The translations under genes were made by a program, and so were the position numbers. A stretch of DNA of 64,000 nucleotides from a virus, in IMG/VR virus record IMGVR_UViG_3300036770_005214, positions 44,123-108,122 of that record. One strand, 5' to 3'. Under the pieces are notes generated by a model. The model did not search any database. It had not been told where the DNA came from and worked only from the letters and a program-made list of their open reading frames with translations. Within the stretch, counting starts at the first letter, position 1; each line of letters begins with the position of its first letter. Shown one piece after another: positions 1 to 64,000 of the stretch.

Positions 1-1410
1 GTGAACCGGCGTCAGGCGGAGGTCTTCGACTTCGACCGGCGGGCGGCCCGCGTGGCCCGCGAGATGACGCATCTGGGGCTTCGGGTCAACCAGAGCGTGC
101 GGGAGCGGTTGGAGCGGGAGTACGTCGAGAAGATCAAGGCGAGCCGGGAGAAGATTGCAAAGCTCGTTGGGCGGGCGGACTTCAACCCCGCGTCGACCTT
201 GCAACTCGGCGAACTCCTCTATGAGGAGATGGGTCTACCCATCGTGCGCTACACCGATACGCACGCCCCGAGCACCGACGACGACACGCTACGCGACCTG
301 ATGCAGCACACGTCCGGCGACCAGCGCGAGCTACTGGCGGCCATCCGACACGACCGCCAACTGAACAAGATGCTGGGCACGAGCATCCTGCCCCTGCGCC
401 CCTGGAATGACCTGCGCGAGGGGAGCAGCGGCAAAGCGGTCGGGGGGCTCGTTGGCCCTGATGGCCGCGTCCACCCCCAGTACCCCATCTTCGTTCCGGC
501 GACGGGCCGCTTCTCCAGTAAGAACCCGAACTCGCAGAACTACCCCGCATCGCTCCGCGTCATGTTCGAGCCGGAAGACGGGCACGTCTACCTGATGGCG
601 GACTTCGACCAGATCGAACTGCGCCTGTTCGCAGCCCTGGCCGGGGTCCGCGGCTACCTCGACGTGTTCGACCAGGGCGGCGACCCGCACGCCATCACGG
701 CGATCCTCATCTACCAGGAAGCGTTCCGAAAGGAACTCATCGCCGGTATGTCGCCCGAGCAGCGGGAGCGGTACGAGCGCACCAAGGTCCCCGACAAGGT
801 GAAGGGGAGCAAGAAGTACAACCTCCTGCGGACCTTCGCCAAGACGTTCGTCTACTGCGTCATCTATGGCGGGACCGACGACACGGTGTACCTCTCGGTC
901 TCGTCGGCGACCGACCCCGAGACGGGGGCGCTGTTGTTCCCCGATATGACCCGCCGCGAGGTGACGGCCGCTTACAACGCGTTCCTGCGCAACGCCCCGG
1001 AGATCACTGGTTACTGGCGCAAGCTAGAGCAGTTTGGGCAGGAAAACCGCTTCATCTCCGAGCCCGTCATGGGTCGGCGGCGGGACTTCCCCGAGTACGA
1101 CCGCAACGGCATCTTGAACCATCCGATCCAGGGCGCCGCCGCCGTCATCGCGACCCGCGGCCTCTTGTCGCTGCGCGAATACTTCATCCCCGACTTCGAC
1201 CGGCGCACGGGCATCGTGAACCAGATGCACGACGCGTACACCATCGAGGTCCCGGAGAGCATCGCCCTGGAAGCGAAGGCGGCGATGGAAGAGCGGGTCA
1301 ATATGCGCTTCGAGCAGGTTCCGGGGATGCTGTTCTCGGCGGAAGCGGATGTGTGCGTGAACTGGAGAGCGAAGGAGAAATCGGACTTCTGGAAGCCTCC
1401 GGTGGGGTGA
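1..1410 (+). CDS. Family A DNA polymerase (5' end may be cut)
   Basis: This is the palm and fingers part of a family A (Pol I type) DNA polymerase, which would copy the viral genome. The frame is open from the first base, so the GTG at position 1 may not be the true start and an exonuclease domain may lie upstream. Motif A is DFDQIELRLF near residue 200 (family norm DYSQIELR). The O-helix region has RTFAKTF and VIYGG near 278-291. Motif C is QMHDAYTIEV near 410: the metal-binding Asp is present, but the acid that normally follows is Ala. The template-binding segment GRFSSKNPNSQNYP is near 165. A regulator gene follows after 52 bp. Confidence 0.88.
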   Translation: MNRRQAEVFDFDRRAARVAREMTHLGLRVNQSVRERLEREYVEKIKASREKIAKLVGRADFNPASTLQLGELLYEEMGLPIVRYTDTHAPSTDDDTLRDLMQHTSGDQRELLAAIRHDRQLNKMLGTSILPLRPWNDLREGSSGKAVGGLVGPDGRVHPQYPIFVPATGRFSSKNPNSQNYPASLRVMFEPEDGHVYLMADFDQIELRLFAALAGVRGYLDVFDQGGDPHAITAILIYQEAFRKELIAGMSPEQRERYERTKVPDKVKGSKKYNLLRTFAKTFVYCVIYGGTDDTVYLSVSSATDPETGALLFPDMTRREVTAAYNAFLRNAPEITGYWRKLEQFGQENRFISEPVMGRRRDFPEYDRNGILNHPIQGAAAVIATRGLLSLREYFIPDFDRRTGIVNQMHDAYTIEVPESIALEAKAAMEERVNMRFEQVPGMLFSAEADVCVNWRAKEKSDFWKPPVG

Positions 1411-1420
1411 GTGGCGGCCG

Positions 1421-1437
1421 GTAGCCCATCGGGTTAC
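1421..1437. promoter_or_regulatory. Palindrome GTAGCCC-N3-GGGTTAC, operator/promoter candidate
   Basis: A near-perfect 7-bp inverted repeat with a 3-bp centre lies 25 bp before the ATG of the ribbon-helix-helix gene. The right half runs into TACACT, a possible -10 hexamer, although no good -35 is visible. Ribbon-helix-helix repressors usually bind short inverted repeats and often control their own gene, so autoregulation is plausible (inference). Related copies lie at 4896, 5240, 19392 and 46322. Confidence 0.5.
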
Positions 1438-1462
1438 ACTCGCGACAAGTGGAGGAACGATC

Positions 1463-1798
1463 ATGGAAGCCACGACCCGCACCCCGGAGGCCTCTCCGCC
1501 TGTCGGCGTTCGTATGTCAGCCCGTGACCGGTCGACAATCTTGGAAGCGGCAAAGCACTCCTTCCAGCCCGTGTCGGATTGGGCGGTGGATGCGATCGAC
1601 TATGTGCTGCGCAACGGCTTCCCGAGCATCGCCGAGCGCCCAGACGAGAAGAACCTGACGGACCGGGTGGCGGTGCGCCTGCCCGACGAGTTGGAGACGC
1701 GTATCGAGTCTGCTCGCGGGCCGGCGACTGCACGGTCTTGGATCCGCATGGCGCTTGTGCTCCGGGCCCACCAAATCCTGCAAGCCCGCGTCGCCTGA
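1463..1798 (+). CDS. Ribbon-helix-helix DNA-binding regulator
   Basis: This is a 111-aa protein. Its C-terminal part (about residues 67-108) looks like a ribbon-helix-helix (CopG/MetJ-like) domain: a short strand DRVAVRLPDELETRIESA, then two helices ending in MALVLRAHQIL. The N-terminal 60 residues are helical and I do not recognise them. The ATG at 1463 follows GTGGAGGAAC, a good ribosome site. The gene sits between the polymerase and the GP88-like gene, with a palindrome just upstream and a hairpin directly after the stop. It is probably a transcription repressor, perhaps of its own promoter. The fold call rests on pattern only. Confidence 0.6.
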   Translation: MEATTRTPEASPPVGVRMSARDRSTILEAAKHSFQPVSDWAVDAIDYVLRNGFPSIAERPDEKNLTDRVAVRLPDELETRIESARGPATARSWIRMALVLRAHQILQARVA

Positions 1799-1802
1799 TA
1801 GA

Positions 1803-1820
1803 CAGGGGTCCCCACCCCTG
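1803..1820 (+). terminator. Hairpin after the regulator gene
   Basis: CAGGGGT and ACCCCTG form a 7-bp perfect stem with a 4-base loop, five bases after the regulator stop. A second weaker stem (CTTCC/GGAAG) follows before the next gene. There is no U tract, so this may be an attenuator or an mRNA 3' end rather than a strong terminator. Confidence 0.4.
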
Positions 1821-1856
1821 ATACCCCTTCCGGGAGACTTACGGGAAGGTGCCTCC

Positions 1857-4427
1857 ATGGCCCGACAAGGGACGCTCACTCCGGCGGAGATCGCGCCTGC
1901 GATCCGCTACATGAAAGACCTCGGCGTGTCGGAGGTGGCGCGGAGTCGGCGGGGGTTCCTGCACCGCTTCATGGCGATGGATGGAGACTGGGAGTCGCTT
2001 GGCACCGACCGGCACTCGGGCCAGGACTGGCAGGACCGGCAGCGGAACTTTGTGGCGCGTCACTGGACGCAGATCCGCGAACGCAAAGAGCCCCTGTGGA
2101 CGACGCACAAGGGCGAGCGCATCCCGACGCGCCATCATCTCGCCTTGATCGCCTGGGCCTGGACGCCGGACATTGAGGCGTACCGCAAGTGGCTGAAGGG
2201 CTTGGAGGCGCAACCGAGCAAGGCGGAGCGCCTGATGGCTCCCGGCTACCGCTCGTGGGCCTGGACGCAACAAGACTGGCGCTCGGTCGTGAAGGGTCCG
2301 GGGGGCCGGCTCGACTGGTCGCGGCAGTGTGGCGCAGAGGGGACGCGGGACGCCTCGGGCAAGCCCGCCCTGTGCCTGCCGGTCGCGGTCATCGAAGAGT
2401 TGGTGAGCGAGGGCGAGTCGGGCCGGCGCATCCTCCGCCAGCAGGTCGAGAAGAAGGCCGCCGCCAAGAAGGGGCAACGCGTCCCCTGGCATCCCCGCAT
2501 CGCCGAACTGTGGAACCGCGTCGAGGCCGACACGGAGCCCGACCGGCTGGCCGCCAAGAAGCAGCCCGGCCTCCGGGTGCAGTCGCTCCTCTTCGACCGC
2601 GACGTGTTCACCAAGACGGACGCTCGCAAGTGGGTCAAGAGCCACGGGTTTGTGGACCTCGGCGTGGACGAGAAGCCGAACACATGGCGCTTTCGCCAGC
2701 ATGAGCCCACCGAACACGAACGAGACAGCTTCCGCACCATCTACTTCCGCCCTGGAGTGCAAGCCGTGGTCGCTCGACCTGATGTGGAACGGATGCAGAC
2801 CTACCGCGACGTGGAAGGGATGACGGAGGAGTCGTCCCCGTACTGGGAGATGGGCTACGCGGCCCAGATGCCGACGGCAGAGCAGTCCGACTACATGGAA
2901 GCGCACCCAGCACTGTGGGATGCCTACATGGAGGGGCTGTCTGCCGGTCCGCAGATCTCGGTCATGCCCGAGCGCCCCATCGGCTCCTACCCAGACGAGG
3001 ACCGCATCATCACCGTGTTCGTCGAGCAGGATGCCGACGGCCGGTGGAGCGTCGTCGAGCAAGGCAACAAGGGCACCTCGCGCCTTCCGGTCCCGGTGCT
3101 GTGGGGCTACCAGAGCGAAGAAGAAGCCACCCGCGGGGGCCGTGACCACCTCGCCCAGATGGGCCAGCCCACCGAAGAGCGGTGCATGTGCGGGCGGACG
3201 CTCCACACCCCCCTGGCGCCTGTCGAGCGGCTAGACCGGGTGCGGCGCTCGCAGGTCGCCAAGCGGCGCGAGCAAGCCCAGGTGTTCTTCCTGATGGAGC
3301 CCAGCGCCCACACCCAATGGCTCGCGGGGCGTTCGGGCCTCTCGCCCGATGCGGTGCGGGAGTACGACGCCGCCCTCGTCCGCAGCGCCAAGACGGCGCA
3401 GACCTACACGGTCGGGATGCTCCAGGCCATGTTCACCGGCGGGGCGCTCCGCGTGACCCGGAGCGGGACCTCCCTCGTGCTGGACGGCAAGGTGCTGATG
3501 GCGCACGAGCAGGCTCGCGACGCGTTGGTGAGCCCCTTCGGTGCGCGGCCCAGCATCTTCACGCAGACCACCAAGATGAGTTGCCCTTCCTTCTCGCTCC
3601 CCGCAGGGCCCCCCAGCATCGGCGGCACCTGTGCGCTCGCGAACCACGCCCCCAACGGTCCGGGCGCTGAGGAGCTACGAATCTGCTCCAACTGCTACGC
3701 GCTCAAGGGGAACTACATGCAGGCCGAAGTGATGGTCGGCCAACTGTTCCGCTTGGCGTGGGTCCACCGGCTCGTCAAGGGCGATCCCTCGGGGGCGATG
3801 TTCGCTCGCGAGATGACCACCGCCATGAACCTGCTCGCGGACCAGGGACCGTCCGAATCGAGCCTGCGGGCCCGTCCCAATCTGGAGTACGGCGTCATCC
3901 GTGCGGGCAAGCTCACCTACAACGCCGGGCGCAGTGCTCGCGTGCTGCCGGCCCATCCGCTCCTCTCCGGTGCGTCGAGCCAGGAAGGCTTCGACGAGCT
4001 TCCCGATGGGACCGTGGCGGGCTACTTCCGCGGGCACGACTCCGGGGACTTCTCGGTGCTCACGGGCGATGACTCGCTCGGCTACGTCCGAGGCTGGCAG
4101 CAGGTCATCGCGGCCTTCCCGCATGTCCACTTCTGGTTTCCAACGCGGCTGTGGAGGATGAAGGGGGGAGCGACGCGGAACGCGCTCGACAACTTGGCGA
4201 CCGAGCCGAACCTCGCCCTTCGCCCGAGCGCCCTGTACGTCAACGACCCGCCGCCCATACAGAACGGGTGGGCGGTTGGCACCACGGCGAACACGCCGAA
4301 CGCGGACGTCCCCGAGGAGGTTTGGCGTTGCCCGGTGCAAGACGAGGACAAGTCGTCGTGCGCCTCGACTCGGTGTAGGACGTGCTGGCTGCGCAAGTCG
4401 GTCGGCGTGACCTACGGAAAGCACTAG
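1857..4427 (+). CDS. GP88-like phage protein, 856 aa
   Basis: From about residue 570 the protein shows the pattern of the phage GP88 family: TKMSCPSFSLPAG, then a TCALANHA segment, then ICSNCYALKGNY. The C-terminal end carries a Cys cluster (CPVQ, SSCAS, CRTC) before VTYGKH. Such conserved Cys residues suggest metal or Fe-S binding; the family function is unknown to me. The first 550 residues are not recognised and are rich in Trp and charged residues. The start is ATG 1857, preceded by GGAAGGTGCCTCC. The frame stays open upstream to 1755, but the ribosome site favours 1857. A 15-bp gap leads to the next gene, probably in the same transcript. Confidence 0.6.
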   Translation: MARQGTLTPAEIAPAIRYMKDLGVSEVARSRRGFLHRFMAMDGDWESLGTDRHSGQDWQDRQRNFVARHWTQIRERKEPLWTTHKGERIPTRHHLALIAWAWTPDIEAYRKWLKGLEAQPSKAERLMAPGYRSWAWTQQDWRSVVKGPGGRLDWSRQCGAEGTRDASGKPALCLPVAVIEELVSEGESGRRILRQQVEKKAAAKKGQRVPWHPRIAELWNRVEADTEPDRLAAKKQPGLRVQSLLFDRDVFTKTDARKWVKSHGFVDLGVDEKPNTWRFRQHEPTEHERDSFRTIYFRPGVQAVVARPDVERMQTYRDVEGMTEESSPYWEMGYAAQMPTAEQSDYMEAHPALWDAYMEGLSAGPQISVMPERPIGSYPDEDRIITVFVEQDADGRWSVVEQGNKGTSRLPVPVLWGYQSEEEATRGGRDHLAQMGQPTEERCMCGRTLHTPLAPVERLDRVRRSQVAKRREQAQVFFLMEPSAHTQWLAGRSGLSPDAVREYDAALVRSAKTAQTYTVGMLQAMFTGGALRVTRSGTSLVLDGKVLMAHEQARDALVSPFGARPSIFTQTTKMSCPSFSLPAGPPSIGGTCALANHAPNGPGAEELRICSNCYALKGNYMQAEVMVGQLFRLAWVHRLVKGDPSGAMFAREMTTAMNLLADQGPSESSLRARPNLEYGVIRAGKLTYNAGRSARVLPAHPLLSGASSQEGFDELPDGTVAGYFRGHDSGDFSVLTGDDSLGYVRGWQQVIAAFPHVHFWFPTRLWRMKGGATRNALDNLATEPNLALRPSALYVNDPPPIQNGWAVGTTANTPNADVPEEVWRCPVQDEDKSSCASTRCRTCWLRKSVGVTYGKH

Positions 4428-4443
4428 CAGCAGGAAGGATGGC

Positions 4444-4890
4444 ATGACGACGAAAGAGATTGAGTACGAGAAGACCGAAGACGGGTTCGACGTGTTGGAC
4501 CGGGCTGAAGTCTACGCGAGCCGCCCGTATGCGGGGGACAGCTACACCCAGTTCCGGGTGCCGCTGACTCACCAGCCGGTGCGCGTCGAGGTCAAGTATG
4601 AGGGCGAGACGGGCGTTGGCATCCGTAGCGCCTGGAGCATCGGCAACGACCGCAACGTCCTGATGAACGGGCGCCCGGTCGTCGTGCCCGACGACGCGAC
4701 CAAGCGCGACTACCCGCTGCTCACGCCCACCCATTCCTGGTGGTGCAAGGATGCGGGAGCGGTCAACGTGCGCTATCTCGGCGTCGAGACCGACCTGCCC
4801 CCCGGCTTGCTCCCCGCGCCCGTCGGAAAGGGCTACATCGACCAGTATTGCAAGATGACCGTCCTGCTGGTTGGTCAGCGGCGCAGTTGA
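4444..4890 (+). CDS. Hypothetical protein, 148 aa
   Basis: I do not recognise this protein. It is a soluble alpha/beta-looking protein with alternating hydrophobic strands (VRVEVKYEGETGVGIRS and TVLLVGQRRS at the end) and no signal peptide or membrane segment. The ATG follows AGGAAGGATGGC, a ribosome-site style repeated elsewhere in this window (for example before 5280 and 22039). It lies 16 bp after the GP88-like gene and is probably co-transcribed. A promoter for the following genes overlaps its stop codon. Confidence 0.65.
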   Translation: MTTKEIEYEKTEDGFDVLDRAEVYASRPYAGDSYTQFRVPLTHQPVRVEVKYEGETGVGIRSAWSIGNDRNVLMNGRPVVVPDDATKRDYPLLTPTHSWWCKDAGAVNVRYLGVETDLPPGLLPAPVGKGYIDQYCKMTVLLVGQRRS

Positions 4891-4915
4891 CCGCGTGAAC
4901 CCTCGGGGCTACCAT
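4887..4915 (+). promoter_or_regulatory. Promoter TTGACC-N17-TACCAT
   Basis: TTGACC (4887-4892) and TACCAT (4910-4915) are separated by 17 bp and fit the housekeeping sigma-factor consensus. The -10 is preceded by GGGGC. The palindrome 4896-4912 (TGAACCC-TCG-GGGCTAC) occupies the spacer and the -10, so a bound repressor would block the promoter. The next ATG is 20 bp downstream of the -10. Confidence 0.6.
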
Positions 4916-4935
4916 GCGTGCCCTGGGGGTTTGGG

Positions 4936-5034
4936 ATGAGGAGCGGGGAGTTCTGGATTATGGCGATCGCCTCGATGCTCGGGGCGGGCCTCGGCGTGTA
5001 CGTCTCGACGGCGCTGACGCAGGTGGCCCGATGA
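4936..5034 (+). CDS. Small membrane protein, 32 aa
   Basis: This is a short open frame whose product is almost entirely one hydrophobic helix (WIMAIASMLGAGLGVYV). It includes a small Gly pattern and has Arg at both ends. Its TGA overlaps the ATG of the next gene (ATGA), which suggests coupled translation and supports the reading. The well-placed promoter 20 bp upstream also supports it. Function is unknown; a one-pass inner-membrane peptide is likely. No strong Shine-Dalgarno is seen, only a GGGGG run about 12 bases before the ATG. Confidence 0.5.
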   Translation: MRSGEFWIMAIASMLGAGLGVYVSTALTQVAR

Positions 5035-5222
5035 CGTGGGACACCGTTCACGACATTCTGGTCGAGGCCGAGTTGCGGCGTCAGGCACAAGAGGCGCGGG
5101 CTCGGGGCGACGTCTGCCCGGTGTGTCGCGGTGCGAGTCGCGCCGGCTTGCTTTGCGGTGAATGTGCAGCCGCGAAGCGCGCTCCGTACCGGCCGGTCGA
5201 CTACGACGAGGATCGGGTGTAG
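5031..5222 (+). CDS. Small zinc-ribbon-like protein, 63 aa
   Basis: The protein has an N-terminal helix (HDILVEAELRRQAQEARA) and then CPVC and CGEC pairs separated by 12 residues, a four-Cys set that probably binds zinc. The rest is basic with a Tyr/Pro-rich end. I chose ATG 5031 because it overlaps the stop of the 32-aa gene as ATGA; a longer upstream frame has no ribosome site and would overlap that gene fully. It may bind nucleic acid or protein. No specific family was recognised. Confidence 0.6.
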   Translation: MTWDTVHDILVEAELRRQAQEARARGDVCPVCRGASRAGLLCGECAAAKRAPYRPVDYDEDRV

Positions 5223-5230
5223 CCACGCCC

Positions 5231-5259
5231 TTGCGCTCCGGTGCCCTCCGGGCTACGAC
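5231..5259 (+). promoter_or_regulatory. Promoter candidate TTGCGC-N17-TACGAC with palindrome
   Basis: TTGCGC (5231-5236) and TACGAC (5254-5259) are 17 bp apart. The -10 lies in the right half of the palindrome 5240-5256 (GTGCCC-TCC-GGGCTAC). Its distance to the ATG at 5280 is 20 bp, the same as for the 4887 promoter. This is weaker than the 4887 promoter. Confidence 0.45.
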
Positions 5260-5279
5260 GGACGAGGAAGGATGGAACC

Positions 5280-5687
5280 ATGAACGAAGCACCGGAGCCG
5301 GCCGGATCGGTCGTGCTCGACCTGCACATACCACCGAGTACGCGGGATGACATTCGCGAGCGGCTGACCGAGATTGTTGGTCCGCTCACGTTTCCCTCCT
5401 TGTCGGTCCGCGAGCGCATCCGGGAGGTCCTGCACGCCGAGCGGGTCATCGTCCCCGTGTTCGCGCAGAGCCAGCACACCATCGGGTTCTCGATCCCGTC
5501 CTACGACTACCACGCCCTCACGGCGCGGCTGATCTCGGACTACCGGCGTGACCCGCTGGGGGGATCGAACCCGCAGGTAGTGTCGGTAGATGGTCAGGGG
5601 TCTTGGACCATCTACCAGACCTTCCAATCGGCTCCCGATGAGGAGGGCCGGCAAATGTACTCCCTTTACGCTGAACGAGGTGCCTGA
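5280..5687 (+). CDS. Hypothetical protein, 135 aa, coupled to Rad50-like gene
   Basis: I do not recognise this protein. It is soluble, with a Pro-rich N-terminus followed by mixed helices and strands (RDDIRERLTEIVGPLTF and VVSVDGQGSWTIYQTFQ). The ATG at 5280 follows GAGGAAGGATGGAACC. The stop shares bases with the next start (TGATG), so it is translationally coupled to the Rad50-like ATPase and may be its partner, in the position where an Mre11-type nuclease might be expected. It has none of the metal-binding motifs of Mre11 and is too short for one. Confidence 0.65.
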   Translation: MNEAPEPAGSVVLDLHIPPSTRDDIRERLTEIVGPLTFPSLSVRERIREVLHAERVIVPVFAQSQHTIGFSIPSYDYHALTARLISDYRRDPLGGSNPQVVSVDGQGSWTIYQTFQSAPDEEGRQMYSLYAERGA

Positions 5688-7621
5688 TGCTTCACTTCAC
5701 AGAGTTGTCGACGACGGTTGGATGGAAGCCGGGGCGGTGGCAGGCCGTTCCGCTGGGTCCGCGGGTGGTGGTGATCGGCAAGAACACGGCCGGCAAGTCT
5801 CGGCTGATCACTGCCCTCTCGCTGCTCGTCTCGGGCAAGGCACCGGGTGAGGTGTTCGGAAAGGAGGCCGAGGTCGCGCTGAGCAGTGACCTCGCCATGC
5901 TCTACCCGACCGACGACACCGAGACCTGGGGCCGCACGAGCGACGGGCGCCGCTTGCAGCCGACCAAGGGAGGCTCCCCCTGGGTGCATCCCATCCGCCA
6001 CATCACGGGCTCGCTGCGCAAGCCGAGCATCGCGGACACGTTCCTGGGCCAGTTTATCATCGACCCGAAGGCGGACGTCAGCGCGTTGATCCCGTCCTTC
6101 TATGCGGACGAGGCGAAGGCGAACAGCAGCCGCCCGAAGGTGCCGAGCACGGTCAACGAACTTCTCTCCGCCCTCTCTTCCGCGTCCGAGCACATCCGGG
6201 GGCTGAATCAGGCGGTGAAGCAGGCCGAAGACGGCCTCTCCAACAACAACGCCATCGCGGACGTATCAAACGACCAGATCTCCGCCGCCGCAGCCCTCGT
6301 GCAAGCCCTGGAGCACGACCTAAGCACGGTGCAGCAGCGGACCGCCCTCGCGTCGACCCGCGAGCAGGCGATGCAGGCGAAGCAGCAGCGGGACAACCGC
6401 CTCGCCGAGATCGCCGAGCAGACCGCCCAGATGGAGCCGATGCTCGCGCAGTACGACGCGGAGATCGGTCGCGTCGAGGCGATGCGCCCGAGCTACGTCG
6501 ATGCCGTCCGTCAGGCGGAGGTCGGGGCCAACGGCGACCTGTGGCGGGCCATGGCGGCGCTCGACGCGAACAACCCGCACTCGCAAGGGTGCCCGGCCTG
6601 CGCGAGCAAGATCGATCGAAACGCGTGGCGGAACTGGGTCCAGTACAACGCCGAGCAGGCCGAGAACGCCGTCGTCAACGCCCGCCGGGCGCTCTCCGAC
6701 CTCGACGCCTACCTCGCCCAAGGCAAGACGGGCCGCAGCACGATTGGCGCCAAGTATGACGGGCTGAAGCGAGAGGAGACCTGGATCGCCGGGCAGCCCC
6801 CGATTGTCATCCCCGAGGTCGGCAACGTGCCCGAGCGTGCGGAGGACGTGGAGAAGCTGCGGGCCGACCTCGCGCAGGCGAAGCGGGTCCACGCTGACCT
6901 CCTCAAGCAGAAGGGAGCGGCCGATCAGGTCGCGACACTCCGCGCTCGCTTGGTCCGCGCCGAGACGGACAGCGTGTGGTGGAAGGCGTGGCGGGACGCG
7001 CTCAACAGCGCCCATGGCATCCTCTTGTCGCGGGGCGTGGCCTCCTTCGAGCAACACGTCCAGCGGTACATGCCGACGCAGTACACCTTTCGCCTCATCT
7101 TGGAGAAGCCGCAGGGCGCTGCGACCTTCCGCTTCGGGCTCGAAACGGACGGCGATAAGCACATCATCGTGTCGGGTGCGCAGCGGGCGTTGATCTTGTT
7201 CGCCCTCGCGGCCACCTGCCTCGACCGCTTGCCCCCCGAGGACCGCCCGCAGATGCCCGTGCTGATGCTCGACGAAGAGCGGGCGATCGACGGCGAGCAC
7301 CTGACCATGCTCATGCAGGCGCTCTCCGCCGCCCCCTATCAGGTGGTCGTGACGAGCATCGTGGGCCCGGTCAAGGCGGTGGACGGCTGGCAGGTGCTCG
7401 ACCTGTCGACCGTCTCTCCCACGGGCGACGTGGCGCTCACCAGCGAGGTCAAGAAGACCCGCAAGCCGAGCACGCGGAAGAAGGCCGATGCCCTCGTGAC
7501 CGCGGACCCGTACTTCGACGCCGGGCTCCCGCTCGCCTCCGGGGGCGTAGCCGCGCCATCCGACACCGTTCCGGCCGTCTCCGATGGCGAGTTGGACTCA
7601 CTGATGCCGCGGCTTGTGTAG
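5687..7621 (+). CDS. Rad50/SMC-like ATPase with zinc-hook CxxC
   Basis: This is a 644-aa ATPase of the Rad50/SbcC type. Walker A GKNTAGKS is near residues 32-39. A long coiled coil is broken near 302-306 by GCPACASK, a CxxC zinc-hook that dimerises such proteins. The signature-like IVSGAQRALILFALA is near 495-510 and Walker B PVLMLDEERAID near 525. The Walker B ending is DEER, not the usual DEAD or DEPT. The last 70 residues are a Lys/Ser-rich tail. The known role of the family is handling DNA ends in repair or recombination with a nuclease partner; no partner nuclease is visible here. It starts inside the stop of the preceding gene. Confidence 0.75.
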   Translation: MLHFTELSTTVGWKPGRWQAVPLGPRVVVIGKNTAGKSRLITALSLLVSGKAPGEVFGKEAEVALSSDLAMLYPTDDTETWGRTSDGRRLQPTKGGSPWVHPIRHITGSLRKPSIADTFLGQFIIDPKADVSALIPSFYADEAKANSSRPKVPSTVNELLSALSSASEHIRGLNQAVKQAEDGLSNNNAIADVSNDQISAAAALVQALEHDLSTVQQRTALASTREQAMQAKQQRDNRLAEIAEQTAQMEPMLAQYDAEIGRVEAMRPSYVDAVRQAEVGANGDLWRAMAALDANNPHSQGCPACASKIDRNAWRNWVQYNAEQAENAVVNARRALSDLDAYLAQGKTGRSTIGAKYDGLKREETWIAGQPPIVIPEVGNVPERAEDVEKLRADLAQAKRVHADLLKQKGAADQVATLRARLVRAETDSVWWKAWRDALNSAHGILLSRGVASFEQHVQRYMPTQYTFRLILEKPQGAATFRFGLETDGDKHIIVSGAQRALILFALAATCLDRLPPEDRPQMPVLMLDEERAIDGEHLTMLMQALSAAPYQVVVTSIVGPVKAVDGWQVLDLSTVSPTGDVALTSEVKKTRKPSTRKKADALVTADPYFDAGLPLASGGVAAPSDTVPAVSDGELDSLMPRLV

Positions 7622-7681
7622 CGGTCGGGTGGACACACGCCGCCGCTCCCGGTAGGAAGGAAGGGGTATAAGGGGTCGAAA

Positions 7682-10600
7682 ATGAGCTACGCGGACGCAC
7701 AACGCCGGAAGCACGCCTACCTGTCGTGGATGCTCCGCACAGGTCCCACCCAAGACCCCAAGCGGATGCCGAATCCGAAGTCCCTCTCTGCACCCTCCAG
7801 TCTCATCTGGACTGTCTTGAAGCGGGATGGGAAGTACCTCCCCTATGTGTCCAATGGGCATGTGCTCTTTCCCGGGATCTACGACAAGGTGAAGGACGGT
7901 GCAAGTAAGCACTTGCACTACCCGAACGAGCAAGACCTCTACCGCCAACTGCACGAGATGGGTGAGGCGCGAAAACTGCCAGAATGGGCAGGGGAAGACT
8001 GGCACTACGTCTCTTCGGGAACAGTGGAGAGCTTGATCCGCGCCGCCGGGGAGGACGCAAACGTCCTTTCCAACCCGAACATGGAAGCCCTGTTTCCGGT
8101 CCGACTTCGGGACACCGCGAACGGCAAGGAGATGGAGTTCGTTTGGCCGGTCGAGGTCTACGGAAGCCGGCCGGTGTCTGCTCTTCTGCGCCCCTACGCC
8201 GAGATGGTCACCCCCGTTCTGGGGAAGGTCACCAAAGCCTACCTCCCGCGCGGGGGCAGGTCCCCCTTCCGCTTCGAGAACGATGATGGCGAGGTGTTCC
8301 TTGTCATGCCCGCCAACCTTCCCATGACAGAAGAGGAGAGGGAAGCCAAGCGGCAAGTAGAGGAAGAAGAGAACCGCAAGCGCATGGAGCGTGCTGCCGA
8401 GGAGAAGCGGCAAGAAAAGGAGAGGAAGCGGCAGGAAGAGGAGAAGAAGGCCAAGCTCGAAGACACGGACGGCTACGCGGACCAGTTCGGCAAGCTACGC
8501 CGTGGGACCATCGTGAAGTCCCTGCTGGGAAAGATCCGAACCAACACCTTCGGGATCCTCTCTCTCCGAGATCTCATCCGCAAGCTGGTCAAGGAAGGCT
8601 ACAGGGTCAAGGTCATCTCGGGAGATCGGGTCATCTCCAACGGTGAGGGTTTCTGGTGGGAGAAGGACCTGGGCAAGATTTCCCTCGACTACGCCGAATG
8701 GTTGATCGAGAAAGGATACGGTCCTGCGCAGTCCGAACCCGAGCCCACCCCGAGCGACCTCCCTTCGCTGTCTCCCGAAGAAGAGGCACACTTGTTTGGC
8801 GAGGCCCCTGTTGAACCCGCACCAGCGGTCCCGCTCCCGGTGCAGTCGATCTCCCCGGTGACAAAGCACGTCAACGGCTTTCTCGCCTTCCTGGCGGCGC
8901 AGGGCATCTCCTACCCCTATGCGGCGTCCCTGTTGGCGGCGTCCAGTTGGTACAGCACGCACCGCGACCATCACCACCTTCCGATCGGCCCTTTCGATCC
9001 GCTCCCGCCCTTCAACCCCGAGATTGCCGAGCACCGCAAGCTGTCCCAGAAAGGGGTGGAGTATCAGATCGGGAAGTCCCCGATGTTGTTCCAGGGCTTC
9101 GACGGTCAACGCAAGGTCGCGCTCCTCCGAGAGCTAGGCGACCTCGCGCAAGTGGTCGCCTACGGAATCAACCTAAAGGTCCCTCTGACCGGCGCCTGCC
9201 TCGTCGTGGGGCTTGTGCCTCTCCTAGAGGACCGTTGGGCTGCGGCCGGCTATTCGGAGGGCGACGTCGAGTTGTCCGAGGCCGCCGTCCGCGAGTACCC
9301 CTGGCTCTGGAAGCACCTCAAGAAGCGCCTCACCACAGCACCCGTCACCGAGCCCAGCGTGGGCCCGATCGATATGCCCGATATGCCGGCGGGCACCACG
9401 GCCCCCGAAGAGCCCATGGGGCAACTCTACGAACCCGAGCCCTACTACACGGACACGCCCGAGCCCGAACCGGAGCCCGAACCGGAGCCCGAGCCGGAAC
9501 CGGAGCCCGAGCCGGAGCCCGGGCCTCCCCGCATCTCCAATGAAGCAGTGTACCACGCCGGAGTTAAGCCGCTGACTCCGACCCAGCAGCCGGGTGTAGC
9601 ACTTGCGTCGGACGGAAGCGTCGTCACGCTCACAAACGAGTACGTCAGGCAGCAGCGGGCGACCATGCAGCCGCCTCCTGGGGAAGCGAACGTACTGAAG
9701 CAGCACATCCGCTACAATCCTCCTTACGATGACCCGCAGGTCATCGACAACGCCAGGGTGACGGGCAAAGCCCAGGTCTCTGACCACGCCACGATCTCCG
9801 GGAACGCCCAAGTGTGGGACATCGCGAGCGTGCGAGGTCGGGCGACGGTGACCGACAACGCCAAGGTCTTTGGGGGCGCCAAGGTGTTCGGCAAAGCCAC
9901 CATCTCTGGCAACGCTGTCGTCACCGACAGCGCCGAGGTCTGGGACAACGCCGTCGTGACCGAGGATGCCCACATCATCGGCAACGCCAAGGTGTTCGGG
10001 GACGCGCATATCAGTGGAAAGGCCACGCTGGTCGGCGGTCGGGTGACCGGTAACGCTCGGATCGGCGGGGATGCGCAAATCCTCGGGGGCCTTTGGGATG
10101 GCTCGGAAGGGGAGATCACCACGGGGATGTGGCACTCGCCGCCCAAGCCCGCCTCTGATGCGCCTCGCAGCGTCGCCCAACAAGCGGTGGAAGACCTGAT
10201 CGAAGGCGTCCGCCGAATCGTCGGCGACTACCAGACGACCGGTAAAAGGGAGATTGGGCGGTTCAACAATGAGCTAGTCCGCCTCGAATGGCGGCGTCTC
10301 CGCCCGGGGCAGAAGGCGCGTAGCTACGATCCGCCTGTACCCTATGTCACCTTTGTTATCGGCTGTGACTCCAAGCCGATGACGCGGAATGGGGCGTTTC
10401 CGAGTTGGAAGCAAGGGGAGGAGCCGGTTGGCAAGCTCTCGGTCGGCGCCAGTGCTCCTTCCGGCTCGTGGGGTCTTCTGGGGCCGCCCTCACAGATGTC
10501 GCCTTACGTCACCCCGGACGGCGGGATGGCGGGACTAAAGCAAGCGATCGACCACATCTTCAAGTGGTTTGAGAGGAACAAGAAGGCACTCATCGGTGAC

Positions 10601-11542
10601 TCGCCTCTGCCTGCCCCTTCGGCCCCCGCCGACCCCAACCGCAGCGTTGCTCGGCAGGCGGCTGACGACCTGATCGAAGGCATCCGGGGGACCGTCGGCG
10701 ACTACCGGCTGACCGCAAAGCCGGTGACGTTGATCGGAAGCGAATCCATCCTGCTCGACTGGTATCGCCTGCGCCCAGGGGAGATCCCTGCGCAGAACAT
10801 CGTCGAGAACGCGCCTGGGTTCCGCATCCGTGTCTCCCTCGCCGACGACGGCATGTGGAGCCCGGGTCAGGCGCCGAAGGGGAAGATCAAGGTCCAGATG
10901 GTCGCCGTTCACGGCTCGCGAGAGGGCTGGGGGCCCAACGGCACGCCCAACATGCGGGCCTACACCACCACCCGCGTTGGCGTCGAGGGTCTGGAGCAAG
11001 CGGTCGCTTACATCCTCAAGTGGTTCCACGGCAACACGAAAGTCCTCGTCGAGGGGCCGCCCGGAGGCTACGCGCCGAAGCCGAAGCCGACGGAAGGGGC
11101 GCCTCCCGTGGTGCGCGAGGTCCAGCGGGTGCGATACTCGACCGGCGGGCCGAAGGTCTACATCGTCGAGAACCCCGCCCTTGGGATGGAAGACTCCCTC
11201 GACTTCGCCACGATCGGCGAGGCGGAGGAGTTTCTGTCCCGCGCGCACAAGGGCGACAAGAACGTGCGGGTGTACGTCCGCCTGACGTGGCCGGACGGCG
11301 CCAACTATGCCGACGAGGTGGAGTGGCCCCGCCAGCAGATCTCCCCCGCCCTCCGCGGCCATCTGGAGCGCAACCTGAAGGACGACCCGCGCACCGCAGC
11401 GGCACGTCAGATGAAGGCTGCCGCACGCCGGATGACCGTGGAAGAACTGGACGCCGAAGCCCGTGGTTTCTTGGACCGCGATTGGGGGGTGTCCACGGAG
11501 TCCATGCGGGCGTATCGTCGGCAGTGGAAGGGGGGAAGGTGA
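7682..11542 (+). CDS. 1286-aa multidomain protein with hexapeptide beta-helix
   Basis: This large protein has a new domain order. Residues 1-210 are not recognised. Residues 215-260 form a Glu/Lys/Arg coiled coil. An uninterrupted EP-dipeptide linker lies near 593-615. About 115 residues of hexapeptide-type repeats (NAKVFG, NAVVTD, KATISG) near 685-800 predict a left-handed beta-helix. Two copies of a domain of about 140 aa then begin SVAQQAVEDLIEGVRRIVGD (near 830) and SVARQAADDLIEGIRGTVGD (near 987). The C-terminus is helical and basic. The ATG follows AAGGGGTCGAAA. It could be a surface, host-binding or internal virion protein; none of these is proven. Confidence 0.7.
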   Translation: MSYADAQRRKHAYLSWMLRTGPTQDPKRMPNPKSLSAPSSLIWTVLKRDGKYLPYVSNGHVLFPGIYDKVKDGASKHLHYPNEQDLYRQLHEMGEARKLPEWAGEDWHYVSSGTVESLIRAAGEDANVLSNPNMEALFPVRLRDTANGKEMEFVWPVEVYGSRPVSALLRPYAEMVTPVLGKVTKAYLPRGGRSPFRFENDDGEVFLVMPANLPMTEEEREAKRQVEEEENRKRMERAAEEKRQEKERKRQEEEKKAKLEDTDGYADQFGKLRRGTIVKSLLGKIRTNTFGILSLRDLIRKLVKEGYRVKVISGDRVISNGEGFWWEKDLGKISLDYAEWLIEKGYGPAQSEPEPTPSDLPSLSPEEEAHLFGEAPVEPAPAVPLPVQSISPVTKHVNGFLAFLAAQGISYPYAASLLAASSWYSTHRDHHHLPIGPFDPLPPFNPEIAEHRKLSQKGVEYQIGKSPMLFQGFDGQRKVALLRELGDLAQVVAYGINLKVPLTGACLVVGLVPLLEDRWAAAGYSEGDVELSEAAVREYPWLWKHLKKRLTTAPVTEPSVGPIDMPDMPAGTTAPEEPMGQLYEPEPYYTDTPEPEPEPEPEPEPEPEPEPEPGPPRISNEAVYHAGVKPLTPTQQPGVALASDGSVVTLTNEYVRQQRATMQPPPGEANVLKQHIRYNPPYDDPQVIDNARVTGKAQVSDHATISGNAQVWDIASVRGRATVTDNAKVFGGAKVFGKATISGNAVVTDSAEVWDNAVVTEDAHIIGNAKVFGDAHISGKATLVGGRVTGNARIGGDAQILGGLWDGSEGEITTGMWHSPPKPASDAPRSVAQQAVEDLIEGVRRIVGDYQTTGKREIGRFNNELVRLEWRRLRPGQKARSYDPPVPYVTFVIGCDSKPMTRNGAFPSWKQGEEPVGKLSVGASAPSGSWGLLGPPSQMSPYVTPDGGMAGLKQAIDHIFKWFERNKKALIGDSPLPAPSAPADPNRSVARQAADDLIEGIRGTVGDYRLTAKPVTLIGSESILLDWYRLRPGEIPAQNIVENAPGFRIRVSLADDGMWSPGQAPKGKIKVQMVAVHGSREGWGPNGTPNMRAYTTTRVGVEGLEQAVAYILKWFHGNTKVLVEGPPGGYAPKPKPTEGAPPVVREVQRVRYSTGGPKVYIVENPALGMEDSLDFATIGEAEEFLSRAHKGDKNVRVYVRLTWPDGANYADEVEWPRQQISPALRGHLERNLKDDPRTAAARQMKAAARRMTVEELDAEARGFLDRDWGVSTESMRAYRRQWKGGR

Positions 11543-11961
11543 CAGCAGGTGAGTGCTATCAAATCGATCTCGGGAGGCAACGGATTGACTCGAAAGGCTG
11601 GGGGGTGAGCCTTTCGATGCAGCCGGGTACGACGCTGGAGGGCGTGTACCTCATCGTCTCCAAGAGCAAGGGCAAGACCCGAGCGATGATCAAGGCGGAC
11701 GGGCGTGTCCAGGTCTGCCGGACCTACACGCTGGAAGCGCAGAACCAGCACGCCATCCCCCGGTTCGATGGCAAGCCGTCGAGCATCTACCAGTACGGCC
11801 TCGACTGCACAGACGAGAGCGGCCGGCACATCTTCCGGGGGTCGACGCTCGCCATCGCCCTGGAGCAGCCCGACGGGCCGCCTGCGGAGGCGCTGGTGCT
11901 CGTGCGATGGCTCGGGCGTCCAGGTGCGGTCCGCGTTCTTTGCATGAGCGACGAGAACTAG
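11539..11961 (+). CDS. Hypothetical protein, 140 aa
   Basis: I do not recognise this protein. Its beta-rich pattern (TTLEGVYLIVSKSKGKTRAM, ALVLVRWLGRPGAVRVL) suggests a small soluble sandwich or barrel. The start is GTG 11539, which overlaps the stop of the 1286-aa gene (GTGA) and follows GGAAGGGGGGAAG, so the two genes are coupled. Its stop overlaps by four bases the stop of the convergent GHKL gene. It may act together with the large protein upstream. Confidence 0.65.
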   Translation: MTAGECYQIDLGRQRIDSKGWGVSLSMQPGTTLEGVYLIVSKSKGKTRAMIKADGRVQVCRTYTLEAQNQHAIPRFDGKPSSIYQYGLDCTDESGRHIFRGSTLAIALEQPDGPPAEALVLVRWLGRPGAVRVLCMSDEN

Positions 11962-14678
11962 CGGACCCGGACGAAATCCAGACCTCCAAGTCCTTTATTC
12001 CCTTCGATGATGGCGCGGGCTTCCCGCATCGTCCGGGCAGCATCGGGCTGGATGGGCTCGGGCATCGGGCGGGTGCTCGCGAGCATGACCTCGATAGCCA
12101 CCTGGGGGTTGGTGCGGAGCATCTGCACCATCTGGCCCCAGCCTGTCTCGGTGACGCCCGCGGGCCAGTTTGCCGGGCCCAGCTTGGCGAGCCAATCCGC
12201 GAACCGCTGTGCGGCCTCGTGCTGGTCAAGGCGTTGCAGGAGGGTGTGAATGGCCCCCTCGTCCCGCTTGAACCAGTCGCGGTAGTGGAGCACATCGCGA
12301 TTCAGCTTCTCGACCTTCGCCCGGTACTCCTCAAGCTCCTTCCGGGTCTGGGCCAACTCCGCCGCCGTCTTGGTGTCGACGGTCGACTTCGGCGCCTTCA
12401 GCTTGTAGACCTTGCTCACCATCTTGATGATCAGGGGCAGGGCCGGCGCCGCGTTGAAGCCCAGGTCCTCGCGGGCGCGGGAGAAGTCGTCGTTATGGCC
12501 CCTGCCGAGTCGAGGGACGTGTGCGATCTCGTGGGCGGCGATGTTGAACAGGTACGACGCCCAGAGGTCCGGCCGGTTCGGGTAGAGCTTCTGGTAGTCG
12601 TCGAACATGAGGGGGTTCACGCAGACATACGTCCGCATCCCCTTGTCCGTCTTGACCGCGAGCGCCATCCCCCGCGTTCCATCCTCCAGCACGAACCCGG
12701 GCTGGAAGTTCTGTGGCATACGAGCGCCATGGGTCAGCAGGCGCAGCGTCGAGTCCCAGCACGCGAGCAGCGGGACGTACCGCTTGATGTTCTTCTTGAA
12801 CGCCTTGACCTTCTCGGGAGCCATCTTCCGGGAGATTCGGATGAACGCTCGATTGCCGAACGGGTTGATCTTGTCGCGGGCCTTCTTGACCTCGGCCTGC
12901 CCGGCGGGCTCGGTGACGCGAACCACCGCATCGGCGAGCGCGCTCACCGCGGCGGCCTGGGTCATCCCCGTGGGTCCGCCCCCCAAGCCCCCTTGCACGA
13001 GAGCGGTGTCAATGTCTTTGATGAGGCCCAGGATGACCTTCGTATCGCCGGCGGTCGGCGTGTCCCCGTGCGAGAGGTTGCTCAGGATGGTCTGCACCTC
13101 GGTCGGGGGCGCGGCGGTCCCGGTGGCGTCGAGCAACGCGTTCAACACCCGTGCAATATCGGCGGGGTCCGTGGTGGTGCTGGCGATCTCCGTCGCCTTG
13201 TCAAACACCGTCTCGGGCTTCGGAGGCGGCTCCGCGCCCTCCTCTTCGGGTGCATACTGCGCCGGGTCGTTGGTGTAGCGGGCCATATCGGCCATCACCT
13301 CGCGCATATCCGGGGAGAGGCCGCTCACCGCCTCTTGGATCGCATCGTCCACGGCCGCCGCGCCCTTGCGCTCGGACTCGTCTGCGGCGTCGGGCAGAAT
13401 GTCCTCCCACTCCGCCTTCTCTTTCTTCTCCTTGGCGAGCGCCTGCTTCTGCCCCTCTTCGCTGGCGAGGGTCGAGCGGACGGTGCTGTAGCTCTCCATC
13501 GCGTTCGGATCGACGAACGAGTCTCGCGAGACGCGAAGGGGGTAGCCGGGGCTGTCGGGAGCCACGCCACGGGCCAGCGCAATATCGAAGAAGATGTCGC
13601 GATTGAGGGTGTTGTAGTCCTTGTCCGCGTGCTGGACGAGGTAGCAGGTTCCCCAAGGGGTCGTCTTGCGAAGGCGCAAGATCATGCGGTTGAAGTTGCT
13701 GGCGTACCCTTCCCGCTTGGCATCGAACATGCGAATGTCGACCGTCGCCGAAGGCGGGTCCGTCGCCGACCAGGACAGCGACTCCCACTCCGAGGTCGAC
13801 GACGAACGCTGGCCTTCGTACAGAAACTCGACGGGGGCGCCGTTCAACGTGATGCTGACCCCCGGGATCTTGTTCAACGCAAGCATCCCCCGGATGCGCT
13901 CATCGACCCAACTGGAAGTAAGGGTGTAGGGGGTCGACAGGTATGTGTTGGGGACGCCGTAAGCCACCACCTCGACGCCTTGGATGAAGGTGTCCGAGGT
14001 GAAGACGTCATACTGCTGCTTCGGGTTGGTGCTCGGGGACCGGATCTCCACATACCCCGTGCGGACACGCCAGCCCTCTTTGCCCGCGCCAAGGATGACG
14101 GCCTTGGCGGCGCCGAAGCCCCCAAACGCATCCCCTTCCTTCTGCGACCCGCCAAGGGTCAGGAACTTGCGGAGGCGCGGCGTAAGGGGCGCTGCCTTCG
14201 AGGGGCGGAAGGAGCGGTCGGCCATGCCGATCCCGTTGTCCGTCATCGTCAGCGTGCCCTTTTCGTAGCTATCGTCCGGCTCCCACTTGACCGCGAAGCT
14301 GGGCGAGAACCCAGACTCGGGCTCTTTCCGATGCCGCTCGGCGAGCCCGTCCAGGCTGTTCTGGAGGGCTTCGCGGACCGCGAGCACGGGGAGGTCGCCG
14401 CCGGCGTAGAACTTCTCGGTCAGCAGCGCCCACATGCGGGGCGCGTCCACTTCGAGCACGCCGCCGCCCACGGCCTCCATGCGGTCGATCGCGGCCATCG
14501 CCCCCCGGTGGTGGCTTCCGCACGAGCAGCCGCCCCGAGCGTAGCTGCGAAGCGCCTGCGCGATCGGAGCGTGCATCCCGAGACGCCCCGCGGCGACGGG
14601 CCCATCTCCCACAGACAAGCGGTCCACGGTCCGAGCGGGGAGGGCAAAGTCGAACGTGAACTGACGGGTCGCAGACAT
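11958..14678 (-). CDS. GHKL ATPase fused to HExxH zinc peptidase, 906 aa
   Basis: The N-terminal part has the ATP-lid fold motifs of the GHKL superfamily (Hsp90, MutL, gyrase B): N box REALQNSLDG near residue 101, G1 box TDNGIGM near 146, and a glycine loop GGFGAAKAVIL near 188. A helical middle region follows. Near 717 there is AAHEIAHVPRLGRGHNDDF, an HExxH motif with a downstream GHN typical of zinc metallopeptidases. A C-terminal coiled coil starts near 765. I chose ATG 14678 because GAGGTGG lies 6 bp upstream. An ATP-driven clamp joined to a protease domain is unusual; it may remodel or cleave a host or virion protein (inference). Confidence 0.7.
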   Translation of the reverse strand: MSATRQFTFDFALPARTVDRLSVGDGPVAAGRLGMHAPIAQALRSYARGGCSCGSHHRGAMAAIDRMEAVGGGVLEVDAPRMWALLTEKFYAGGDLPVLAVREALQNSLDGLAERHRKEPESGFSPSFAVKWEPDDSYEKGTLTMTDNGIGMADRSFRPSKAAPLTPRLRKFLTLGGSQKEGDAFGGFGAAKAVILGAGKEGWRVRTGYVEIRSPSTNPKQQYDVFTSDTFIQGVEVVAYGVPNTYLSTPYTLTSSWVDERIRGMLALNKIPGVSITLNGAPVEFLYEGQRSSSTSEWESLSWSATDPPSATVDIRMFDAKREGYASNFNRMILRLRKTTPWGTCYLVQHADKDYNTLNRDIFFDIALARGVAPDSPGYPLRVSRDSFVDPNAMESYSTVRSTLASEEGQKQALAKEKKEKAEWEDILPDAADESERKGAAAVDDAIQEAVSGLSPDMREVMADMARYTNDPAQYAPEEEGAEPPPKPETVFDKATEIASTTTDPADIARVLNALLDATGTAAPPTEVQTILSNLSHGDTPTAGDTKVILGLIKDIDTALVQGGLGGGPTGMTQAAAVSALADAVVRVTEPAGQAEVKKARDKINPFGNRAFIRISRKMAPEKVKAFKKNIKRYVPLLACWDSTLRLLTHGARMPQNFQPGFVLEDGTRGMALAVKTDKGMRTYVCVNPLMFDDYQKLYPNRPDLWASYLFNIAAHEIAHVPRLGRGHNDDFSRAREDLGFNAAPALPLIIKMVSKVYKLKAPKSTVDTKTAAELAQTRKELEEYRAKVEKLNRDVLHYRDWFKRDEGAIHTLLQRLDQHEAAQRFADWLAKLGPANWPAGVTETGWGQMVQMLRTNPQVAIEVMLASTRPMPEPIQPDAARTMREARAIIEGNKGLGGLDFVRVR

Positions 14679-14731
14679 CGCTTCCACCTCGGCACAGGTC
14701 TACCCCATGCGACCCTTCCGATCCAGCCTTC

Positions 14732-15178
14732 CTATCGGCGGAGGCGAGGCCGCATCGCGGGGAACACCTTGGGAGGCACGATGACCTCGCGCACGCCGAG
14801 GCCCGGATCGCGGTGCTGGTCGGTCGTCTCGACGCGGCTACGCCATGCGGAGAGGCGCTGGTCCTCTTCGATGACGCGCAGCCACGAGTAGTTTCGATTG
14901 TCGAGAAGGAGCCCCAGGACCTCCGACTGCTCGGTCTCTGGCACGTCGTAGTACCGGAAGAGGTAGTACAAGGTGTGCTGGCTCGGCGTGCGGGCGCCGC
15001 CCTCGTAGGACTTGATCGTGATGGTGGCGACGCCCATCGCCCGCGCGGCCTTGACCTGCCGGACCCCTTTGCGGGCCCGCCACTCGCGCAGTAGCTCCGC
15101 GAGACGCAGATAGCGCACGTTCTGTTGTTCGATCTCCGCTAACGCTTCCGCGACCACCGGATCGAGCGCCGTCTCCAT
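14732..15178 (-). CDS. XRE-type helix-turn-helix regulator, 148 aa
   Basis: Residues 26-82 form a helix-turn-helix of the XRE/Cro type: LAELLREWRARKGVRQVKAA, then MGVATITIKSYEGG and a helix LYYLFRYYDV. The recognition helix carries TITIKSYE, the usual place for DNA contact. The flanks are charged and not recognised. The start is ATG 15178 after GTAGGAGGAAGG. It lies 8 bp downstream of the helicase gene and 53 bp before the GHKL gene, probably in one operon. It is likely a repressor or activator of nearby promoters. Its DNA target cannot be named. Confidence 0.72.
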   Translation of the reverse strand: METALDPVVAEALAEIEQQNVRYLRLAELLREWRARKGVRQVKAARAMGVATITIKSYEGGARTPSQHTLYYLFRYYDVPETEQSEVLGLLLDNRNYSWLRVIEEDQRLSAWRSRVETTDQHRDPGLGVREVIVPPKVFPAMRPRLRR

Positions 15179-15186
15179 CCTTCCTC

Positions 15187-18100
15187 CTACGCAGGCAACG
15201 CTGGCCCAACCTTTTCCTGCACCCACTCGACAGTGGTCCCGAGAGTCGACTCCGAGACGACCGAGAACCAGCCCGAGGACGTCAGCGCCGCGAGGTTGAA
15301 GCCCGAGTAGACCGTCGTCCGAGAGCCCCCTTCGGTCAGCGCCGAGGCGTGCAGGTAGTCTCCCAACGAGTAGATCTTCAACTCGCTGCCAAACTTGGTG
15401 GTCTTGATGGTCGGAGGCACACCGTAGGGGTGCGCCATATCGAGCGTCAGGTTTCCGGGCGCCCCCTTGAACGTCAGTGCTTTCCCGAGCCCAGCCCCCC
15501 ACAAGAGCAGGTCGCGCACGCCGATGCCGGGCGTGTCCAGGAAGTCGAGCACGAGGTCATCGGTCTGCTGTGCCGCGAAGGCCGTCAGGTCCATCGCCGG
15601 GAGCATGGAGAGGCTGTTCGTCCCGGGCGGGATCTCAAGCGTCATCATGGGGTGCAGAACGCCCGCGAAGCCGTCGCCGGCAGACACGGTGTAGATCTCC
15701 AACGCCGAGCCCGTGTCGTAGGTCAGCGTCGACCCTTCGAGCATGTAGTAGGACCGAACCTTCTCGCCGCTCCGGGGCTCCAGGGACAGCGTGAAGTTGC
15801 CGACGTAGGTCCCGCCCGGCGAGATGATGTGCAGGAGGTAGTTGAAGGCCCCCGTAGCGGAGTCTTCGATCCCGCGGCGCTTGGGTAGCTCCACCCGCAC
15901 CAGCTTGCGGATGCGGCGAACCCGAGCGACCGGCGTCGGCACTTCCCCGAACGCGATCGGCGTACCGAGGTTGTTCAGCGGGACGGATTGAGCGGTCAAG
16001 ATCTCCGCGGCGGTCTCGCCCACCTGCTCCAGGGGCCGATCGAGCATCGGGCGCTCTTCGGGCTGGTCCAGGTTGATGGCGCTCCCGGGGCGCTCGCGCT
16101 GCTCGGGCACCAGCGTCCCGTACACCGAACGGGCGTCGAGAAGGGCCAGCGAGTCGTCGGCGAACAGAGAGCCGTACCGGACATTGACCTGTTCGCGGGG
16201 GATGACCTCGACCGTGTACTCGTTGAAGGGGGCCCGAAGCTCCATGTACCCGTGGAACACCATCTGTGGCGACCGGACCAGATAGCCGATCGTGCGGTCC
16301 CCGAAGCGGATGCGCAGCGTGTCTCCCGAGACGTCGGGGAACAGGTCGCCGAGACGGCGCCAGCCGAGCCGTTCGGTGGACAGGTCGTCGGCGATGATGG
16401 CGCTGACGAGTTGCCGGTATGCGGGGTGGACCTGGACGCGAAGGGCGACCTCGGGCGCGTTCTGGTTCAGCCACAGGATGAAGGTGTCCACCCGATCGGC
16501 CATCGGCCGGGGCGCCTCTTCGTGGGGCACCAAGTAGGCCTCGATGGCCTCCTCGGAGGTGGGCCAGGAGGAGACGATCAGCCCATCGACTGTGATGGCG
16601 TAGCGGCGCCCCTCCTTGAAGATCTCATACCCTGACGGGCCTTCGATGACCTCGATCTCCCGCAGGCGGGCGGCACGCTGGGCCTCCTCACGCTGCCGCA
16701 GTTGGAGGGCGGTGATCTTTCGGATGGCCCGCGTGGCGAGACCCGACGCCCCCTCCTTCCCGCAAACCATATACACGACGTTCTCGGCACGGGTCACCGC
16801 GACGTAGAAGAGCCGGACCTGTTCCTCACGCTCGGAACGTGTGCTCTTCTTCCGAGGCCACTCGCGGTCCGCGAGCACAAACACCGTCGGCCACTCAAGC
16901 CCCTTGCTGGAGTGCGCCGTCGTCAGCGACACAGCGTCCTTGGGCTTCTCTTCCTGGCTGTCATCCGGGTTTTTATTCTTCCCCTCTCGCCCACCCTTGA
17001 TGTACTCCATGAAGCTCTTGAAGTCTTGGAACTGCTCCGCCAAGTCTTTCATGGTGGTGTAGATCTCGACGGCGGAAGAGTTGCTGCCTCCGCCTTCCTC
17101 GCTCGTCTCCTCTTCCCCTTCCTCTTCCTCCCCATCTCCCATGGGGAGTTCTTCCCACTCCCTTAGGAGATTCATGGCGATTATCGGTGCGTCCTCCCAC
17201 TTTGCATCACACAACTCCTCCAACTCGTCCGCTACCGTGAGAAAGTCGTCGAAGGCGGCATCGCGCTTGCTGGTCACGAGCTTGTGAAGGCCGCCACGCA
17301 GCATGGGGACAATACCGGACTCTCCGCCCCTCCACCTGTCGCGAAATACTTTGTTCACGGACCCGCTGGGCAGGTACTTGAACCGTCCTCCAAAGAACTT
17401 GCTCTCGTCGTTCTTGAGGATCCCCATGAGGGCTTCTTTCGCGGCTTCCGGGTCTTCGATGCTCTTCGCTGCGAGGGCCAGGAGCATGAAGTACCGGGTG
17501 GCGGCTTTCCCCTCCAGCACCCCTTGCGTCTCCCGTGCATACATCGCCTTCAGGCCGCGACGGGTCAGCGCCCGCTCCACGAGCGCCAACGGTGCGTTGG
17601 TTCGGCTCACCACCGCAAAGTCGGTCAAGGGGCGGCCGTTGCGGACCACCTCATCGTAGATCTTCTCTGCGATAAACTTGGAAATGCCTATATCGGAAGC
17701 AGACGGCTTGAACTTGCGCCGGCCCGCAAGGCTTTCCTTCTCCGCTTCCTTCTCCACGCGCTCCAGGGCGGCCTTCTCCACCTCCTCTCGCTGCGCTTCG
17801 CTCAACGGGAGACCCTTCGAGTCGACCATCGTCAGGGTCACTTGCCCCTGGAACTTCTCGCCGAGCGTGCCACCGTAGCTGACCTCGTTCGGGCCGGTGA
17901 TGCGCATGGAGACCGCGGGGGTTCCGCTGGCCCACTCATACCGCTCCGTCTTTACCTTGACACCTTCGTCATTGGCGACGTAAGTCTCGTAAGTCGCGGT
18001 GATATTCCCCGCCTCGACGATCCAGTGCCCGGAGCGGTAGTTAGACGAGATCTCATACTTCTGCGTCTCGGGGCGCTGGGTGATCAACTCAAACATGCTG

Positions 18101-19341
18101 GGGTCGGCGCCGCGGAAGCTGTAGACGGCCTGTCGGGAGTCGCCGATCAGCAGGCAAGTCCCCTCGCTCATGCGGGCGACTTCGGCCGCGATATTCACCT
18201 GGATCCAGGTGTTGTCCTGGGCCTCATCCACGATGAACAGCTTGGCTTTCTTCGATACCTTCACGTTCCGGTAGTACGCGATCAGCAGGTCATCGGCGGT
18301 AAGGCGATACCGCCGCCTCTTGAGTTCGTTCGATTGCCTCCACAACTGGATGGCAAGCTCCGCGCCACTGGGGGACACTCCTGGCTCGGTCAGGCCATCG
18401 ACCAACTCTTCCCAATACCGCTTGACATCTTGATACCGAGTATAGTCCGGGTCACCTTTACTCGGAGGCTTGGCCTCATAGGCCTCCATATAGGCCTTCA
18501 ACTCCTTGTAGGAGTTGATGTTGCGGCTTTGTAGCTGACCCTGTACGATGGACTCAAACTTCCGAGCGATGGTCTTCGGGGCGTCCTTGAACGCGTCAAA
18601 GACCGTCTTTCCGGTCTGGGAAGTCTCGCGTCCAAATGAATCGGTCGTGGTCACCGTAAACCGGTAGGCGCGCATATCTGCCTGCCCGTAAACCTCGACA
18701 TCGCTGAATGGCCTTCCGGGATCAACCTGTCTGTGTTCGGAGCGCGCCGTTACATGCGGGTTCAGCAGGGAGTTTACATGCTCACGCACAAGAGCCTTCC
18801 CAAACTTGAAATCCCGGGGGGGAAGCACGGACGGAGGTAGGCTCTTGAAGGGCATCGAGTGATAGGTGCCGACCCGCATCCCCCAGATGACACCCTTGGG
18901 GATGTACTTTGCCAGCTTGCGGGTGAGGTCTGCGGCTGCCTTGCGGGTGAAGGTCGTGAGGACCATCTCGTTCGGGCTCATGCCGCCCGGCTCTCGCCGA
19001 AGAAACCGGTGATAGGCCTTGGCGGCGCCGAGGGTCACGCACCGGGTCTTGCCCGAGCCCGCGCAGGCGGAAGCCCGAAGGATGCGGTAGCCCTGCGAAC
19101 CCGACTCCGCGATGGCGTCCACGAGCAGCCGTTGTTGGGGGTCGCAGCTTTCGTAGTCCCGCAGGAAGTTCTCGTAGCCCTTCGCATTGGTGATGTCCTC
19201 AATGCTGGCAAACAGCTTCTCTTTCTCGGCATCACTTGATTCTTTCTCTGCCTCGTAGGCAGCGTCCCGATCTGCCTGCGAAACGATCGAGGTCACGCCT
19301 GGGATCAGCGGAATGTCTCTGGGGTTCGGGCAGAAGCTCAT
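15187..19341 (-). CDS. UvrD/PcrA-like superfamily 1 helicase with long C-terminal extension
   Basis: This is a 1384-aa superfamily 1A DNA helicase. Walker A ACAGSGKT is near residue 92, motif Ia TTFTRKAAADLTRKLA near 130, and DEAQ at 372-375. YSFRGADPSMF is near 408, SNYRSGHW near 435, TTAHSSKGLEWPTVF near 805 and FYVAVTRAE near 845. Residues from about 880 to the end (about 500 aa) match no helicase part I know. They look beta-rich, with ISPGGTYVGNFTLSLEPRSG and many short strands, which would suit a binding module. The helicase unwinds DNA in replication or repair. It is first in an operon with the XRE regulator, driven by a promoter near 19400. Confidence 0.85.
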   Translation of the reverse strand: MSFCPNPRDIPLIPGVTSIVSQADRDAAYEAEKESSDAEKEKLFASIEDITNAKGYENFLRDYESCDPQQRLLVDAIAESGSQGYRILRASACAGSGKTRCVTLGAAKAYHRFLRREPGGMSPNEMVLTTFTRKAAADLTRKLAKYIPKGVIWGMRVGTYHSMPFKSLPPSVLPPRDFKFGKALVREHVNSLLNPHVTARSEHRQVDPGRPFSDVEVYGQADMRAYRFTVTTTDSFGRETSQTGKTVFDAFKDAPKTIARKFESIVQGQLQSRNINSYKELKAYMEAYEAKPPSKGDPDYTRYQDVKRYWEELVDGLTEPGVSPSGAELAIQLWRQSNELKRRRYRLTADDLLIAYYRNVKVSKKAKLFIVDEAQDNTWIQVNIAAEVARMSEGTCLLIGDSRQAVYSFRGADPSMFELITQRPETQKYEISSNYRSGHWIVEAGNITATYETYVANDEGVKVKTERYEWASGTPAVSMRITGPNEVSYGGTLGEKFQGQVTLTMVDSKGLPLSEAQREEVEKAALERVEKEAEKESLAGRRKFKPSASDIGISKFIAEKIYDEVVRNGRPLTDFAVVSRTNAPLALVERALTRRGLKAMYARETQGVLEGKAATRYFMLLALAAKSIEDPEAAKEALMGILKNDESKFFGGRFKYLPSGSVNKVFRDRWRGGESGIVPMLRGGLHKLVTSKRDAAFDDFLTVADELEELCDAKWEDAPIIAMNLLREWEELPMGDGEEEEGEEETSEEGGGSNSSAVEIYTTMKDLAEQFQDFKSFMEYIKGGREGKNKNPDDSQEEKPKDAVSLTTAHSSKGLEWPTVFVLADREWPRKKSTRSEREEQVRLFYVAVTRAENVVYMVCGKEGASGLATRAIRKITALQLRQREEAQRAARLREIEVIEGPSGYEIFKEGRRYAITVDGLIVSSWPTSEEAIEAYLVPHEEAPRPMADRVDTFILWLNQNAPEVALRVQVHPAYRQLVSAIIADDLSTERLGWRRLGDLFPDVSGDTLRIRFGDRTIGYLVRSPQMVFHGYMELRAPFNEYTVEVIPREQVNVRYGSLFADDSLALLDARSVYGTLVPEQRERPGSAINLDQPEERPMLDRPLEQVGETAAEILTAQSVPLNNLGTPIAFGEVPTPVARVRRIRKLVRVELPKRRGIEDSATGAFNYLLHIISPGGTYVGNFTLSLEPRSGEKVRSYYMLEGSTLTYDTGSALEIYTVSAGDGFAGVLHPMMTLEIPPGTNSLSMLPAMDLTAFAAQQTDDLVLDFLDTPGIGVRDLLLWGAGLGKALTFKGAPGNLTLDMAHPYGVPPTIKTTKFGSELKIYSLGDYLHASALTEGGSRTTVYSGFNLAALTSSGWFSVVSESTLGTTVEWVQEKVGPALPA

Positions 19342-19388
19342 GGTGACCTCGGCAAGTGGATCGGGTGGGAGCAGAAACCTACGCCCAC

Positions 19389-19417
19389 CGTGTAGCCCTA
19401 AGGGCTCTACTTGGCAA
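19389..19417 (-). promoter_or_regulatory. Promoter TTGCCA-N17-TACACG for the helicase operon
   Basis: Read on the minus strand, TTGCCA (19417-19412) and TACACG (19394-19389) are separated by 17 bp, and the -10 is preceded by GGGC. The palindrome GTAGAGCCC-TTA-GGGCTAC (19410-19392) fills the spacer. The start codon of the helicase is about 48 bp downstream of the -10. Confidence 0.55.
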
Positions 19418-19426
19418 CCTAGTAGA

Positions 19427-19729
19427 TCAGCCCTTCAGTTCGCTGCTCGGGCGGAACACAAACTTCTTCTTGGCCTTCACGCGGACCGTCTTGCCAAACG
19501 CTTTCATGGTCCGAGCCTTGGTCGCCCGCACGCGGAACGTCCCGAAGCCCTTGATGCGCACCGGATGGCCGCCCTTCACATGCGCCACGATCTGCTCAAA
19601 CAGGAAGCCAACGGCATCCTTCGCCGCCGTCTTCGAGCAGCGCATACCCGCACCGGTCATGTGCTCCGCAAGCTCACGAGCCAGCGTCACCGTCGTCGCA
19701 CTCTTCGTCTTCGCCTTCGCCTTTGCCAT
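19427..19729 (-). CDS. HU/IHF-like DNA-binding protein, 100 aa
   Basis: This small basic protein has the pattern of the HU/IHF family: an N-terminal Lys/Ala stretch, helices ending FLFEQIVAHVKGG, then the beta-arm core HPVRIKGFGTFRVRATKART and a C-terminal FRPSSELK close to the family FKPGKALK. It bends or packages DNA. The start is ATG 19729 with GGCGGAGG 7 bp upstream; an upstream extension has no ribosome site. It is divergent from the 94-aa gene at 19931. The upstream region carries GGGGGTATACG, a possible -10. The N-terminal Lys run suggests extra DNA contact. Confidence 0.82.
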   Translation of the reverse strand: MAKAKAKTKSATTVTLARELAEHMTGAGMRCSKTAAKDAVGFLFEQIVAHVKGGHPVRIKGFGTFRVRATKARTMKAFGKTVRVKAKKKFVFRPSSELKG

Positions 19730-19930
19730 AGAAACCTCCGCCGAGAGGCTAACATACGCCACCAGCGGAGCAAACACCGCTGCTTCCGCGACGTATACCC
19801 CCTTTGGGCATCCCCCGTCCCGGATACACCGCTTCGTATACCACGAAAGGCGGAATACGTCACGGCATGGTCCGCGAAGACCGGGTAGCATCCCCGTGTG
19901 AGGCTACCGCGCCCACTCTAAGGAGCCACC

Positions 19931-20215
19931 ATGGCGTTCACCGTCACCCGTTACCGTGCCAACAACCCGGGCCAGAATACCCGGTACTTCGACATCACCG
20001 CCCTCGATGCCGACCTGACCACCACCTTCAACCACAACTGCGGTTGGACCCCGGACGACTGGGATCTCGTCTCGACCGACGGCTCCCCCTGCGCCTACGC
20101 GGGCGTGTGGCGTGCGCAGGTCAACGCGACCCAGGTCACCATCACCAAGTCCGGTGCGGGTAGCTCGGGCGGCGCGGTGCGTCTCACCTTGAACCACTCC
20201 GCGCTTCGTCCCTGA
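19931..20215 (+). CDS. Small beta-rich protein, 94 aa (virion candidate)
   Basis: I do not recognise this protein. It is a 94-aa, beta-rich sequence with no membrane segment: MAFTVTRYRANNPGQ, then strands around YFDITALDADLTTTF and TQVTITKSG. It starts at ATG 19931 after AAGGAGCCACC and stands alone between a leader with a GGTAGC/GCTACC stem and a strong 14-bp hairpin. A single gene with its own terminator often codes for an abundant protein, so a shell, decoration or cement protein is possible. The next genes are also small beta-rich proteins. Confidence 0.6.
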   Translation: MAFTVTRYRANNPGQNTRYFDITALDADLTTTFNHNCGWTPDDWDLVSTDGSPCAYAGVWRAQVNATQVTITKSGAGSSGGAVRLTLNHSALRP

Positions 20216-20224
20216 TTCTGGCCT

Positions 20225-20262
20225 GACGAGCCACGAGCGGTTACCGCTGCTCGTGGCTCGTC
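20225..20262 (+). terminator. 14-bp perfect hairpin terminator
   Basis: GACGAGCCACGAGC pairs perfectly with GCTCGTGGCTCGTC around a 10-base loop, 10 bases after the stop of the 94-aa gene. The following bases are only modestly U-rich. This is very likely a transcript end or a strong mRNA-stabilising stem. Confidence 0.7.
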
Positions 20263-20304
20263 TGTGTCTGCCCCTTTCCCCCCTTCGCACTACCGGGTGG
20301 AGCT

Positions 20305-20682
20305 ATGGCGCTGTTTCTTCAGCTTCCCTTCTATGTCCAAGAAACGGCCCTGACCCTCGACGCCCTCTCCAAGACGGGTGTTGGGGCGGTGCTCCCTGAC
20401 CAGTGCGGGGCCCTCGGCCTGTACGCCATCTTCGCCTCGACCGGTGTTCCCCCCTTCGGCGCCTACCAGATGTTCTTGGAGACCCGGATCAGCGGGGCTG
20501 CCGAGTGGACCGACACGGGCGAGATCTTCCCGATCGTATCGGCCGCGGGCGTCTACAAGTTCGCGTTCTCCTCGCCCGTCCTCGATGAAGTCCGCATCCG
20601 TGTGGAAGGGACGAACACGGTGGGCGCGGTGGTCCAGTTCACTTGGCTGGCCGACGTAGACGGCCTGACCCTTTCGACCTGA
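20305..20682 (+). CDS. Small beta-rich protein, 125 aa (spike/vertex candidate)
   Basis: This is a soluble beta-rich protein. Its second half (FLETRISGAAEWTDTGEIF, then a strand pair ending VQFTWLADVDGLTLST) matches in pattern the second half of the next gene, so the two are probably paralogues. The start is ATG 20305 after GGTGGAGCT. The layout resembles small sandwich domains of virion surface proteins, but I recognise no named family. It is first in a tight run of genes to 22845 that ends at a terminator, suggesting one transcript of virion parts. Confidence 0.6.
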   Translation: MALFLQLPFYVQETALTLDALSKTGVGAVLPDQCGALGLYAIFASTGVPPFGAYQMFLETRISGAAEWTDTGEIFPIVSAAGVYKFAFSSPVLDEVRIRVEGTNTVGAVVQFTWLADVDGLTLST

Positions 20683-20689
20683 GGCTCGC

Positions 20690-21061
20690 ATGTTCTTCCA
20701 GTGTAGCTACCAGAAGGACGTCCGCGACTCCGCGACGGTCCCGGTCGTCGAGCAGATCGACTGGCAGATCCTCCAAGCCGCAGGCGGCGGGGCGTACCTC
20801 GTTGGGAACCTCCGCCAGTTCACCATCGGGACGCTGAACGTCCTGGTGCAGACGAGCCTGGATGGGGTCAACTATGTCACGCTGGACAACACCACGCTGA
20901 CGGCAGTGGACACCACCTACTACTACCGCTACGACGGCCCCATTCCACGCTACCAGCGCATCACGTTGACCCCCGCTGGGGGCTTCAACGGAACCCTCGC
21001 CGTCAACTATTACGGCGCCGCTGACGTGGGAGACATCCCCATCTCCACCCTGGTCCTCTGA
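20690..21061 (+). CDS. Small beta-rich protein, 123 aa, paralogue of the previous gene
   Basis: This soluble beta-rich protein's second half (VLVQTSLDGVNYVTLDN, a Tyr run TTYYYRYDG, and VNYYGAADVGDIPIST) aligns by eye with that of the 125-aa gene before it (WLADVDGLTLST). One early Cys is present. The gap to the upstream gene is 7 bp and to the next 9 bp. The ATG is preceded by CTGAGGCTCGC. This is likely a virion surface or vertex component; the function is not proven. Confidence 0.6.
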   Translation: MFFQCSYQKDVRDSATVPVVEQIDWQILQAAGGGAYLVGNLRQFTIGTLNVLVQTSLDGVNYVTLDNTTLTAVDTTYYYRYDGPIPRYQRITLTPAGGFNGTLAVNYYGAADVGDIPISTLVL

Positions 21062-21070
21062 GGTTCCGTC

Positions 21071-21640
21071 ATGGCTGACTACCAGGATCGCAGCATCCGT
21101 CGGAAGCTCGGTAAGAACCAGACGCTCCCGCACACGCACCATCCCCGTGACGTCCCCGGCGTCCTGTCGGTCGTGAGCGCACCGGCGTCCCTGATCCCCT
21201 TCGACACGTTGGTCGAAGAGGGCGTGACGGTCAACCCGAGCACGAGCGCGGTCGTCTTCTCGGTGCTCGACGAGATGTTTATCTCGGCGGTCCTCCCGCC
21301 CCTCACGACGCCGGCCAACAAGTATCGCGTCCACCTTCGGTTCAACGGCAGCTTCCTGTGCGGCTCCGAGTCGCGGCTGGAGTTGCAGTTCTTCCAGGGC
21401 AACCCGCTGGTGCCCCCGACCGTGGCCATCGGCACTGCGTTGCAGGCGGGCAACCCGGGTGCGGGTGGCATCGCGCAGATCCACGCCGTCTCGCTGACGC
21501 AGACCTTCGAGGTCGCGCCCGGAAACTACCTGTGGCAGGTGCAGTGGCGCGAGGTCAACGGCCTGCCCGGCAACGCGGTGGCGAGCGTGGGCGTGCTGCG
21601 CCGCTTCGAGGTTGAAGCCGACACGCTGGTCGTAAGCTGA
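21071..21640 (+). CDS. Jelly-roll-like protein, 189 aa (spike candidate)
   Basis: The N-terminal 40 residues are basic and include HTHHPRD. The remainder is a run of strands (YRVHLRFNGSFLCG, SRLELQFFQGNPL, APGNYLWQVQWREVNG, RRFEVEADTLVVS) in the order typical of C1q/TNF-like or viral jelly-roll domains. The family call is by pattern only. Its stop shares bases with the next ATG (TGATG), so the two are coupled. It may be a receptor-binding spike or a minor capsid protein. Confidence 0.55.
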   Translation: MADYQDRSIRRKLGKNQTLPHTHHPRDVPGVLSVVSAPASLIPFDTLVEEGVTVNPSTSAVVFSVLDEMFISAVLPPLTTPANKYRVHLRFNGSFLCGSESRLELQFFQGNPLVPPTVAIGTALQAGNPGAGGIAQIHAVSLTQTFEVAPGNYLWQVQWREVNGLPGNAVASVGVLRRFEVEADTLVVS

Positions 21641-22017
21641 TGGCCTACGCGGCAATCGTCACCGTGAAGCAAGTCGGGCCCGGCGAATACCTCGTCCGGG
21701 TCTCGGAAACCGACTGTGGGGCCGCGGACGAGGCCACGATCACCGGGCTTCCCGTTGTGGGTCGCGTGCGCCGCCTGACCTGCCAACTGGTTGGCGGGAC
21801 GGCGGTCTCCGTTGACCCCGTGCTGGCGATGGCCGCTGGTGGAACAGGCGTTGATGCCATCGTCGGGCCGGGCACCCCCGCGGCCATCGTGACGAGCCTT
21901 AGCGCCAACACTTATGCGACGCCCACCGGGGACTCGGTATTCTATCACCGCAGTCAGCCGAACGCGGGCGCCGACAACGTGATCGAGACGGTATACAACG
22001 TCTCGGGACGTTGGTAG
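21640..22017 (+). CDS. Small beta-rich protein, 125 aa
   Basis: This protein is rich in Val, Thr, Gly and Ala, with short strands (AIVTVKQVGPGEYLVRVSET, VRRLTCQLVGG) and no membrane segment. It has the same style as the preceding genes and is coupled to the 189-aa gene by a TGATG overlap. I recognise no family. It probably works with the 189-aa protein, for example as a spike base (inference from coupling). Confidence 0.58.
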   Translation: MAYAAIVTVKQVGPGEYLVRVSETDCGAADEATITGLPVVGRVRRLTCQLVGGTAVSVDPVLAMAAGGTGVDAIVGPGTPAAIVTSLSANTYATPTGDSVFYHRSQPNAGADNVIETVYNVSGRW

Positions 22018-22038
22018 AGTTTTGGGAGGAAGGGAAGG

Positions 22039-22584
22039 ATGGAAATCCAAGGTCTGTTGATCGGAGCGGGGCTCGGCTACATGCTGGGCGACCAGAAGGA
22101 CGCGAAGAAGGTTGCGAGCCGCGAGGTGTGGGCCGTTGGTGGCGCCGCCCTGGGGCACCTCCTTCAAGAGCAGATGGGGCCCAAGCCGGCGCCCGCGCAG
22201 TCGCAGGTCGTTGTAGACCCGGGCCTGTCGCACGAGAACGCTCGGCTCAAGCGCGCCCTCGTGGAGACTCGCGCGAACCACTCGCGGACGCTCGCGGCGA
22301 TCGAAACCCAGGTCGACGAACTCTTGGCCGATCGCGAAGAGGCGCCAGCGCCTCGGGTCGCCCGTGCCGCTCGCCAGCCGGCCGCCGAGCCCGCGCCCCG
22401 TCGTCGGGTGGTGTCGCTCGGAACGATGGAGCGTGAGGCGGCACCGTCGCCCGCTCCGAAGCAAGCTCCCAAGGCAGCCGTCCGGCGCCCCCAACTTCCC
22501 GATTACGGGCAGCTTGATGGGCTCCGTGGTGAACTTGCAGAGGCAGACTTGGCCGAAGTGTTCGGCCGAAGCAACACAAGGTAG
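22039..22584 (+). CDS. Glycine-zipper membrane protein with coiled coil, 181 aa
   Basis: Two short Gly-rich hydrophobic segments (LLIGAGLGYMLG near residues 6-17 and WAVGGAALGHLL near 30-41) form a hairpin-like membrane anchor. A helix with heptad pattern (about 60-95) and a Pro/Ala/Arg-rich tail follow. ATG 22039 follows GGGAAGGATGG. Glycine-zipper pairs of this kind are common in small virion or outer-membrane proteins. The next gene is also a glycine-zipper protein, so both may sit in a virion or host membrane. Confidence 0.58.
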   Translation: MEIQGLLIGAGLGYMLGDQKDAKKVASREVWAVGGAALGHLLQEQMGPKPAPAQSQVVVDPGLSHENARLKRALVETRANHSRTLAAIETQVDELLADREEAPAPRVARAARQPAAEPAPRRRVVSLGTMEREAAPSPAPKQAPKAAVRRPQLPDYGQLDGLRGELAEADLAEVFGRSNTR

Positions 22585-22593
22585 GGAGTTACC

Positions 22594-22845
22594 ATGTACT
22601 ACGTTGGCGAAGTTGGCGGAAACAAGAAGGATGTTGTGGTGCCCGAGCCCAAGATGAAGGTTGACACCACCACCGTTCTCACCTCCGGTGTGGGCGCGCT
22701 GGGCGGCGGCCTCGCGGCTACCGCGGTGGGCCCCTCGCTCGGCCTCAAGGGCAAGAGCGGCAAGACCATCGGCATGGCGCTCGGCGCCCTGGCTGGGTTC
22801 ATGTACGACCAGCGCGCGAAGAAGAAGGCCGCTGAGCAGCTCTGA
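22594..22845 (+). CDS. Glycine-zipper membrane protein, 83 aa, motif MYYVGEVG
   Basis: A polar N-terminus starts MYYVGEVGG, which fits the recurrent motif of the 46-57 kb block. Gly/Ala-rich hydrophobic helices follow (VGALGGGLAATAV and IGMALGALAGFM), and the tail is KKKAAEQL. It resembles the glycine-zipper ends of the proteins at 47378 and 48340. The start has GTAGGGAGTTACC upstream. It is the last gene before a terminator. This is likely a small virion membrane protein (inference). Confidence 0.6.
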   Translation: MYYVGEVGGNKKDVVVPEPKMKVDTTTVLTSGVGALGGGLAATAVGPSLGLKGKSGKTIGMALGALAGFMYDQRAKKKAAEQL

Positions 22846-22870
22846 TCTGTCGACGTAGCGTGTAACCAAG

Positions 22871-22897
22871 GGCCCACGTCGCTCGCCGCCGTGGGCC
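22871..22897 (+). terminator. Hairpin terminator ending the 20.3-22.8 kb gene run
   Basis: GGCCCACG (22871-22878) pairs with CGTGGGCC (22890-22897) and is followed by TTT. It sits 26 bp after the stop of the 83-aa gene and just before the ribosome site of the next gene. Confidence 0.65.
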
Positions 22898-22916
22898 TTT
22901 GCACTTGGAGGGAGCC

Positions 22917-23579
22917 GTGCCTACTGCCCGTCAGAGCATCGGGATCGCTTTCGTGAAGCTGGGGCAATCCGACGACCCGGCTATCCGCGCAAAGGGCCGA
23001 CTGGCCCAGACGCTTTGGGTGCGGTCCTCGACGGAGGATATGTCCCCAGGACGGCTTATCGCGCTCGCGGATGCGTTGGTCGCCTTGGCGGACGAGCTAC
23101 CGAGCCCCGAGCCTGACGCGCCCTCCGTGCAGGAAGCATGGGTCGATGTGCGCCCGCAGATCTCCGCGCAGCCGGGAGAGCCCATCCCCAACTACGGCAA
23201 GGCTCTAAGGAGTGTTGCGAGCGCCGGCTTTGCCTACAGCGGTCAGGCCGACGAGACGGACGCCTACCTGGACGAGGCGGACGAGTTTTACGGTGACGCG
23301 GCACCCGAGCAGACCTGGGGCGAATGGGCCGCAGAGAAGGCGGCGGCGCTGGCCTCCCCGGTGACGTCCCGCATCGCCGCGGCAGAGAAGGCCGTCGCAG
23401 ACAAGATTGCCGCGGCAGAGAAGGCCGTCGCAGACAAGTTTGCCGAGCTAAAGGAGGCCGCCACCGCTCCGGTGGAGGAGGGATGGGAAGATCTGAAGAA
23501 CGCCATGATTGCCATCGGCCTCACGGGCGTTCTGGTGGTGGCGATCAGCGCCTCCGCAGGTAGAGGAAGGCGCCGATAA
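22917..23579 (+). CDS. C-terminally anchored helical protein, 220 aa
   Basis: This is a largely helical protein. An 11-residue unit is repeated twice (AAAEKAVADKI, then AAAEKAVADKF near residues 159-182). It is followed by one hydrophobic segment (MIAIGLTGVLVVAISAS) and a basic end GRGRRR, so the tail is membrane-anchored. I chose GTG 22917 because GGAGGGAGCC lies just before it. The last 35 bases overlap the 3' end of the convergent transglycosylase gene, which also ends in a hydrophobic helix plus LRRR. Function is unknown; it may be a membrane-bound virion or lysis helper. Confidence 0.6.
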   Translation: MPTARQSIGIAFVKLGQSDDPAIRAKGRLAQTLWVRSSTEDMSPGRLIALADALVALADELPSPEPDAPSVQEAWVDVRPQISAQPGEPIPNYGKALRSVASAGFAYSGQADETDAYLDEADEFYGDAAPEQTWGEWAAEKAAALASPVTSRIAAAEKAVADKIAAAEKAVADKFAELKEAATAPVEEGWEDLKNAMIAIGLTGVLVVAISASAGRGRRR

Positions 23580-24858
23580 GGCCGAGGCCCACGAGCACCA
23601 GGGCGCCGCCGGCTGCCGCGGGGATGGCACCCAGGGTGTTCGCCCGCACGTTCGCGAGGGGGCCCAGGAACTTGCGCATGACGCTGATGTTCGCGTTGGC
23701 GGCTTCGGTCCCGAACTGGTCACGCCATGCTGGCCGCTCGATGTCCCGTGCGAAGATCTCCGCCAGAGAGAGCACCGTCGCCCCGTTCGCGTAGGCCTGA
23801 CGGAGCCTGTTCCCCCGCTCCCCTTGGTACTCGACGATGATGCGCTGGGTGTTCGCCGTGGGGTCGTGGCGAGCCGCAGACGACATCCCCGCACCTGCCC
23901 CCCTCGCATTGAGTTGGAACAGCCCGCGGCTGTCTTCCGAGCCCGCGGGCACGACGTAGGCGACCGCATCACGGGTCGAGCCGAAGGCCCATGCGCCACG
24001 CCCCGAGATTGCGTTCGTGTCGAGTTGCGACTCGCGGAAGGCGTTGGCGAGTGCGGCCAGCGCGATGCCCGCCGGGATGCCCGCACGCGAGAACTCGGCC
24101 ATGACCACACGCCCGGCGGACATCTGCCGCTCGAAGCGTTCGGGGTACTGGGTGAGATTCGGATAGTTGATGTTCTTGTTTCGGATCACCGTCTCAAGCG
24201 CGGCGTCCGTATCGAAGGCGCCGACGAACACACCGGCCGCCCGCGGAAGGGATGCCAGCATCTCCACCTCTTCGAGCTTGCCGCGAAGCGCAGACGTGAT
24301 CCCTTTGAGGTAGTCCGCCGGCGTGCGGATGCCCGCGTTCGCGAGCCGCACCCGCTCCGGGAACACGGTCGAGGGGTCCTTGTTCATGTACAGCGGGTAG
24401 AAGGTGGCCATCGCAATCTTGGCCAGCGTGTCGAGCGGTCCGCCCTCCAGCCGCTCGCGGGCCCGTGCGGCGTAGTATCGCTGCACGAGGTCCATCTGCT
24501 GCTGCGCATCCATCGCACGGATGGCCCGCGTCGTCGTGCCGAGCCCCTTCGCCGTGCTGGGGGTGAACTGGATCAGCCCTTGCGCCACGTCGGGGTTGAA
24601 CGGCTTGACCCCTTTGACGTCCCCATACTGCGCCTTCGGGTTGAACCGCGACTCGTGCTGGATGACCGCTGCAAGGTGCGCCGGGTTCGCGCCGAGGCTC
24701 CGCGCCACCTCGATGATCTTCAGCATGAGGGTGAGCGGTGGCGGCGACCCGGTGTAGTCCCGGTAGTAGGGCTGAAGCGTGCTCGCGAGCCGCACGTCTC
24801 GCGATATGCGGTAGGGCTCGGTCGCCTCTGCAAAGCTGGGGGACGGTGCGGTAGACAT
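23545..24858 (-). CDS. Lytic transglycosylase with two SLT-like domains and C-terminal anchor
   Basis: This protein cuts peptidoglycan. A first SLT-type domain has the catalytic Glu in AAVIQHESRFNP (near residue 64) and GLIQFTPSTAKGLG. A second, more distant one has ALANAFRESQLDTNAISGRG near 275, SRGLFQLNARGAGAGM near 308, and ANTQRIIVEY. The C-terminus is a hydrophobic helix (GGALVLVGLGLIGAFLYL) and RRR. A membrane-anchored wall enzyme fits entry by a membrane-containing virion (as known for P7 of PRD1) or lysis. The start is ATG 24858. It is convergent with the 220-aa gene and divergent from the J-domain gene. Confidence 0.75.
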   Translation of the reverse strand: MSTAPSPSFAEATEPYRISRDVRLASTLQPYYRDYTGSPPPLTLMLKIIEVARSLGANPAHLAAVIQHESRFNPKAQYGDVKGVKPFNPDVAQGLIQFTPSTAKGLGTTTRAIRAMDAQQQMDLVQRYYAARARERLEGGPLDTLAKIAMATFYPLYMNKDPSTVFPERVRLANAGIRTPADYLKGITSALRGKLEEVEMLASLPRAAGVFVGAFDTDAALETVIRNKNINYPNLTQYPERFERQMSAGRVVMAEFSRAGIPAGIALAALANAFRESQLDTNAISGRGAWAFGSTRDAVAYVVPAGSEDSRGLFQLNARGAGAGMSSAARHDPTANTQRIIVEYQGERGNRLRQAYANGATVLSLAEIFARDIERPAWRDQFGTEAANANISVMRKFLGPLANVRANTLGAIPAAAGGALVLVGLGLIGAFLYLRRR

Positions 24859-24887
24859 GGGATAGACCCCTTCTCGGGAGGATAACC

Positions 24888-25568
24888 GTGGCCAGCTTCG
24901 ACGACGACGAAGATCAAGACATCCAGGGCAAGTACCGACGGGCGTGCGCCACGCTGGGCGTCTCGCTGCCGAAGACTGCCCCGAAGACCCCCCGTGCCGA
25001 ACAGGAGCAGGTGCTCACGCGCTGGAAGGACGGGGTACTCAAGAAGGCTTGGCAGGCTGCCGCGAAGCAGTGGCACCCCGACACGCCCACCGGCAACGCG
25101 GACAAGTTTAAGTCCGCAAAGGAGGCGTATGACCTGCTGGCCGGGCTCCAGTTGCGGCCCGAACGGCCGCCCGAGCCGCCCCCCGAAGTCGACCTCGACT
25201 TTGCGGACGTGCGTCCGAACCGGCGGCCTCCCCCCGCCGAGCCGGGAGCGGCATGGGCTCCCAGGGTCTCGCGGGGCTCGGACGGGGGCATGGTCATCGA
25301 CGTGGGCTTCCTGTCGTTTGACGTCTCGGCGGTGCAGATGCAGGCGCTCGCCGAGGCGCGGAAGATGGCAGAACAGATGCTCGAAGCTCGGCTAGAGAAG
25401 GAACGGAGAGCCCTGAAGAACCGGGTGCAGCGCGAGGCGACCGACAAGTTTATGGACCTGCTCGGCCCCATCCTCGACGGCGTGCCGCTCGCTGACGCAG
25501 TGGACAAGCCAAAGCGCAAGCGAGCGGCGAAGAAACCTGGGTCCACGCGCACAACCGTCATCGGATAG
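24888..25568 (+). CDS. J-domain (DnaJ-like) protein, 226 aa
   Basis: Residues 10-85 form a J domain: helix II region KKAWQAAAKQ, the signature HPD in KQWHPDTPTGNADKF, then KEAYDLLAG. Such proteins recruit and stimulate Hsp70 (DnaK). A Pro-rich spacer, a short strand region and a long charged helix (LEARLEKERRALKNR) follow, with a Lys-rich end. There is no Gly/Phe region or zinc finger, so this is a type III J protein. The start is GTG 24888 after GGGAGGATAACC. It may bring host DnaK to virion assembly or replication. Confidence 0.72.
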   Translation: MASFDDDEDQDIQGKYRRACATLGVSLPKTAPKTPRAEQEQVLTRWKDGVLKKAWQAAAKQWHPDTPTGNADKFKSAKEAYDLLAGLQLRPERPPEPPPEVDLDFADVRPNRRPPPAEPGAAWAPRVSRGSDGGMVIDVGFLSFDVSAVQMQALAEARKMAEQMLEARLEKERRALKNRVQREATDKFMDLLGPILDGVPLADAVDKPKRKRAAKKPGSTRTTVIG

Positions 25569-25570
25569 GC

Positions 25571-26281
25571 TCACCCGATCTTCTGGTTGCGGACGGTGAG
25601 GGGCATCGCCAGCGACCAGTTGCCTTGGTCGGCGATCGCTTGCAAGGCATCCATGCGGTACACCGTCTTCTGCACCAGCGGGTTGCTATTCCCCGCGAGC
25701 CATGCACGGCGGGCGGCGATGTAGGCACGCGTCCAGGCCTTCTCGTCGCCTCCGTTCGCGGGGCTCTTCTCGGGGAACTTGGCGCGGATGGTGTCAACGC
25801 CCTTCGGACCCGAGTGGATGCAGGTGTCGTACAGCACCAACACCGTCAGGGCGTGGCAGGCCTTCACGGCTTCCGCGTGGGCCATCGCCGGGGCGAAGTA
25901 TTGCTCGTCGAATACCTCGTCCTGGGCCCTCTGCATGACCGGATCGGTGCCGGCGGCCTTCAGGGCGTCGATCAACTGCTGAACCGGCGCGGTGTACGGT
26001 CCGCCCGGCGTCTCTTTTGTGGACACGTTCCCGGCCAGGGTCGCCTCGTGGAGCCGAAGCTCGGCAGCGAGCCGGCCGCCGAGGGCGATGTACCGCTTCA
26101 CCACGGCATCCAGGCTCCCGGCCTTGTCGGTACACTGGTGCTTTCCGTAGGAGATACCTGCGCCATCCTTCAGAATGGTGCAGGTGGCGTAGCTCGCCGC
26201 CGACGGAACCTTGCCCGTCTCGAAGATGGAGAGAACGCAGTCGATAACGTGCTTCTGGTCGTGTGACAGTTGCAGTGGCAT
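25571..26281 (-). CDS. GH46-type (chitosanase-like) glycosidase, 236 aa
   Basis: The pattern fits glycoside hydrolase family 46: an early helix with IFETG (candidate catalytic Glu), then DGAGISYGKHQCTDKAG (candidate catalytic Asp), then DPVMQRAQDEVFDEQYFAPA and TVLVLYDTCIHSGPKG. Chitosanases of this type cut beta-1,4-linked glucosamine polymers; phage members may act on cell-wall sugars. No signal peptide is seen. It is 7 bp downstream of the PG-binding lysin and probably co-transcribed with it. This is likely a second wall-degrading enzyme of the lysis group. Confidence 0.72.
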   Translation of the reverse strand: MPLQLSHDQKHVIDCVLSIFETGKVPSAASYATCTILKDGAGISYGKHQCTDKAGSLDAVVKRYIALGGRLAAELRLHEATLAGNVSTKETPGGPYTAPVQQLIDALKAAGTDPVMQRAQDEVFDEQYFAPAMAHAEAVKACHALTVLVLYDTCIHSGPKGVDTIRAKFPEKSPANGGDEKAWTRAYIAARRAWLAGNSNPLVQKTVYRMDALQAIADQGNWSLAMPLTVRNQKIG

Positions 26282-26288
26282 GGGTCCC

Positions 26289-27179
26289 TCAAACGCTGAA
26301 GCGGACGACGCCGCGGATGTTGCTCGCCTTCACGTTGCGCTCGACATACTTGGCGGTGTCCCCCAGGTTTCCGCCCACGCACGCGAGCGTGGTGGCGTCC
26401 TTCCACCCCAAGATCAGGTCCGTGTGGCCCGCCTTGGTCGCCGAGCCACCCGCGTCCGATCCCGACCCTTCCCGCGACTGGAGCAGCAGCGAGCCCGTCA
26501 GGACCTCCGAGCCGGTGAGGGCCGATGCAGGCGTCCACAGCCCGAGCTTCTTCCCCTCGTCCTCTTGGCCCTGCGCCGCTCCGAACCAGTTTTTGAGCGG
26601 GTGCGCCGACCACGCCGAAGGGGTCGCCCAACGGAGCCCCATCGCTTCCGCCTGCGCCCACTGCGCCGACAGGGCGCACCACGCGAGCCCCGTCCCCGCC
26701 TTGTCCTTCGCGATCGCGTAGTGCTCGACGTACTCGCCGACCAGCCCCGAGAGGGCCGGGCCCCGGTTGGAGGACGCCGGATTCTCGCGGATGCCGATGA
26801 TGCTGACCATCGCCAGGGCCGCCGCACGCTGCACGGCGGATGCCCGGGGGTCGATCGCCCGCGTGGCCGTCTCCTGGCTCCCCTTGACCCAGGACTGCTC
26901 CGCCTGCTCGGCACGCAGCGCCAGCCGCCAGGGTGCTTCCGGCTGGTCAGGCGCCGGCGGGAGGCCCGTTGGTTGGGCCAGCAGCGACGCCCACGTCTTC
27001 TCTTCGACCACACCGTCTGCGGTCAGCTTCTTGGCGCCCTGGAACTGGATCACCTTGGCCTCGGTCCCGGGGCCGAAGCCCCCGTCCGCCGTGCAGGCGA
27101 ACCCGTGCGCGGTCAGGCGCTCCTGACAGAGCTTGACGTCAGACCCCTGTGAACCCTTACGAATGGTCGCTTGCGGCAT
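26289..27179 (-). CDS. Endolysin: PG-binding domain plus cysteine peptidase-like domain
   Basis: Residues 5-68 form a peptidoglycan-binding type 1 domain (GSQGSDVKLCQERL, DGGFGPGTEAKVIQFQ, ADGVVEEKTWASLL). The C-terminal part has a Cys in GLAWCALSAQWAQA near 172 and a His in KAGHTDLILGW near 252, the Cys-His arrangement of CHAP/NlpC-type amidases or endopeptidases, followed by VGGNLGD. There is no signal peptide. The start is ATG 27179. This is the likely main endolysin, with the GH46 enzyme just downstream. Confidence 0.75.
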   Translation of the reverse strand: MPQATIRKGSQGSDVKLCQERLTAHGFACTADGGFGPGTEAKVIQFQGAKKLTADGVVEEKTWASLLAQPTGLPPAPDQPEAPWRLALRAEQAEQSWVKGSQETATRAIDPRASAVQRAAALAMVSIIGIRENPASSNRGPALSGLVGEYVEHYAIAKDKAGTGLAWCALSAQWAQAEAMGLRWATPSAWSAHPLKNWFGAAQGQEDEGKKLGLWTPASALTGSEVLTGSLLLQSREGSGSDAGGSATKAGHTDLILGWKDATTLACVGGNLGDTAKYVERNVKASNIRGVVRFSV

Positions 27180-27514
27180 GGCTATTCACTCTCCCGAGTG
27201 CATGGTAAGCGTATCGAGGTAGCGGAGGATAGGCATACCCCTTGGACCCCTTACTAGAGCCTACACCAGAACCTAGACCTCTTACCCCAATATGCCGCGT
27301 TCGGGCTGGTGAATCGGCCCTGTTCGTAGTGAGAAGCCAGATCGACGATAACGGGGTATCACACCCCCTGGGGGGCTTCCTGACCCCCGACGGCATCTTC
27401 CACCCTCGCGGGGAGCCTTGCGACTTCGAGGTCGGCGCCGTCTTCCGCATCGGGGTCTCGGGTCCGACGACCCTCCAGACCCCCGTCCCACCTACCGCAC
27501 GTCGAGGAGCCCAC
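27180..27514. other. Divergent intergenic region with AAGGGGTATG element
   Basis: These 335 bp separate the minus-strand lysin from a plus-strand gene. At 27232-27244 the minus strand reads CAAGGGGTATGCC, similar to elements at 7661, 19793 and 57453, and a second AAGGGGT lies next to it. The plus frame is open from 27242 but has no ribosome site until 27505, so I treat the stretch as promoter/leader DNA. No other gene is seen. Confidence 0.4.
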
Positions 27515-28081
27515 ATGGACCCGCAGCCCGAGCAGACCCCCGAGCACGCCCCGGAGCACACCACCGAGCACGCCCCCGAGCACGAGGCCCCCGCCCACGA
27601 GGCGCCCGCCCACGAGGGCAAGACGCACGCCAGCGCCGGGCTCCCGACGGGGGATGGCCCCGACTTCTCCGGTGCGCTTGGAGCGGCGGAAGCCCTCGGC
27701 GACAGCCCCTATGCCCCCTTCATCCTCTTGGCCATCGCGGCGATGACGGTGCTCGGCGGCAAGAAAGCATGGGACTTCTGGGGGGAGCGGAGCGAGCGCC
27801 AGCACCAACTGGAACTCAAGCGGCTCGACATCCAGGCCCAGCAGGCCGGGCTTCAGGGCGCCCAGCCGCCCCCCTGCCAAGTGAAGCAGGCCGAGACGGA
27901 GGCCCGCCTGACGGCCCTAGAGGAGGCCCTGAAGAGCGTCCAGCAGGCCACCGGGGGCCTCGGCGGCTTCGACCCCGAAGTCGTTGAGGAGATCGACAAG
28001 CGCCTCAAGCGGGTCGAGCGAGCCGAGAAGGCCCGCCGGGAGGAGGAGCGCGACGAGGAGCGCCGCGAGCGCAAGGGCTAG
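27515..28081 (+). CDS. One-pass membrane protein with coiled coil, 188 aa (holin-like?)
   Basis: The N-terminus is rich in Pro, Glu and His (EHAPEHTTEHAPEHEAPAHE). One hydrophobic helix (APFILLAIAAMTVLGG, about residues 69-84) follows, then a long charged coiled coil to the Arg/Glu-rich C-terminus. I chose ATG 27515 because GAGGAG lies 7 bp before it. Position next to the lysins suggests a holin, spanin-like or lysis-control role, but one membrane span with a long cytoplasmic coil is also seen in virion proteins. Confidence 0.55.
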   Translation: MDPQPEQTPEHAPEHTTEHAPEHEAPAHEAPAHEGKTHASAGLPTGDGPDFSGALGAAEALGDSPYAPFILLAIAAMTVLGGKKAWDFWGERSERQHQLELKRLDIQAQQAGLQGAQPPPCQVKQAETEARLTALEEALKSVQQATGGLGGFDPEVVEEIDKRLKRVERAEKARREEERDEERRERKG

Positions 28082-28254
28082 GCCTCGGCGGCCTCCACGT
28101 CGTCTAGCAGGGCGGCGAGGAGGATCGCCGGAACCCCATCGGGGGTCTCCAACGCCGCTACGATGCCCTCGGGCACAATCAGCAGGTGGGCGTGGACCCA
28201 TGCCACCCGCCCCCCTTCCAGCACGACCAACACATCGGCCTCGATGTCTTCCAC
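28078..28254 (-). CDS. Small hypothetical protein, 58 aa
   Basis: This is a small acidic protein with alternating hydrophobic strands and helices (DVLVVLEGGRVAWVHAHLLI) and an Asp/Glu/Ala end. I chose GTG 28254 because GGGGAGGA is 5 bp upstream; an ATG at 28284 is possible. Its stop overlaps that of the convergent gene at 28081 by four bases. It follows the RadC-like gene after 65 bp. No family was recognised. Confidence 0.4.
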   Translation of the reverse strand: MEDIEADVLVVLEGGRVAWVHAHLLIVPEGIVAALETPDGVPAILLAALLDDVEAAEA

Positions 28255-28319
28255 GACTCCTCCCCGACTGGGAACGGAACCCATCCCGGTGCGGATGGAC
28301 CCCGTGCGCAGCCGGGGAG

Positions 28320-28859
28320 CTAGGCCGTGAAGCCGTAGGACGTGCGCTGCGTCGGCACATGCCCCATCTCGGCCAGCGACGAGGCGCGGAGCCCCGCATA
28401 GGGGTCATCTACCACGACAAGGTGGTCGAGCAGAAGGATCCCCACCGCCGCGCAGGCTTGGGCCAGCTTGGCGGTCACGCCGATGTCTTCACGGCTCGGG
28501 GTCGGGTCGCCCGACGGGTGGTTGTGCGCGAGCACGATGCCGTAGGCGCCGGACCGGGGGCGGGTCAGCGCCCACCGGAGGATCGTCCGGGGGTCCACGA
28601 TGGCGGCGCCGTCGGTCCCGGAGGAGAGGCGCGCCACGTCGAGGACCCGCAGCCGGCGGTCTACCGCGATCACTGCGACGTGCTCGACCTCGTGCCCGGC
28701 AAGGTGGGGCACCAGGACGGAGATCGCGTCTTGCGGGGTGCGGATGCCCCCGCCTTGGGGAGCCTCGGTCAGCATCCGGGCGAGCCGGGCGGCCGTCTCG
28801 GGGTCTCGGGCGGCTAGCTCCCGCACGAGGGCGGCAGCGGTGCGGGCGGCGGCGGTCAC
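28320..28859 (-). CDS. radC: RadC-like JAB/MPN domain protein, 179 aa
   Basis: The C-terminal two thirds match the RadC family: VAVIAVDRRLRVLDVARLS, the metal motif LAHNHPSGDPTPSREDIGVT (HxH followed by Asp), and LLDHLVVVDD. The role of RadC proteins is unclear; JAB/MPN domains elsewhere are zinc isopeptidases, and phage and plasmid copies are common. The N-terminal helix region (RDPETAARLARML) is shorter than in chromosomal RadC. I chose GTG 28859 because it overlaps the stop of the 116-aa gene (GTGA). Confidence 0.78.
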   Translation of the reverse strand: MTAAARTAAALVRELAARDPETAARLARMLTEAPQGGGIRTPQDAISVLVPHLAGHEVEHVAVIAVDRRLRVLDVARLSSGTDGAAIVDPRTILRWALTRPRSGAYGIVLAHNHPSGDPTPSREDIGVTAKLAQACAAVGILLLDHLVVVDDPYAGLRASSLAEMGHVPTQRTSYGFTA

Positions 28860-29206
28860 TTGCCACCCCCCGGACCGTAGGAGGCCCAATCGGCTTTCCA
28901 GTTAGCCCCAGGGATCGAGCCGGCCGGGCGGCGGGCCCGGACCACCGCGTACCGGGATGCAGGGCTACGGCGCCGCTCCGCGGCCAGGACGGCGGCCCCG
29001 AAGGCCGCCCCGCTCGGGATGTCGACCAGCATCCGCACCCGGCGGCCTCGGGACGGGACGGTCAGGGGGTACATGCGCCCCGCGCCGTCCTCGGTGATCA
29101 GGTGGCCCCCGCGGACTGCGTAGAGCAGCCCGTCGGGAGCCGTGTACTTGCAGAGAGCCGGATCAGTGCCGGCGAGGGCCACGAGGGCGGGGGGAAGGTA
29201 GCGCAT
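28856..29206 (-). CDS. Hypothetical protein, 116 aa
   Basis: I do not recognise this protein. It is basic, soluble and probably alpha/beta, with an N-terminal stretch LYAVRGGHLITEDGAGRMYP, a strand pair and an Arg-rich tail. The start is ATG 29206 with TGGAGACCCC before it. It is coupled by a four-base overlap to the RadC-like gene, so it may act with it. Confidence 0.58.
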   Translation of the reverse strand: MRYLPPALVALAGTDPALCKYTAPDGLLYAVRGGHLITEDGAGRMYPLTVPSRGRRVRMLVDIPSGAAFGAAVLAAERRRSPASRYAVVRARRPAGSIPGANWKADWASYGPGGGK

Positions 29207-29231
29207 GGGGTCTCCAGACTTGGGGGTTGGG

Positions 29232-29723
29232 CTAGTAGTGGTCGGGGCCAGCTTCGGCGGCCTCGCGGTCCTGCTCGTCTCGCCATGCGGCTTCCGCTGC
29301 GTCGAGGTCGCGCTCCTGGCGCAACAGGCGGGCCTCCTCGGCGACCTCTTGAGCGGCGTCTACCCAGACGCGGGGGGAAGCCGTGGCGCCTCTCGTCTCG
29401 GAGAGGACCCGCTCCGCGCGGCGGCGAAACTCCTTTGCAGGGAGCCCCGACTGACGGCGGTAGGCGATCCAGGCCTTGCGGTACTGGCGGAGGCCGTAAG
29501 CCTTCCAGTCGTAGGCCTCGGCGGCCTGACGGTCCCCCTCCGTCCACTCATCGGGATTCCGGTGCGGAACGCCCTGCTCGTGGTGGAGCGGGCAGCGGTG
29601 CAGAGTATCGAAGTCGGACAGTAGCCAGCCGCCATCGCAGGGGCAGAGATCCGGGTGGATATGGGCCCAGGCTCCCCCTTCCAGATCACGGTAGGCATTT
29701 CCCAGGAAGTCGCCCTCAAACAT
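29232..29723 (-). CDS. Hypothetical protein, 163 aa, with CxC/HxCxxHH
   Basis: The N-terminal 50 residues are rich in Cys and His (DLCPCDGGWLL, then LHRCPLHHEQG), a possible zinc site. The remainder is a charged helix with EFRRRAERVLSE and a long EAARLLRQERDLDAAEAAWR coil. The start is ATG 29723 after GGGAGGATGCG. It is the first gene behind one of the two duplicated promoter modules. No family was recognised. Confidence 0.58.
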   Translation of the reverse strand: MFEGDFLGNAYRDLEGGAWAHIHPDLCPCDGGWLLSDFDTLHRCPLHHEQGVPHRNPDEWTEGDRQAAEAYDWKAYGLRQYRKAWIAYRRQSGLPAKEFRRRAERVLSETRGATASPRVWVDAAQEVAEEARLLRQERDLDAAEAAWRDEQDREAAEAGPDHY

Positions 29724-29730
29724 CGCATCC

Positions 29731-29833
29731 TCCCTTGCCGGCCGGGCACCGTTGCCGCCGGTGACTCTCTCTTATCCCCCTGGGTCCGAACCGTCAACCT
29801 AGACGGTGCATATTGCCGAAAGCGGGCTTTCTA
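29731..29833 (-). promoter_or_regulatory. Promoter module copy 1: TTGACG-N17-TAAGAG
   Basis: On the minus strand TTGACG (29797-29792) and TAAGAG (29774-29769) are 17 bp apart, with GGGGGA before the -10. Upstream lies CAATATGCACCGTCT and downstream a 30-base block, both repeated almost exactly at 31130-31233. It drives the 163-aa gene. The 30-base block is the transcript leader and contains GGCAACGGTGCC, which can fold. Confidence 0.65.
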
Positions 29834-29958
29834 CCGTGATCCGCCGGGGGCCTTCCGCGCCCCCTGGCCCGCTCCCGCCCTCGCGGGGCGCCCTCGCGCC
29901 CGACCCCCAAGGGAAGCCCCAAGGGGGGTAGGAAGCTCCAAGGGGGGTAAGGGGATGG

Positions 29959-30339
29959 TCACTCAGGGTCGGGGGCCGAGTACCGGACGGTCCGATGCCC
30001 CTGGGTTCCGTCGGATGGGTCGGTGGCCCAGGTGTCGACGTGCCGGCGGAGGCCGCAGTGGGCGCAGGTATCAGTGTAGGCGATGCCGCCGCCCGAGCCG
30101 TAGACGGGCCCATCCTTCCAGGCGTGCTCCACATCGTCGCAGTCGGGCTCGGTCGGGTCGATCTGGACCTTGTGGCGGTCCCAGCCGTCGCCGTCGCTGT
30201 CGGCCACGAAAACCGTCAGCAGCACCGTGGCCTCGCACTCCCCCACCTCTGCCGCGGCGTAGGCCTCAGCGGCCTCGGTGGCGTCGGTGGCGTCGATCTC
30301 GGCATCTCCATACTCCTCGGACCGGCAACGGAACAACAT
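29959..30339 (-). CDS. Hypothetical acidic protein with CxxC, 126 aa
   Basis: The first half is acidic and Ala-rich (AEIDATDATEAAEAYAAAEV), followed by a strand TVLLTVFVADSDGDGWD. The second half has a lone CAHC pair (DTCAHCGLRRHVD) that could be part of a zinc site. ATG 30339 follows GAGGGAGGGAGCC, with a GGGGC/GCCCC hairpin in the leader. No family was recognised. It belongs to a set of small accessory genes each carrying its own leader. Confidence 0.58.
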   Translation of the reverse strand: MLFRCRSEEYGDAEIDATDATEAAEAYAAAEVGECEATVLLTVFVADSDGDGWDRHKVQIDPTEPDCDDVEHAWKDGPVYGSGGGIAYTDTCAHCGLRRHVDTWATDPSDGTQGHRTVRYSAPDPE

Positions 30340-30445
30340 GGCTCCCTCCCTCGGGGCTTGTGCCCCTCTGACACCTCGACCCCGCGGCGATGACGCCAGC
30401 GGGGCAAGGGGATGGAGCGGGGGAAGGGGATAAGGGGGGTCGGGG

Positions 30446-30715
30446 CTACCCCTCGACCACGAGCATGGCCGTCTGGTGCCCAGCGCCCTGCAACTCCGAA
30501 GCGGCTCGGCGCACCGCATCGAGGGCGGCCTGGAAGCGGTCCGGGCGGACCTCGGTCGCATCCCCCCCTAGCCATCGGGCCGCCCACGGCTCGCCGTTGG
30601 TCATCGTGTCCGCGAGCCCCGCTACCCGTTCGCACAGGTACTCAAGCTCCGCGGTCAGATCCCGCAAGTCCTCGGTTTCGTAGGCCTTCACGACCCTGGT
30701 TTCTTTCGTGCTCAT
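30446..30715 (-). CDS. Hypothetical helical protein, 89 aa
   Basis: This is a soluble helical protein (EDLRDLTAELEYLCERVAGL, then RFQAALDAVRRAASELQ) with no recognised family. The start is ATG 30715 behind GGAGGACCT. Its leader, with the perfect palindrome GGGCCCCATGGGGCCC, is repeated in front of the next upstream gene at 31053, and both genes begin ATGAGC. Confidence 0.58.
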   Translation of the reverse strand: MSTKETRVVKAYETEDLRDLTAELEYLCERVAGLADTMTNGEPWAARWLGGDATEVRPDRFQAALDAVRRAASELQGAGHQTAMLVVEG

Positions 30716-30752
30716 AGGTCCTCCGAAGGGCCCCATGGGGCCCGGTTGTGTC
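30713..30752 (-). repeat. Duplicated leader hairpin, copy 1
   Basis: Read on the minus strand, an ACA-rich stretch leads to CCGGGCCCCATGGGGCCC, then TTCGGAGGACCTATG. The GGGCCCCATGGGGCCC palindrome lies just before the ribosome site. A near copy is at 31051-31091. This may control translation or act as a terminator between the small genes. Confidence 0.55.
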
Positions 30753-30753
30753 T

Positions 30754-31053
30754 TCAGGCCTTCGCTGCCGCCCAGGACGCCCACGCCGCTGCCAGCGCCG
30801 CCCCGTTCGCGGTCCCTGCCAGCCGACGGGCCAGCGCCGGCGTCAGGACGGGCGCCCGGTCTCGCGCCAGCCGGGGATGGTTGACCACCCCCCAAGCGAC
30901 GGCGCGATCCTCGCCCACCGACGACAGCAGCCAGTCGACGGCGTGGCCCTGGTCGTCCGTCCAGGTGTAGGCCTCTCCCTCTCCCAGTACCCACCCGCCG
31001 CTCTTCCGACGGAGGGACAGGGCTTTGCGCCGCGAGGTCGTGATCGCGCTCAT
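30754..31053 (-). CDS. Hypothetical protein, 99 aa
   Basis: The N-terminus is basic (TSRRKALSLRRKSGG). A middle with WVLGEGEAYTWTDDQGH and an Ala-rich helical end (AALAAAWASWAAAKA) follow. No family was recognised. The start is ATG 31053 after GGAGGACCT. It is transcribed from the second copy of the duplicated promoter module, with a leader of about 110 bases. Confidence 0.58.
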   Translation of the reverse strand: MSAITTSRRKALSLRRKSGGWVLGEGEAYTWTDDQGHAVDWLLSSVGEDRAVAWGVVNHPRLARDRAPVLTPALARRLAGTANGAALAAAWASWAAAKA

Positions 31054-31091
31054 AGGTCCTCCAAGGGGGCCCCGAAGGGCCCGGTTTGTGT
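31051..31091 (-). repeat. Duplicated leader hairpin, copy 2
   Basis: This near copy of the leader at 30713-30752 reads CACAAACCGGGCCCTTCGGG, then GCCCCCTTGGAGGACCTATG. The stem is slightly different, but the ribosome site and start context GGAGGACCTATGAGC are identical. Confidence 0.55.
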
Positions 31092-31129
31092 GTGTGTCAG
31101 GCGAGGTCAGCGGTCGTCGTTAGGTCCTC

Positions 31130-31233
31130 TCCCTTGCCGGCCGGGCACCGTTGCCGCCGACACTCTCCATCTATCCCCCTCTCTCCGACACGTCAACCAA
31201 GACGGTGCATATTGTCCAAAGTGACGGTTCTAA
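31130..31233 (-). promoter_or_regulatory. Promoter module copy 2: TTGACG-N17-TAGATG
   Basis: On the minus strand TTGACG (31196-31191) and TAGATG (31173-31168) are 17 bp apart, with GGGGGA before the -10. The upstream block CAATATGCACCGTCT and the 30-base downstream block match copy 1 at 29731. The first 30 bases (31130-31159) are identical to 29731-29760. Confidence 0.65.
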
Positions 31234-31240
31234 CTAGGTC

Positions 31241-31371
31241 GGCCGGACCCTCCCCGGGGCGCTGGGGGGCCGTCGGGGCGGGGTCCGGGGCGGGGGGCGG
31301 GGGCGGGAGCCGGGGGGGTGGGCGCTCGCGAGGGAAAGGGGGTAAGCTAAGGGCGGAAGGGGGGAAGGGGC
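31241..31371 (+). other. Extremely G-rich leader upstream of the recombinase
   Basis: Between about 31255 and 31371 the plus strand has many runs of four to seven G (for example GGGGCGGGGGGCGGGGG), which could form G-quadruplexes. At 31338-31348 GGGGG is followed by TAAGCT, a possible -10, 23 bp before the ATG. No clear -35 is seen. It could also hold part of an attachment site, but no repeat shows one. Confidence 0.45.
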
Positions 31372-32379
31372 ATGGGGGGCTACGATCTCGTCGAGGGGGA
31401 AGGGGGTGGGCTGGCGAGGCCTGCCGAGTTTCGAGACCTGCTCCAGCAGGCAGGGGAAACGCTCGGGCGCAAGCTGTCGCCGCGGACCCGCCAGGAGTAC
31501 GCCAAGGCCTTTCGGCACTTTGAGGCATGGGCCAACGGCATGGGGCTCCCGGCGCTGCCTACGACGCCCGTGGTGGCCTTGGTCTACGTCCAGTCGATGC
31601 GGCCGGACCTGGAGAAGGGGCAGATCTCCTTCTCCACCGTGACCATGCGCCTCGCGGCCCTGGCCGACGCCCAAGCCACCGCCGGGGGTTTGCCCGTGAC
31701 CTCGGACCCCAAGGTGAAGGAGCTACTGCGGGTGCTCCGCCGGGAGGTCGGCACCAAGCAAGTCCAGAAGGCTCCCCTGACGCTGAAGATGCTGGAACGG
31801 CTGCAACCCCTCTGGGAGGGCAACACGCTGACCCGGCGGCAACTCCAAGCCCGAGCCATCATCCTGCTCGGCTTCGCCCTGGCCGCCCGTCGGAGCGAAC
31901 TGGTGGGGCTCGACCTCTCTGACCTTCGCTTGGAGGACGAGGGGATGGTGGTCCTGATCCGGCGGTCCAAGACCGACCAGGAAGGCAAGGGCGCCGAGCT
32001 AGGCGTACCGCGTGTGAGCGGGCCTCTGTGCCCCGTGGCCGCCGTCGAGGCCTGGGTGCGTCAGCTACCGCTCGACGTGGACGGGCCCTTGTTCCGCACC
32101 GTGGACCCCGCTGACGTCGCCACCACACAGCGCCTCTCGGAGCGTGCCGTCGCCCGCATCGTCCAGCGGGCCGCCAAGGTCTGCGGAGTCGACGCCGAAC
32201 GCTTCGGGGCCCATTCCCTGCGAGCCGGCTACGTCACCGAGGCCGCTCGCAACGGCTATGACGCCACGCGGATCAGCTTCCAGACCCGTCACCGCTCCCT
32301 CGACCGCTTGAAGGGGTACATCCGCCGGGCGACCCTGTTCGAGCACAACGCCGGCGCGTTGCTCGGCCGGAAGGCTTGA
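31372..32379 (+). CDS. Tyrosine recombinase/integrase, 335 aa
   Basis: This is a phage-type tyrosine recombinase. The N-terminal SAM-like part has SPRTRQEYAKAFRHFEAWAN near residue 36. The catalytic set is visible: Arg in AARRSELVGLDL near 173, Lys in RRSKTDQEG near 202, HSLR in GAHSLRAGYV near 281, His in TRHRSLDR near 303, and Tyr in LKGYIRRA near 312. The length is normal. It could integrate the genome, resolve multimers or switch DNA segments. The ATG 31372 is preceded by GGGGGGAAGGGGC. A long G-rich tract lies upstream and a bidirectional hairpin after the stop. Confidence 0.87.
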   Translation: MGGYDLVEGEGGGLARPAEFRDLLQQAGETLGRKLSPRTRQEYAKAFRHFEAWANGMGLPALPTTPVVALVYVQSMRPDLEKGQISFSTVTMRLAALADAQATAGGLPVTSDPKVKELLRVLRREVGTKQVQKAPLTLKMLERLQPLWEGNTLTRRQLQARAIILLGFALAARRSELVGLDLSDLRLEDEGMVVLIRRSKTDQEGKGAELGVPRVSGPLCPVAAVEAWVRQLPLDVDGPLFRTVDPADVATTQRLSERAVARIVQRAAKVCGVDAERFGAHSLRAGYVTEAARNGYDATRISFQTRHRSLDRLKGYIRRATLFEHNAGALLGRKA

Positions 32380-32413
32380 GTTAGCTCACCCAGGGGCAGT
32401 ATCGCCCTGCGGT

Positions 32414-32445
32414 CGCTCGGGTTTGGTTAGGCTGGCCCCCGAGCG
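32414..32445. terminator. Hairpin between convergent genes
   Basis: CGCTCGGG (32414-32421) pairs with CCCGAGCG (32438-32445) around a 16-base loop. It lies between the stop of the recombinase and the stop of the minus-strand gene at 32455, where a terminator working both ways is expected. Confidence 0.5.
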
Positions 32446-32454
32446 TCCGCGCCT

Positions 32455-32622
32455 TCACCGCTTGCGGGGCAGGTGGGCGCCTTCTTCGATCTGCCCGGCT
32501 GCCCACGGAAAGGCCGCACTCGTCCACATGGGCTTGCCCTGCTCGCGTAGCCACGCCGCGATCAGCGTCCGTTCTTCCCGGCGAACAGCGTCGAGGACCC
32601 GTTCCAACTCGGCCGGGCTCAC
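32455..32622 (-). CDS. Small helical protein, 55 aa
   Basis: The sequence is short with one amphipathic helix (PAELERVLDAVRREERTLIA) and then a Trp/Pro region and a basic end LPRKR. The start is GTG 32622, which overlaps the stop of the upstream 50-aa gene (GTGA), giving coupled translation. A longer frame to 32877 lacks a ribosome site. No family was recognised. Confidence 0.45.
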   Translation of the reverse strand: MSPAELERVLDAVRREERTLIAAWLREQGKPMWTSAAFPWAAGQIEEGAHLPRKR

Positions 32623-32771
32623 TGGTCTCTCCGGGGGCGGTAGACCACCGGGATGCTCTCGACGTAGCGCCGGTACGCCTCCGTACCCATGCGGGCCTCC
32701 GGGGGGCTCGCCTCCTTGCCCTGCCGCCGCTGGTCCTCGCTCTGCTCCGCCTTCCCTCGCTTCCCTGTCAT
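32619..32771 (-). CDS. Small basic protein, 50 aa
   Basis: This is a highly charged peptide beginning MTGKRGKAEQSEDQRR, with a Tyr/Arg-rich end (YRRYVESIPVVYRPRRDQ). ATG 32771 follows CGGAGGCGGGC. It is coupled by a GTGA overlap to the 55-aa gene. It may bind nucleic acid or a protein; no family was recognised. Confidence 0.45.
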   Translation of the reverse strand: MTGKRGKAEQSEDQRRQGKEASPPEARMGTEAYRRYVESIPVVYRPRRDQ

Positions 32772-32795
32772 GCCCGCCTCCGCGTCTATTCTGCC

Positions 32796-32900
32796 CTACC
32801 GGGCGTGGGCTCGATAGAGGTCGACCGTTCCGAGTGCGGCCAGGACGCAGAAGACCGCTGTAGGCAGCAGGCAGCACACCGAACCGGTAACCGTGGTCAC
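32796..32900 (-). CDS. Putative small membrane protein, 34 aa
   Basis: The reading from GTG 32900 gives a short protein with one hydrophobic helix (CCLLPTAVFCVLAALGTVDL) and a basic end YRAHAR. A G-rich ribosome site (CAGGGGG) lies 8 bp before it. It is 24 bp upstream of the 50-aa gene. Support is modest, since a hydrophobic stretch can occur by chance. Confidence 0.38.
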   Translation of the reverse strand: MTTVTGSVCCLLPTAVFCVLAALGTVDLYRAHAR

Positions 32901-33020
32901 GAGAACCCCCTGGCGCCTACCCTAGCCGGCGCGGTGTGAGGGGGCAAGAGTATGTCCGCAAAGTTGGTGGCGAACCCGATGACCGCAAACGCACCCTTAG
33001 CGGACACACCTGCCACCGCG

Positions 33021-33070
33021 CACCCACGAGCACCCACGAGCACCAGCAGGCACCTCCGAGCACCCCCGAG
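33021..33070 (+). repeat. Five tandem 10-bp repeats (CACCCMCGAG type)
   Basis: Five units of exactly 10 bp follow each other: CACCCACGAG twice, CACCAGCAGG, CACCTCCGAG and CACCCCCGAG. The 10-bp step places each on the same face of the DNA helix. They lie 40 bp upstream of a TTGACA promoter and in front of a small regulator gene, so they may be regulator-binding sites or replication iterons. Confidence 0.6.
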
Positions 33071-33109
33071 GGGGTAGAAGGGGGCAGGGGGAGTGCCGCT
33101 AGAGGCAGG

Positions 33110-33137
33110 TTGACAGGCGATGATGGGAAGATAGGAT
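33110..33137 (+). promoter_or_regulatory. Promoter TTGACA-N16-TAGGAT
   Basis: A consensus -35 TTGACA (33110-33115) and TAGGAT (33132-33137) are 16 bp apart. The ATG at 33153 is 15 bp downstream, with AGGATGGAAGGGGAGCCAGG as ribosome-site region. It follows the 10-bp tandem repeats. Confidence 0.6.
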
Positions 33138-33152
33138 GGAAGGGGAGCCAGG

Positions 33153-33410
33153 ATGAGCAAGAAGAACCTAGTCACGATCCCGTCTTCAGTCCTCGACCGC
33201 GTATGCCGACTGCAACCGTGGGTGGAGGGGCAAGCCCTCGCCGGTACGAGCACTACCCGTTCGGTACTGCTACATGCGCTGGCCCTGGGTTTGGCGCAGA
33301 TGGAGCACGCCTTCGCCAACGCGGAGCGGTTGCCGATGCCCGACCACCCCATCCCCTTGCCGGTCCCGACGAGCACCTTCCCGCCGCTGTCTGACGACGA
33401 CGGAGAGTGA
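33153..33410 (+). CDS. Small regulator candidate, ribbon-helix-helix-like, 85 aa
   Basis: A short strand (KKNLVTIPSSVLDRVCRL) is followed by two helices (VEGQALAGTSTTRSVLLHAL, then LGLAQMEHAFAN) and a Pro-rich acidic tail. This fits a ribbon-helix-helix pattern loosely. The start is ATG 33153 after CCAGG. It is coupled by a GTGA overlap to the next gene. The strong promoter and tandem 10-bp repeats upstream suggest control by, or of, this protein. Confidence 0.5.
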   Translation: MSKKNLVTIPSSVLDRVCRLQPWVEGQALAGTSTTRSVLLHALALGLAQMEHAFANAERLPMPDHPIPLPVPTSTFPPLSDDDGE

Positions 33411-33901
33411 GCGTGGACGTCAAGCAGTTCATGGAGGCCGTCAAGGCCGACGCACGCCGTTGGGACGAGCGCCCTCGGTCGACGGAGGTCTACGCCCTGC
33501 TCACACGGGACGCCGAAGCGTGCCGCTTGTGGGTGTCGTCGCTGCGGCTCCTCGAAGAGTCGATCAACGTCGACATCGAGACGCGGGACCAGCAGGCCGC
33601 CACGCTGCGCAACGCGGGAGCCGTCAGCGAGTACGACACGCACCTCCAATGGCGGCGCAAGGCGCTGCGATTCCGGGGCGCCATCCGTAACCGCATCGTC
33701 GAGGCCGAGTACGAGCTACGCCGCCGCACGGGCTTGTCGGAGATGGTGGACCAGTTGATCGTGGGGGCGTTTCACCTGCTACGCGACGTCGCCGGCAGCG
33801 AAACGTGGGTGAAGGACTACCAGGAGTACAAGCGGCTGCGCCTCGGGCAGATTGGGCCGCTTAACGACGGGAGCGAGTCTTCTTCCCCACCGACTGACTG
33901 A
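33407..33901 (+). CDS. Hypothetical helical protein, 164 aa
   Basis: This is a soluble, charged, mostly helical protein (RDAEACRLWVSSLRLLEESI, and a long central helix with RRKALRFRGAIRNRIVEAEY). It ends in a Ser/Pro tail after LRLGQIGPLNDG. GTG 33407 overlaps the stop of the previous gene; a second GTG at 33413 is also possible. The last 41 bases overlap the convergent anchored gene. No family was recognised. Confidence 0.58.
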   Translation: MSVDVKQFMEAVKADARRWDERPRSTEVYALLTRDAEACRLWVSSLRLLEESINVDIETRDQQAATLRNAGAVSEYDTHLQWRRKALRFRGAIRNRIVEAEYELRRRTGLSEMVDQLIVGAFHLLRDVAGSETWVKDYQEYKRLRLGQIGPLNDGSESSSPPTD

Positions 33902-34268
33902 AGACGTACAAGCTCCCGATGGCGACCGCACCGATGACAAGCCGACTGACAGCGGTGCTGGTCGACCCCTTGTGCTTGCTTTCGAGCGTCCCCCGCACGA
34001 TGGCTCGGATGCGATCGGCGGGCGCCAGCGCCTCGGTCTCTTGCACGAGCATCTGGAGGTCCTGGTACAGGTCTTCCTGTTCCTCCGGGACCTCGGGCGC
34101 ATCATAGAGCCCGTCGAGGCCGAACGCGGCTTGCACGACCGCGGCGAGCGTGACCGGCGGAACGGCCAGACGGCGGGAGAGGTTGCGCCACACGCCCTTG
34201 GCGACGCCGATCAACGCTTGTTCGTCGCTGGTCGGCGTGTTCCTGGTAGACCACAATGCCTGCGCCAC
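33861..34268 (-). CDS. C-terminally anchored protein, 135 aa
   Basis: A helical N-terminal domain with an acidic stretch (EVPEEQEDLYQDLQMLVQE) is followed near the end by one hydrophobic segment (LVIGAVAIGSLYVFS) and a basic tail GKKTRSRR. This tail-anchor layout also ends the proteins at 22917 and 23545. It is last in an operon with two coiled-coil genes. It may be a virion membrane or lysis protein; no family was recognised. Confidence 0.55.
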   Translation of the reverse strand: MAQALWSTRNTPTSDEQALIGVAKGVWRNLSRRLAVPPVTLAAVVQAAFGLDGLYDAPEVPEEQEDLYQDLQMLVQETEALAPADRIRAIVRGTLESKHKGSTSTAVSRLVIGAVAIGSLYVFSQSVGKKTRSRR

Positions 34269-34269
34269 G

Positions 34270-34578
34270 CTAACCCCCGAAGATGAGCCATCTTCCGCGC
34301 CGTTGAAGCTCCGTAAGACGCTCCTCCGTGCAAAGCAACTCGGCGGACAGGCGCTCGATGTGGTCTCGCTGGATCTGATTCACTTGCTGGGCCGTCGCCA
34401 AGGCTTCCTGCATGGCCACCATCGCATACAGGGTCGCCGTGGCGATCTCCAGCGCCTTGATTCGGCGCTCGACACACGCTTGCTCCTCCGCTGTCTCGGC
34501 AGTGCGAAGGGACTCGTAGGCTTCCATGCTCTCGACCGCGAGCAAGGCCAGCCCGCGTTCAAGAGCGGAGGGCAGCAT
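34270..34578 (-). CDS. Coiled-coil protein, 102 aa
   Basis: The protein is almost wholly helical with a heptad pattern (EEQACVERRIKALEIATATL and IQRDHIERLSAELLCTEERL). There is no membrane segment. The ATG overlaps the stop of the upstream gene (TAATG), so translation is coupled, and the next gene follows after one base. The three genes 33861-35069 look like one small complex. Confidence 0.6.
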   Translation of the reverse strand: MLPSALERGLALLAVESMEAYESLRTAETAEEQACVERRIKALEIATATLYAMVAMQEALATAQQVNQIQRDHIERLSAELLCTEERLTELQRRGRWLIFGG

Positions 34579-35069
34579 TAGGGGGGCGTTCCGGGTTGGA
34601 CCACAGCGGGCGAGGGAGTGGGTTCGGGCTTCGCAGGCGCCACGCCGTAGCGGATGGTGAGGTAGAGTGTGATCGCCATGCCGAGGAACTTCAAGACCTC
34701 GATGCCGATTGACTGCGCGACCGCGAGGCGCTGTTGCGACGTCTCCGCCTGCTTCGTGCGGACTTGCGCATCCGCCTTGATCGCTTCGCGCCGGTCGCCG
34801 GCGTTCACGTCCATCTGCTTCTTCAAGAGGTCGGCGAACTGCTGATTCTGCCGAATGGCCTCCGCCCTGATCTCCCGGACCTCTTTCAGTAGCTCCTGGT
34901 GGCGTGTCTGGCTTGCGGACTCTCGGACGTCAGACAACTTCTCACGCACCTGGACAGAGGTCTCAAGACTTCCCAAACGGACCTCCATCGTGTGAAGGCC
35001 TTTGGTCAGGTCGTCTACACGGGCCGACAAGCCATCGATCTCTTGGGCCAGTTTGTCGGTGTCTCCCAT
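34578..35069 (-). CDS. Coiled-coil protein with membrane segment, 163 aa
   Basis: A long coiled coil (about residues 5-120, with EIDGLSARVDDLTKGLHTME and EVREIRAEAIRQNQQFADLL) is followed by one hydrophobic segment (VLKFLGMAITLYLTI, near 125-139) and a Pro-rich tail. ATG 35069 follows AGGGAGAGGGTTAC. Coiled coils with one span occur in holin/antiholin and spanin systems and in virion proteins. It is first of the three-gene set. Confidence 0.6.
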   Translation of the reverse strand: MGDTDKLAQEIDGLSARVDDLTKGLHTMEVRLGSLETSVQVREKLSDVRESASQTRHQELLKEVREIRAEAIRQNQQFADLLKKQMDVNAGDRREAIKADAQVRTKQAETSQQRLAVAQSIGIEVLKFLGMAITLYLTIRYGVAPAKPEPTPSPAVVQPGTPP

Positions 35070-35116
35070 GTAACCCTCTCCCTGCCACCGAGACTAACCG
35101 AAGGGGGTCAGGGGGT

Positions 35117-38100
35117 CTAGCCTTCGGACGCACGCGGAAGCAACAGACCCACCGGCCGCTCCCCCTCTTCGTATTCCCGAAGGCGATACACCGAGTCTTT
35201 CAACTTCTCGTTGGGCCACTCGGAGATCGACTTCAGCACGAGCGCAATAAGGCTGCGAGGCAGACGGCGGTCCCACATCTTGCGCAGCGTCCAGACGAAC
35301 GACGCCAACAGCCGTTGGGCGGAGGATTCCGATAGGTCTCCTACGGCAACGACCTTCCCCATGAGATTGCGCCAGAACTCGAAGTTGCCCGACTCGAAGC
35401 TCTCGACGATGGTCGTGAAGTCCCCGTCATCCTTGGGCTGCATGACGCGCTCAAAGGCTTTCTCTGCGCTCTCGTAGTTGTTGTAGTATTTGGGATTGGA
35501 GAGGCAGGAGCAGAAAGCGATCTTGCCGTCCGGCAAACGAAGGAAGATGCCCGACTGGATGGGGCTGAAGTCCTCGCCCTCCACGAACACCCCCGCCCAG
35601 GAGAAGTAGGTCGAGGAGTACATCGCTTTTACTGCCTCGAAGAAAATACCCATTTCGTAGTAGGAAGAACCCTTCGCGGCGGCTTCCTGCACTTGCTGCA
35701 CGCTCAAGCGGTTCCAGGCCATCAGGGCGGCCTTGGCGGCCCGCTTGTGCCACACGTCCCGACGGGTCTCAATGAGCGCCTGGAAGATGGTGACGAGGTT
35801 CGGAGGCGCCTCCGCAAACTCCGTGCGCTCGGACCACGCGATCGGCTCCGCACGCTCGGCGACAAACGATGGTGCGCCAAGCTGCCCGAAGTTGGGCGGG
35901 TGGATGATAGACCAGTCCGGCGGATCGTCGCCTGGGGTTGCGGCCTTCGAGATATTCCCCGCGAACCCAGGGGCATAGAGGACAGCCGTGGAGAGTTGGA
36001 GCTTCCCTTCCTCGCGGAAGATGACGCGGAAGCTGGAGTCGCCGGGATAGACCTGGGCGATGTAGACCTTCTTCTCGCCCTCGGCGTTCCGCAAGAGGTT
36101 GCCGCGGTCGCGATAGACCACGCCGGTCACGAGGTCGGGGAACACCATCTGACCTGCCATCAGGCCTTCGATGGCTTCCGAGGGGATGCAGCTTAGCATC
36201 GCGGCGCTGGCGTTGCGCAGCGCGTAACGCACCCCATCCAGCTTCTCTTCCCGCTTCTTCTCGTCTTCCTGCTGGCGTGCGATGCCAACGGAGTTCAACG
36301 CGTTGCGGACCGCAGACCAAGCCTGCCGACGTGCGCTCATCCGACGCTGGTACTCTTGCTTCTTCCGAATGTCCGCGAACATCGCCTCGGCACGCTCGGG
36401 GTTGCGGACGACGAACCGGATCAACATCTCTTCACGGTCGGACCCGTCCGTCTGGAAGTTCGGCGCGTTGCCGGTGAAGATCTCATTCTGCCACTCGGCT
36501 TTCCCTTGCGCGGCGTTCATCAGGATGCCGTCGAAGGACTGCGAGGAGACGACGTTGTAGATCTTCACGAGCGACAGGGTGTTGCCTTGGCGGATGGCCC
36601 GCCCTTCCCGCTGCTCGATGGTCGCCGGCTCCCAGGTGTAGCTGAGGTGGTACAGCGAGCCCGTGCGGCGCTGGAGGTTCAAGCCCTCGGCCATCGCCCG
36701 ACTGGTCCCGATCAGAATGTCATAGGCCGGGGGACACGCGTCCTGCTCCCGCTCTTGGGTGATGGGATTGATCTCCTCATCCACGCCGTTGAAGCCACCA
36801 TTGACCCAGCCGCCCGTCTTCTCATCCCGCTTGCCGTTGGCGATCTCATCCCGCTTGGTCTTGTCCACGTTGCCCGTGATCGACTTGATCCGGTCGCGGC
36901 GGATGCCGGCCGCCACGAGGGCGTCAATCAGCCACCCGTGCGCCTCTACCGAGTCGAGGAAGATCAGCGTACCAAACGGGGGCAGGCCCGCCGCTGCCCG
37001 CTCCGCGTTGTCGGCCACAATCTGCCGAACGGTTTGCGTCAGCTTCTCGGGGAGCTTGGTGCTGATCAGGTCATTCGGGAGCGACAGCCCGCACGCTTCC
37101 ATGACGTCGAACAAGTGCGCATAGGCATCGAGGGCTGCATCGGACCGCTTCTTCTCCGCCTTCTTCTCTCCATCCTTCTCGTCTTTCCCGTCGTCCTTCT
37201 TGTCCCGCTTTAGCTTGGTCTCCCCTTTCTCCTGCATCCGTTTGAGGACACGCTGCTCCTCGGGCGTGTCGGTCACGTCGTAGTAGTCAAGGAGGATCAA
37301 CCGGGGATCGATGGCGACCTTGATCATCATGCTCATGCTGATCAAAGTGAGCGCGGCCTCTACATCTTCGGTGACCTGGACCTTCCGCAAAGAGTATGCG
37401 ACGTCTCGGAGTTCGGGGTCTTCGATCGTATCAACCCAACTCCCGCTCGCCGCAGCTTCCTTTCCGGCCGCCTTCCGGGCCATGCGAAGCTCCATCGCGG
37501 TCCGCAACGCGTCGGAGATCTTTGCCTGCTCGTCGCGCATCGTGACGGCCAGCGTCGTCTTGTCGACGTCCGGGAGCCGCAAGATGCCCGCGTTGGTCAG
37601 GTCGGCCTTGGTGCGCCGCTGCATGATGGGAGCGAGCGCCGACAACAACTCGCGGAGCGGGGCCTCCTTAAACTTCAGGACCCCGGGGCCCACCTTGGGC
37701 GTCAGGTCGAAGACGCCCGCCGTGTTGGTCTCCCCAATCTCCAGGTAGCGGTCGATAAACTCCTCTTTGTGCTGGATGCCCATCCGCGGCCACAGGTCAT
37801 CGCTGACGTACTCGCCGAGGTTGTACAACTCGATCGGGCTGTTCTTGAGCGGGGTGGCGGTCATCAGCATGACGCCCTGCCCATCTCCCCGAGCCTCAAA
37901 CAACTCGCGGGTCTTGAAGAGCAGGTCCCAACACAGCTTGGTGAGCCCGCCGCCCTCTTCTTCGTCGCCCTTCTCCTTCTTGGTCGAGCCCAGGAACGCG
38001 ATGGTGGACGCGCCCATCCGCGGGCTCGGATACCACAGGTTCTTGTAGTAGTGGGCCTCGTCCACGATGATCGCGGTGTCGGGGGCCAAGATGGCTTCCC

Positions 38101-41100
38101 AGGAGATCAGGTTCGCGGAGTCCTTCACCCGGAAGTCGGTCTCCCCCTTCGCCTGCCCTTCCGCAACCGCATCGAGCAGTTCGCGGTCCGTCGGCGTCAG
38201 CTTCGTGACCTGCTCCTCCAGGTTTTTCTTCTTCTTGAGGAGTTCTTCGTCCCTTGGCCGAAGGCGGAGCTTCGCCTCCGCCTCTTCGAGCTTCGCCTTC
38301 ACCACCCGCAGGAGCTTGAGACGCTGGCTAAGCCCGCGGCGGATCCAGGCCTGATCCATGATCAACTTGCGGGACTTCTCGCCGTCGGGGAAGACGTCGC
38401 GCAGGAACCCGGTGTGCCCGCAGATGAGCACGTCAAAGTGCCCGTCCGCGAACGCCCGCCACTTCTCGCTACGGGTCTCGGGGCTGTCATCCTTGCCCGC
38501 CGTGATCCCGACCAAGCAGATGCGGTAGTCGGGCAGGAAGCGAAGCGTCTGGGTGTACCACTGCGCGAGGGTGTTGTTCGGCACGACGATGACGACACGG
38601 CGAGCCCGCCCCGTCTGCCGCCACATCGCGATCGAAGAGAAGGACAGGAACGTCTTGCCCGCGCCCACGGCGTCGAAGATGAGCCCGCCGACGCGCTCAC
38701 GCTGCCACCGCACCGTCTGATTCTGGTGGGCGTGCAGGGTAATGTCGGGGTTCTGGCGAGCGAGGGGGTAGGGCTCGGTCGAGTACAGGCGCCCCCGCTG
38801 TTGGGGCATCCGCTCGGAGTAGATGACTTCGATCTGATCGAGGTAGGCCTGATTGTCGGGGATGGAGAGCCATCCAGTGAAACTCGCTTCGATGGCTTGC
38901 TCTTGCGCGACGCGCCCGGAGAAACCGATGTTGTTCTCAAACACCTGCTTCTGGCTCGACCGGCCAATGTCGACCTTCTCTTCGCGATTCAGGTAGCCCA
39001 GCACCTTCGCGGCGAGTTCGACCTCGGCTGCGCGTTGCGCCTCTTGGGTCCTCTTCATCTCTTTCGCGGTCTCATCCTTGGCACGAGCCTTGTCCCCCGT
39101 TTCGTACTCGTGCAGGGTCATCAACGAGGTGTCGGGCGAAACGGCGTCCTCGTCCTTCACTCGGATGTCGTAGCGAACGCCGTCGAAGGTGAGCAGGAAG
39201 CTGTTGTTGCCGCAGAACGACTTGACCCATTCGGCGACCGTCTCAATCGGGACGATGCCCGAGCGGGGAGCAACACCCACGCTCAATACGTTCTGGGCGC
39301 CGAGCAGGGCTTGCAGACGGGTCACCCCTTCCCGCAGGCGCTCCATCACCTCGGCGTTGTCGATCTCCGCCATATCAATGACCCGCGAGGTCACCGCGAG
39401 GCGATCGGTGAGGTTCCCCGTCAGGTAGTGTTCCTCGGTGTAGTACCGGAAGCCCTGCTCGCTCGGCTCGATAAAGATACCCGCACGGATCAACGAGAAG
39501 ACCAGCCCCTCATCCGCGTCCGGGTAGTGCCGTTGCAGATCTTGCTCGTCGCAGTAACCACGGAGCCGGCAGTAGTACGCCACGAGGTCAAAGAGGGACA
39601 GGTTCTCGGTGTTGCGCGGGTACTCCTCCACCGAGACGATGGGGGTCTCCTGCACGCCATCGCGGAGGTACTGCTCCCAACCCCGCCGGGCCTGCTCGGG
39701 GAGGTCGCTGAAGCCCTCCGAGACGTCCCCCCACTTGGCGGCGAAGTCTTGCAGGTCGGTCAGTAGCTCGACGCGGCCCACCTCTGCGAGCGTCAACTTC
39801 TCGGGCGAACTGAGCCGCTGGTAGTACACAAACAGGCGATTCCCCAGCAGACGAGCCGTGTGGTAGCGGTAGTCGGTCGGGGGACGCTTGGAGGGGCGTG
39901 CGGGTGCTGCGGTCGGGCGTCCCGGGCGGGTCGTCGTGGGCGCCGGGGCCGCAGTCGAGCCAGGGATCGACGAGACCATAAAGGGGACGCCGGGGTCGAC
40001 GCTGGTCCGGTCGGCGGCACGGAACACCGCCGCCAAGGCGATCGTGGGGTCGAAGGTCCCAACGATGGAGCCACCCCGGTAGCCTTCCTGGTAGGTTCCG
40101 AGGATGTTCGATTCCTCGAAGTGGTAGGGCACGCGAGACAGGTCGCGGGCTTCAGCGCCCGAGCGGTTCACTGCCCGCCGCGTCCACGCTTGGATGCAGA
40201 ACACGCCAGGGACGTCGGGGAACACTTCGGAGGGGAGCGCGACGGCTCCGCGGAAGTCCCCTTGGACCAGCATCTCCTCCCGGAACTTCATCTGGTCCTT
40301 GCTGGTCGCTTGGACCAACGACCACGGGGTCAGCGTGACGAGCACGCCACCAGGGCGCAGGAGCTTCAGAGACTTGAGGAGCGAGTAGTGCTCGGCCCGG
40401 TCGACGTCCTTCCGGTCCACCGCCAGCGCCTTGCGCGAGCGGTCCATGAAGGGCGGATTGGAGATCGCGAGGTCGAAGCCTTCGCCCTGGTAGCGGAAGG
40501 CCTCAAACATCGACGAGTGGACCTGCACCTCACGCCCTTGGAAGCGCAGGGCCAGCATCTCCGCGAGGCGAGGATCGTACTCGACGACCTGGAAGCGCAC
40601 GTCCGCGTTGTCGAGCGGCGTCGCGTCAATCATGCGGCCGATGCCCGCGGAGGGCTCCAGCACGTTGCGGATGGGCCCGCTCACCAGCCGGCGAGCGTAG
40701 TCCCACATGACCCCGCAGACGGCCAGCGGCGTGAAATACTGGGTGCGGATCGCCTCTTCGGTCGCGAGCACCGCCGGCGATGGGGCCCGACCCAGACGGG
40801 TGGCCTCGCTCCACGCGACGATGGCCTCCTCAAACTCGGGAGCGAACAACCCGGAGCCGGGGGAAAGCTGCGAGAGGAGACGGGTGAAGCCCCCCCAGCC
40901 CGTGTAGGCCCGAAGGGACCGCGCGAGCACCGCCCGACTGGTTGGGGCGCCTTCCTTGGCCGCTCGATAGGCCCGCAGCGCGTTCAGGTTCCAGCGCAGC
41001 CGGCGAGGCGTCGACCAGCGATGGAAATCCATCGAGTCGCCCGGGTCCTCGATATGCGTCCCCGTGTACCCCATGAGGGCCGCTTCAAGGTTCCCGCGCC

Positions 41101-41218
41101 GACGGCTGGCTTCCTTGGCCACATCGGACCAGGACGTGCAGCCCTCGGGCAGAGGACCAGACTGGCCCGAGAGCCACGCGACGAAACCGTCAAAGGTGGG
41201 CAGGGAAGGAGCGGTCAT
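35117..41218 (-). CDS. DarB-like adenine methylase/SNF2-type helicase fusion, 2033 aa
   Basis: The N-terminal third is an N6-adenine methyltransferase: SLRAYTGWGGFTRLL near residue 108, RTQYFTPLAVCGVMWDYAR, VLEPSAGIGRMID, and the catalytic motif SNPPF near 250. The C-terminal part is a superfamily 2 helicase: Walker A AVGAGKTF near 850, VDEAHYYKN near 1052, MTATPLKNSPIELYN, and TSRAMAEGLNLQ with REGRAIRQGN near 1505-1540. A long charged linker lies near 1330-1390. P1 DarB, of like build, is packaged and protects incoming DNA from type I restriction. I chose ATG 41218, inside the upstream spacer. It sits beside the virion genes, which fits packaging. Confidence 0.82.
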   Translation of the reverse strand: MTAPSLPTFDGFVAWLSGQSGPLPEGCTSWSDVAKEASRRRGNLEAALMGYTGTHIEDPGDSMDFHRWSTPRRLRWNLNALRAYRAAKEGAPTSRAVLARSLRAYTGWGGFTRLLSQLSPGSGLFAPEFEEAIVAWSEATRLGRAPSPAVLATEEAIRTQYFTPLAVCGVMWDYARRLVSGPIRNVLEPSAGIGRMIDATPLDNADVRFQVVEYDPRLAEMLALRFQGREVQVHSSMFEAFRYQGEGFDLAISNPPFMDRSRKALAVDRKDVDRAEHYSLLKSLKLLRPGGVLVTLTPWSLVQATSKDQMKFREEMLVQGDFRGAVALPSEVFPDVPGVFCIQAWTRRAVNRSGAEARDLSRVPYHFEESNILGTYQEGYRGGSIVGTFDPTIALAAVFRAADRTSVDPGVPFMVSSIPGSTAAPAPTTTRPGRPTAAPARPSKRPPTDYRYHTARLLGNRLFVYYQRLSSPEKLTLAEVGRVELLTDLQDFAAKWGDVSEGFSDLPEQARRGWEQYLRDGVQETPIVSVEEYPRNTENLSLFDLVAYYCRLRGYCDEQDLQRHYPDADEGLVFSLIRAGIFIEPSEQGFRYYTEEHYLTGNLTDRLAVTSRVIDMAEIDNAEVMERLREGVTRLQALLGAQNVLSVGVAPRSGIVPIETVAEWVKSFCGNNSFLLTFDGVRYDIRVKDEDAVSPDTSLMTLHEYETGDKARAKDETAKEMKRTQEAQRAAEVELAAKVLGYLNREEKVDIGRSSQKQVFENNIGFSGRVAQEQAIEASFTGWLSIPDNQAYLDQIEVIYSERMPQQRGRLYSTEPYPLARQNPDITLHAHQNQTVRWQRERVGGLIFDAVGAGKTFLSFSSIAMWRQTGRARRVVIVVPNNTLAQWYTQTLRFLPDYRICLVGITAGKDDSPETRSEKWRAFADGHFDVLICGHTGFLRDVFPDGEKSRKLIMDQAWIRRGLSQRLKLLRVVKAKLEEAEAKLRLRPRDEELLKKKKNLEEQVTKLTPTDRELLDAVAEGQAKGETDFRVKDSANLISWEAILAPDTAIIVDEAHYYKNLWYPSPRMGASTIAFLGSTKKEKGDEEEGGGLTKLCWDLLFKTRELFEARGDGQGVMLMTATPLKNSPIELYNLGEYVSDDLWPRMGIQHKEEFIDRYLEIGETNTAGVFDLTPKVGPGVLKFKEAPLRELLSALAPIMQRRTKADLTNAGILRLPDVDKTTLAVTMRDEQAKISDALRTAMELRMARKAAGKEAAASGSWVDTIEDPELRDVAYSLRKVQVTEDVEAALTLISMSMMIKVAIDPRLILLDYYDVTDTPEEQRVLKRMQEKGETKLKRDKKDDGKDEKDGEKKAEKKRSDAALDAYAHLFDVMEACGLSLPNDLISTKLPEKLTQTVRQIVADNAERAAAGLPPFGTLIFLDSVEAHGWLIDALVAAGIRRDRIKSITGNVDKTKRDEIANGKRDEKTGGWVNGGFNGVDEEINPITQEREQDACPPAYDILIGTSRAMAEGLNLQRRTGSLYHLSYTWEPATIEQREGRAIRQGNTLSLVKIYNVVSSQSFDGILMNAAQGKAEWQNEIFTGNAPNFQTDGSDREEMLIRFVVRNPERAEAMFADIRKKQEYQRRMSARRQAWSAVRNALNSVGIARQQEDEKKREEKLDGVRYALRNASAAMLSCIPSEAIEGLMAGQMVFPDLVTGVVYRDRGNLLRNAEGEKKVYIAQVYPGDSSFRVIFREEGKLQLSTAVLYAPGFAGNISKAATPGDDPPDWSIIHPPNFGQLGAPSFVAERAEPIAWSERTEFAEAPPNLVTIFQALIETRRDVWHKRAAKAALMAWNRLSVQQVQEAAAKGSSYYEMGIFFEAVKAMYSSTYFSWAGVFVEGEDFSPIQSGIFLRLPDGKIAFCSCLSNPKYYNNYESAEKAFERVMQPKDDGDFTTIVESFESGNFEFWRNLMGKVVAVGDLSESSAQRLLASFVWTLRKMWDRRLPRSLIALVLKSISEWPNEKLKDSVYRLREYEEGERPVGLLLPRASEG

Positions 41219-41234
41219 GGCGCGGGCACTCCGG

Positions 41235-41564
41235 TCAGGCTGCTTCGCCAAGGGTCTCGACGTAGCGGGAGTAGTAGGGACGCAGCATCGCGATGACCTG
41301 ATCGTCCGTCATCTCGGACAAGGGGACCACCGCTGGGGGAGTGTACCCCGGAAGTGTGATGCCCTTGCGCTGGTAGATACGCGCACCGTACCCGTTCACC
41401 AAGGACAGGTAGTGGTTGATGATCAGCTTCTCGATCCCCGGCGCCGCTGCCGGGCTCTTCGCTCGGAGAGCATTGACCACGTTGACGATGGTCTGCGCAA
41501 GCCCTGGAGCCCCGCTCGCAGTATACAGGGCTAGGATGCCCTCAATAGCCTGTTCGTAGTTCAT
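41235..41564 (-). CDS. Hypothetical helical protein, 109 aa
   Basis: This is a small soluble helical protein (EQAIEGILALYTASGAPGLA, LRAKSPAAAPGIEKLIINHY) ending in a helix with MLRPYYSRYVETLGEAA. It is probably co-transcribed with the 498-aa gene (8 bp upstream) and with the methylase/helicase (16 bp downstream). No family was recognised. It may be a partner of the large enzyme, but only position suggests this. Confidence 0.58.
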   Translation of the reverse strand: MNYEQAIEGILALYTASGAPGLAQTIVNVVNALRAKSPAAAPGIEKLIINHYLSLVNGYGARIYQRKGITLPGYTPPAVVPLSEMTDDQVIAMLRPYYSRYVETLGEAA

Positions 41565-41572
41565 CTGCTACC

Positions 41573-43069
41573 TCACCGATACCGACGGGTGCGGAGGGAT
41601 TCTCCCCCAAAGGCGGCTTGTACTGCTGCGGCCCCTTGATCCAAAGCGCCCTGGAGTGCTGCGAGCAGTGCCGCCACTTCAGCGTCACCCGAGACTGCGG
41701 GCGCCGGTGCGGGAGCCGGTGCGGGGGTCATGGTCATGGGGGGAGGCGCCACGGTCACGACGGGGGGCGGCGGCTCCTCGATCACAACCGGAGCGACCGG
41801 GACCGACACGGGCGCCTGCACGGGCCGCGCCGGCACGTCCGCATCGAACTGCGGAAGGAAGGACGGGGCCACCTTGGCGATGTGCTTTCGGAAGTTGGCA
41901 CGAACCACCGGGATCATTCCGGCAAGGAACGCAGCCCCACGTCCATCGGCCACCGCCGCACGGTAGTCGTTCAGCATCGCGTCAAACTTGCTGGGCGCGG
42001 CTGGTGCGGCTGGTGCGGGCGGAGGGCGAACCGGTGCGGGCGGAGGGCGGACCGGTGCGGGGGTCGGAGCGGGCGCCGGGGTCGGAGCGGGCGCCGCGGC
42101 CCGGTAGGCCTTCGCGGCGTTGTAAAGCTCCCGCACCTCGGGCGAGGCCTTCGACGCCATGAGGCCGCCGATGCCCCGGCGATCGGGGATCGAAAGGCTG
42201 CCAAGCCAAGCGTTCAAGTGGGCGAGGTCGTTGCCGGTCTTGCGGGCCTCGGCGAGGAACTGGGTGATCAAGCTCGCCTCCTGGGGGGCTACCGCTTGCT
42301 GCTTGATGCTGTCCATGACGGCCTTGAAGACCTCGCGGACTTCGGAGGGAGTGTCCCCCCGCCGCATCTTGCCAGCGAGCACCGCACGGGTCGGACCCGG
42401 CATGGCCATGACGTAACTCACCGCGCCGCCAAAGCCCCCTGCGTTGTAGGCATCGGCGAACGCCACGACGACCGGATCGGGCTGCGCCATGACGGGAGGC
42501 GCCTCGACGGCCATCGGGGGCGCCTCGACGAACACGGGAGCGGCTTGCACGACTGGCGGCGAGTAGACGACGGTGGGCGTCGGCGCTTCGACCATCGCGA
42601 GGGCCGGGGGAACCTCGGGAGCGGGGCGCTGACGGCGGGCGGGGCGCTGGCCAGCCGGCTTGGTCGGCTTCGCCACGTCGCGACGCAGCCCCATCTCGGC
42701 GCTGGTCATCGGGAGCGGCGAGCACCGAGCGGGGGGAACGCCCTCGGCCGGCTCGCGGTGCTGCTCGGTGGTCCCGTTGATGTGGTAGGTCTTCGACTCG
42801 AACTCACCCGTCGTGTCGGTGAAGTCGACGCGAAGCTCCACATCATACGCGAGGCACTCGCCCACACGCTCCCGCACGACCTGGAGCGCCTGCGCCTTGC
42901 TGGTCAACTCGACCTGCCCGCTCTGCGCCTCCAGCTTGGTGCCGCTGCGGTTGTACGCAAGCTGCTGGACTACCCAGACCCACTTGGGGCGGTTCCGCGC
43001 ACCCTCCGCCGTGACGGGCTCGATGGCGAGGATCAACAAGGCCTTGGCGTTCGGATGACTCGGCTTCAT
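41573..43069 (-). CDS. Pro/Ala-rich multidomain protein, 498 aa
   Basis: The N-terminal 100 residues are an alpha/beta domain (KALLILAIEPVTAEGARNRP, VQQLAYNRSGTKLEAQSGQV, VDFTDTTGEFESKTYHI). Its plan resembles, by eye, the triplicated domain of the 654-aa basic protein just upstream. The middle has helical units joined by long Pro/Ala/Val linkers (APVRPPPAPVRPPPAP near 350-365). The end has a helix ALLAALQGALDQGAAAVQAA and an Arg-rich tail. The start ATG 43069 has only a weak ribosome site. A promoter (TTGACC) lies about 50 bp upstream. It may bind DNA or act as a scaffold. Confidence 0.6.
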   Translation of the reverse strand: MKPSHPNAKALLILAIEPVTAEGARNRPKWVWVVQQLAYNRSGTKLEAQSGQVELTSKAQALQVVRERVGECLAYDVELRVDFTDTTGEFESKTYHINGTTEQHREPAEGVPPARCSPLPMTSAEMGLRRDVAKPTKPAGQRPARRQRPAPEVPPALAMVEAPTPTVVYSPPVVQAAPVFVEAPPMAVEAPPVMAQPDPVVVAFADAYNAGGFGGAVSYVMAMPGPTRAVLAGKMRRGDTPSEVREVFKAVMDSIKQQAVAPQEASLITQFLAEARKTGNDLAHLNAWLGSLSIPDRRGIGGLMASKASPEVRELYNAAKAYRAAAPAPTPAPAPTPAPVRPPPAPVRPPPAPAAPAAPSKFDAMLNDYRAAVADGRGAAFLAGMIPVVRANFRKHIAKVAPSFLPQFDADVPARPVQAPVSVPVAPVVIEEPPPPVVTVAPPPMTMTPAPAPAPAPAVSGDAEVAALLAALQGALDQGAAAVQAAFGGESLRTRRYR

Positions 43070-43115
43070 CGGAGGACCCCGAAAACAGTTGGGGGGCAAG
43101 TGGCCCGCTATAGAC

Positions 43116-43144
43116 CCCTTACCCCCCTTCTATCCGTAGGTCAA
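43116..43144 (-). promoter_or_regulatory. Promoter TTGACC-N17-TAAGGG
   Basis: On the minus strand TTGACC (43144-43139) and TAAGGG (43121-43116) are 17 bp apart, and the -10 follows GGGGGG. It lies upstream of the 498-aa gene and would drive it together with the 109-aa and methylase/helicase genes. Confidence 0.55.
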
Positions 43145-43195
43145 TCCCTTCACAGGTCCGACCGACCTAGCCCCGCCTGCTGCGAGGCTTTACGG

Positions 43196-45160
43196 TCAAC
43201 GCTTCGACGTCCGACGCTTGGGGGCGGACCGCTTCTTGACCGCGCCGTGCTTCCGACGAGCCGTGCGGAGCGCCGCCTCCGCCACCACATCGCCAACCGC
43301 GGGGAGAGCCGCAGAGGACTTCGCCTTGGTGGTCTTGGCCTTGGTGGTCTTGGCCTTGGTGGTCTTGGCAGGCCGCGCCTTGATGCTGCGCTCCCCGGGG
43401 AGCTTGCGCTTGGGGTTCTCCCGAACCCAGTTGTCCTGCGCAATACTCAAGGGGTAGCCCATCTTAATCTGGGCCGCGATGTACTTCTGGTAGCTGGTCC
43501 TGCGGGTTCCGGCCTTCGCCTTGGAGGCCTTGGTGCTCTTGCCCTTGGTGCTCTTGCCCTTGGTGGTCTTCTTGATCACTTCGGTCTTCGCAGTCTCGCC
43601 CTTGTGAGCCCGCCAAGCCGCCGCCGCTTCCTTCATGGACTTGCCAGCCTTACGCTGCGCGGCCACGAACTTGTTGTAGGCGCTGACCTTGCGGGTTCCA
43701 GACTTCGCCTTGGAGGCCTTCGGCTTCGCGGTCTTCGGCTTCGAGGTCTTCGGCTTCGCGGTCTTCTTCACAGTCTTCTTGGCGGTCGTGCCGGACTGCG
43801 CACGCCATGCGGCTGCCGCCTGCGCCATCGTCTTGCCAGCCTTCATCTGGGCCCCGACGAACTTGTTGTAGGCGCTGACCCCAGCCCCGGTCGTCAGTTC
43901 CGAGAGCCCAGCGGCCATCACAGCTTCATCCCACTCCCTCTTCTCCCTTTCAGTCATAGCGTTGGAACGACGACGACGAGCACCCGCTCCCAGCCCCCCG
44001 CCCACTGGGCGCCCTGGCAGATTGTTGACCCACTCATCGAGATACTTGTTGTAGGCGCTGACCTTGCGGGTTCCCGTCTTGCGGGTCTTGCGGGTCTTGC
44101 GGGTCTTGCGGGCCTTACGGGCCTTGGGCGCCGCCTCCGCGGCGGTGGTGGTCTTGGCCTTGGTGCTCTTCGCCTTCCGACGTACCGTGACCTTGGTTCC
44201 AATCCGCTTCTTCGTGGACTTGGTGCAGACGTAGCGGGTGCCTTCCTTGGTGTAGGTGCAGACCTCCTTCGAGCCCTCCACCGTCATCACCACCTGGACG
44301 CCAGTGCGGCACCAAGCGCGGATGAGGCGCTGGAGACCCTTCTTCTGGGCCGCAGCAGAGCCTTCCAGCGACCCCGTGACGGTCTTGGTGCCCCGACGCA
44401 CGCTCACAGAGCGAACGCCATCCTTTGCGGCTCCGATGTGGATCCGAACCGACGTAATCTTCCTGGCCATAGCTCGCTCCTTATTGCCTTCTTCGGCGGC
44501 GATGTGGGTTGCCCGACGGCTCCCGGCAAGGGTGCTCGACGAGACGATGCGGTCACCCCGCTTGACGTAGGTGTACTGCCGTCCAGACTCCTCGTCCTCG
44601 ACAAGGACCTTGGAACCTGGAGTAGCCCACTTTTCGATCAGTTCTTGCATCACAGAACGCTGCGCCCTCGCATCGCCCATGAGCGGAGTGTTGCTGTACT
44701 TGTCTTTCCCAGTGCTGGGATCGGTGTAAGTGACCTGCACAAAGCGCAGGCGCTTGCCGTCCTCTTTCGTGACGACCATGCGGACCAAGTAGACGTGGCC
44801 CTCAACGACCTTCCGCTTGGCTTTCTTGGGGCTCTTGCCAGCAGAGTCGGCGCTCTTCATGGACCCTCCGCGCGGGGACACCGGGGCGAAACTGCCATCG
44901 TCCTGCCGGCCGTAGGTCACGGTCTTTCCAGTCGCCTCGTAGGTGACGATGACCTTATTGCCCTTGTACCTCTGAATCTGATCTTCAAGGTCCGCTCGCC
45001 GTTCGGCCTCCGTATTGCCCCGGATAAAAGTCCCTTGGCCAGAGATCCGCTCTCCCCGTGCGCCCAGTTGTTGAACGCTCACATTCCGCCGTAGGTTGTG
45101 AACGCTCTTGCCCACGGACATCCGAACCAAACTGACCGCGACTGACTTCCGTGCAGGCAT
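43196..45160 (-). CDS. Lys-rich nucleoprotein candidate with four SAYNK-type units, 654 aa
   Basis: This is a very basic protein. Residues 9-94, 124-206 and 237-312 are three copies of a domain of about 80 aa (each with an early strand LVRM/VRIH, a helix, and a TVTYG/YTYVK/CTYTK strand). Then come Lys/Thr/Arg/Ala linkers (KARKTRKTRKTRKT) and four SAYNK-type units: SAYNKYLDEW, SAYNKFVGAQ, SAYNKFVAAQ and TSYQKYIAAQ, three continuing to a conserved Trp such as AAAAWRA. The unit resembles HMG-box/YABBY-type DNA-binding helices of eukaryotes and their viruses. The protein may condense viral DNA. ATG 45160 has GGGAGATCGG before it. Confidence 0.65.
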   Translation of the reverse strand: MPARKSVAVSLVRMSVGKSVHNLRRNVSVQQLGARGERISGQGTFIRGNTEAERRADLEDQIQRYKGNKVIVTYEATGKTVTYGRQDDGSFAPVSPRGGSMKSADSAGKSPKKAKRKVVEGHVYLVRMVVTKEDGKRLRFVQVTYTDPSTGKDKYSNTPLMGDARAQRSVMQELIEKWATPGSKVLVEDEESGRQYTYVKRGDRIVSSSTLAGSRRATHIAAEEGNKERAMARKITSVRIHIGAAKDGVRSVSVRRGTKTVTGSLEGSAAAQKKGLQRLIRAWCRTGVQVVMTVEGSKEVCTYTKEGTRYVCTKSTKKRIGTKVTVRRKAKSTKAKTTTAAEAAPKARKARKTRKTRKTRKTGTRKVSAYNKYLDEWVNNLPGRPVGGGLGAGARRRRSNAMTEREKREWDEAVMAAGLSELTTGAGVSAYNKFVGAQMKAGKTMAQAAAAWRAQSGTTAKKTVKKTAKPKTSKPKTAKPKASKAKSGTRKVSAYNKFVAAQRKAGKSMKEAAAAWRAHKGETAKTEVIKKTTKGKSTKGKSTKASKAKAGTRRTSYQKYIAAQIKMGYPLSIAQDNWVRENPKRKLPGERSIKARPAKTTKAKTTKAKTTKAKSSAALPAVGDVVAEAALRTARRKHGAVKKRSAPKRRTSKR

Positions 45161-45213
45161 CCGATCTCCCAAGGTACCGCACCGTTGGTATCAGAATGGG
45201 CCTTGAAACTGCA

Positions 45214-45244
45214 AACGGTAGCCCCCCATTGAGGAGCTACCGTT
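45214..45244 (-). terminator. Hairpin terminator after the 221-aa gene
   Basis: AACGGTAGC pairs with GCTACCGTT (9 bp) around a 13-base loop, and on the minus strand is followed by TGCAGTTT. It lies 45 bp downstream of the stop at 45290 and 53 bp before the start of the 654-aa gene, so it probably ends the virion operon. Confidence 0.55.
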
Positions 45245-45289
45245 GTGCGCGGCGCGAATAGGATGTGAGCCAGGAAACTAGGCTGTCAG

Positions 45290-45955
45290 CTACTCCTCGT
45301 CGTCGTAGTCGCCGTCGTCGTCCAGATAGTCGTTGTCTTGCGGCTCGTCCTCGTCCTCAAACTCGGCATTGTCCTCGGCTTCTTCCATGAGCGCCGTTTC
45401 GACTTGGCGCAACATGGCGCGCACTGCACGACCCATCTGCGCAGGGCGAACGCGGATGGGCTCCAGGTAAGGAACAGCCTGGACACTGCGCTTTCCGTTG
45501 CGCTCGGTCTCCTCAAAACGGAACGGCTGCAAGGCGAGACCTTGCGCATCCAGTTGGAGGTTCAAGCGGATCGCACCGCCGAACCGGCGCCCCAGAATGG
45601 CCGCGAGACGGCGCCCGAAGGCGTCGCCCTGGTCCGCGAACGAGGCAGCGCCCCCGACGTCTTCCTGGGCCGTTTCTGCCCCACCAGAGGCCACCGGGGG
45701 AGCATCGGAGGCGACGGGCTGTTGCTGCGCGGCGAGTTGGGTGAGCAGGCCCCGCGCTTCGGGGTTGGAGAGGAGCATCGGCAAGATCTTCTGGATGGGC
45801 GACCAGTCGCCACCAGCGATCCGCTGAATGTCATCGGGGCCCAATCCGGCTTGCATGGCAAGCTCCAGAAAGTTCACCCCACCACTCGACTGCGCTGCGC
45901 TCTCCATCGGAGTCTCCTGTGCCTTGCTCGGCTTCGCCGGCTGCTTTCGGGTCAT
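45290..45955 (-). CDS. Acidic-tail protein, 221 aa
   Basis: A short N-terminal Lys/Pro region and a helical part (GDWSPIQKILPMLLSNPEAR) are followed by an alpha/beta core (RRLAAILGRRFGGAIRLNLQ). The C-terminal 33 residues are almost all Asp and Glu. Acidic tails occur in scaffolds and in proteins that compete with DNA for basic proteins; the basic 654-aa protein is encoded next. ATG 45955 follows AGGATGGAACCC; an ATG nine bases earlier is possible. No family was recognised. Confidence 0.58.
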   Translation of the reverse strand: MTRKQPAKPSKAQETPMESAAQSSGGVNFLELAMQAGLGPDDIQRIAGGDWSPIQKILPMLLSNPEARGLLTQLAAQQQPVASDAPPVASGGAETAQEDVGGAASFADQGDAFGRRLAAILGRRFGGAIRLNLQLDAQGLALQPFRFEETERNGKRSVQAVPYLEPIRVRPAQMGRAVRAMLRQVETALMEEAEDNAEFEDEDEPQDNDYLDDDGDYDDEE

Positions 45956-45965
45956 GGGTTCCATC

Positions 45966-46286
45966 CTACTCGAAGTTGTTGCGGAGGCATGGCAGCACCC
46001 CAGGCGGGATGACCTGCGCTCCGAAGCCATAGCCGGCCAGTGCATACGTCCGAACGGTCAGGTTGGAACCCTTGACCTCCGTAACGGTGCTCACCGTGAT
46101 GCCCCGACGGTCGAAGTGGTGCAGGATGCGCCGGACGTAGCTCTCCGACACACCCAGACGCTCCGCGATCTTCGACGCGGTGGCGGGCCAGTAGCCCGTG
46201 AGCAAGAGCAAGACGATGCGAGCGCCCGTCTCGGCGCCCGATCGACCTCGCTTGGTCTCTTCGCTCAGGTCACGGTCTTGCGGCAT
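45966..46286 (-). CDS. Winged-helix-like regulator, 106 aa
   Basis: The middle fits a winged helix: IVLLLLTGYWPATASKIAER, then LGVSESYVRRILHHFDRRGI as recognition helix, then wing strands TVSTVTEVKGSNLTVRTY. The N-terminus is charged. ATG 46286 follows AAGGG, and the leader carries two related palindromic elements (46284-46301 and 46322-46339). Position inside the virion operon suggests a late-gene regulator that may also control itself. Confidence 0.6.
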   Translation of the reverse strand: MPQDRDLSEETKRGRSGAETGARIVLLLLTGYWPATASKIAERLGVSESYVRRILHHFDRRGITVSTVTEVKGSNLTVRTYALAGYGFGAQVIPPGVLPCLRNNFE

Positions 46287-46321
46287 CCCTTATGGGGTAA
46301 CGCGCCCCTTCCTGATACGCC

Positions 46322-46339
46322 ACAACCCTTATGGGCTAC
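46322..46339 (-). promoter_or_regulatory. GTAGCCC-N4-GGGTTGT element before the winged-helix gene
   Basis: On the minus strand GTAGCCC ATAA GGGTTGT overlaps the stop of the 150-aa gene. A second related copy (GTTACCCCATAAGGGATG) runs into the start codon at 46286. The core CCCATAAGGG is the same in both. They may be operators of the winged-helix protein. Confidence 0.4.
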
Positions 46340-46788
46340 CAGCGCCGGCCATTCCGCTGGGGGATGGGATCGTTGATCTCCACCGTTTCGCCGTCCGTAT
46401 CGCGCAGGAGTGCGCCGACCTGCACGCCCCCCGAAGAGGTCGCCCGGCGACTCCGCGAACGCCCCGACTCGGGCGTGAGCAGCACTTGACCCGTGTCCAA
46501 CCGCTCCGCCTTCCACCGCCGGCCTCGTTGCACGGCGATGCGGAGACCTTCCACGATCTCCTTCTCTTGCCAATCGTCCCGCGGAGCCACCGCAGCGATG
46601 GGCGTCTCGTACTCGCCGCCTTCCCAGTAGGCAGGGGACCAGCCGCCCGGACGGTCCGTCGTGTAGACGCTCGCCGAGGCGTTCGCCGCCGAGAAGCCGC
46701 CGGGGTTGACCGAGTTCGCGGTGATGTACCCCGCGTGCTCACCGATCCGTGCGAGCATCTGCCCATTCACCCGTCCGATGCGCCGCAT
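46336..46788 (-). CDS. Virion-block protein, 150 aa, N-terminal MRRIGRV
   Basis: The N-terminus MRRIGRVNG matches the start of the 198-aa protein (MRRIGQVG) and of two others (MQRIGMI), the recurrent motif of this block. A second form, VQVGALLRD, is near the C-terminus. The body is soluble with SVNPGGFSAANASASVY and a strand/helix region. ATG 46788 follows GGGGAGTCGTG and overlaps the stop of the next upstream gene (TGATG), so translation is coupled. It is probably a virion component. Confidence 0.6.
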   Translation of the reverse strand: MRRIGRVNGQMLARIGEHAGYITANSVNPGGFSAANASASVYTTDRPGGWSPAYWEGGEYETPIAAVAPRDDWQEKEIVEGLRIAVQRGRRWKAERLDTGQVLLTPESGRSRSRRATSSGGVQVGALLRDTDGETVEINDPIPQRNGRRW

Positions 46789-47096
46789 CACGACTCCCCA
46801 CGCGCCGGAACCCGCGGCGCTTGCACAGGGTAACCCATGAACGTGGTAGGAGGCTTGCCCTCCGTCCACCGCTCTACCACGAGTGTCAGCTTGCCCTGCG
46901 AAAGTCCCGTGCGGACCTTGGCACGCTTCCCTCCCAACCCTTCCAGCCTTCGCGCCGCGATGCGAGGACGACGCCGCCCCGCCCGGTCCGCGATGCGCTT
47001 CCGCCGTGCGTCCCGAGCTTCGGTGACGTTACGGCTGAAGTCGAAAGCCGTGTTGATGCTCGTGAGCACCAGCACGATGTTGGTGAGGAAGCCCAC
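46788..47096 (-). CDS. Basic protein with N-terminal hydrophobic helix, 102 aa
   Basis: The N-terminus has a hydrophobic stretch (GFLTNIVLVLTSINTAFDF) and then a strongly basic part (ARDARRKRIADRAGRRRPRI), so it could sit in a membrane with the basic part toward DNA. The end is strand-like (SQGKLTLVVERWTEG). GTG 47096 follows GGGGGAGTGACGC. It lies 3 bp after the 92-aa gene and is coupled to the 150-aa gene. No family was recognised. Confidence 0.57.
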   Translation of the reverse strand: MGFLTNIVLVLTSINTAFDFSRNVTEARDARRKRIADRAGRRRPRIAARRLEGLGGKRAKVRTGLSQGKLTLVVERWTEGKPPTTFMGYPVQAPRVPARGES

Positions 47097-47099
47097 GCG

Positions 47100-47378
47100 T
47101 CACTCCCCCGCGTCGCCGCGAGAGGGCCAATCCAACAGGTTGTAGTTTTGGTACAACTTGTCGATGTCCACGCCGACGTCCGCCAGCTTCTCTTCCTTCC
47201 GCCGGAGCTTCGCGACTTCGCGCTCAATCCGAATGTGCTGCTTGAGGACGTCCTGGGTCCGCCGCCGAATCTTGTTGACCTCGCGGACCTCCGCCGGATC
47301 CCAGAAAGCGCCCACCGCGTTGTGTTGCCACATGCCTAACTCCTCTAGTTGTTTGTACTTTTCTTGGAAGTCGTACAC
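47100..47378 (-). CDS. Helical coiled-coil protein, 92 aa
   Basis: The protein is helical and charged, with NKIRRRTQDVLKQHIRIERE and KLRRKEEKLADVGVDIDKLY heptads, and no membrane segment. It starts at ATG 47378, overlapping the stop of the 311-aa gene, so translation is coupled. It is in the virion operon. No family was recognised. Confidence 0.57.
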   Translation of the reverse strand: MYDFQEKYKQLEELGMWQHNAVGAFWDPAEVREVNKIRRRTQDVLKQHIRIEREVAKLRRKEEKLADVGVDIDKLYQNYNLLDWPSRGDAGE

Positions 47379-48313
47379 TACACATCCGCGAAGATGACCA
47401 CCGAACCGCCGTCCGTTGGCTCCACTTGCAAAGCACCGCGAGCCTTCGTGTTGATGCCGTACTTCAGCGCCTTGGCAAGGGCCAGATTGTTAATCATCGT
47501 CGCCTTGTCGGGAGCATGGGTCACCGTGACCGCCGAGCCGTCAAAGCGGTTGTTGTCGACGATGACCGTGCTCTCCCGAGGTTCCGAGACGGGGTAGCCG
47601 TTTTCCGCCAGAATGGTGCTGAACTCGGTCACCGCATCGGCCACCGCCCCGACGTAGCCCGTCCCAGGGGTAGCCGGCGTGGTCACATAGCGGTTGATCA
47701 GGAAGCCCACGAGCGCCCCGATCCCAGTCGCCACCCCGCGGTTCTTGCGGGCCACCGCATAACCAACCCCAGCCCCCACGAGCGAGTACAAGAGCGGGCC
47801 TGCTTCAGTCCCGAACCCCGCCGCCGCCGCGTCCTTCTTCTTGAACTTCTCCCGCACCGAGGTCACCGCCTTGGCGGTCCCTTGCTTCACGCTAGAGGCT
47901 GCTTTCGCAGTCCCTTGCTTCACACTGTAGGCCACCTTGTCAGCTACCTCGCCAGACTTGCGGAAGAACAGGCGACCGCCGACAGCGTGCAGGCGCCCAT
48001 AGGGTCCGGGCACCTTGTCGGCGCGCAAGAGCGCGGCCGTAGTCTCGTTCACCTTGTCGGACAAGTGCTGAAGCTCTTTGTAGAAGGGAGTACGGCTTTG
48101 CTTCCCATTCGGGTCTTTCTTCAGAACGTAGGCGGAGAAGAACGCGTTTAGTTTCGAGACGGCTCTTTCGATCTCCTGGAGATTCCCGGAGCCCATGCCG
48201 TACTCGTACATGGAAGTCTGCAAACCCACCAGCGGAGACGGATCAGCGTCGTAAGCGGTATTGTAGAAGTCCTCGACAGCGCCCACCGAGCTAATCATCC
48301 CGATGCGTTGCAT
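47378..48313 (-). CDS. Glycine-zipper virion-block protein, 311 aa, N-terminal MQRIGMI
   Basis: It starts MQRIGMISSVG. A helical N-terminal domain follows, then a repeated VKQGTAKA (residues 131-138 and 142-149), then a glycine-zipper membrane part (LLYSLVGAGVGYAVARKNRG and ATGIGALVGFLINRYV, near 174-210), and a C-terminal alpha/beta domain of about 100 aa. The first 210 residues match the 191-aa gene upstream (LLYSLMGAGVGYAVARKNRG), so the pair are tandem paralogues and only this one has the C-terminal domain. It is probably a virion membrane protein. Confidence 0.62.
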   Translation of the reverse strand: MQRIGMISSVGAVEDFYNTAYDADPSPLVGLQTSMYEYGMGSGNLQEIERAVSKLNAFFSAYVLKKDPNGKQSRTPFYKELQHLSDKVNETTAALLRADKVPGPYGRLHAVGGRLFFRKSGEVADKVAYSVKQGTAKAASSVKQGTAKAVTSVREKFKKKDAAAAGFGTEAGPLLYSLVGAGVGYAVARKNRGVATGIGALVGFLINRYVTTPATPGTGYVGAVADAVTEFSTILAENGYPVSEPRESTVIVDNNRFDGSAVTVTHAPDKATMINNLALAKALKYGINTKARGALQVEPTDGGSVVIFADV

Positions 48314-48339
48314 GTGCGTCTCTCCAGGTCAGTAAGGGA

Positions 48340-48915
48340 CTATTGCCGTAGGGCTTGGTTGGCCAGGAAGCCCACGAGCGCCCCAACACCAGCGGCCATT
48401 CCGCGGTTCTTGCGGGCCACCGCGTAGCCGACACCCGCTCCCATGAGCGAGTACAACAGCGGCGCCGAGTCAGACCCGAACCCAGCGGACTCGGCCCCCT
48501 TCCCAGCGCGGGGCTGGACCCCTGGACCCAGAGAGACCCGCGCTCCAGGATCCCGGAAGGACAGACGACCGTTGGTAACGGTAAGACGCCCATGTGGGCC
48601 GGGCACCCCGTCGCGTCGCAGATCGAACGCCACGAGTTGATTCACTGCGGCAGCGTATTCTTCAAGCTCTTTATAGAACAAGTCACGAGGCTTGCCCGAG
48701 GCCTCTTTCTCTGAAACGTAGTCAGAAAAATAATCGTTCACTTTCTTGATCTCAAACTGAACATCCCCGATGCCCCTTTCGCCTCGGTACATCATAAGAA
48801 TGGTCTGCTTCAAGGAATCGTAGGCTCTTCCCCCAGGACCGGGGGAGATAGCGTTCTCCCAAGCGTACAATCCCCTGGCCTCGCTCACTGACCCAATCAT
48901 TCCGATGCGTTGCAT
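48340..48915 (-). CDS. Glycine-zipper virion-block protein, 191 aa, N-terminal MQRIGMI
   Basis: It starts MQRIGMIGSVS and shares the domain order of the first 210 residues of the 311-aa protein: a helical part with VNDYFSDYVSEKEASGKPRD, DGVPGPHGRL, then a C-terminal glycine zipper LLYSLMGAGVGYAVARKNRG and VGALVGFLANQALRQ. It ends at that membrane part. The pair arose by tandem duplication. The role is probably a structural membrane protein of the virion; no named family was recognised. Confidence 0.62.
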   Translation of the reverse strand: MQRIGMIGSVSEARGLYAWENAISPGPGGRAYDSLKQTILMMYRGERGIGDVQFEIKKVNDYFSDYVSEKEASGKPRDLFYKELEEYAAAVNQLVAFDLRRDGVPGPHGRLTVTNGRLSFRDPGARVSLGPGVQPRAGKGAESAGFGSDSAPLLYSLMGAGVGYAVARKNRGMAAGVGALVGFLANQALRQ

Positions 48916-48930
48916 GTGCAGATCTCCGAG

Positions 48931-49269
48931 TCAGTAGCAGGAGCTACTGCCGTAGGGTTGTGGCCCACAATGTAGCGCATCGTAGACAAGGGATTCCATG
49001 CGACGGCGGCCCGGTCCGCCCATCCCGCCGAGGTCAGCGTGGAGGAGGTAACCGTCCTCGTCGAAGGTGAAACGCTCCGGGAAGCGATCTTCCAAGAGCG
49101 AGGCCAGTTGGATGCGGCGAGCACCCAAGCGGAGGATACGCGCACGGTACGGCCCGAGGTTGCGCCCCACCGCTCGCGCACGCTGGTACTTCGACGATGC
49201 GACGTCGAGGCTGCGCAGCACCAGCATGTAGCGGTTGAACAGGGCCATCTGCTCTCGTTCCGTTTGCAC
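48931..49269 (-). CDS. Hypothetical basic protein, about 112 aa
   Basis: This is a helical, Arg-rich protein (NRYMLVLRSLDVASSKYQRA, RARILRLGARRIQLASLLED) with a C-terminal LLHADLGGMGGPGRRR and two Cys. I use GTG 49269 because TAGGGG lies 6 bp before it; ATG 49248 (MALFNRYM) is also possible. It follows the protease-like gene by 8 bp. It may bind nucleic acid. No family was recognised. Confidence 0.52.
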   Translation of the reverse strand: MQTEREQMALFNRYMLVLRSLDVASSKYQRARAVGRNLGPYRARILRLGARRIQLASLLEDRFPERFTFDEDGYLLHADLGGMGGPGRRRMESLVYDALHCGPQPYGSSSCY

Positions 49270-49277
49270 GCGAACCC

Positions 49278-50174
49278 CTAGATAGAGCGGCCGGCGGCAC
49301 GCCGACGTCGTGACTGGTCCATGTACCAACGGGGCACCGGCATCCCGAGCACCGCTGACGGGTCGTCGTAGACCACGCTTCCATCCGGCTGACGGATCTT
49401 CGTCACCGCATGGAACAGCCGCACGCCCGAGCCGCCGCCCATCCCGGAAGCGGGGCCCTCAATCAAGCGGCAGTACACGCTGGCGTCGTGGCCAGCGTTG
49501 ATCAGTTCGCCCGCACGGTAGGCGGCGAGGCCTTCGCAGTCGTCATGCCCGCGGCGAGCGATCTCTTCGGCATCCCACCACAACTCGGGCGACCCCTCGG
49601 TCTGATACCGGATGCTCCCCGAGTACAACCGGGGGAGACCCTTCGCCTCGATCTGCTTCGCGTTGTGACGTGCGATGGCGTTGTTGATGTCGACCACCGG
49701 AGACGCCGTGGAGTCGTCGATGGTCAGCATCATGTACTCGTTGGTCCGGCCCCGGTCGCCCGGCACCCGAACCCGCTCGCCCCCCGCGAACCCCATCACG
49801 GCGCCCGAGCCCGAGACGTACACGGGGCGACCGCTCTCGAAGCCGATGCGGGCCGCCGAGTCCTCGCCATAGATGCGTTCTTCGGCAGTCCGCCACGCCG
49901 CCAGCGTGCCCGCGGTCACACAGCCATCCTTGGAGGCCGTCACCGCGTCCCGCCACACGCCGTCGGTGCAGTTCACACGGCTCGGCGCACGGGGCACACG
50001 CCCCGCCCGGATCGAGCGCATGTTCCGCTGGACAAGGCCTTCCATGACGTCCGCGAGCGCCTGCTGACCACCATGCACGTTCAGCACGACCCGCATCCCG
50101 TCCTGCCGTGGGGGCAGTGGATGGGGGTCACGCTTCAGGATGGAGCCAGTCAGGCCGATCGCGATCTCGTTCAC
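49278..50174 (-). CDS. Transglutaminase-like cysteine peptidase, 298 aa
   Basis: The C-terminal half has the papain/transglutaminase arrangement: Cys213 in HDDCEGLAAYRAGELI, His255 in RLFHAVTKI, and Asp271 in VVYDDPSAV. This triad is seen in bacterial transglutaminase-like cysteine proteases of phages and hosts. The N-terminus reads NEIAIGLTGSILKR, close to the start of the 620-aa protein (ESIAIGRLVG), the recurrent motif. A peptidase inside the virion operon could process precursors (inference). ATG 50174 has only a weak ribosome site. The middle 100 residues are not recognised. Confidence 0.62.
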   Translation of the reverse strand: MNEIAIGLTGSILKRDPHPLPPRQDGMRVVLNVHGGQQALADVMEGLVQRNMRSIRAGRVPRAPSRVNCTDGVWRDAVTASKDGCVTAGTLAAWRTAEERIYGEDSAARIGFESGRPVYVSGSGAVMGFAGGERVRVPGDRGRTNEYMMLTIDDSTASPVVDINNAIARHNAKQIEAKGLPRLYSGSIRYQTEGSPELWWDAEEIARRGHDDCEGLAAYRAGELINAGHDASVYCRLIEGPASGMGGGSGVRLFHAVTKIRQPDGSVVYDDPSAVLGMPVPRWYMDQSRRRRAAGRSI

Positions 50175-50198
50175 GGAAACCCCCGCCCGGATGGGCTG

Positions 50199-50525
50199 TC
50201 AGTAGTGACGGCGGTGGTGGAGACGACCGACGTACATGCCCTCAGCGGCGGCGGGAGCAGCCTCCTCCGCGTTTGCTTTCGCTTCCGCGATGAGCCGGTC
50301 AGATTCCAAACGCTCCTCGGACTTCCGACGGCCCAGGACCGGGACCCCTGCTGCGGGCTTGCCCATGATCATGGGGAGGACGGTCTTGCCGGCCACAGCA
50401 CCGATGACGCCGTACAGGGCGGCGCGGGGCAGGGTGCCCTTGCCCGAGCCCTTCATCGCGTAGCTGGCACCGACACCGATGGCGGCGCCGATCAAGAGGT
50501 TCCGGTCTTTGAGCATATCCAACAT
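50199..50525 (-). CDS. Glycine-zipper protein, 108 aa, ending EGMYVGRL
   Basis: The N-terminus is a glycine-zipper hairpin (LLIGAAIGVGASYAM, ALYGVIGAVAGKTV), followed by an Arg/Glu helix and an acidic Ala run leading to EGMYVGRLHHRRHY at the very end. The N-terminal half aligns by eye with that of the next gene (50563), a paralogue. The last residues fit the recurrent motif. It is probably a small virion membrane protein with a C-terminal docking peptide (inference). Confidence 0.6.
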   Translation of the reverse strand: MLDMLKDRNLLIGAAIGVGASYAMKGSGKGTLPRAALYGVIGAVAGKTVLPMIMGKPAAGVPVLGRRKSEERLESDRLIAEAKANAEEAAPAAAEGMYVGRLHHRRHY

Positions 50526-50562
50526 GGTCTTCTCCTAAGGGGCGGAAGGGGGTGAGAGGGGA

Positions 50563-51330
50563 CTAGAAGTAGATCTGACCGATGTAGTGGAAGCCTTCGG
50601 CTTCGGCCTCATCGCCTTCCGCAACCAACTCGTCGATTGCTGCTTGCCGACGGTCGGCGGCCATCTGAGCGAGGATGTCATCGTCGTCTTCATCGCCTTC
50701 CGCGATCAGGTCAGCGGTTCGCCGCTCTGCGAGTTGGCGCTGAGCTTCCGCTGCATCCTCTGCTGCTTTACGGGCGGCTCGCTGGGCGTTTTGGGTCTCC
50801 CGACTACCCCGTTCCTCCGCTTCACGGGCGGCCTCCAACTCTGCCGCAGCTTTGCGCTGCAACTCCTCCGCAGCCCTGAGGGCGTCTGCTGCTTTCCTCG
50901 CCTCACGAGCGGCCCGGTCGGCATCTCGTTGGGCCTCCGCAGCTTCCAGGTTCAACGCTTGGCGCGCTTGCAGTTCTTCAGCCTTGGTCAAAGCACGATT
51001 CGCACCTGCCCTGCGGATGGCCGTCACGGGGGACATCGCGGCCTTTTTGGCAGCGACCGCAGCCTTGTTCACCGCGATCGTGCGACGACGAGCGGCCTCT
51101 AGCTTGGCCTGCTTGGCGTTCTGCTCGGCGAGCGCCAACTGCTCCTGGGGCGACAGAGGGCGCTGGGGCAGGAGCATCCGGCCGGCAGCCGCCCCGATGG
51201 CGCCGAACACCGCAGCGCGGACGAGGGATCCCTTTGCAGGTCCGCCGACTGCGTAGCTGGCGACAACACCCAACGCGAGACCCGTCAGGGTGCTTGGGTT
51301 GGTCAGTCCGAGGGATTCGAGGGTGGCCAT
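50563..51330 (-). CDS. Glycine-zipper/coiled-coil protein, 255 aa, ending EGFHYIGQIYF
   Basis: It has the same glycine-zipper N-terminus as the 108-aa protein (LTGLALGVVASYAV, AVFGAIGAAAGRM). A very long Ala/Arg/Glu coiled coil (about residues 70-215) and an acidic stretch follow. The last residues EAEGFHYIGQIYF carry the recurrent motif. The start is ATG 51330. It is probably a membrane-anchored virion protein with a long rod. The coil is Ala-rich and may be partly disordered. Confidence 0.6.
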   Translation of the reverse strand: MATLESLGLTNPSTLTGLALGVVASYAVGGPAKGSLVRAAVFGAIGAAAGRMLLPQRPLSPQEQLALAEQNAKQAKLEAARRRTIAVNKAAVAAKKAAMSPVTAIRRAGANRALTKAEELQARQALNLEAAEAQRDADRAAREARKAADALRAAEELQRKAAAELEAAREAEERGSRETQNAQRAARKAAEDAAEAQRQLAERRTADLIAEGDEDDDDILAQMAADRRQAAIDELVAEGDEAEAEGFHYIGQIYF

Positions 51331-51344
51331 GATGGTTCCTGCGG

Positions 51345-51791
51345 CTAGTAGGAGGTCTGGTTCAACACGCGAGCGGCCTGCGCACGGTGCTGGGGACGGA
51401 TGTAGGACGCGAACTTGGTGGCCGTGGCGGCGACGACCGCGGCGTCATCGGCGGGGCCGGGGACGTCCACGGGGTTGACGATGTAGAGCAGGGCGCCCGC
51501 GATCGACAGCTTCGCAGCCATGGGGGTCTCGGGGTCAAGCATGACGTAGTACAGCGCGACCACTTCGTTCGAGAAGGGGACGTGACCCGCGATGGCGAGA
51601 AGCCGGGGAAGGACCCGCTGCGCCTTGCCGAGATCTTTCGTCGAGGCCGCTGGGACGGACAGACGGTCGAGCGAGGACGAGCCCCACGACGCCACCGACA
51701 GCCGCTCGGGCAGCCCGTAGAAGCCCCCAGACGCCCGCTTGCCGCGGGAGCCTACCGAGAGCCGTTCCGGGAGCCCGTAGAAGGTCGCCAT
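51345..51791 (-). CDS. DUF1232-like protein with repeated FYGLPERLSV, 148 aa
   Basis: The C-terminal half fits the DUF1232/YkvA pattern: VALYYVMLDPETPMAAKLSI, then AGALLYIVNPVDVPGPADDA. The N-terminal 45 residues hold FYGLPERLSVGS and FYGLPERLSVAS, 20 residues apart, and a third related DRLSVPAAS. The first copy runs on as RLSVGSRGKR, near to encapsulin cargo peptides (LTVGSLRR type). ATG 51791 overlaps the stop of the next upstream gene (TGATG). DUF1232 function is unknown. Confidence 0.62.
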   Translation of the reverse strand: MATFYGLPERLSVGSRGKRASGGFYGLPERLSVASWGSSSLDRLSVPAASTKDLGKAQRVLPRLLAIAGHVPFSNEVVALYYVMLDPETPMAAKLSIAGALLYIVNPVDVPGPADDAAVVAATATKFASYIRPQHRAQAARVLNQTSY

Positions 51792-52252
51792 CACTGCACC
51801 AGCGACGCGACGAGGTAGCCCACACCAGCACCGATGGCAGCCGACTGGATCCGGCGCCCGGAGCCGCCCAGCAGGAGGCCCACCGTGGCCCCGAGCATGA
51901 CGGACGTCCCGGTGCCAATGTCCGCGATCAGCCCCTCCGACTTGGCGGCGTTGACCACCTCGGTCGGGACCACGCGGGCTGCTTCCGCCTTCTTGGCCTT
52001 GCCCTTCGCGGCCTTGGTGATCTTGGTCGGGTCCTGCTCCTCGGGAGCCGCCGGAGCCGCCGCCTTCTTCTTGCCGAAGAGCTTGCCGAGCCCCTTGCGC
52101 TCCTCGGGAGGCTTGGCCGCATCCTTCGCGGCACGAGCAGCCGCGGCCTTCGCCCCGATGCCGATCAACGGCACCAGGAAGAACACCCCGCTCTCGGGCT
52201 CTTCGATGTAGCCGACGCGCTCATACGCGACGACTTCGCCACGCCGGCCCAT
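51791..52252 (-). CDS. Membrane protein with glycine-zipper end, 153 aa
   Basis: The N-terminus YERVGYIEEPESG (a motif variant) is followed by a hydrophobic stretch VFFLVPLIGIGA. A Lys/Ala-rich linker (KITKAAKGKAKKAEAARVV) lies in the middle. The C-terminus is a glycine zipper (VMLGATVGLLLGG and AAIGAGVGYLVASL). It is coupled to the next gene and lies 3 bp after the 198-aa gene. It is probably a structural membrane protein. Confidence 0.58.
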   Translation of the reverse strand: MGRRGEVVAYERVGYIEEPESGVFFLVPLIGIGAKAAAARAAKDAAKPPEERKGLGKLFGKKKAAAPAAPEEQDPTKITKAAKGKAKKAEAARVVPTEVVNAAKSEGLIADIGTGTSVMLGATVGLLLGGSGRRIQSAAIGAGVGYLVASLVQ

Positions 52253-52255
52253 GTT

Positions 52256-52852
52256 TCAGCGACCCCGACGGCGCGGAGCGTAGTTGGAGCCAAACTGGTC
52301 ATCGGCGTCGTAGCCGGGGTGGAACTGGTTGCCGTAGTAGGGGTCGTACTCGTCCGACTCGCCGCGGAAGGGGTCCGCGAGGCCCCAGTCGAGGTCGCCG
52401 ACGTTGCCGATGTGGACCAGCCCCTCCGCCTCGGCCTCGTCCCCGTCGAGGTCGTCATCCATGCGGCGCAGCGAGCGCGAGGCCCGCGCCGCTTCCCGGC
52501 CCATCTGGCGATAGGAGCGACGGATCTGCCGGCCGCTCGGGGCGTCCTCGGCAAGCTCACCAGCGCACTCCGCGAGGCCCGCGAGCGCCGCCTCGACGCC
52601 ATACGAACTCGGGCAGGCCCGGAGCACGTCATACATGCCCTCGATGGCCTCCACCACTTCCGCCTTGGTCGGGGCGGGCATCGGGCTGCCCTCGCCGTCT
52701 TCGTCATCGCCGAACTCGTCCATCACGGTCGACGAGAGGCGCTTCGAGGCGCCCTGCTTCGCCTGCCCGTAGGCCGGCTTGACGACCGAAGAGAACTCGG
52801 CGCCGATCCGCTTGAACAGGCCCAGCTTCCCAACTTGTCCGATGCGACGCAT
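52256..52852 (-). CDS. Virion-block protein, 198 aa, MRRIGQV start and EGLVHIGNV inside
   Basis: The N-terminus MRRIGQVGKLG and an internal EAEGLVHIGNVGDLDWG (residues 141-157, after an acidic run) both carry the recurrent motif. The middle is helical (EVVEAIEGMYDVLRACPSSY). The C-terminus is Tyr/Asp-rich and ends NYAPRRRGR. I chose ATG 52852 because GATAAGGAGTCCATC lies just before it; the long upstream extension has no ribosome site. It is probably a soluble virion or scaffold-like protein. No named family was recognised. Confidence 0.62.
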   Translation of the reverse strand: MRRIGQVGKLGLFKRIGAEFSSVVKPAYGQAKQGASKRLSSTVMDEFGDDEDGEGSPMPAPTKAEVVEAIEGMYDVLRACPSSYGVEAALAGLAECAGELAEDAPSGRQIRRSYRQMGREAARASRSLRRMDDDLDGDEAEAEGLVHIGNVGDLDWGLADPFRGESDEYDPYYGNQFHPGYDADDQFGSNYAPRRRGR

Positions 52853-52862
52853 GATGGACTCC

Positions 52863-53618
52863 TTATCCGAGACAGTAGTATGCGACTTCGTAGGTGGTAG
52901 GCAGGATGCCCCCGGAAGCCGCAAGGGTGTAGCGAAGACCGGGGACAACAGCGATCCGGTCACTGCGGGGAGACGTCAACACTTCGTCGTAAACCAGCAC
53001 ACCCGCCGCATTGTACCCGCGGAGTTGTGCGCCAGGGCTGGTCGACAGGGTGACGACCTCAAACGAGGAACAGAAGGGCGGCAGGTCGAGCAGGACCTCG
53101 GCCGCCGCCGTGCTCACCGTCTGGAAGTCGCTCCAGTAGGAGAAGCCCGCCGTCGCCTCGTCGAGCCCGTAGTGAGCCGTGATCGGGAAGGCGTTGGGGT
53201 TCTCGACCTCGAAGTCGATCGAGCGCCCGAAGACGTACAGAATCGACGCGTTGCCCACCACGCCGTTGCTCAATGCCGCCTGCACGAACACCCGGCGGGT
53301 GATGACCTCGTTGCCGGACGAGGCCCGGACAAAGAAACGCAAGCCGGCCGATCCGTTCGCCGGCAGCACCGTCCCCGGGGGGATGGCGGCGGCAAGCTGA
53401 ATCTTCCAGCGGAAGATGTGGTTTGGCAGACTGCCGATGCGGAGCGCCTGCCGCGGGTTCCCCACGAATCCCGCCAGCGCGGCGACCTCTACTTGGTCGC
53501 CAATCTTGTACCCAATCAGGTCCCGGTCGAACACCTGATCGCGCGTCGTCACCGCGTAGGGTGGCGTCTGCTCAAACGGGTTCTGGTGCCAGTTGGCAAG
53601 GTTGCGGGGGAAAGCCAT
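52863..53618 (-). CDS. Beta-rich protein, 251 aa (capsid protein candidate)
   Basis: This is a soluble beta-rich sequence with repeated strand pairs (GSLPNHIFRWKIQLAAAIPP, GLRFFVRASSGNEVITRR, LYVFGRSIDFEVENPNAFPI, YEVAYYCLG) and no membrane segment. The order is compatible with a viral jelly roll, but no family is recognised. The start is ATG 53618. It follows a strong terminator that separates it from the 227-aa gene. Pairing of two single-jelly-roll shell proteins is known in P23-77-like viruses; this one may be the second shell or spike protein (inference). Confidence 0.58.
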   Translation of the reverse strand: MAFPRNLANWHQNPFEQTPPYAVTTRDQVFDRDLIGYKIGDQVEVAALAGFVGNPRQALRIGSLPNHIFRWKIQLAAAIPPGTVLPANGSAGLRFFVRASSGNEVITRRVFVQAALSNGVVGNASILYVFGRSIDFEVENPNAFPITAHYGLDEATAGFSYWSDFQTVSTAAAEVLLDLPPFCSSFEVVTLSTSPGAQLRGYNAAGVLVYDEVLTSPRSDRIAVVPGLRYTLAASGGILPTTYEVAYYCLG

Positions 53619-53668
53619 GTGGGTAGAGCCTCAAGGGCCGATAGATCAGAACAGACAGAGGGAGGTAA

Positions 53669-53711
53669 GAAAAAAAGCGGCCGAGCACCCCGTTCGGGAC
53701 ACTCGGCCGCT
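53669..53711 (-). terminator. Intrinsic terminator with T7 run after the 227-aa gene
   Basis: On the minus strand AGCGGCCGAG and CTCGGCCGCT form a perfect 10-bp stem around a 16-base loop, followed directly by seven T. This is the clearest intrinsic terminator in the window. It separates the 227-aa gene from the 251-aa gene. Confidence 0.88.
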
Positions 53712-53761
53712 AGTCAGCCCGGCGGATGGGGAAGTCCCCCGGTCAACGGGCCGAGGGTCGA

Positions 53762-54445
53762 TCAGCCGCCGACGCCGGACAGCGCGAGCGCCGCGTCGAT
53801 GAGCACCTTCTCAAGCGCCTGCTGCGCCATGTAGGGCGAAAGCTCGTCACCGATCAGACCGCCAGAGACCGTGTGGCCCGAGCCAGCGTCGATGTTCTGG
53901 AGGTTGATACGGAACTGCTGACCGACGTTGATCGGACGGCGGCCGATGACCTGCATGAAGCGCGTAGAATCACGGCTCCAGAGGGACAGCGGGATGCCCT
54001 GCGACCCGACGTTGACCGGCAACCCGGCGACCGTGATACCGGTCACGAGGATGCTGGCCGGATCGTCCGAGTCGAGGATGACCGACTTGGCCCAGAAGGT
54101 ACGGTTCAGGGTGTCGTTCAGGTTGCCGGTGCCGCCCGCCGCGATGGTGGTGGACCCGAGGCCGTCAAACTGGTTCTCTTGGACCAGATTGGCAGCGCCC
54201 GCGAGCCGGTAGGACTCGACGAGGTTCGCGCGAGCCGGGGGCATCTCGAAGTCGACGTCCGACTCGTCAGCTTCGGCCAGCATCGCCTCGTACTTCGCAG
54301 CGCGACCGCGAGCGCGGGCGGCACGGCGAGCGAGACGGCCAGCGCGGCGGGGGCCGTACGCGGCGCCCGAGTCAACGTCGCCCACGCCGGAATCGGCGAA
54401 GACTTCGCCAGTGGCGGTGTCGATGTAAGCGTTCATCAGGGACAT
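53762..54445 (-). CDS. Major capsid protein candidate, 227 aa
   Basis: An Arg-rich arm (PRRAGRLARRAARARGR, residues 32-48) is followed by an acidic linker and then a beta-rich body (FWAKSVILDSDDPASILVTG, GRRPINVGQQFRINLQNIDA, HTVSGGLIGDEL) with a C-terminal helix. A basic arm plus jelly-roll-like body is typical of shell proteins that touch DNA or membrane. The gene has its own leader of about 150 bp, a good ribosome site (GAGGACACC) and the strongest terminator in the window, as expected for a highly expressed gene. No family was recognised. The acidic region may be a maturation site. Confidence 0.6.
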   Translation of the reverse strand: MSLMNAYIDTATGEVFADSGVGDVDSGAAYGPRRAGRLARRAARARGRAAKYEAMLAEADESDVDFEMPPARANLVESYRLAGAANLVQENQFDGLGSTTIAAGGTGNLNDTLNRTFWAKSVILDSDDPASILVTGITVAGLPVNVGSQGIPLSLWSRDSTRFMQVIGRRPINVGQQFRINLQNIDAGSGHTVSGGLIGDELSPYMAQQALEKVLIDAALALSGVGG

Positions 54446-54598
54446 GGTGTCCTCACAGGTGTTTGGAAGTTGAAGGAATCACGCAGTCACGCACGCAGAA
54501 GATGGGCCGGGTAGCTAGGAGACCAGTTGTTTTGGAAGGATGGAACCGGGATGGCCCGATTGCACTGGACGACGGGCTACCCAAGCCCATGAGACCCG
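54446..54598 (-). other. Leader region of the 227-aa gene
   Basis: These 153 bp hold the candidate promoter and a leader with several Pyr-rich stretches. No gene is seen in it. The ribosome site lies at its 3' end on the minus strand (GAGGACACC). Confidence 0.4.
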
Positions 54599-54602
54599 TC
54601 AG
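54574..54602 (-). promoter_or_regulatory. Promoter candidate CTGACG-N17-TAGCCC
   Basis: On the minus strand CTGACG (54602-54597) and TAGCCC (54579-54574) are 17 bp apart, with TTGGG before the -10. It starts at the end of the 268-aa gene and would drive the 227-aa gene through a leader of about 125 bases. Support is modest. Confidence 0.4.
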
Positions 54603-55405
54603 CGTCCGCGACCGCCGCGGAAACGGGGGAGGACGCGAACGGGAGCCAAGGGACGGCGGCGGGGCACGAGCACCGGAGCGGCCGGACCGCGGCGCACGAC
54701 AACGGACGGGGCGTCGTCATCGTCAACGGCGTCGCGCAGAAGCTCCTGCGCCTCCTCTTCCAGGTTCTTCTTCTTCAGCCGGCCTTCGAGACGAGCGACG
54801 CGCTTGTCCTTGCCCTTGGCCTTCGCCTTCAAGATCTTGGCCTGGATGCGGGCCGCGCGCTTCTCGTCCTTGTCCACGTCGTCACCGCCGACGTCGACAG
54901 TGCCGATGTGGATCAGGCCTTCGCTGTCCATGCCGTCCACGTCCATCCCGTCCACATCGCCCACGTCGATGTAGCCGGCCTCGTAGCCAGCCGCGGAGGC
55001 CGCGGGGATCAGCTTCGAGCTACGGGCGAAGGACAGACCAGCCGGGACGATCATGCCGATCGCCGCGTTCTGGAGCAGGTGCCGGTAGTTGGTCAGCGCC
55101 TTGGTCTGGCCAGCGATCAGGGTCGCCGCCGCGCCGACGATGCCGAGCGGAAGGGTCAGACCGGTAGCCTGCTCGTACTTGCCCTGGAACTTGCTCTCCA
55201 GGGTCGCGGCGGTCGCCGCACCAGCCACCACAGCCAGCGCGTTCTTGGCGGTGCTCATGGTGAAGGCGCCGGCGAGGCGCGACATGCCCTTGCGGCTCTT
55301 GCGGCTCTTACGGCTCTTGCGACCGCTCTTGCGGCTGCCCTTGCCCCGCTTGTTGCTCTTCCGGCTCTTACCGCCGCCAAACGAACTCGGCATGGGGAGA
55401 CTCAT
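54599..55405 (-). CDS. Basic-arm membrane protein, 268 aa, EGLIHIGTV inside
   Basis: Residues 13-40 are Lys/Arg/Ser-rich (KSRKSNKRGKGSRKSGRKSR). Three hydrophobic stretches (near 54-69, 84-99 and 111-126) follow and suggest a membrane or helical bundle. Then comes GYIDVGDVDGMDVDGMDSEG and the motif EGLIHIGTVDVGG (162-174), then a charged coil and a Pro/Arg-rich end. The ATG follows GTCGGAGGTTTCG. This is probably a virion membrane protein that also contacts DNA. No family was recognised. Confidence 0.6.
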   Translation of the reverse strand: MSLPMPSSFGGGKSRKSNKRGKGSRKSGRKSRKSRKSRKGMSRLAGAFTMSTAKNALAVVAGAATAATLESKFQGKYEQATGLTLPLGIVGAAATLIAGQTKALTNYRHLLQNAAIGMIVPAGLSFARSSKLIPAASAAGYEAGYIDVGDVDGMDVDGMDSEGLIHIGTVDVGGDDVDKDEKRAARIQAKILKAKAKGKDKRVARLEGRLKKKNLEEEAQELLRDAVDDDDAPSVVVRRGPAAPVLVPRRRPLAPVRVLPRFRGGRGR

Positions 55406-55418
55406 CGAAACCTCCGAC

Positions 55419-55436
55419 GTGGTACGGCTACCACGA
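55419..55436. repeat. Palindrome CGTGGTA-N4-TACCACG in the leader
   Basis: A perfect 7-bp inverted repeat with a 4-base centre lies 13 bp before the start codon of the 268-aa gene, overlapping a GTGGTAGCCG -10-like stretch. It is an operator or leader hairpin candidate. Confidence 0.45.
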
Positions 55437-55508
55437 GAATCAGGTGAAAGCAGAACTGTAGTCGCTCAAAAGGGGTATGCTCTCGCATCGCCCCGGTTCC
55501 CTGACGGT

Positions 55509-57371
55509 CTACTTCCGCCAGAACTCGTCAGGACCTTGGGTCCACGCGGGGGGGATACGCTTCACACGAGGCGTCGCGTCCCACTTGCGCGGAGACTTCT
55601 CCAACCAAGCAGAATCCCCGTCCGACCAGAACCCGCCGATGCTCGCGTTCGTGCCGTAGCTACGGTAGCCGCCCGGCGCGAACATGGAGGGAGGAGGGGC
55701 ACCAAAGGAAGGCATCGGCCCCGCGTAGGACATCGGGGGCTGCGGCGGCATCGGATACTGCGGCATCTGGGGCTGCGGCATCGGATAGCCGTAGGGCTGC
55801 GGCTGCGGATACGGCTGGGGCTGCTGCTGTTGGCGACGACGCCCGCCACCGCCGCCACGTCCCTGGCCGCCGAAGGCCCGACCGGGCAGCGGGACCGCGG
55901 AGAGGCCCCGGCGCTGCAACTTCTCGGCAAGCTCCCGCTCCTCTTTCTCATCCTTGAGGCGCTGGACAAGCGCCTGCATCCCGGGACGGTCTTGGACTTC
56001 AAGGCCCGCCTGCCGACGCGACTGCCGCTGCGCCTTCAGCGCCTTCAAGCGGGACGCGAGGCCCCCGCGACCACCACGCCCGGAGACCATCGCACCCGTG
56101 TAGAACCCGGTCGCCTTGGCTTCCGCTTCGGCCTTCCAGGGGGTGTAGTCCTCGCCGTCGGAAAGCTCCTTGAACTTCGCGCGGAGCTTCTGGAGCTTGG
56201 CCCAGGTCTTCTCAAGCTGTTTCTTCACCTTCTCGGGGTTGTCCTTCGAGAACGTGCCCTTCAACTTCTCGAAGATGTTGCCGACGTTCGGGGCGACGAT
56301 GCCGAAGCACCCATCCCCCATCGGAACCACCTCGCCTCCCTCGATCTCCCCGGTGAGCACGCCCACGAGGACCGACATCGCCGCGATGCCCGCTGCGTTG
56401 TAGCCCACGCCCGCCGTCGTCGGCTCCGCGGTGAAGGTGTAGACGATCTGGCTGTCCGACACGACAGCCGCCGTGTAGTAGATGCCTTCACCGCCCGCGA
56501 GGTTCTTCGCAAGCTCGGAGAGTTCGGAGCGGACAGTGGCGGTCAGCGGACCATTGATGGTGACGGTCGCGGCTTCAACGTCCACACTGTCTGCCATTCC
56601 CTTGCCAGCGACGCGCTTCCCAAACTTTGCGGCGATCTTGAGCGCCTTCTCTTGGCGCTTGGCCAGCTTCTTCTGGTACTCGGACTGGAACGTCTGGACT
56701 TCACCGACGCCACCAGCGCCCCACTGCATCGGGCCCGCGTCGCCGTAGCGGGGAGCGAGCGCGAACTTGCCCCAGAAGGAGGGCTCGCGGCTGTAGCAAC
56801 CGGTCCACAGGTCGTAGCCGGTCTCGGGCGAGCAGCAGTACAGGCCGGGCCACGCTTCGGAAGCGGCCTCGCACATGTTGTACTGCGGCAGATCAAGGTA
56901 GCTGTTGAAGTTGAAGTCGGTGTCGCCGACGAGCGCACCGACCGGGCGCACATCGTAGGCGCTCGCGGCTTCTTCGCGGTTCCAGGGGTCGTCCATCGAG
57001 ATGGAGGGCGAGTAGGAGAGGGTGTCATCCCCCGCGCCGTACTTCCAGTAGTCGCGACGCTCGCGCAACGCGCCGACGCTCGCCAAGCCTTCCGCCCGGG
57101 GGTTCCACTGATACAGCGGCATCCGGTCGGTGAAGTACGACTGGTGGTCCATCGCGTGATCGGCCTTGTGCCACGCAGAGTCCCAGTAGTCGTAGTCGTC
57201 GTCCGCAGTCCACGGCGAGAAGTTGTTGAGGTGGCCCACAATGGCGCCGAGGATGCCTGAAGCAGTCGTCGGGCACTGGATGACCATCGCGTGCTCGTCG
57301 CCGACGGGTCCGCTGCAACGCTCGTTCTCGCGCTCACCGACCAGCCGACCGATCGCGATGCTCTCGAACAT
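55509..57371 (-). CDS. Large virion-block protein, 620 aa, three IG/VG motifs
   Basis: The recurrent motif occurs at least three times: IAIGRLVGER at the N-terminus, EGLASVGALRERR (94-106) and VRPVGALVGD (141-150). The first 220 residues are Tyr/Trp/Asp-rich. The middle has a region compatible with a membrane or buried helix (GIAAMSVLVGVLTG) and a coil. The end is Gly/Arg and Pro/Gln/Tyr-rich (GGQGRGGGGGRRRQQQQPQP), a flexible tail. I chose ATG 57371 because GGAGGTCTTC precedes it. An inverted repeat can hide this ribosome site. It is likely a large virion or tegument-like protein. Confidence 0.6.
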   Translation of the reverse strand: MFESIAIGRLVGERENERCSGPVGDEHAMVIQCPTTASGILGAIVGHLNNFSPWTADDDYDYWDSAWHKADHAMDHQSYFTDRMPLYQWNPRAEGLASVGALRERRDYWKYGAGDDTLSYSPSISMDDPWNREEAASAYDVRPVGALVGDTDFNFNSYLDLPQYNMCEAASEAWPGLYCCSPETGYDLWTGCYSREPSFWGKFALAPRYGDAGPMQWGAGGVGEVQTFQSEYQKKLAKRQEKALKIAAKFGKRVAGKGMADSVDVEAATVTINGPLTATVRSELSELAKNLAGGEGIYYTAAVVSDSQIVYTFTAEPTTAGVGYNAAGIAAMSVLVGVLTGEIEGGEVVPMGDGCFGIVAPNVGNIFEKLKGTFSKDNPEKVKKQLEKTWAKLQKLRAKFKELSDGEDYTPWKAEAEAKATGFYTGAMVSGRGGRGGLASRLKALKAQRQSRRQAGLEVQDRPGMQALVQRLKDEKEERELAEKLQRRGLSAVPLPGRAFGGQGRGGGGGRRRQQQQPQPYPQPQPYGYPMPQPQMPQYPMPPQPPMSYAGPMPSFGAPPPSMFAPGGYRSYGTNASIGGFWSDGDSAWLEKSPRKWDATPRVKRIPPAWTQGPDEFWRK

Positions 57372-57376
57372 GAAGA

Positions 57377-57410
57377 CCTCCGACGCGGATGGTAACAGAT
57401 GCGTCGGAGG
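57377..57410 (-). promoter_or_regulatory. Perfect 10-bp inverted repeat covering the ribosome site, with promoter
   Basis: CCTCCGACGC and GCGTCGGAGG are perfect inverted repeats 14 bp apart. The minus-strand GGAGG that serves the 620-aa gene lies in one arm, so in a longer transcript the site would be paired and blocked. The spacer holds TACCAT (57394-57389), and GTGACC lies 16 bp upstream, a possible promoter that would start after the first arm. Confidence 0.5.
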
Positions 57411-57452
57411 GGTCACACGCTCAAAGGGGGTCTACTCCCTCACTTTCTCGCG

Positions 57453-57474
57453 GAAGGGGTATGTATACCCCTTC
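57453..57474. repeat. Palindrome GAAGGGGTAT-GT-ATACCCCTTC
   Basis: This is a 10-bp perfect inverted repeat with a 2-bp centre, just downstream of the stop of the 614-aa gene. Each half matches the AAGGGGTAT element at 7661, 19793, 27232 and 55468. It could be a regulator site or a weak bidirectional transcript end. Confidence 0.55.
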
Positions 57475-57482
57475 GATTGTCG

Positions 57483-59327
57483 TCATTCGTCCTCGTCCTC
57501 GTCCTCGTCTTCGTCCTCGTCATCCCCTTCATCTTCGTCGTCGAAGTCGTCATCTTCGTCTTCGTCTTCGTCTTCGTCGTCTTCTTCGTCCTCGTCCTCG
57601 TCTTCGTCGTCATCATCGAAGCTGACGGCGGGCAGCTTACCCCCTCGGGGCTTCGGCTTCGCCTTGGGCTTGGGCTTCGGCTTGGCCCCCCGACGGGGCT
57701 TCACCTCCTCCTCTTCCTCTTCCTCTCCGTCTTCCGAGAGGAGCAACGGGTCCTCGACGTCCTCATCCTCGTCTTCGCCATGCCCGAGGGCGCCGGACAA
57801 CTCGCTGCGGAAGCTCTCCGCAAAGCCGGGGCTCGCGTGCGCCAGCTTCTCGACGGCCTTGCGCCGCGTCTCGCTCGGGAGCATCTGAAGCACGAGGGCG
57901 GCCTGCTCGGGCGTCACGTTCGCGAGGTCGAGACCACCGAGGCCCCCCGACTTCTTCTCGACTTCGCGCCGGCGACCCCGCTGGCGCGCGACCCGCGACT
58001 CCCGCTCGGTGCGGCGCCGCTCCCGGCGAACGCGCGTGATCTCCCCGATGACGGGCGTGCTGGAGATCTCGTCAATGTCCTCGTCCACCTCGTCGCGGGC
58101 GGGCGCCTGCGGGGCAGCGACGGGAGCCTCGTTCGCCTGCTGGCCTTGCTGGCCCTGTTGGACCATCCCGAGCAGCGTGCTGAGCATCCCGCCCTCGTCG
58201 CCCGACTTCGCCTGTTTCTTGAGTCGCTTGATCTCCCGTACCACCTTCTCATAGGCCCGGCGCATGGTCCCCAAGTGCGTCTCCGCGACCTCGGCGCGTT
58301 GCTTGTACCGGACCAGCTTCTCTTGCGCGATCGACGCCCGGCGCTCGGCGTCCGAGAGGGAGTCGCGAATGTCGTCGACCTCCTCCTCCAGGGCTTTGTA
58401 CTCGTCTACCATCTCGCGCTTCTCGCGCTTCCATTCCTCGCGGATGCGGTCCCACTCCTCCCGCTGACGCTGGCGCTCGGTCTCGATGACCTCCACCTTC
58501 GCCTTGGCGCGCTCCCCCTCGCGGGTCATCACGAGCAGTTGGTCATTGTGCGCCTTCAAGATGGCGACCATGTTCTCGCGAAGGGTCCGCTGGTCCTCGA
58601 CGGACAGCTTGCGGTCCTCTTTCAAGACTTCGATGATCTGCTCGGCTTGCTTCCCCTCGCGGCTCGACGACCGGGCGCTGATCTCCGTCAGCGTGGTCAC
58701 CAACCAGTTGATCGTGGAGAAGGTGACGCTCGACTCGTAAGCCTGGGGACGCGCTTCGTGCATGGGTGCCACACGGGGTTCGAGGACGGGAGACGGGGCC
58801 GGGGGAGGATAGGCCGGGCGGGGCGCCTGCGGAGGCGTCACAAGCTGCTGCGGCGTGTAGGCGGGTGCTGGGGCGGGTGCGGGCGCGGGAGCGGGCGCTG
58901 GGGCCATCGTGGGCGCAGGGGAAGGCATCGCCGGCAGCCGGGGAGGCGGCGAGACCATGCCGTGCTCCGGGGAGACCGCGTGGCGCTCGCTGACGCAGTT
59001 GAGATCGAAGCCCTCGGCGTCGACCCAGGTGTCCATCCTCTCGTCCTGAATCTGCACCAGGAGCCGGAACTGCACCACCGCCTCGTCCGGGTATCGCTCC
59101 AAGATCTCGTCGACCTTGCGGAAGACCTCCGTCTGCACCTCGGACTCGCTCTTGAGACCAATCTGCACATACTCGGGCGCGAACTTCGGTCCTTGCCCCG
59201 TCGCACGCGCCGAGATGGCCACGCGTCCGGGAAGCTCGTCTAGGGGTACGTCGTCTTCTTCGAGGCGTAGCTGGGCCGTCAGCCACTCCCCCGCGCTCGT
59301 CGCGTTGTAGAACCACCCTCGGGCCAT
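57483..59327 (-). CDS. Large coiled-coil protein with acidic tail, 614 aa
   Basis: An N-terminal soluble domain (about 1-125, with GRVAISARATGQGPKFAPEY and AVVQFRLLVQIQDERMDTW) leads to a Pro/Ala linker (APAPAPAPAPAPAPAY). A long coiled coil (about 245-390) and an Arg-rich patch (RRERRRTERESRVARQRGRR) follow. The tail of about 55 residues is almost only Asp and Glu. ATG 59327 follows GGAAGGAGGGATCG. The build is that of a scaffold or rod. No family was recognised. Confidence 0.6.
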   Translation of the reverse strand: MARGWFYNATSAGEWLTAQLRLEEDDVPLDELPGRVAISARATGQGPKFAPEYVQIGLKSESEVQTEVFRKVDEILERYPDEAVVQFRLLVQIQDERMDTWVDAEGFDLNCVSERHAVSPEHGMVSPPPRLPAMPSPAPTMAPAPAPAPAPAPAPAYTPQQLVTPPQAPRPAYPPPAPSPVLEPRVAPMHEARPQAYESSVTFSTINWLVTTLTEISARSSSREGKQAEQIIEVLKEDRKLSVEDQRTLRENMVAILKAHNDQLLVMTREGERAKAKVEVIETERQRQREEWDRIREEWKREKREMVDEYKALEEEVDDIRDSLSDAERRASIAQEKLVRYKQRAEVAETHLGTMRRAYEKVVREIKRLKKQAKSGDEGGMLSTLLGMVQQGQQGQQANEAPVAAPQAPARDEVDEDIDEISSTPVIGEITRVRRERRRTERESRVARQRGRRREVEKKSGGLGGLDLANVTPEQAALVLQMLPSETRRKAVEKLAHASPGFAESFRSELSGALGHGEDEDEDVEDPLLLSEDGEEEEEEEVKPRRGAKPKPKPKAKPKPRGGKLPAVSFDDDDEDEDEDEEDDEDEDEDEDDDFDDEDEGDDEDEDEDEDEDE

Positions 59328-59351
59328 CGATCCCTCCTTCCGCCTTCCTGG

Positions 59352-59367
59352 GTAACCCGGTGGCTAC
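59352..59367. promoter_or_regulatory. GTAACCC/GGCTAC palindrome between divergent genes
   Basis: GTAACCC (59352-59358) and TGGCTAC (59361-59367) form the 59.3-kb member of the palindrome family. It lies 24 bp upstream of the minus-strand ATG at 59327 and 49 bp from the plus-strand ATG at 59417. It may control both genes. Confidence 0.4.
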
Positions 59368-59416
59368 CAGAGGCACAGGAAGATATACAAGGGGGGACAA
59401 GGGGCGAGGGGGGAGG

Positions 59417-59848
59417 ATGAGTCAGTCGAAGCAGCCCGTGGACACCTACGCCATCGGGGTCCACTTGGCAGACCAGTTGCGGAAGCAAATCCAGTGGATC
59501 GAACCGCTCGACTGGAACAGCTACAAGCCCAAGCAGATGGTCATCGTGGGGTACGACCAGGGCCCCATCCACGTCCGCCTGGGCTACGTCCACCTCGCCG
59601 GCTGGATGCGTATCTCCAAGGGCGAAGACGAGATGGCCAGCATCGCGGTGCAGGTGAAGGACAGCGTTCACCTCTTCGTCATCGAAGCGCCCGGCTTGAA
59701 CCCATCCGAGCAGCACGACTTGGAGAAGATCTTGACCGTCGCCCGTCGCGCCCTCGGAGCCGACGACCACCGCCGCAGCTACATCCCCGGCAAGGTCGCC
59801 ACGACGCGCTGGTCCTGGGCCTACCAGCACGCGACCATGGACTACTAG
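59417..59848 (+). CDS. Hypothetical protein, 143 aa
   Basis: This is a soluble alpha/beta protein (VIVGYDQGPIHVRLGYVHLA, EMASIAVQVKDSVHLFVIEA) with a helical end and a Tyr/Trp-rich C-terminus. ATG 59417 follows GAGGGGGGAGG; an earlier ATG at 59360 lacks a site. Its stop lies in a CTAG shared with the convergent gene. It faces away from the virion operon. No family was recognised. Confidence 0.6.
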   Translation: MSQSKQPVDTYAIGVHLADQLRKQIQWIEPLDWNSYKPKQMVIVGYDQGPIHVRLGYVHLAGWMRISKGEDEMASIAVQVKDSVHLFVIEAPGLNPSEQHDLEKILTVARRALGADDHRRSYIPGKVATTRWSWAYQHATMDY

Positions 59849-60126
59849 AGCGATTCCGGGTCTTTCGTCAAGACGACCAGGGACTTCCCACAGCGGCACT
59901 TCTGCAACGCCGTCGCGACCTTCCCCAACGTCTCAAAGTCCATCGGAAGCCCGAGCACCGCTCGGGTATGCTCCAGGTTCGTCCAGCGCCCCCAGGCGCC
60001 ATCCTCGCCCCAACAAGGGCACGCGATGATGATGGGGAGGTTGCTCTTGGTCACCTTCTCTCCTTCGCCCGCTCGGTGGGCAATCATTCTGTTTCCTGGT
60101 CCCATGCTGATCTGAAAGCTGCTCAC
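59845..60126 (-). CDS. Hypothetical Cys-containing protein, 93 aa
   Basis: This small protein has CPCW near residue 36 and CRCG near 77, a possible four-Cys metal site, with strand IIIACP and helix ETLGKVATALQK between. GTG 60126 overlaps the stop of the upstream 79-aa gene (GTGA), and the stop overlaps the convergent gene. No family was recognised. Confidence 0.55.
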   Translation of the reverse strand: MSSFQISMGPGNRMIAHRAGEGEKVTKSNLPIIIACPCWGEDGAWGRWTNLEHTRAVLGLPMDFETLGKVATALQKCRCGKSLVVLTKDPESL

Positions 60127-60362
60127 AGTCTCTCCTCAAAGCCCTGACACTCACACTCGGGACCGGTAGCCTCTTCGTGAGCGTTCACAGCGCACGGGCC
60201 CTCGTCGTGCGCATCCATGTGGTGCCCGCACACGCACCGCGGCAGCGCCTCCCAGCACGGCCCGCAGAGGTCGCTTCCTGGCCTCGCGTTCCGCAGACAG
60301 GTGTCATGCCTGCCAACGCAACGCCGTGCGGCCATCTCTCGGATCACTTTGTACTGCCACAT
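60123..60362 (-). CDS. Cys/His-rich zinc-binding protein candidate, 79 aa
   Basis: Nine Cys and several His are packed in 79 residues: RCVGRHDTCLRNARPGSDLC, GPCW, RCVCGHHMDAHDEGPC and ECECQG. This fits one or two zinc-ribbon sites. ATG 60362 follows GAGGGAGGAGCC. It overlaps the next upstream gene by 19 bases and is coupled to the 93-aa gene. Possibly a nucleic-acid or protein-binding adaptor. Confidence 0.6.
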   Translation of the reverse strand: MWQYKVIREMAARRCVGRHDTCLRNARPGSDLCGPCWEALPRCVCGHHMDAHDEGPCAVNAHEEATGPECECQGFEERL

Positions 60363-60556
60363 GGCTCCTCCCTCGACAGGTCCCGCAGCGGCGCCAGCCG
60401 CCCGCCCTGCGCCCAAACTCGCCCCGCGCCCAGACACGACCAGCAGGTGACCCGGCGGGCCGTGGTCGTCGCGTCCTCGGGCCGCCAACCCCATCCGTTG
60501 CAGGTCGGGCAGGTGCGGACCGTCACGCCGTCGGGGATGACGTAGATCGCGCTCAC
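60344..60556 (-). CDS. DnaJ-type zinc-finger-like protein, 70 aa
   Basis: It has two CxxCxGxG-like units, CPTCNGWGW and CWSCLGAGRV, the repeat found in the DnaJ central zinc finger, with no J domain. GTG 60556 follows AGGAGAAGCC; the frame is open further but has no better site. The J-domain protein at 24888 lacks this finger, so the two could act together, but that is speculative. Confidence 0.6.
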   Translation of the reverse strand: MSAIYVIPDGVTVRTCPTCNGWGWRPEDATTTARRVTCWSCLGAGRVWAQGGRLAPLRDLSREEPCGSTK

Positions 60557-60564
60557 GGCTTCTC

Positions 60565-60969
60565 CTACCGCTCTTTGTCGGTGTAGCTGTCGGTGTACTC
60601 GCGGTAGCCGCAGTCCTGGCACTTCTCATACTTGCGCCAGTGGGTGCGAAGCATCGGGACCAGTCGCTCCCGCTGTACCTCCCGCACGACCATCGAGTTC
60701 TTGTCCCGGTGGACGTTCGAGAGCGTCACACGGTCGGACCACTTCTCTTTGGAGCGGATCTCGTACTTCTCGTGCTGCATGATGTGACTCCGCTGGGTCT
60801 TGGGACACATAGGGGTCTTCAAGATGCGCATGATGCGCTCCAACTCCGCTAGCTCTTCATCGAGCTTTTTCTTCCTGCGCCTCTTCTCGTTCTCGGAGGC
60901 CAACGCCATCATCCACAGGAAGAAGGTGAAGCCCAGGAAGCCCAGAAAGCCGATGACGAGGATTTCCAT
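60565..60969 (-). CDS. Membrane-anchored protein with CxxC tail, 134 aa
   Basis: An N-terminal hydrophobic helix (EILVIGFLGFLGFTFFLWMM) is followed by a basic coil (KRRRKKKLDEELAELERIM). The C-terminal end carries CQDCGYREY, a possible half of a zinc site. ATG 60969 lies just after the stop of the upstream 71-aa gene. It probably sits in the inner membrane with the tail in the cytosol. No family was recognised. Confidence 0.58.
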   Translation of the reverse strand: MEILVIGFLGFLGFTFFLWMMALASENEKRRRKKKLDEELAELERIMRILKTPMCPKTQRSHIMQHEKYEIRSKEKWSDRVTLSNVHRDKNSMVVREVQRERLVPMLRTHWRKYEKCQDCGYREYTDSYTDKER

Positions 60970-60976
60970 GCGGCAC

Positions 60977-61192
60977 CTAGCCCTTGTTCCGTTCGATCTT
61001 GGATAGAGACTCCGCAAGAGACTCCGCAAGGTCGCGGAACGCCTTGCGCAACTCGATGGTGCCGGCGGACACGATCTCCAGATGGCCGTCGGTGTAGGTG
61101 GTCGCCCCGCTCACGGGGTAGACCGTCACCCGCAAGCCGTCGAGGGGATGGCCGGCGGGTACGATGACGGTGAAGGCATCGGCGGCGATCAT
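60977..61192 (-). CDS. Hypothetical protein, 71 aa
   Basis: This is a small soluble protein: strands AFTVIVPAGHPLDGLRVTVY, then a helix LRKAFRDLAESLAESLSKIE. The ATG 61192 overlaps the stop of the upstream gene as ATGA, which supports the start over the earlier one at 61210. No family was recognised. Confidence 0.55.
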   Translation of the reverse strand: MIAADAFTVIVPAGHPLDGLRVTVYPVSGATTYTDGHLEIVSAGTIELRKAFRDLAESLAESLSKIERNKG

Positions 61193-61488
61193 GGGCCTTC
61201 CGCCTTCCACGCGGGCAACCCCAGGTCACTCCGCCATGCCTCGGCGCCACCTCGCGCGCAGAACGCGAAGCCCCCCAGGTAGCTCCCGATGTCCCCCACC
61301 GCGATGGCATCCTTGCCACAGATAGCGAGCATCATCTTGAAGATCGGGTGTGACCCGGCGAAGGTGGACGAGGGGACCGGACCTTTCAGAAAGACGCGTT
61401 TCGCTTCTGGCCAGACACGAATGTCAATCCCAGATTTAGGAGGATCCTTGAGTGTGATCGGCATGGGGGTCTCGCAGTGGGGGGTCAT
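61189..61488 (-). CDS. Hypothetical protein, 99 aa
   Basis: This is a soluble protein with a strand IDIRVWPEAKRVFLKGPVPS and a helix FKMMLAICGKDAIAVGDIGS, ending in a Trp/Gly-rich stretch. The ATG overlaps the stop of the upstream HTH gene as ATGA, with GGGGGAGCC before it, so translation is coupled. No family was recognised. Confidence 0.56.
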   Translation of the reverse strand: MTPHCETPMPITLKDPPKSGIDIRVWPEAKRVFLKGPVPSSTFAGSHPIFKMMLAICGKDAIAVGDIGSYLGGFAFCARGGAEAWRSDLGLPAWKAEGP

Positions 61489-61973
61489 GGCTCCCCCTTC
61501 CTAGACGGCTTGAGGGGCTGTTCGGAGGTCATCGCGTCGATCCACCGGGGCTGGTCGTCTTTCGAGACCTGGAGGACGTGGAAGAGCGTCGCCCAGCGGT
61601 CGGGGGAAGGCTTGGAGGCGCCCCGCACCCAGGAGGATACGGCTTGCCGGGACGTCTCCTTGCCTCGGTTGGTGAGGTTTGCGGCGAGGACCATCTGTGT
61701 CATGCTCTTCGCCGTCATCGCCTCGGTGAGCAGGTCGGGGAAGCTCGCCGGCGGGGCCGGGAGCGGGGACGCCTTGGGCTCCGGGATGACCATGCGGTCG
61801 GTCCACTCCGCGGCCAACGCTTCGATGTGTTCATCGAGGGCTGACCGGAGGCGGGTGTTCTCGCGGATCAACTCGTCCACCTTCGCTCGGAGGTGGAAGA
61901 CCGACTCGCGAGCGGTGTCCCGCTCGGCCATCATGCGCTCCGCGAAGAGCATCCAAGAGCGTTCCCCGGTCAT
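61485..61973 (-). CDS. XRE-type regulator with N-terminal coiled coil, 162 aa
   Basis: Residues 5-60 form a coil (RESVFHLRAKVDELIRENTR). The second half fits a helix-turn-helix of XRE type: FPDLLTEAMTAKSMTQMVLA, then ETSRQAVSSWVRGASKPSPD, where the recognition helix is SRQAVSSWVRG. This is likely a dimeric repressor of the surrounding operon. It is coupled to both neighbours by ATGA overlaps. Confidence 0.65.
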   Translation of the reverse strand: MTGERSWMLFAERMMAERDTARESVFHLRAKVDELIRENTRLRSALDEHIEALAAEWTDRMVIPEPKASPLPAPPASFPDLLTEAMTAKSMTQMVLAANLTNRGKETSRQAVSSWVRGASKPSPDRWATLFHVLQVSKDDQPRWIDAMTSEQPLKPSRKGEP

Positions 61974-62458
61974 TCCTCCTCTCCCCCTTCCGCGTCTTCG
62001 CCTTCGCCTTCGCCCTCTTCTTCGAGGTCGAACTCGGCGCCGATCTCCTCAAGGGCGCCCGTCTCGGTGAACTGGAGCCCTTCGGCTTCCAGCGTCGTCC
62101 ACAGGAGGGAAGGCTGCGCGGGGTTCGGACGCGCCTCGATCTCCTCTTGGCGGGCCTGGGGCGTCATCTTCGCGTGGCCCTTGGCGTTGGGGTACGCGAG
62201 GCTCCCGATGATGGCTTCCATCATGGTCGCGCTCGGGATGTTCCCAAAGCCCCGTGCGCTCAGCACAGACAGCGCAGCCTTGCCCTCGCGGTACTCCATG
62301 CTGAAGCCTACGACGACCGGGCCGTCGTAGCGCATCCAAGACGCACTCTCGGGCTCCCCGTACTCGGAGAGGATGGCCACAAGCTCGCGCTCGTTGCGGG
62401 CCTGGACGAGCAAGGTGACCTCGTTCGGCCAGTGCGCGAGGTACAGTTTCTTTCCCAT
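61970..62458 (-). CDS. Hypothetical protein with acidic end, 162 aa
   Basis: This is an alpha/beta protein (KLYLAHWPNEVTLLVQARNE, PVVVGFSMEYREGKAALSVL) ending in an acidic Glu/Gly stretch EEEGEGEGEDAEGGEEE. ATG 62458 follows TAGGAGACTGTC, and it is coupled to the XRE gene by ATGA. No family was recognised. Confidence 0.58.
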   Translation of the reverse strand: MGKKLYLAHWPNEVTLLVQARNERELVAILSEYGEPESASWMRYDGPVVVGFSMEYREGKAALSVLSARGFGNIPSATMMEAIIGSLAYPNAKGHAKMTPQARQEEIEARPNPAQPSLLWTTLEAEGLQFTETGALEEIGAEFDLEEEGEGEGEDAEGGEEE

Positions 62459-62467
62459 GACAGTCTC

Positions 62468-62950
62468 CTACAGGTCGCCTTTGCTGGCTTCGATTGCGAT
62501 GGTTTTCTGACGTTCCAGCATCTCCTGGTAGAGGTCGTTTCGCTGGATATGCACCCGGAAGGCCCCCTGGACGGGCTCCCAACGGAAGGAGGCGCTACCC
62601 TCCCCGTCGAGCCACATCCAGGTGGCCAGCACGTCTCCGGTCGAGGCGTTCTTCGGCGCCGCAGGAGGGCCCCAAGAGCCCTCAAGGGCGGCGAGGATGA
62701 GTTGGGCATCCCCAGGGGAGATGACCCCGTGGAAGCTCACGGCGAAGAAGACGCCGTACTGGTGGAAGTAGTCCGCGATCACGGACACGCCGGCCAGCGT
62801 CGTCGGGCAACTCCACCCAACACCTTTCTCCACTCCCTTCTCACAGCCCGCCAAGGGAGCCGTGGGAAGGTCCCGAACCCCATACTCCAACCCTCGGAAG
62901 TCTTCGGAGAGCTTCCCGGCCAACGCCACAGAGGTCAGAAGGAACAGCAT
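62468..62950 (-). CDS. Secreted or periplasmic protein candidate, 160 aa
   Basis: The N-terminus MLFLLTSVALAGKLSEDF is a short hydrophobic stretch ending in ALAG, which fits a signal peptide with an AxA-type cleavage site. Two Cys (AGCEKG and WSCPTT) could form a disulphide outside the cytosol. The rest is alpha/beta. A viral protein sent out of the cell may alter the envelope. No family was recognised. Confidence 0.55.
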   Translation of the reverse strand: MLFLLTSVALAGKLSEDFRGLEYGVRDLPTAPLAGCEKGVEKGVGWSCPTTLAGVSVIADYFHQYGVFFAVSFHGVISPGDAQLILAALEGSWGPPAAPKNASTGDVLATWMWLDGEGSASFRWEPVQGAFRVHIQRNDLYQEMLERQKTIAIEASKGDL

Positions 62951-62953
62951 GGG

Positions 62954-63301
62954 TCACGCGTTCTCGGAGCGAGGATAGGGCGAGAAGGCCTTTTCCTGCG
63001 ACCAGTTGCTCACCACCTCGCCCAAGGCGGGGAGCGTCTTGCACAGGAAGATGTAGCGACCATTCTCGTCGTCCTTCCACCACCGCTCGACGACGCCACG
63101 CTTGTAGTCGCCCGATGCCTTCGACTCGTGCAGGCGCACCTCGCGGATGAGGTCCGCCGTGTTGTCGCCGCCTTGCAGCGCCCACTCGGCAGAGACAAAC
63201 ATGGTGTTGTCCATCGACGTGTAGACGCCCGTCAGCCCCTTGCAGATGAAGTGGACGATGCGGTCCTCTCCACCCTGGTCCACCTGATCTCCCTTGCTCA
63301 T
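62954..63301 (-). CDS. Hypothetical protein, 115 aa
   Basis: This is a soluble protein with strand/helix alternation (RIVHFICKGLTGVYTSMDNT, DLIREVRLHESKASGDYKRG) and an aromatic WWKDDENGRYIFLC. ATG 63301 overlaps the upstream stop as ATGA, behind GAGGAGGAAGG, and this start is preferred over the longer frame. No family was recognised. Confidence 0.57.
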   Translation of the reverse strand: MSKGDQVDQGGEDRIVHFICKGLTGVYTSMDNTMFVSAEWALQGGDNTADLIREVRLHESKASGDYKRGVVERWWKDDENGRYIFLCKTLPALGEVVSNWSQEKAFSPYPRSENA

Positions 63302-63513
63302 CCTTCCTCCTCGGGCTTCCGCCCCTTCGCCCACGACTCGGGCACAGTGACTTCCAGAATCTCGGCCTTCGGGTGCTCGGCTCGCGCCGCCTCGAAGCTC
63401 AAGTAGATGGGGCAGTAGCCCACGACGTTCGGCGGGAAGGTGAGCGTGAGGTCTTGCCCCATCACCCTCGCGGTCAACGTGTTGAACCCAGAGATGACCA
63501 ACCAGCCTTTCAT
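63298..63513 (-). CDS. Hypothetical protein, 71 aa
   Basis: This is a small beta-rich protein (KGWLVISGFNTLTARVMGQD, EILEVTVPESWAKGR). It overlaps both neighbours by ATGA (phosphatase gene upstream, 115-aa gene downstream), so the three are translated together. No family was recognised. Confidence 0.56.
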   Translation of the reverse strand: MKGWLVISGFNTLTARVMGQDLTLTFPPNVVGYCPIYLSFEAARAEHPKAEILEVTVPESWAKGRKPEEEG

Positions 63514-64000
63514 GGGATCACCCGAAACAGAGCCAAAGTGCAGTTGTCTTTCGACCCGGCCTTGACCGCGCTCTCACACGCCCACACCGCCGTGCGGGTC
63601 ATCGCTGGCACCGTGCGGTCGGTCATCGCGCGGGCGAAGAACGTCCCCACCCAGGACCGGTTGTGCGCACGGCTCCGCAGGTCATCGTCCAGAAGCACGT
63701 CGAAGCCGTCCGAGTAGGCGACGTAGACGACGCCGGGGACGAGCGGGACCGAGCCCGTATCGAACGCGTCCGAGTTGGTGTGGCTCAGGCAACGCGTCAC
63801 CAGATGCGCGAAGCCGTGCGGAGCGGTCAGGTGCTCCAAGCGGTCTCGGCTGTAGATGGCGCACAGCCCCGAGTCCCCCATCCACCCGAAGTCGAGGCGT
63901 TTCGCGTCCGCGTTGGCCTCGAAGGCGACGATGGTGGTCGACCCCTCGCCCTCGCTCACGCCCGCGCGGGAGGCTTCCAGCACCCGATCCCATCCGTCGG
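63510..64000 (-). CDS. PP2C-like serine/threonine phosphatase, 5' end cut
   Basis: The last part of a PP2C-family phosphatase is visible. Motifs are GWMGDSGLCAIY (the metal-site GDS), VVYVAYSDGFDVLLDD (SDG) and SKDNCTLALFRV (the DN motif near the end). The frame runs to the last base of the window (reading DGWDRVLEASRAG at the edge), so the start is outside. PP2C enzymes remove phosphate from Ser/Thr and need Mn or Mg. A viral copy could switch off a host kinase signal. It is coupled downstream to two small genes by ATGA. Confidence 0.72.
   Translation of the reverse strand, partial: DGWDRVLEASRAGVSEGEGSTTIVAFEANADAKRLDFGWMGDSGLCAIYSRDRLEHLTAPHGFAHLVTRCLSHTNSDAFDTGSVPLVPGVVYVAYSDGFDVLLDDDLRSRAHNRSWVGTFFARAMTDRTVPAMTRTAVWACESAVKAGSKDNCTLALFRVIP

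Follow-up and report, generated by a model that had tools for sequence, protein, structure and literature searches.

A closing 108-kb genome of an orphan bacterial virus with no detected tailed-phage hallmark genes and a candidate membrane-type structural block

The window analysed here is a stretch of 64,000 nucleotides that forms the last 64 kb of the 108,122-bp IMG/VR virus record IMGVR_UViG_3300036770_005214; coordinates refer to the window unless given as record positions. Positions 41.6-59.3 kb hold a block of about 21 genes, all on the minus strand, whose structural-block proteins are orphans. The original prediction had read this block as the structural gene set of a large, tailless, membrane-type virus. 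Each open reading frame that it named was present on the minus strand at the coordinates given and had coding-type composition. The block and the gene immediately downstream of it are arranged as follows:

57483-59327, minus strand: g94, 614 aa; linker rich in proline, a coiled coil and a strongly acidic tail (net -58); no PHROG match
55509-57416, minus strand: g93, 635 aa, orphan; C terminus rich in proline and glutamine, hydrophobic segment around residue 336
54599-55405, minus strand: g92, 268 aa; N terminus rich in Lys/Arg, followed by a glycine-zipper hairpin; no PHROG match
53762-54445, minus strand: g91, 227 aa, coat-protein candidate; Arg-rich helical arm and probable beta domain
52863-53618, minus strand: g90, 251 aa, coat-protein candidate; all-beta in a low-confidence model
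52256-52963, minus strand: g89, 235 aa, orphan; [IV]GxI motif at the start and inside
51791-52252, minus strand: g88, 153 aa; glycine-zipper hairpin protein
51345-51794, minus strand: g87, 149 aa; weak match to DUF1232 that falls below the cut-off
50563-51330, minus strand: g86, 255 aa, paralogue of g85; hydrophobic N terminus rich in glycine, and a long coil of Ala/Glu/Arg
50199-50525, minus strand: g85, 108 aa; small, glycine-rich, hydrophobic
49278-50174, minus strand: g84, 298 aa; transglutaminase-like Cys/His/Asp pattern seen by eye (DDCEGLA...LFHAVTK...YDDPS)
48340-48915, minus strand: 191-aa paralogue of g82 (39% identity); glycine-zipper hairpin
47378-48313, minus strand: g82, 311 aa; glycine-zipper hairpin
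45966-47378, minus strand: g78-g81, four small genes; 45966-46286 encodes a winged-helix-type DNA-binding protein (HTH_23, 5e-07)
45290-46045, minus strand: g77, 251 aa, acidic-tailed orphan
43196-45172, minus strand: g76, 658 aa, net +109; repeated SAYNKFV...W modules joined by Lys-rich linkers
41573-43099, minus strand: g75, 508 aa, Ala/Pro-rich orphan
35117-41251, minus strand: g73, 2044 aa, N6-methylase and SNF2 helicase, distantly DarB-like

The first gene of the block, g94, has its strongest Shine-Dalgarno sequence (AAGGAGG) and encodes a protein that appears scaffold-like. The true start of g89 is likely MRRIGQV, which follows the Shine-Dalgarno sequence AAGGAG. No family match was found for g76 in PHROG and family scans, and it is a candidate DNA-condensing virion protein; g92 may be a membrane protein in contact with DNA. 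Searches of Pfam, PHROG and PDB gave no match for g84, and its residue pattern offers a lead, no more, to a possible maturation protease.

Six proteins of the block had been described as glycine-zipper membrane proteins, and glycine-zipper segments were indeed present in all six (47378, 48340, 50199, 50563, 51791 and 54599). A two-helix zipper hairpin was found in four of them (47378, 48340, 51791 and 54599) and in two proteins of a second set at 19.9-23.6 kb (22039 and 22594). This second set directly adjoins the lysis genes:

19931-21640, plus strand: g48-g51, small beta-type orphans (94, 125, 123 and 189 aa)
21640-23579, plus strand: g52-g55; a small beta-type protein, the hairpin proteins 22039 and 22594, and a protein with a C-terminal membrane anchor (22899)
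23545-27179, minus strand: three peptidoglycan-degrading enzymes (PHROG endolysin families), listed next
23545-24858, minus strand: SLT/phage lysozyme
25571-26281, minus strand: GH46
26289-27179, minus strand: PG-binding-domain protein

Family, PHROG and other searches gave no match for g48-g51. Under a hairpin criterion picked after the proteins had been seen, carriers were confined to the two sets (6 of 30 proteins, versus 0 of 76 elsewhere; only six among 106), and shuffled proteins gave a mean of 1.6 and a maximum of 5. Strong transmembrane segments were not enriched in the block (5/22, versus 19/84 elsewhere). The description of the block as rich in membrane proteins therefore rests on the zipper hairpins and not on general hydrophobicity.

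Two proteins of the block, g90 and g91, are the coat-protein candidates, and structural models of both were made from single sequences, without homologues. Sequence searches found no relatives of g91, and its AlphaFold2 model (pLDDT 39) was uninformative. The g90 model was all-beta, with 14 strands in two groups of 7, which leaves the proposed beta-rich fold plausible but at a pLDDT of 45. Foldseek matches to this model (CUB pairs, XepA, cupins and, at rank 29 with a TM of 0.28, the phiCjT23 capsid) were non-diagnostic and were dismissed as evidence, all being below a TM of 0.35 on an unusable model.

The first 121 bp of the record are repeated exactly at its end, and the reading frame of a PP2C phosphatase is continuous across the join:

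63510-63983, minus strand: PP2C-like phosphatase, C-terminal half; the frame carries on at the start of the record

The exact overlap and the continuous frame together indicate closure of the map at about 108.0 kb, which makes the absence of genes informative. The genome, of which at least 64 kb had been seen, is thus larger and more complete than claimed. IMG/VR classes the record as linear and does not class its ends as repeats, and the last 17 bases of the record differ from the record start.

Seven fibre-like genes lie at record positions 1.5-12.6 kb; four share a related N-terminal anchor, and one matches a cyanophage virion protein. Fibre g8 matches phrog_1645 at 1e-87, with matches in 174 phage records. 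VWA proteins, a tyrosine integrase and a family A polymerase are also encoded. Shine-Dalgarno sequences of at least 5 nt precede 39 of 103 genes (counting any start within the first 30 codons), versus 42 of 1384 internal start codons, and the translation signals are bacterial-type. With its fibre and lysis genes and these signals, the record is that of a virus of bacteria. An origin from a eukaryotic virus, hinted at by the GH46 enzyme and the SAYNKF modules, was rejected because the Shine-Dalgarno signals and the bacterial gene set speak against it. It is very improbable that the record is not viral at all, that is, a plasmid-like element or mis-assembled contig with acquired phage fibre and lysis genes. 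The tyrosine integrase, the plasmid-type methylase-helicase and the IMG/VR classing of the ends would suit such an origin, but no plasmid mobility or partition family was found among the scanned proteins, seven fibre-like genes accompany three wall hydrolases, GC is fairly even across the genome (60-72%), and the circle closes at the protein level.

Packaging, capsid and tail genes were sought across the whole closing 108-kb record and not in the block alone. Six-frame profile searches of the record gave no match for TerL (PF03237, Terminase_6N, and phrog_2), portal (PF04860) or HK97 capsid (PF05065), with positive controls detected. Likewise, no FtsK/HerA-type packaging ATPase was found (PF01580; 14 of 14 controls detected). 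PHROG scans of nearly all of the about 106 genes found no terminase, portal, major capsid, tube, baseplate or tape measure gene. Matches to a baseplate hub and a tail lysin correspond to the transglycosylase domain of 23545-24858, and the tape-measure match of 5687-7621 is a coiled-coil match within an SMC/AAA protein. The absence of terminase, portal, HK97 capsid, tail and baseplate genes noted for the block thus extends to the entire record, including the flanking sequence in which terminase, portal or HK97 capsid had been set beforehand as the refuting finding. A census of P-loop proteins yielded only helicases, MoxR, a recombinase-like ATPase and an SMC/AAA protein, none of which looks like a packaging motor. 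One candidate, g36, was rejected as a packaging ATPase; it resembles a recombinase-type ATPase, lies beside an SSB-like gene and has no family match.

All of these negatives rest on profile HMMs, which very diverged proteins can escape. If the head, packaging and tail proteins had diverged to that extent, the record would be a tailed phage and the block its head/tail module. We consider this unlikely. Tailed phages, too, have such a gene-block layout and fibre set, a DarB-like gene and a MoxR gene; cyanophages carry this fibre module, and the two single TerL families also missed 6 of 13 comparison phage contigs, which may be fragments. However, TerL is one of the most conserved phage proteins and has a P-loop, yet no unassigned P-loop protein here fits it; the large block proteins had no PHROG match, and none resembles a portal, tube or tape measure.

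Scans of IMG/VR and of genomes with g91, g93, g90, the zipper peptide GYAxARKNRG, UDG/PolA, methylase-helicase motifs and fibre g8 revealed no relatives; they returned only unrelated phages that have the fibre, the polymerase or the helicase domain in common with the record. A comparison with six long contigs that share the fibre showed no structural gene in common. The single genome match (L055) arose by chance where an unrelated gene ends, and virus Rctr197k, matched through PolA, has an annotated terminase and is a tailed phage. When the structural proteins were run by tblastn against 50,697 phage records, no match reached E<=1. No relative in the collections searched shows the gene set to be conserved.

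These results indicate an orphan bacterial virus that is real, apparently complete and hallmark-less. We put at about even the chance that it is a complete, circularly mapping dsDNA virus of ~108 kb with a particle of some other type than that of tailed phages. More tentatively, and with some doubt, it may be the first bacterial virus above 100 kb whose particle lacks a tail and contains a membrane. Such a particle would be made of an orphan coat protein and zipper-hairpin proteins and filled, with no virus-coded motor, around DNA condensed by a lysine-rich protein. The missing tailed-phage hallmark genes partly support the tailless virus originally predicted, but since no capsid protein was identified, the models are poor and relatives are lacking, such a virion, and its jelly-roll coat, are putative. 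In this particle the hairpin proteins would be embedded in a lipid layer, the coat would consist of the 251-aa or the 227-aa beta-rich protein or of both, the coiled, acidic g94 would be a scaffold, and g84 might act in maturation as a protease. DNA would be condensed by the very basic g76 and g92, and the fibres would bind the host. Packaging might proceed by assembly around condensed DNA with no virus-coded motor, or by an ATPase beyond the recognition of these tools.

The block might instead build an intracellular structure, such as a membrane-bound compartment for replication or protection, with the virion supplied by other genes or a helper. The fibre genes (record 1-13 kb) and the lysis genes (window 23-27 kb) are indeed outside the block, and virion membership is proven for none of the block proteins. 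The closing genome nevertheless offers no other block able to supply a capsid, the second zipper set lies directly beside the lysis genes, and helper-dependent elements are usually far smaller; this arrangement is quite improbable.

We assign a similarly small chance to a spindle-shaped or pleomorphic tailless virus, motorless and with a hydrophobic helical coat in place of a jelly-roll capsid. Large tailless prokaryotic viruses of such type are known, the largest of the cited tailless set being a spindle-shaped tepeuvirus of 72.6 kb (PMC9894754). The several glycine-zipper hairpins, the absent packaging ATPase, the VWA proteins and the matches of MoxR g34 in bicaudaviruses would agree with this type. 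MoxR g34 matches tailed phages too, however, and the block has beta-rich proteins. Viruses of this kind are known from archaea alone, against which stand the bacterial-type Shine-Dalgarno signals and the wall hydrolases found here.

Large bacterial viruses are held to be tailed phages with a packaging motor, a rule that a closing, hallmark-less 108-kb genome contradicts. Should the particles prove tailless, they would allow a direct test of how large such capsids can be and of whether a motor is needed; even an extreme tailed phage would represent a lineage without a relative in the searched collections. Published tailless prokaryotic genomes are far smaller than ~108 kb, those of the prokaryotic double jelly-roll viruses being 7-18 kb (PMC5894146). 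Tectiviridae, Corticoviridae, Autolykiviridae and the Odin and FLiP groups have the tailless particle and internal-membrane proteins that are here only proposed, whereas the 108-kb genome has no identified double jelly-roll capsid protein and no PHROG match to their proteins. With no FtsK/HerA ATPase found, its gene set falls outside the tecti-, cortico- or sphaerolipo-type scheme as such, although the packaging ATPase is also absent from the Odin and FLiP groups (PMC5894146). Bicaudaviridae, Tepeuviridae and Itzamnaviridae have large tailless genomes, and bicaudaviruses share MoxR-type ATPase homologues; their hosts are archaeal, in contrast to the bacterial-type signals, wall hydrolases and fibres here, and no sequence match to hydrophobic alpha-helical capsid proteins of the spindle-virus type was found in PHROGs. 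Terminase, portal, HK97 capsid, tail tube and baseplate, undetected in the closing genome, separate it from Caudoviricetes, with which (for example cyanophages and HMO-2011) it nevertheless shares the fibre C-terminal domain (phrog_1645), a DarB-like protein, a family A polymerase, an integrase and lysis enzymes.

The virus genome studied here closes on itself, encodes fibers and lysis enzymes, and carries no known packaging or capsid gene. The IMG/VR record is 108,122 bp long, and the 44 kb lying outside the window (44,123-108,122 of the record) were also analyzed. Genes were called with a codon-usage scorer run on pieces of the genome, which yielded 105 genes, with one further gene added manually; they lie on both strands at a GC content of about 65%, and a search of the genome found no tRNA genes. 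The record opens with 121 bases that are identical to window 63,863-63,983; the final 17 bases differ. Joining the flanks at this overlap gave a single uninterrupted 316-codon frame, with its N-terminal half at the record start and its C-terminal half at the window end. Pfam assigned the frame to PP2C_2 (E = 1.7e-08), and the match crosses the join. Although IMG/VR classes the record as linear, the continuity of the PP2C protein across the ends indicates that the map closes at about 107,984 bp, circular or circularly permuted.

Features of the genome
Window 63510-64000 plus record 1-586, spanning the contig ends: PP2C-type phosphatase (joined frame, Pfam)
Record 1,472-12,560, minus strand: seven fiber-like genes (gene calls, PHROG)
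Window 23,545-27,179: SLT/phage-lysozyme protein, GH46 enzyme and peptidoglycan-binding protein (Pfam)
Record 42629-45532 (end = window 1-1410): family A DNA polymerase, 967 aa, weak UDG match

Among the fiber-like genes, g3 and g4 are paralogues, and g5-g8 all have a related N-terminal domain of ~50 residues. The C-terminal part of g8 matched phrog_1645 ('virion structural protein', 1e-87); it also matched 174 phage records, chiefly from cyanophages but with HMO-2011 among them. The fiber at record 9760-11121 joins a private N-terminal anchor to a C-terminal domain ~40% identical to those of cyanophages and HMO-2011, a composition best read as module exchange among otherwise unrelated viruses. 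The wall-enzyme genes had PHROG endolysin matches. Shine-Dalgarno sequences of at least 5 bases preceded a possible start in 39 of 103 genes compared to 42 of 1384 internal start codons, a contrast somewhat inflated because any start within the first 30 codons was accepted.

Six-frame searches of the record with Terminase_6N, FtsK/SpoIIIE, phrog_2 TerL, Phage_capsid and Phage_portal gave no match, while control genomes matched. PHROG scans of nearly all genes likewise lacked terminase, portal, capsid, tube or baseplate. Since the map closes, the absence of terminase applies to a whole genome and not to a fragment. The original prediction, which noted no terminase, portal or HK97 capsid gene and called for a profile search of the flanking genome, was thus borne out and extended from 64 kb to the entire ~108-kb genome. 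A cryptic tailed phage nevertheless has to be weighed: two single TerL families missed 6 of 13 comparison contigs, some of which may be fragments. Yutin et al. (PMC5894146) argue that even diverged P-loop packaging ATPases are readily recognized by motifs, and the P-loop proteins found were helicases, MoxR, an SMC/AAA protein and a recombinase-like ATPase adjoining an SSB-like gene. We consider a cryptic tailed phage unlikely.

Two candidate tail genes were rejected. PHROG matches of 23,545-24,858 to 'baseplate hub' or 'tail' proteins fall on its transglycosylase domain, and the tape-measure match at 5,687-7,621 is the coiled coil of the SMC/AAA protein.

The block at window 41,573-59,327 comprises ~21 genes on the same strand, and a 2044-aa gene extends the run to 35,117. 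Its large proteins had no PHROG match, its small ones had general regulator-type matches only, and the Pfam matches were limited to a winged-helix protein and one DUF1232 match below threshold. In tblastn against all phages, three block proteins and three from the second set (19.9-23.6 kb) had no match at E<=1. Six proteins, 47378, 48340, 51791, 54599, 22039 and 22594, carry a glycine-zipper hairpin made of two helices and a short basic loop, which amounts to 6 of 30 proteins in the two sets compared to 0 of 76 elsewhere in the genome (hypergeometric ~3e-4, with the criterion set after the fact). The hairpins in 22039 and 22594 tie the second set to the block. Four of the six glycine-zipper membrane proteins predicted in the block have the hairpin, but strong transmembrane segments were not enriched there. 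The second set is flanked by genes for a bacterial HU-type DNA-binding protein (19427-19891) and a DnaJ-like J-domain protein that falls just short of the Pfam cut-off (24888-25568).

The motif [YRHKQV]-[IV]-G-x-[ILVM], a pattern picked after the fact, occurs 15 times in the block compared to 3.3 expected by shuffling, and is not enriched outside it (11 compared to 14.7). It is often N-terminal (MQRIGMI, MRRIGQV, MYYVGEV) or directly past EG (EAEGFHYIGQI, EAEGLVHIGNV, DSEGLIHIGTV), and may be a docking or protease signal.

Genes with the motif
Window 46336, 47378, 48340, 50199, 50563, 52256, 54599 and 22594; record 24455

The block also encodes an acidic protein with a coiled coil (57483, net -58) and, by eye, a possible transglutaminase-like cysteine protease (49278). 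The very basic 658-aa protein at 43196-45172 (net +109) repeats SAYNKFV-x-K-x-GK-x-AAAAWRA modules on lysine-rich linkers; it had no database match, and its modules resemble small DNA-binding modules of giant viruses. Two block proteins are probably beta-rich, 52863 (251 aa) and 53762 (227 aa). Run without an alignment, AlphaFold2 reached pLDDT 39 for 53762 and 45 for 52863; the model of 52863 was all-beta, its strands falling into two sets of seven. Foldseek matched this model to tandem beta-sandwich proteins, with the phiCjT23 capsid at rank 29 and all TM <0.35, too low to count for or against a jelly roll.

For replication and recombination, the genome encodes the family A polymerase, a DUF3987 protein, UvrD-type and RecD-type helicases, an integrase, a D12 methylase and the DarB-like methylase-helicase (2044 aa) whose gene extends the run of the block. 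The N-terminal stretch of the polymerase matched uracil-DNA glycosylase below the cut-off, a possible fusion. A MoxR ATPase, with matches in tailed phages and bicaudaviruses, precedes a VWA-domain protein (record 38004-40519), and a second VWA protein lies at record 29447-31978. The 909-aa protein at window 11958-14687, which had no Pfam or PHROG match, shows by eye a GHKL-ATPase-like N-terminus and a HEIAH metalloprotease-like motif. IMG/VR and genome scans, record searches and local comparison with fetched contigs found no relatives; the scans matched short exact peptides, so only close relatives were detectable. At this sensitivity the virus appears to be an orphan.

The predicted tailless, membrane-type particle is partly supported: it gains from the absence of known packaging and capsid genes and loses from the unenriched transmembrane segments, and we give a tailless particle roughly even weight. 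In such a particle the hairpin proteins would form or line a membrane, 52863 and/or 53762 would build the coat, 57483 would act as scaffold, 43196-45172 and 54599 would condense DNA, and 49278 would mature proteins. The novelty is that no known virion and packaging module fits; we found no bacterial virus of comparable size that combines motor-free encapsidation with a large tailless genome. Spindle-shaped archaeal viruses are large and tailless and reach up to 72.6 kb (PMC9894754), whereas this genome is larger and belongs to a bacterial virus. The Odin and FLiP groups achieve encapsidation without a virus-coded ATPase, but only with small genomes (PMC5894146), compared to about 108 kb here.

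Follow-up and report, generated by a model that had tools for sequence, protein, structure and literature searches.

The sequence, repeats, charge, predicted secondary structure and gene context of a virus-encoded, Lys-rich protein, each established directly, lead us on balance to regard it as a large cationic, non-specific DNA-condensing (architectural) protein, whose charge and composition suggest that it binds and condenses DNA. Chromatin-like packaging, the role that a sequence-only reading of the DNA had proposed, is the best reading and a plausible one, given the protein's charge and architecture, its predicted flexible Lys/Thr/Ala linkers, its gene neighbourhood and the precedent of the ascovirus protein P64. 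In the proposed mechanism, the Lys/Thr/Ala linkers and tail would neutralise DNA phosphate non-specifically, like H1-like tails and P64; the tandem two-helix units, set ~63 aa from one another, would be short modules for docking or for contact with DNA; and three βββαβββ domains would provide self-association or attachment to other proteins. We infer that the viral genome is probably its target at a late stage of infection; the protein may be packaged in the particle.

The gene, its charge and its modular layout

The gene lies on the minus strand (43196..45160) of the window, a 64,000-base stretch that corresponds to bases 44123-108122 of a virus record totalling 108,122 bases, with a G+C content of 62-71%. 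The 654-aa open reading frame (ORF) that had been noted at this position, with no strand given, is indeed present, from an ATG at 45160 to a stop at 43196. An SD-like GGGAG is found 5-6 bases 5' of the ATG; an in-frame TTG at 45172, which overlaps this GGGAG, is an unlikely start. When codon usage is scored with other genes as the training set, the minus frame alone is positive (+0.37 bits per codon; the other five frames are all negative), and thus the gene is real; its GC3 is 0.80. A longer, overlapping plus-strand ORF (41618-45094) was ruled out as a real gene by codon usage. Between the gene and its upstream neighbour there is a perfect 9-bp hairpin, AACGGTAGC...GCTACCGTT (45214-45244, minus strand), and the 125-nt intergenic RNA 5' of the gene has a folding z of -2.8.

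The protein (71 kDa) has a pI of 11.0 (11.03) and a net charge of +109, with a composition of K 13.9%, A 13.0%, R 10.1% and T 9.8%. Among the 70 genes of the window, whose mean charge is ~0 per residue, only the product of an HU homologue has a higher density of positive charge. The C-terminal half carries a net +77, and the linkers within it, which are built on 9- and 15-nt tandem repeats, carry a net +0.31 to +0.42 per residue. At +109 per molecule, it would take ~2,000 copies to neutralise the 216,000 phosphates of the 108-kb genome in full; consequently, a few hundred copies could condense only part of it. The first two N-terminal repeats, R1 and R2, are no more than mildly basic, and for this reason the N-terminal half may serve another purpose.

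The N-terminal repeats had been described from the sequence as a triplicated domain of about 80 aa. This is borne out, with a length of ~80-90 aa: shuffle z-scores support the R2-R3 (z=12.7) and R1-R2 (z=8.4) alignments (0/2000 shuffles each), and the direct R1-R3 alignment is marginal (z=3.3, p=0.01). In a 658-aa numbering of the protein, R1 (44867..45145, minus strand), the most divergent copy, comprises residues 10-102, R2 (44528..44797, minus strand) residues 126-215, and R3 (44207..44455, minus strand) residues 240-322. R2 and R3 are both predicted to be βββαβββ, the AlphaFold2 model of the repeat (R3; pLDDT 81) having been made with the three copies as a three-row alignment. A profile of R1-R3 picks up those three copies and nothing else in the record, and Foldseek gave no match to the fold at E≤0.001 in PDB or BFVD. 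Searches with R3 suggested dsRBD, RNase-H and DUF1508-like topologies, none of them significant; a DUF1508/dsRBD-like fold was set aside, as PF07411 had no match at E<=10 and Foldseek returned nothing significant. The βββαβββ repeat is apparently an uncharacterised, undescribed domain.

The C-terminal half begins with a basic linker between R3 and the first unit (44069..44206, minus strand; net +19 in 45 aa), an (RKT)n sequence with 9-nt tandem repeats at 44076-44126. Four units of a "SAYNK" type had been proposed to follow. All four are present, but the fourth reads SYQK rather than SAYNK, and the first is degenerate. Unit U1 (43883..44068, minus strand) starts GTRKVSAYNKY, and a different helical stretch replaces its second half; U2 (43790..43882, minus strand) reads SAYNKFVGAQMKAGKTMAQAAAAW, U3 (43598..43693, minus strand) SAYNKFVAAQRKAGKSMKEAAAAW, and U4 (43394..43504, minus strand) SYQKYIAAQIKMGYPLSIAQDNW. 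The later Trp was correctly assigned to three of the units, since U1 has no second helix where the others have theirs. The U2-U3 alignment is the strongest (z=20), followed by U2-U4 (z=8.7), U1-U3 (z=8.3) and U3-U4 (z=7.7); that of U1 with U4 is marginal (z=2.7). The unit Tyr falls at residues 374, 435, 499 and 561 (658-aa numbering), a spacing of 61-64 aa. Lys-rich linkers separate U2 from U3 (43694..43789, minus strand; K 41%; 15-nt tandem repeats at 43703-43766) and U3 from U4 (43505..43597, minus strand; K 34%), and a basic tail, (KTTKA)n ... KKRSAPKRRTSKR, closes the protein (43199..43393, minus strand).

In an AlphaFold2 single-sequence model, U2-U4 form short two-helix hairpins of ~30 aa, with helices at 429-444 and 449-460 (U2), 498-508 and 513-524 (U3), and 560-570 and 575-585 (U4, with pLDDT up to ~89). 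The linkers mostly have pLDDT <50 between these ordered units and are thus predicted to be disordered. The charge of +109 with a pI of 11.0, linker disorder between ordered units and the regular array at 61-64 aa all argue for a DNA-condensing protein. The same charge and disorder would also fit a protein that binds DNA or RNA in the infected cell and is not packaged, acting in takeover of the host nucleoid, in transcription or in the organisation of a replication compartment. Bacterial H1-like K/A/T tails do belong to nucleoid proteins; the gene, however, shares its same-strand run with a putative virion-gene cluster and a DarB-like gene (see below), and such an in-cell role is possible, though rather unlikely.

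Relatives of the two-helix units

The units had been likened to HMG boxes and YABBY domains, and an affinity with eukaryotes and their large viruses had been suggested from this. Neither claim is supported. Profiles for HMG_box (PF00505), YABBY (PF04690) and DVNP (PF19060) have no match in the record at E≤10, Pfam scans of the whole protein and of the isolated units find neither an HMG box nor YABBY, and comparison of the units with HMGB1 is null. An HMG box is an L-shaped, three-helix fold of ~70 aa, whereas the unit consists of two helices of 11-12 residues in ~30 aa and is then followed by a disordered linker. Of the helical, HMG-like fold that had been predicted, only the first part stands: the modelled unit is helical, but it does not appear to be an HMG box.

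The likeness to YABBY, and to GCNA, consists of a Tyr-Asn-Lys/Arg start, a later Trp and two helices; in the units it takes the form SAYN[KR]F[IV] ... W. When a YABBY domain sequence was aligned to the units by hhalign, the probability was 34%; in a profile search with this same sequence, 19 of 2000 shuffled versions scored as well as the real one, so the resemblance is near chance. Moreover, the distance from Tyr to Trp is ~10 residues shorter in the units than in YABBY, no third helix is predicted, and the N-terminal C2C2 zinc finger of YABBY is absent from the protein, both by sequence and by Pfam scan. The literature does describe a "two-helix HMG box" for GCNA/YABBY (PMC5098910), and since the term is already in use there, a remote link of the units is possible; in addition, yabby-like proteins are virion proteins of ascoviruses (PMC8361023). 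Nevertheless, with null profiles, a score that shuffled sequences equal and a nearest relative found in a phage, it is highly improbable that the SAYNK units represent genuine HMG/YABBY-type domains taken from eukaryotes or their large viruses. At the level of sequence, the YABBY resemblance is a short common pattern rather than family membership.

A profile of the units found a single contig, IMGVR_UViG_3300017593_001363 (L017), from an unrelated tailed phage. One of its proteins (L017:2347-3627) contains two tandem units, SAYTKFMGTCMRGGKSMKECVAEW and SAWSKCIGEQRKAGKSMKEAAAAC, which follow the pattern SA[YW]xKxxxxxxxxGKSMKE; identity is 68% over 25 aa. The U2-U4 profile scores 41.6 bits against this protein, with both units matching, against 11 for the best unrelated ORF among the fetched loci; the E-value of 4.5e-9 (for a nominal 1e6 sequences) is optimistic, since the contig was selected by a motif scan. 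The presence of two tandem copies makes chance unlikely. The gene is flanked by those for an XkdF-type protease (PF14550, E 2e-30) and an SU10-type major capsid protein (PF17236, E 2e-7), and the position between protease and major capsid protein is usually that of the scaffold. Thus, the closest relative to which the unit could be linked is a phage head-cluster protein, and this sole motif relative found weighs against a eukaryotic or large-virus affinity. The Lys-rich protein defines a two-helix unit that it has in common with a phage head-gene cluster.

The unit's occurrence, twice, in a protein at the scaffold position counts in favour of the DNA-condensing reading. It also raises the alternative that the Lys-rich protein is mainly a capsid-assembly or internal scaffold-like protein, in which capsid or membrane proteins would be the partners of the units, and the basic linkers would be only tethers or recruit DNA incidentally. 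The placement of the sole motif-level relative between protease and capsid genes favours this idea. However, the L017 protein, itself unmatched in the phage collection, is otherwise unlike the Lys-rich protein: it has a zinc ribbon, a coiled-coil-like end and acidic stretches between its units, and no βββαβββ domain. In addition, since this relative came from a motif search, the units may have been put to a different use, and a scaffold would not usually carry a net +109. A mainly scaffold-like function is therefore quite unlikely.

Beyond the unit, the Lys-rich protein is, by sequence, an orphan without recognisable relatives. Searches that relied on exact 8-residue seeds or on tblastn with low-complexity filtering, and that may miss distant relatives, yielded no homologue of the whole protein from IMG/VR, 50,697 phage genomes, 72,556 plasmids or 84,980 GTDB genomes; the searches that were run gave no family or structure match and no homologue of known function, which counts against the DNA-condensing reading. 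Several candidates were rejected: eight matches to a SAYNKFV DNA pattern, all judged to be chance; a match in Microbacterium phage Gack (E=7) near an SprT gene, on the opposite strand; a chance match in Klebsiella phage KP12 (E=5); and the meaningless matches returned by Foldseek for the full, low-confidence model.

Known DNA-condensing proteins

The closest parallel in layout is P64 of the ascovirus SfAV-1a (ORF048), a bipartite protein of 64 kDa with a pI of 12.2, which was shown both to bind and to condense the DNA of the virus and which virions contain in abundance (PMC6163548). The two proteins are of one size class (64 vs 71 kDa), have a very high pI and are orphans in databases, and both consist of an N-terminal repeated folded domain (four copies in P64 vs three here) followed by tandem basic repeats. 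This match in bipartite layout and size argues for DNA condensation. In P64, however, the repeated domain is a vs2C-adaptor (pfam08793) and the basic repeats are Arg/Ser, whereas the Lys-rich protein has βββαβββ domains, Lys/Thr/Ala linkers and helical hairpins. The two proteins were not found to be related in sequence, and pfam08793 had no match in the Pfam scans of the protein and its units. The function of P64 has been tested; that of the Lys-rich protein is a prediction, and it would be P64-like in mode at most.

The long K/A/T(P) tails of bacterial H1-like Lys/Ala proteins (HC1/HC2, AlgP) and of linker histones are expected to bind DNA non-specifically. Pfam models for HC1/HC2, AlgP and linker histone have no match at E<=10, and the tails of the Lys-rich protein differ from those of the H1-like proteins in being broken by regularly spaced folded units. 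The virus also encodes an HU/IHF-family protein of 100 aa (19427..19729, minus strand; PF00216, E 5e-15) with a basic N-terminal tail. It is likewise a virus-encoded, basic architectural DNA-binding protein, yet it is unrelated in sequence to the Lys-rich protein; PF00216 (Bac_DNA_binding) matches only this separate gene, 19427-19729. Against the DNA-condensing reading, the HU/IHF-family protein could itself fill the architectural job.

Gene neighbourhood and the virus

The Lys-rich gene sits within a long minus-strand run. Downstream and co-directional with it is a gene (35117..41251, minus strand) for a DarB-like methyltransferase/SNF2 helicase of 2044 aa, an N6-methyltransferase/SNF2 protein with 25-29% identity to phage DarB-like proteins; a seed search found no close relative of it in IMG/VR. 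Since DarB of phage P1 is a virion protein that is packaged (PMC9024508), the presence of a DarB-like gene in the same-strand run favours the DNA-condensing reading. Upstream, from 46 to 59 kb, the run encodes small proteins without matches, several of which are Gly/Ala-rich and hydrophobic. These look like virion proteins, by sequence character rather than by match.

Several small proteins encoded at 46336-55393 (minus strand) begin with M(R/Q)RIG, and several in this same interval contain the motif [DE][AS]EG[LF]..IG (EAEGLVHIGNV, DSEGLIHIGTV, EAEGFHYIGQI), which is possibly a common cleavage or sorting signal of virion proteins. Two adjoining paralogues, 47378-48313 and 48340-48813 (minus strand), have a common Gly/Ala hydrophobic stretch, LLYSL.GAGVGYAVARKNRG.A.G.GALVGFL. 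Also in the gene run, at 57483-59327 (minus strand), is a 614-aa protein with a long acidic D/E tail, opposite in charge to the Lys-rich protein and its possible partner.

The virus, which comes from environmental DNA, probably infects bacteria: its GH46 enzyme, peptidoglycan-binding protein and transglycosylase suggest a bacterial host. Profiles for Terminase_6N, Phage_capsid (HK97) and Phage_portal have no match in the 108-kb record; since the record is possibly incomplete and three families were tested, the virus cannot be called tailless. In most well-known phages, naked DNA is compressed by a motor and small cations, and many large eukaryotic viruses have basic core proteins. A stronger claim, and an unlikely one, is that a bacterial virus lacking recognisable terminase, portal and HK97 capsid genes uses a dedicated, chromatin-like core protein for packing its genome, in the form of a 71-kDa chain in which repeated domains of a new fold and helical hairpins at even spacing are carried on H1-like tails; if true, there would be a DNA-condensing family without counterpart in characterised phages. 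A large, modular, H1-like condensing protein in a probable phage would be an independent and directly testable case.

Many other genes of the 108-kb record are orphans, and searches for sister viruses by means of a structural protein, an 846-aa protein, polA and the DarB-like protein found none, only polymerases of ~25% identity. A row of large proteins (L002:3560-11121, minus strand) has a common N-terminus, ALRSP..AHSYWG.F...LP....LE.GDTAFV; these are likely receptor-binding spikes or fibres.
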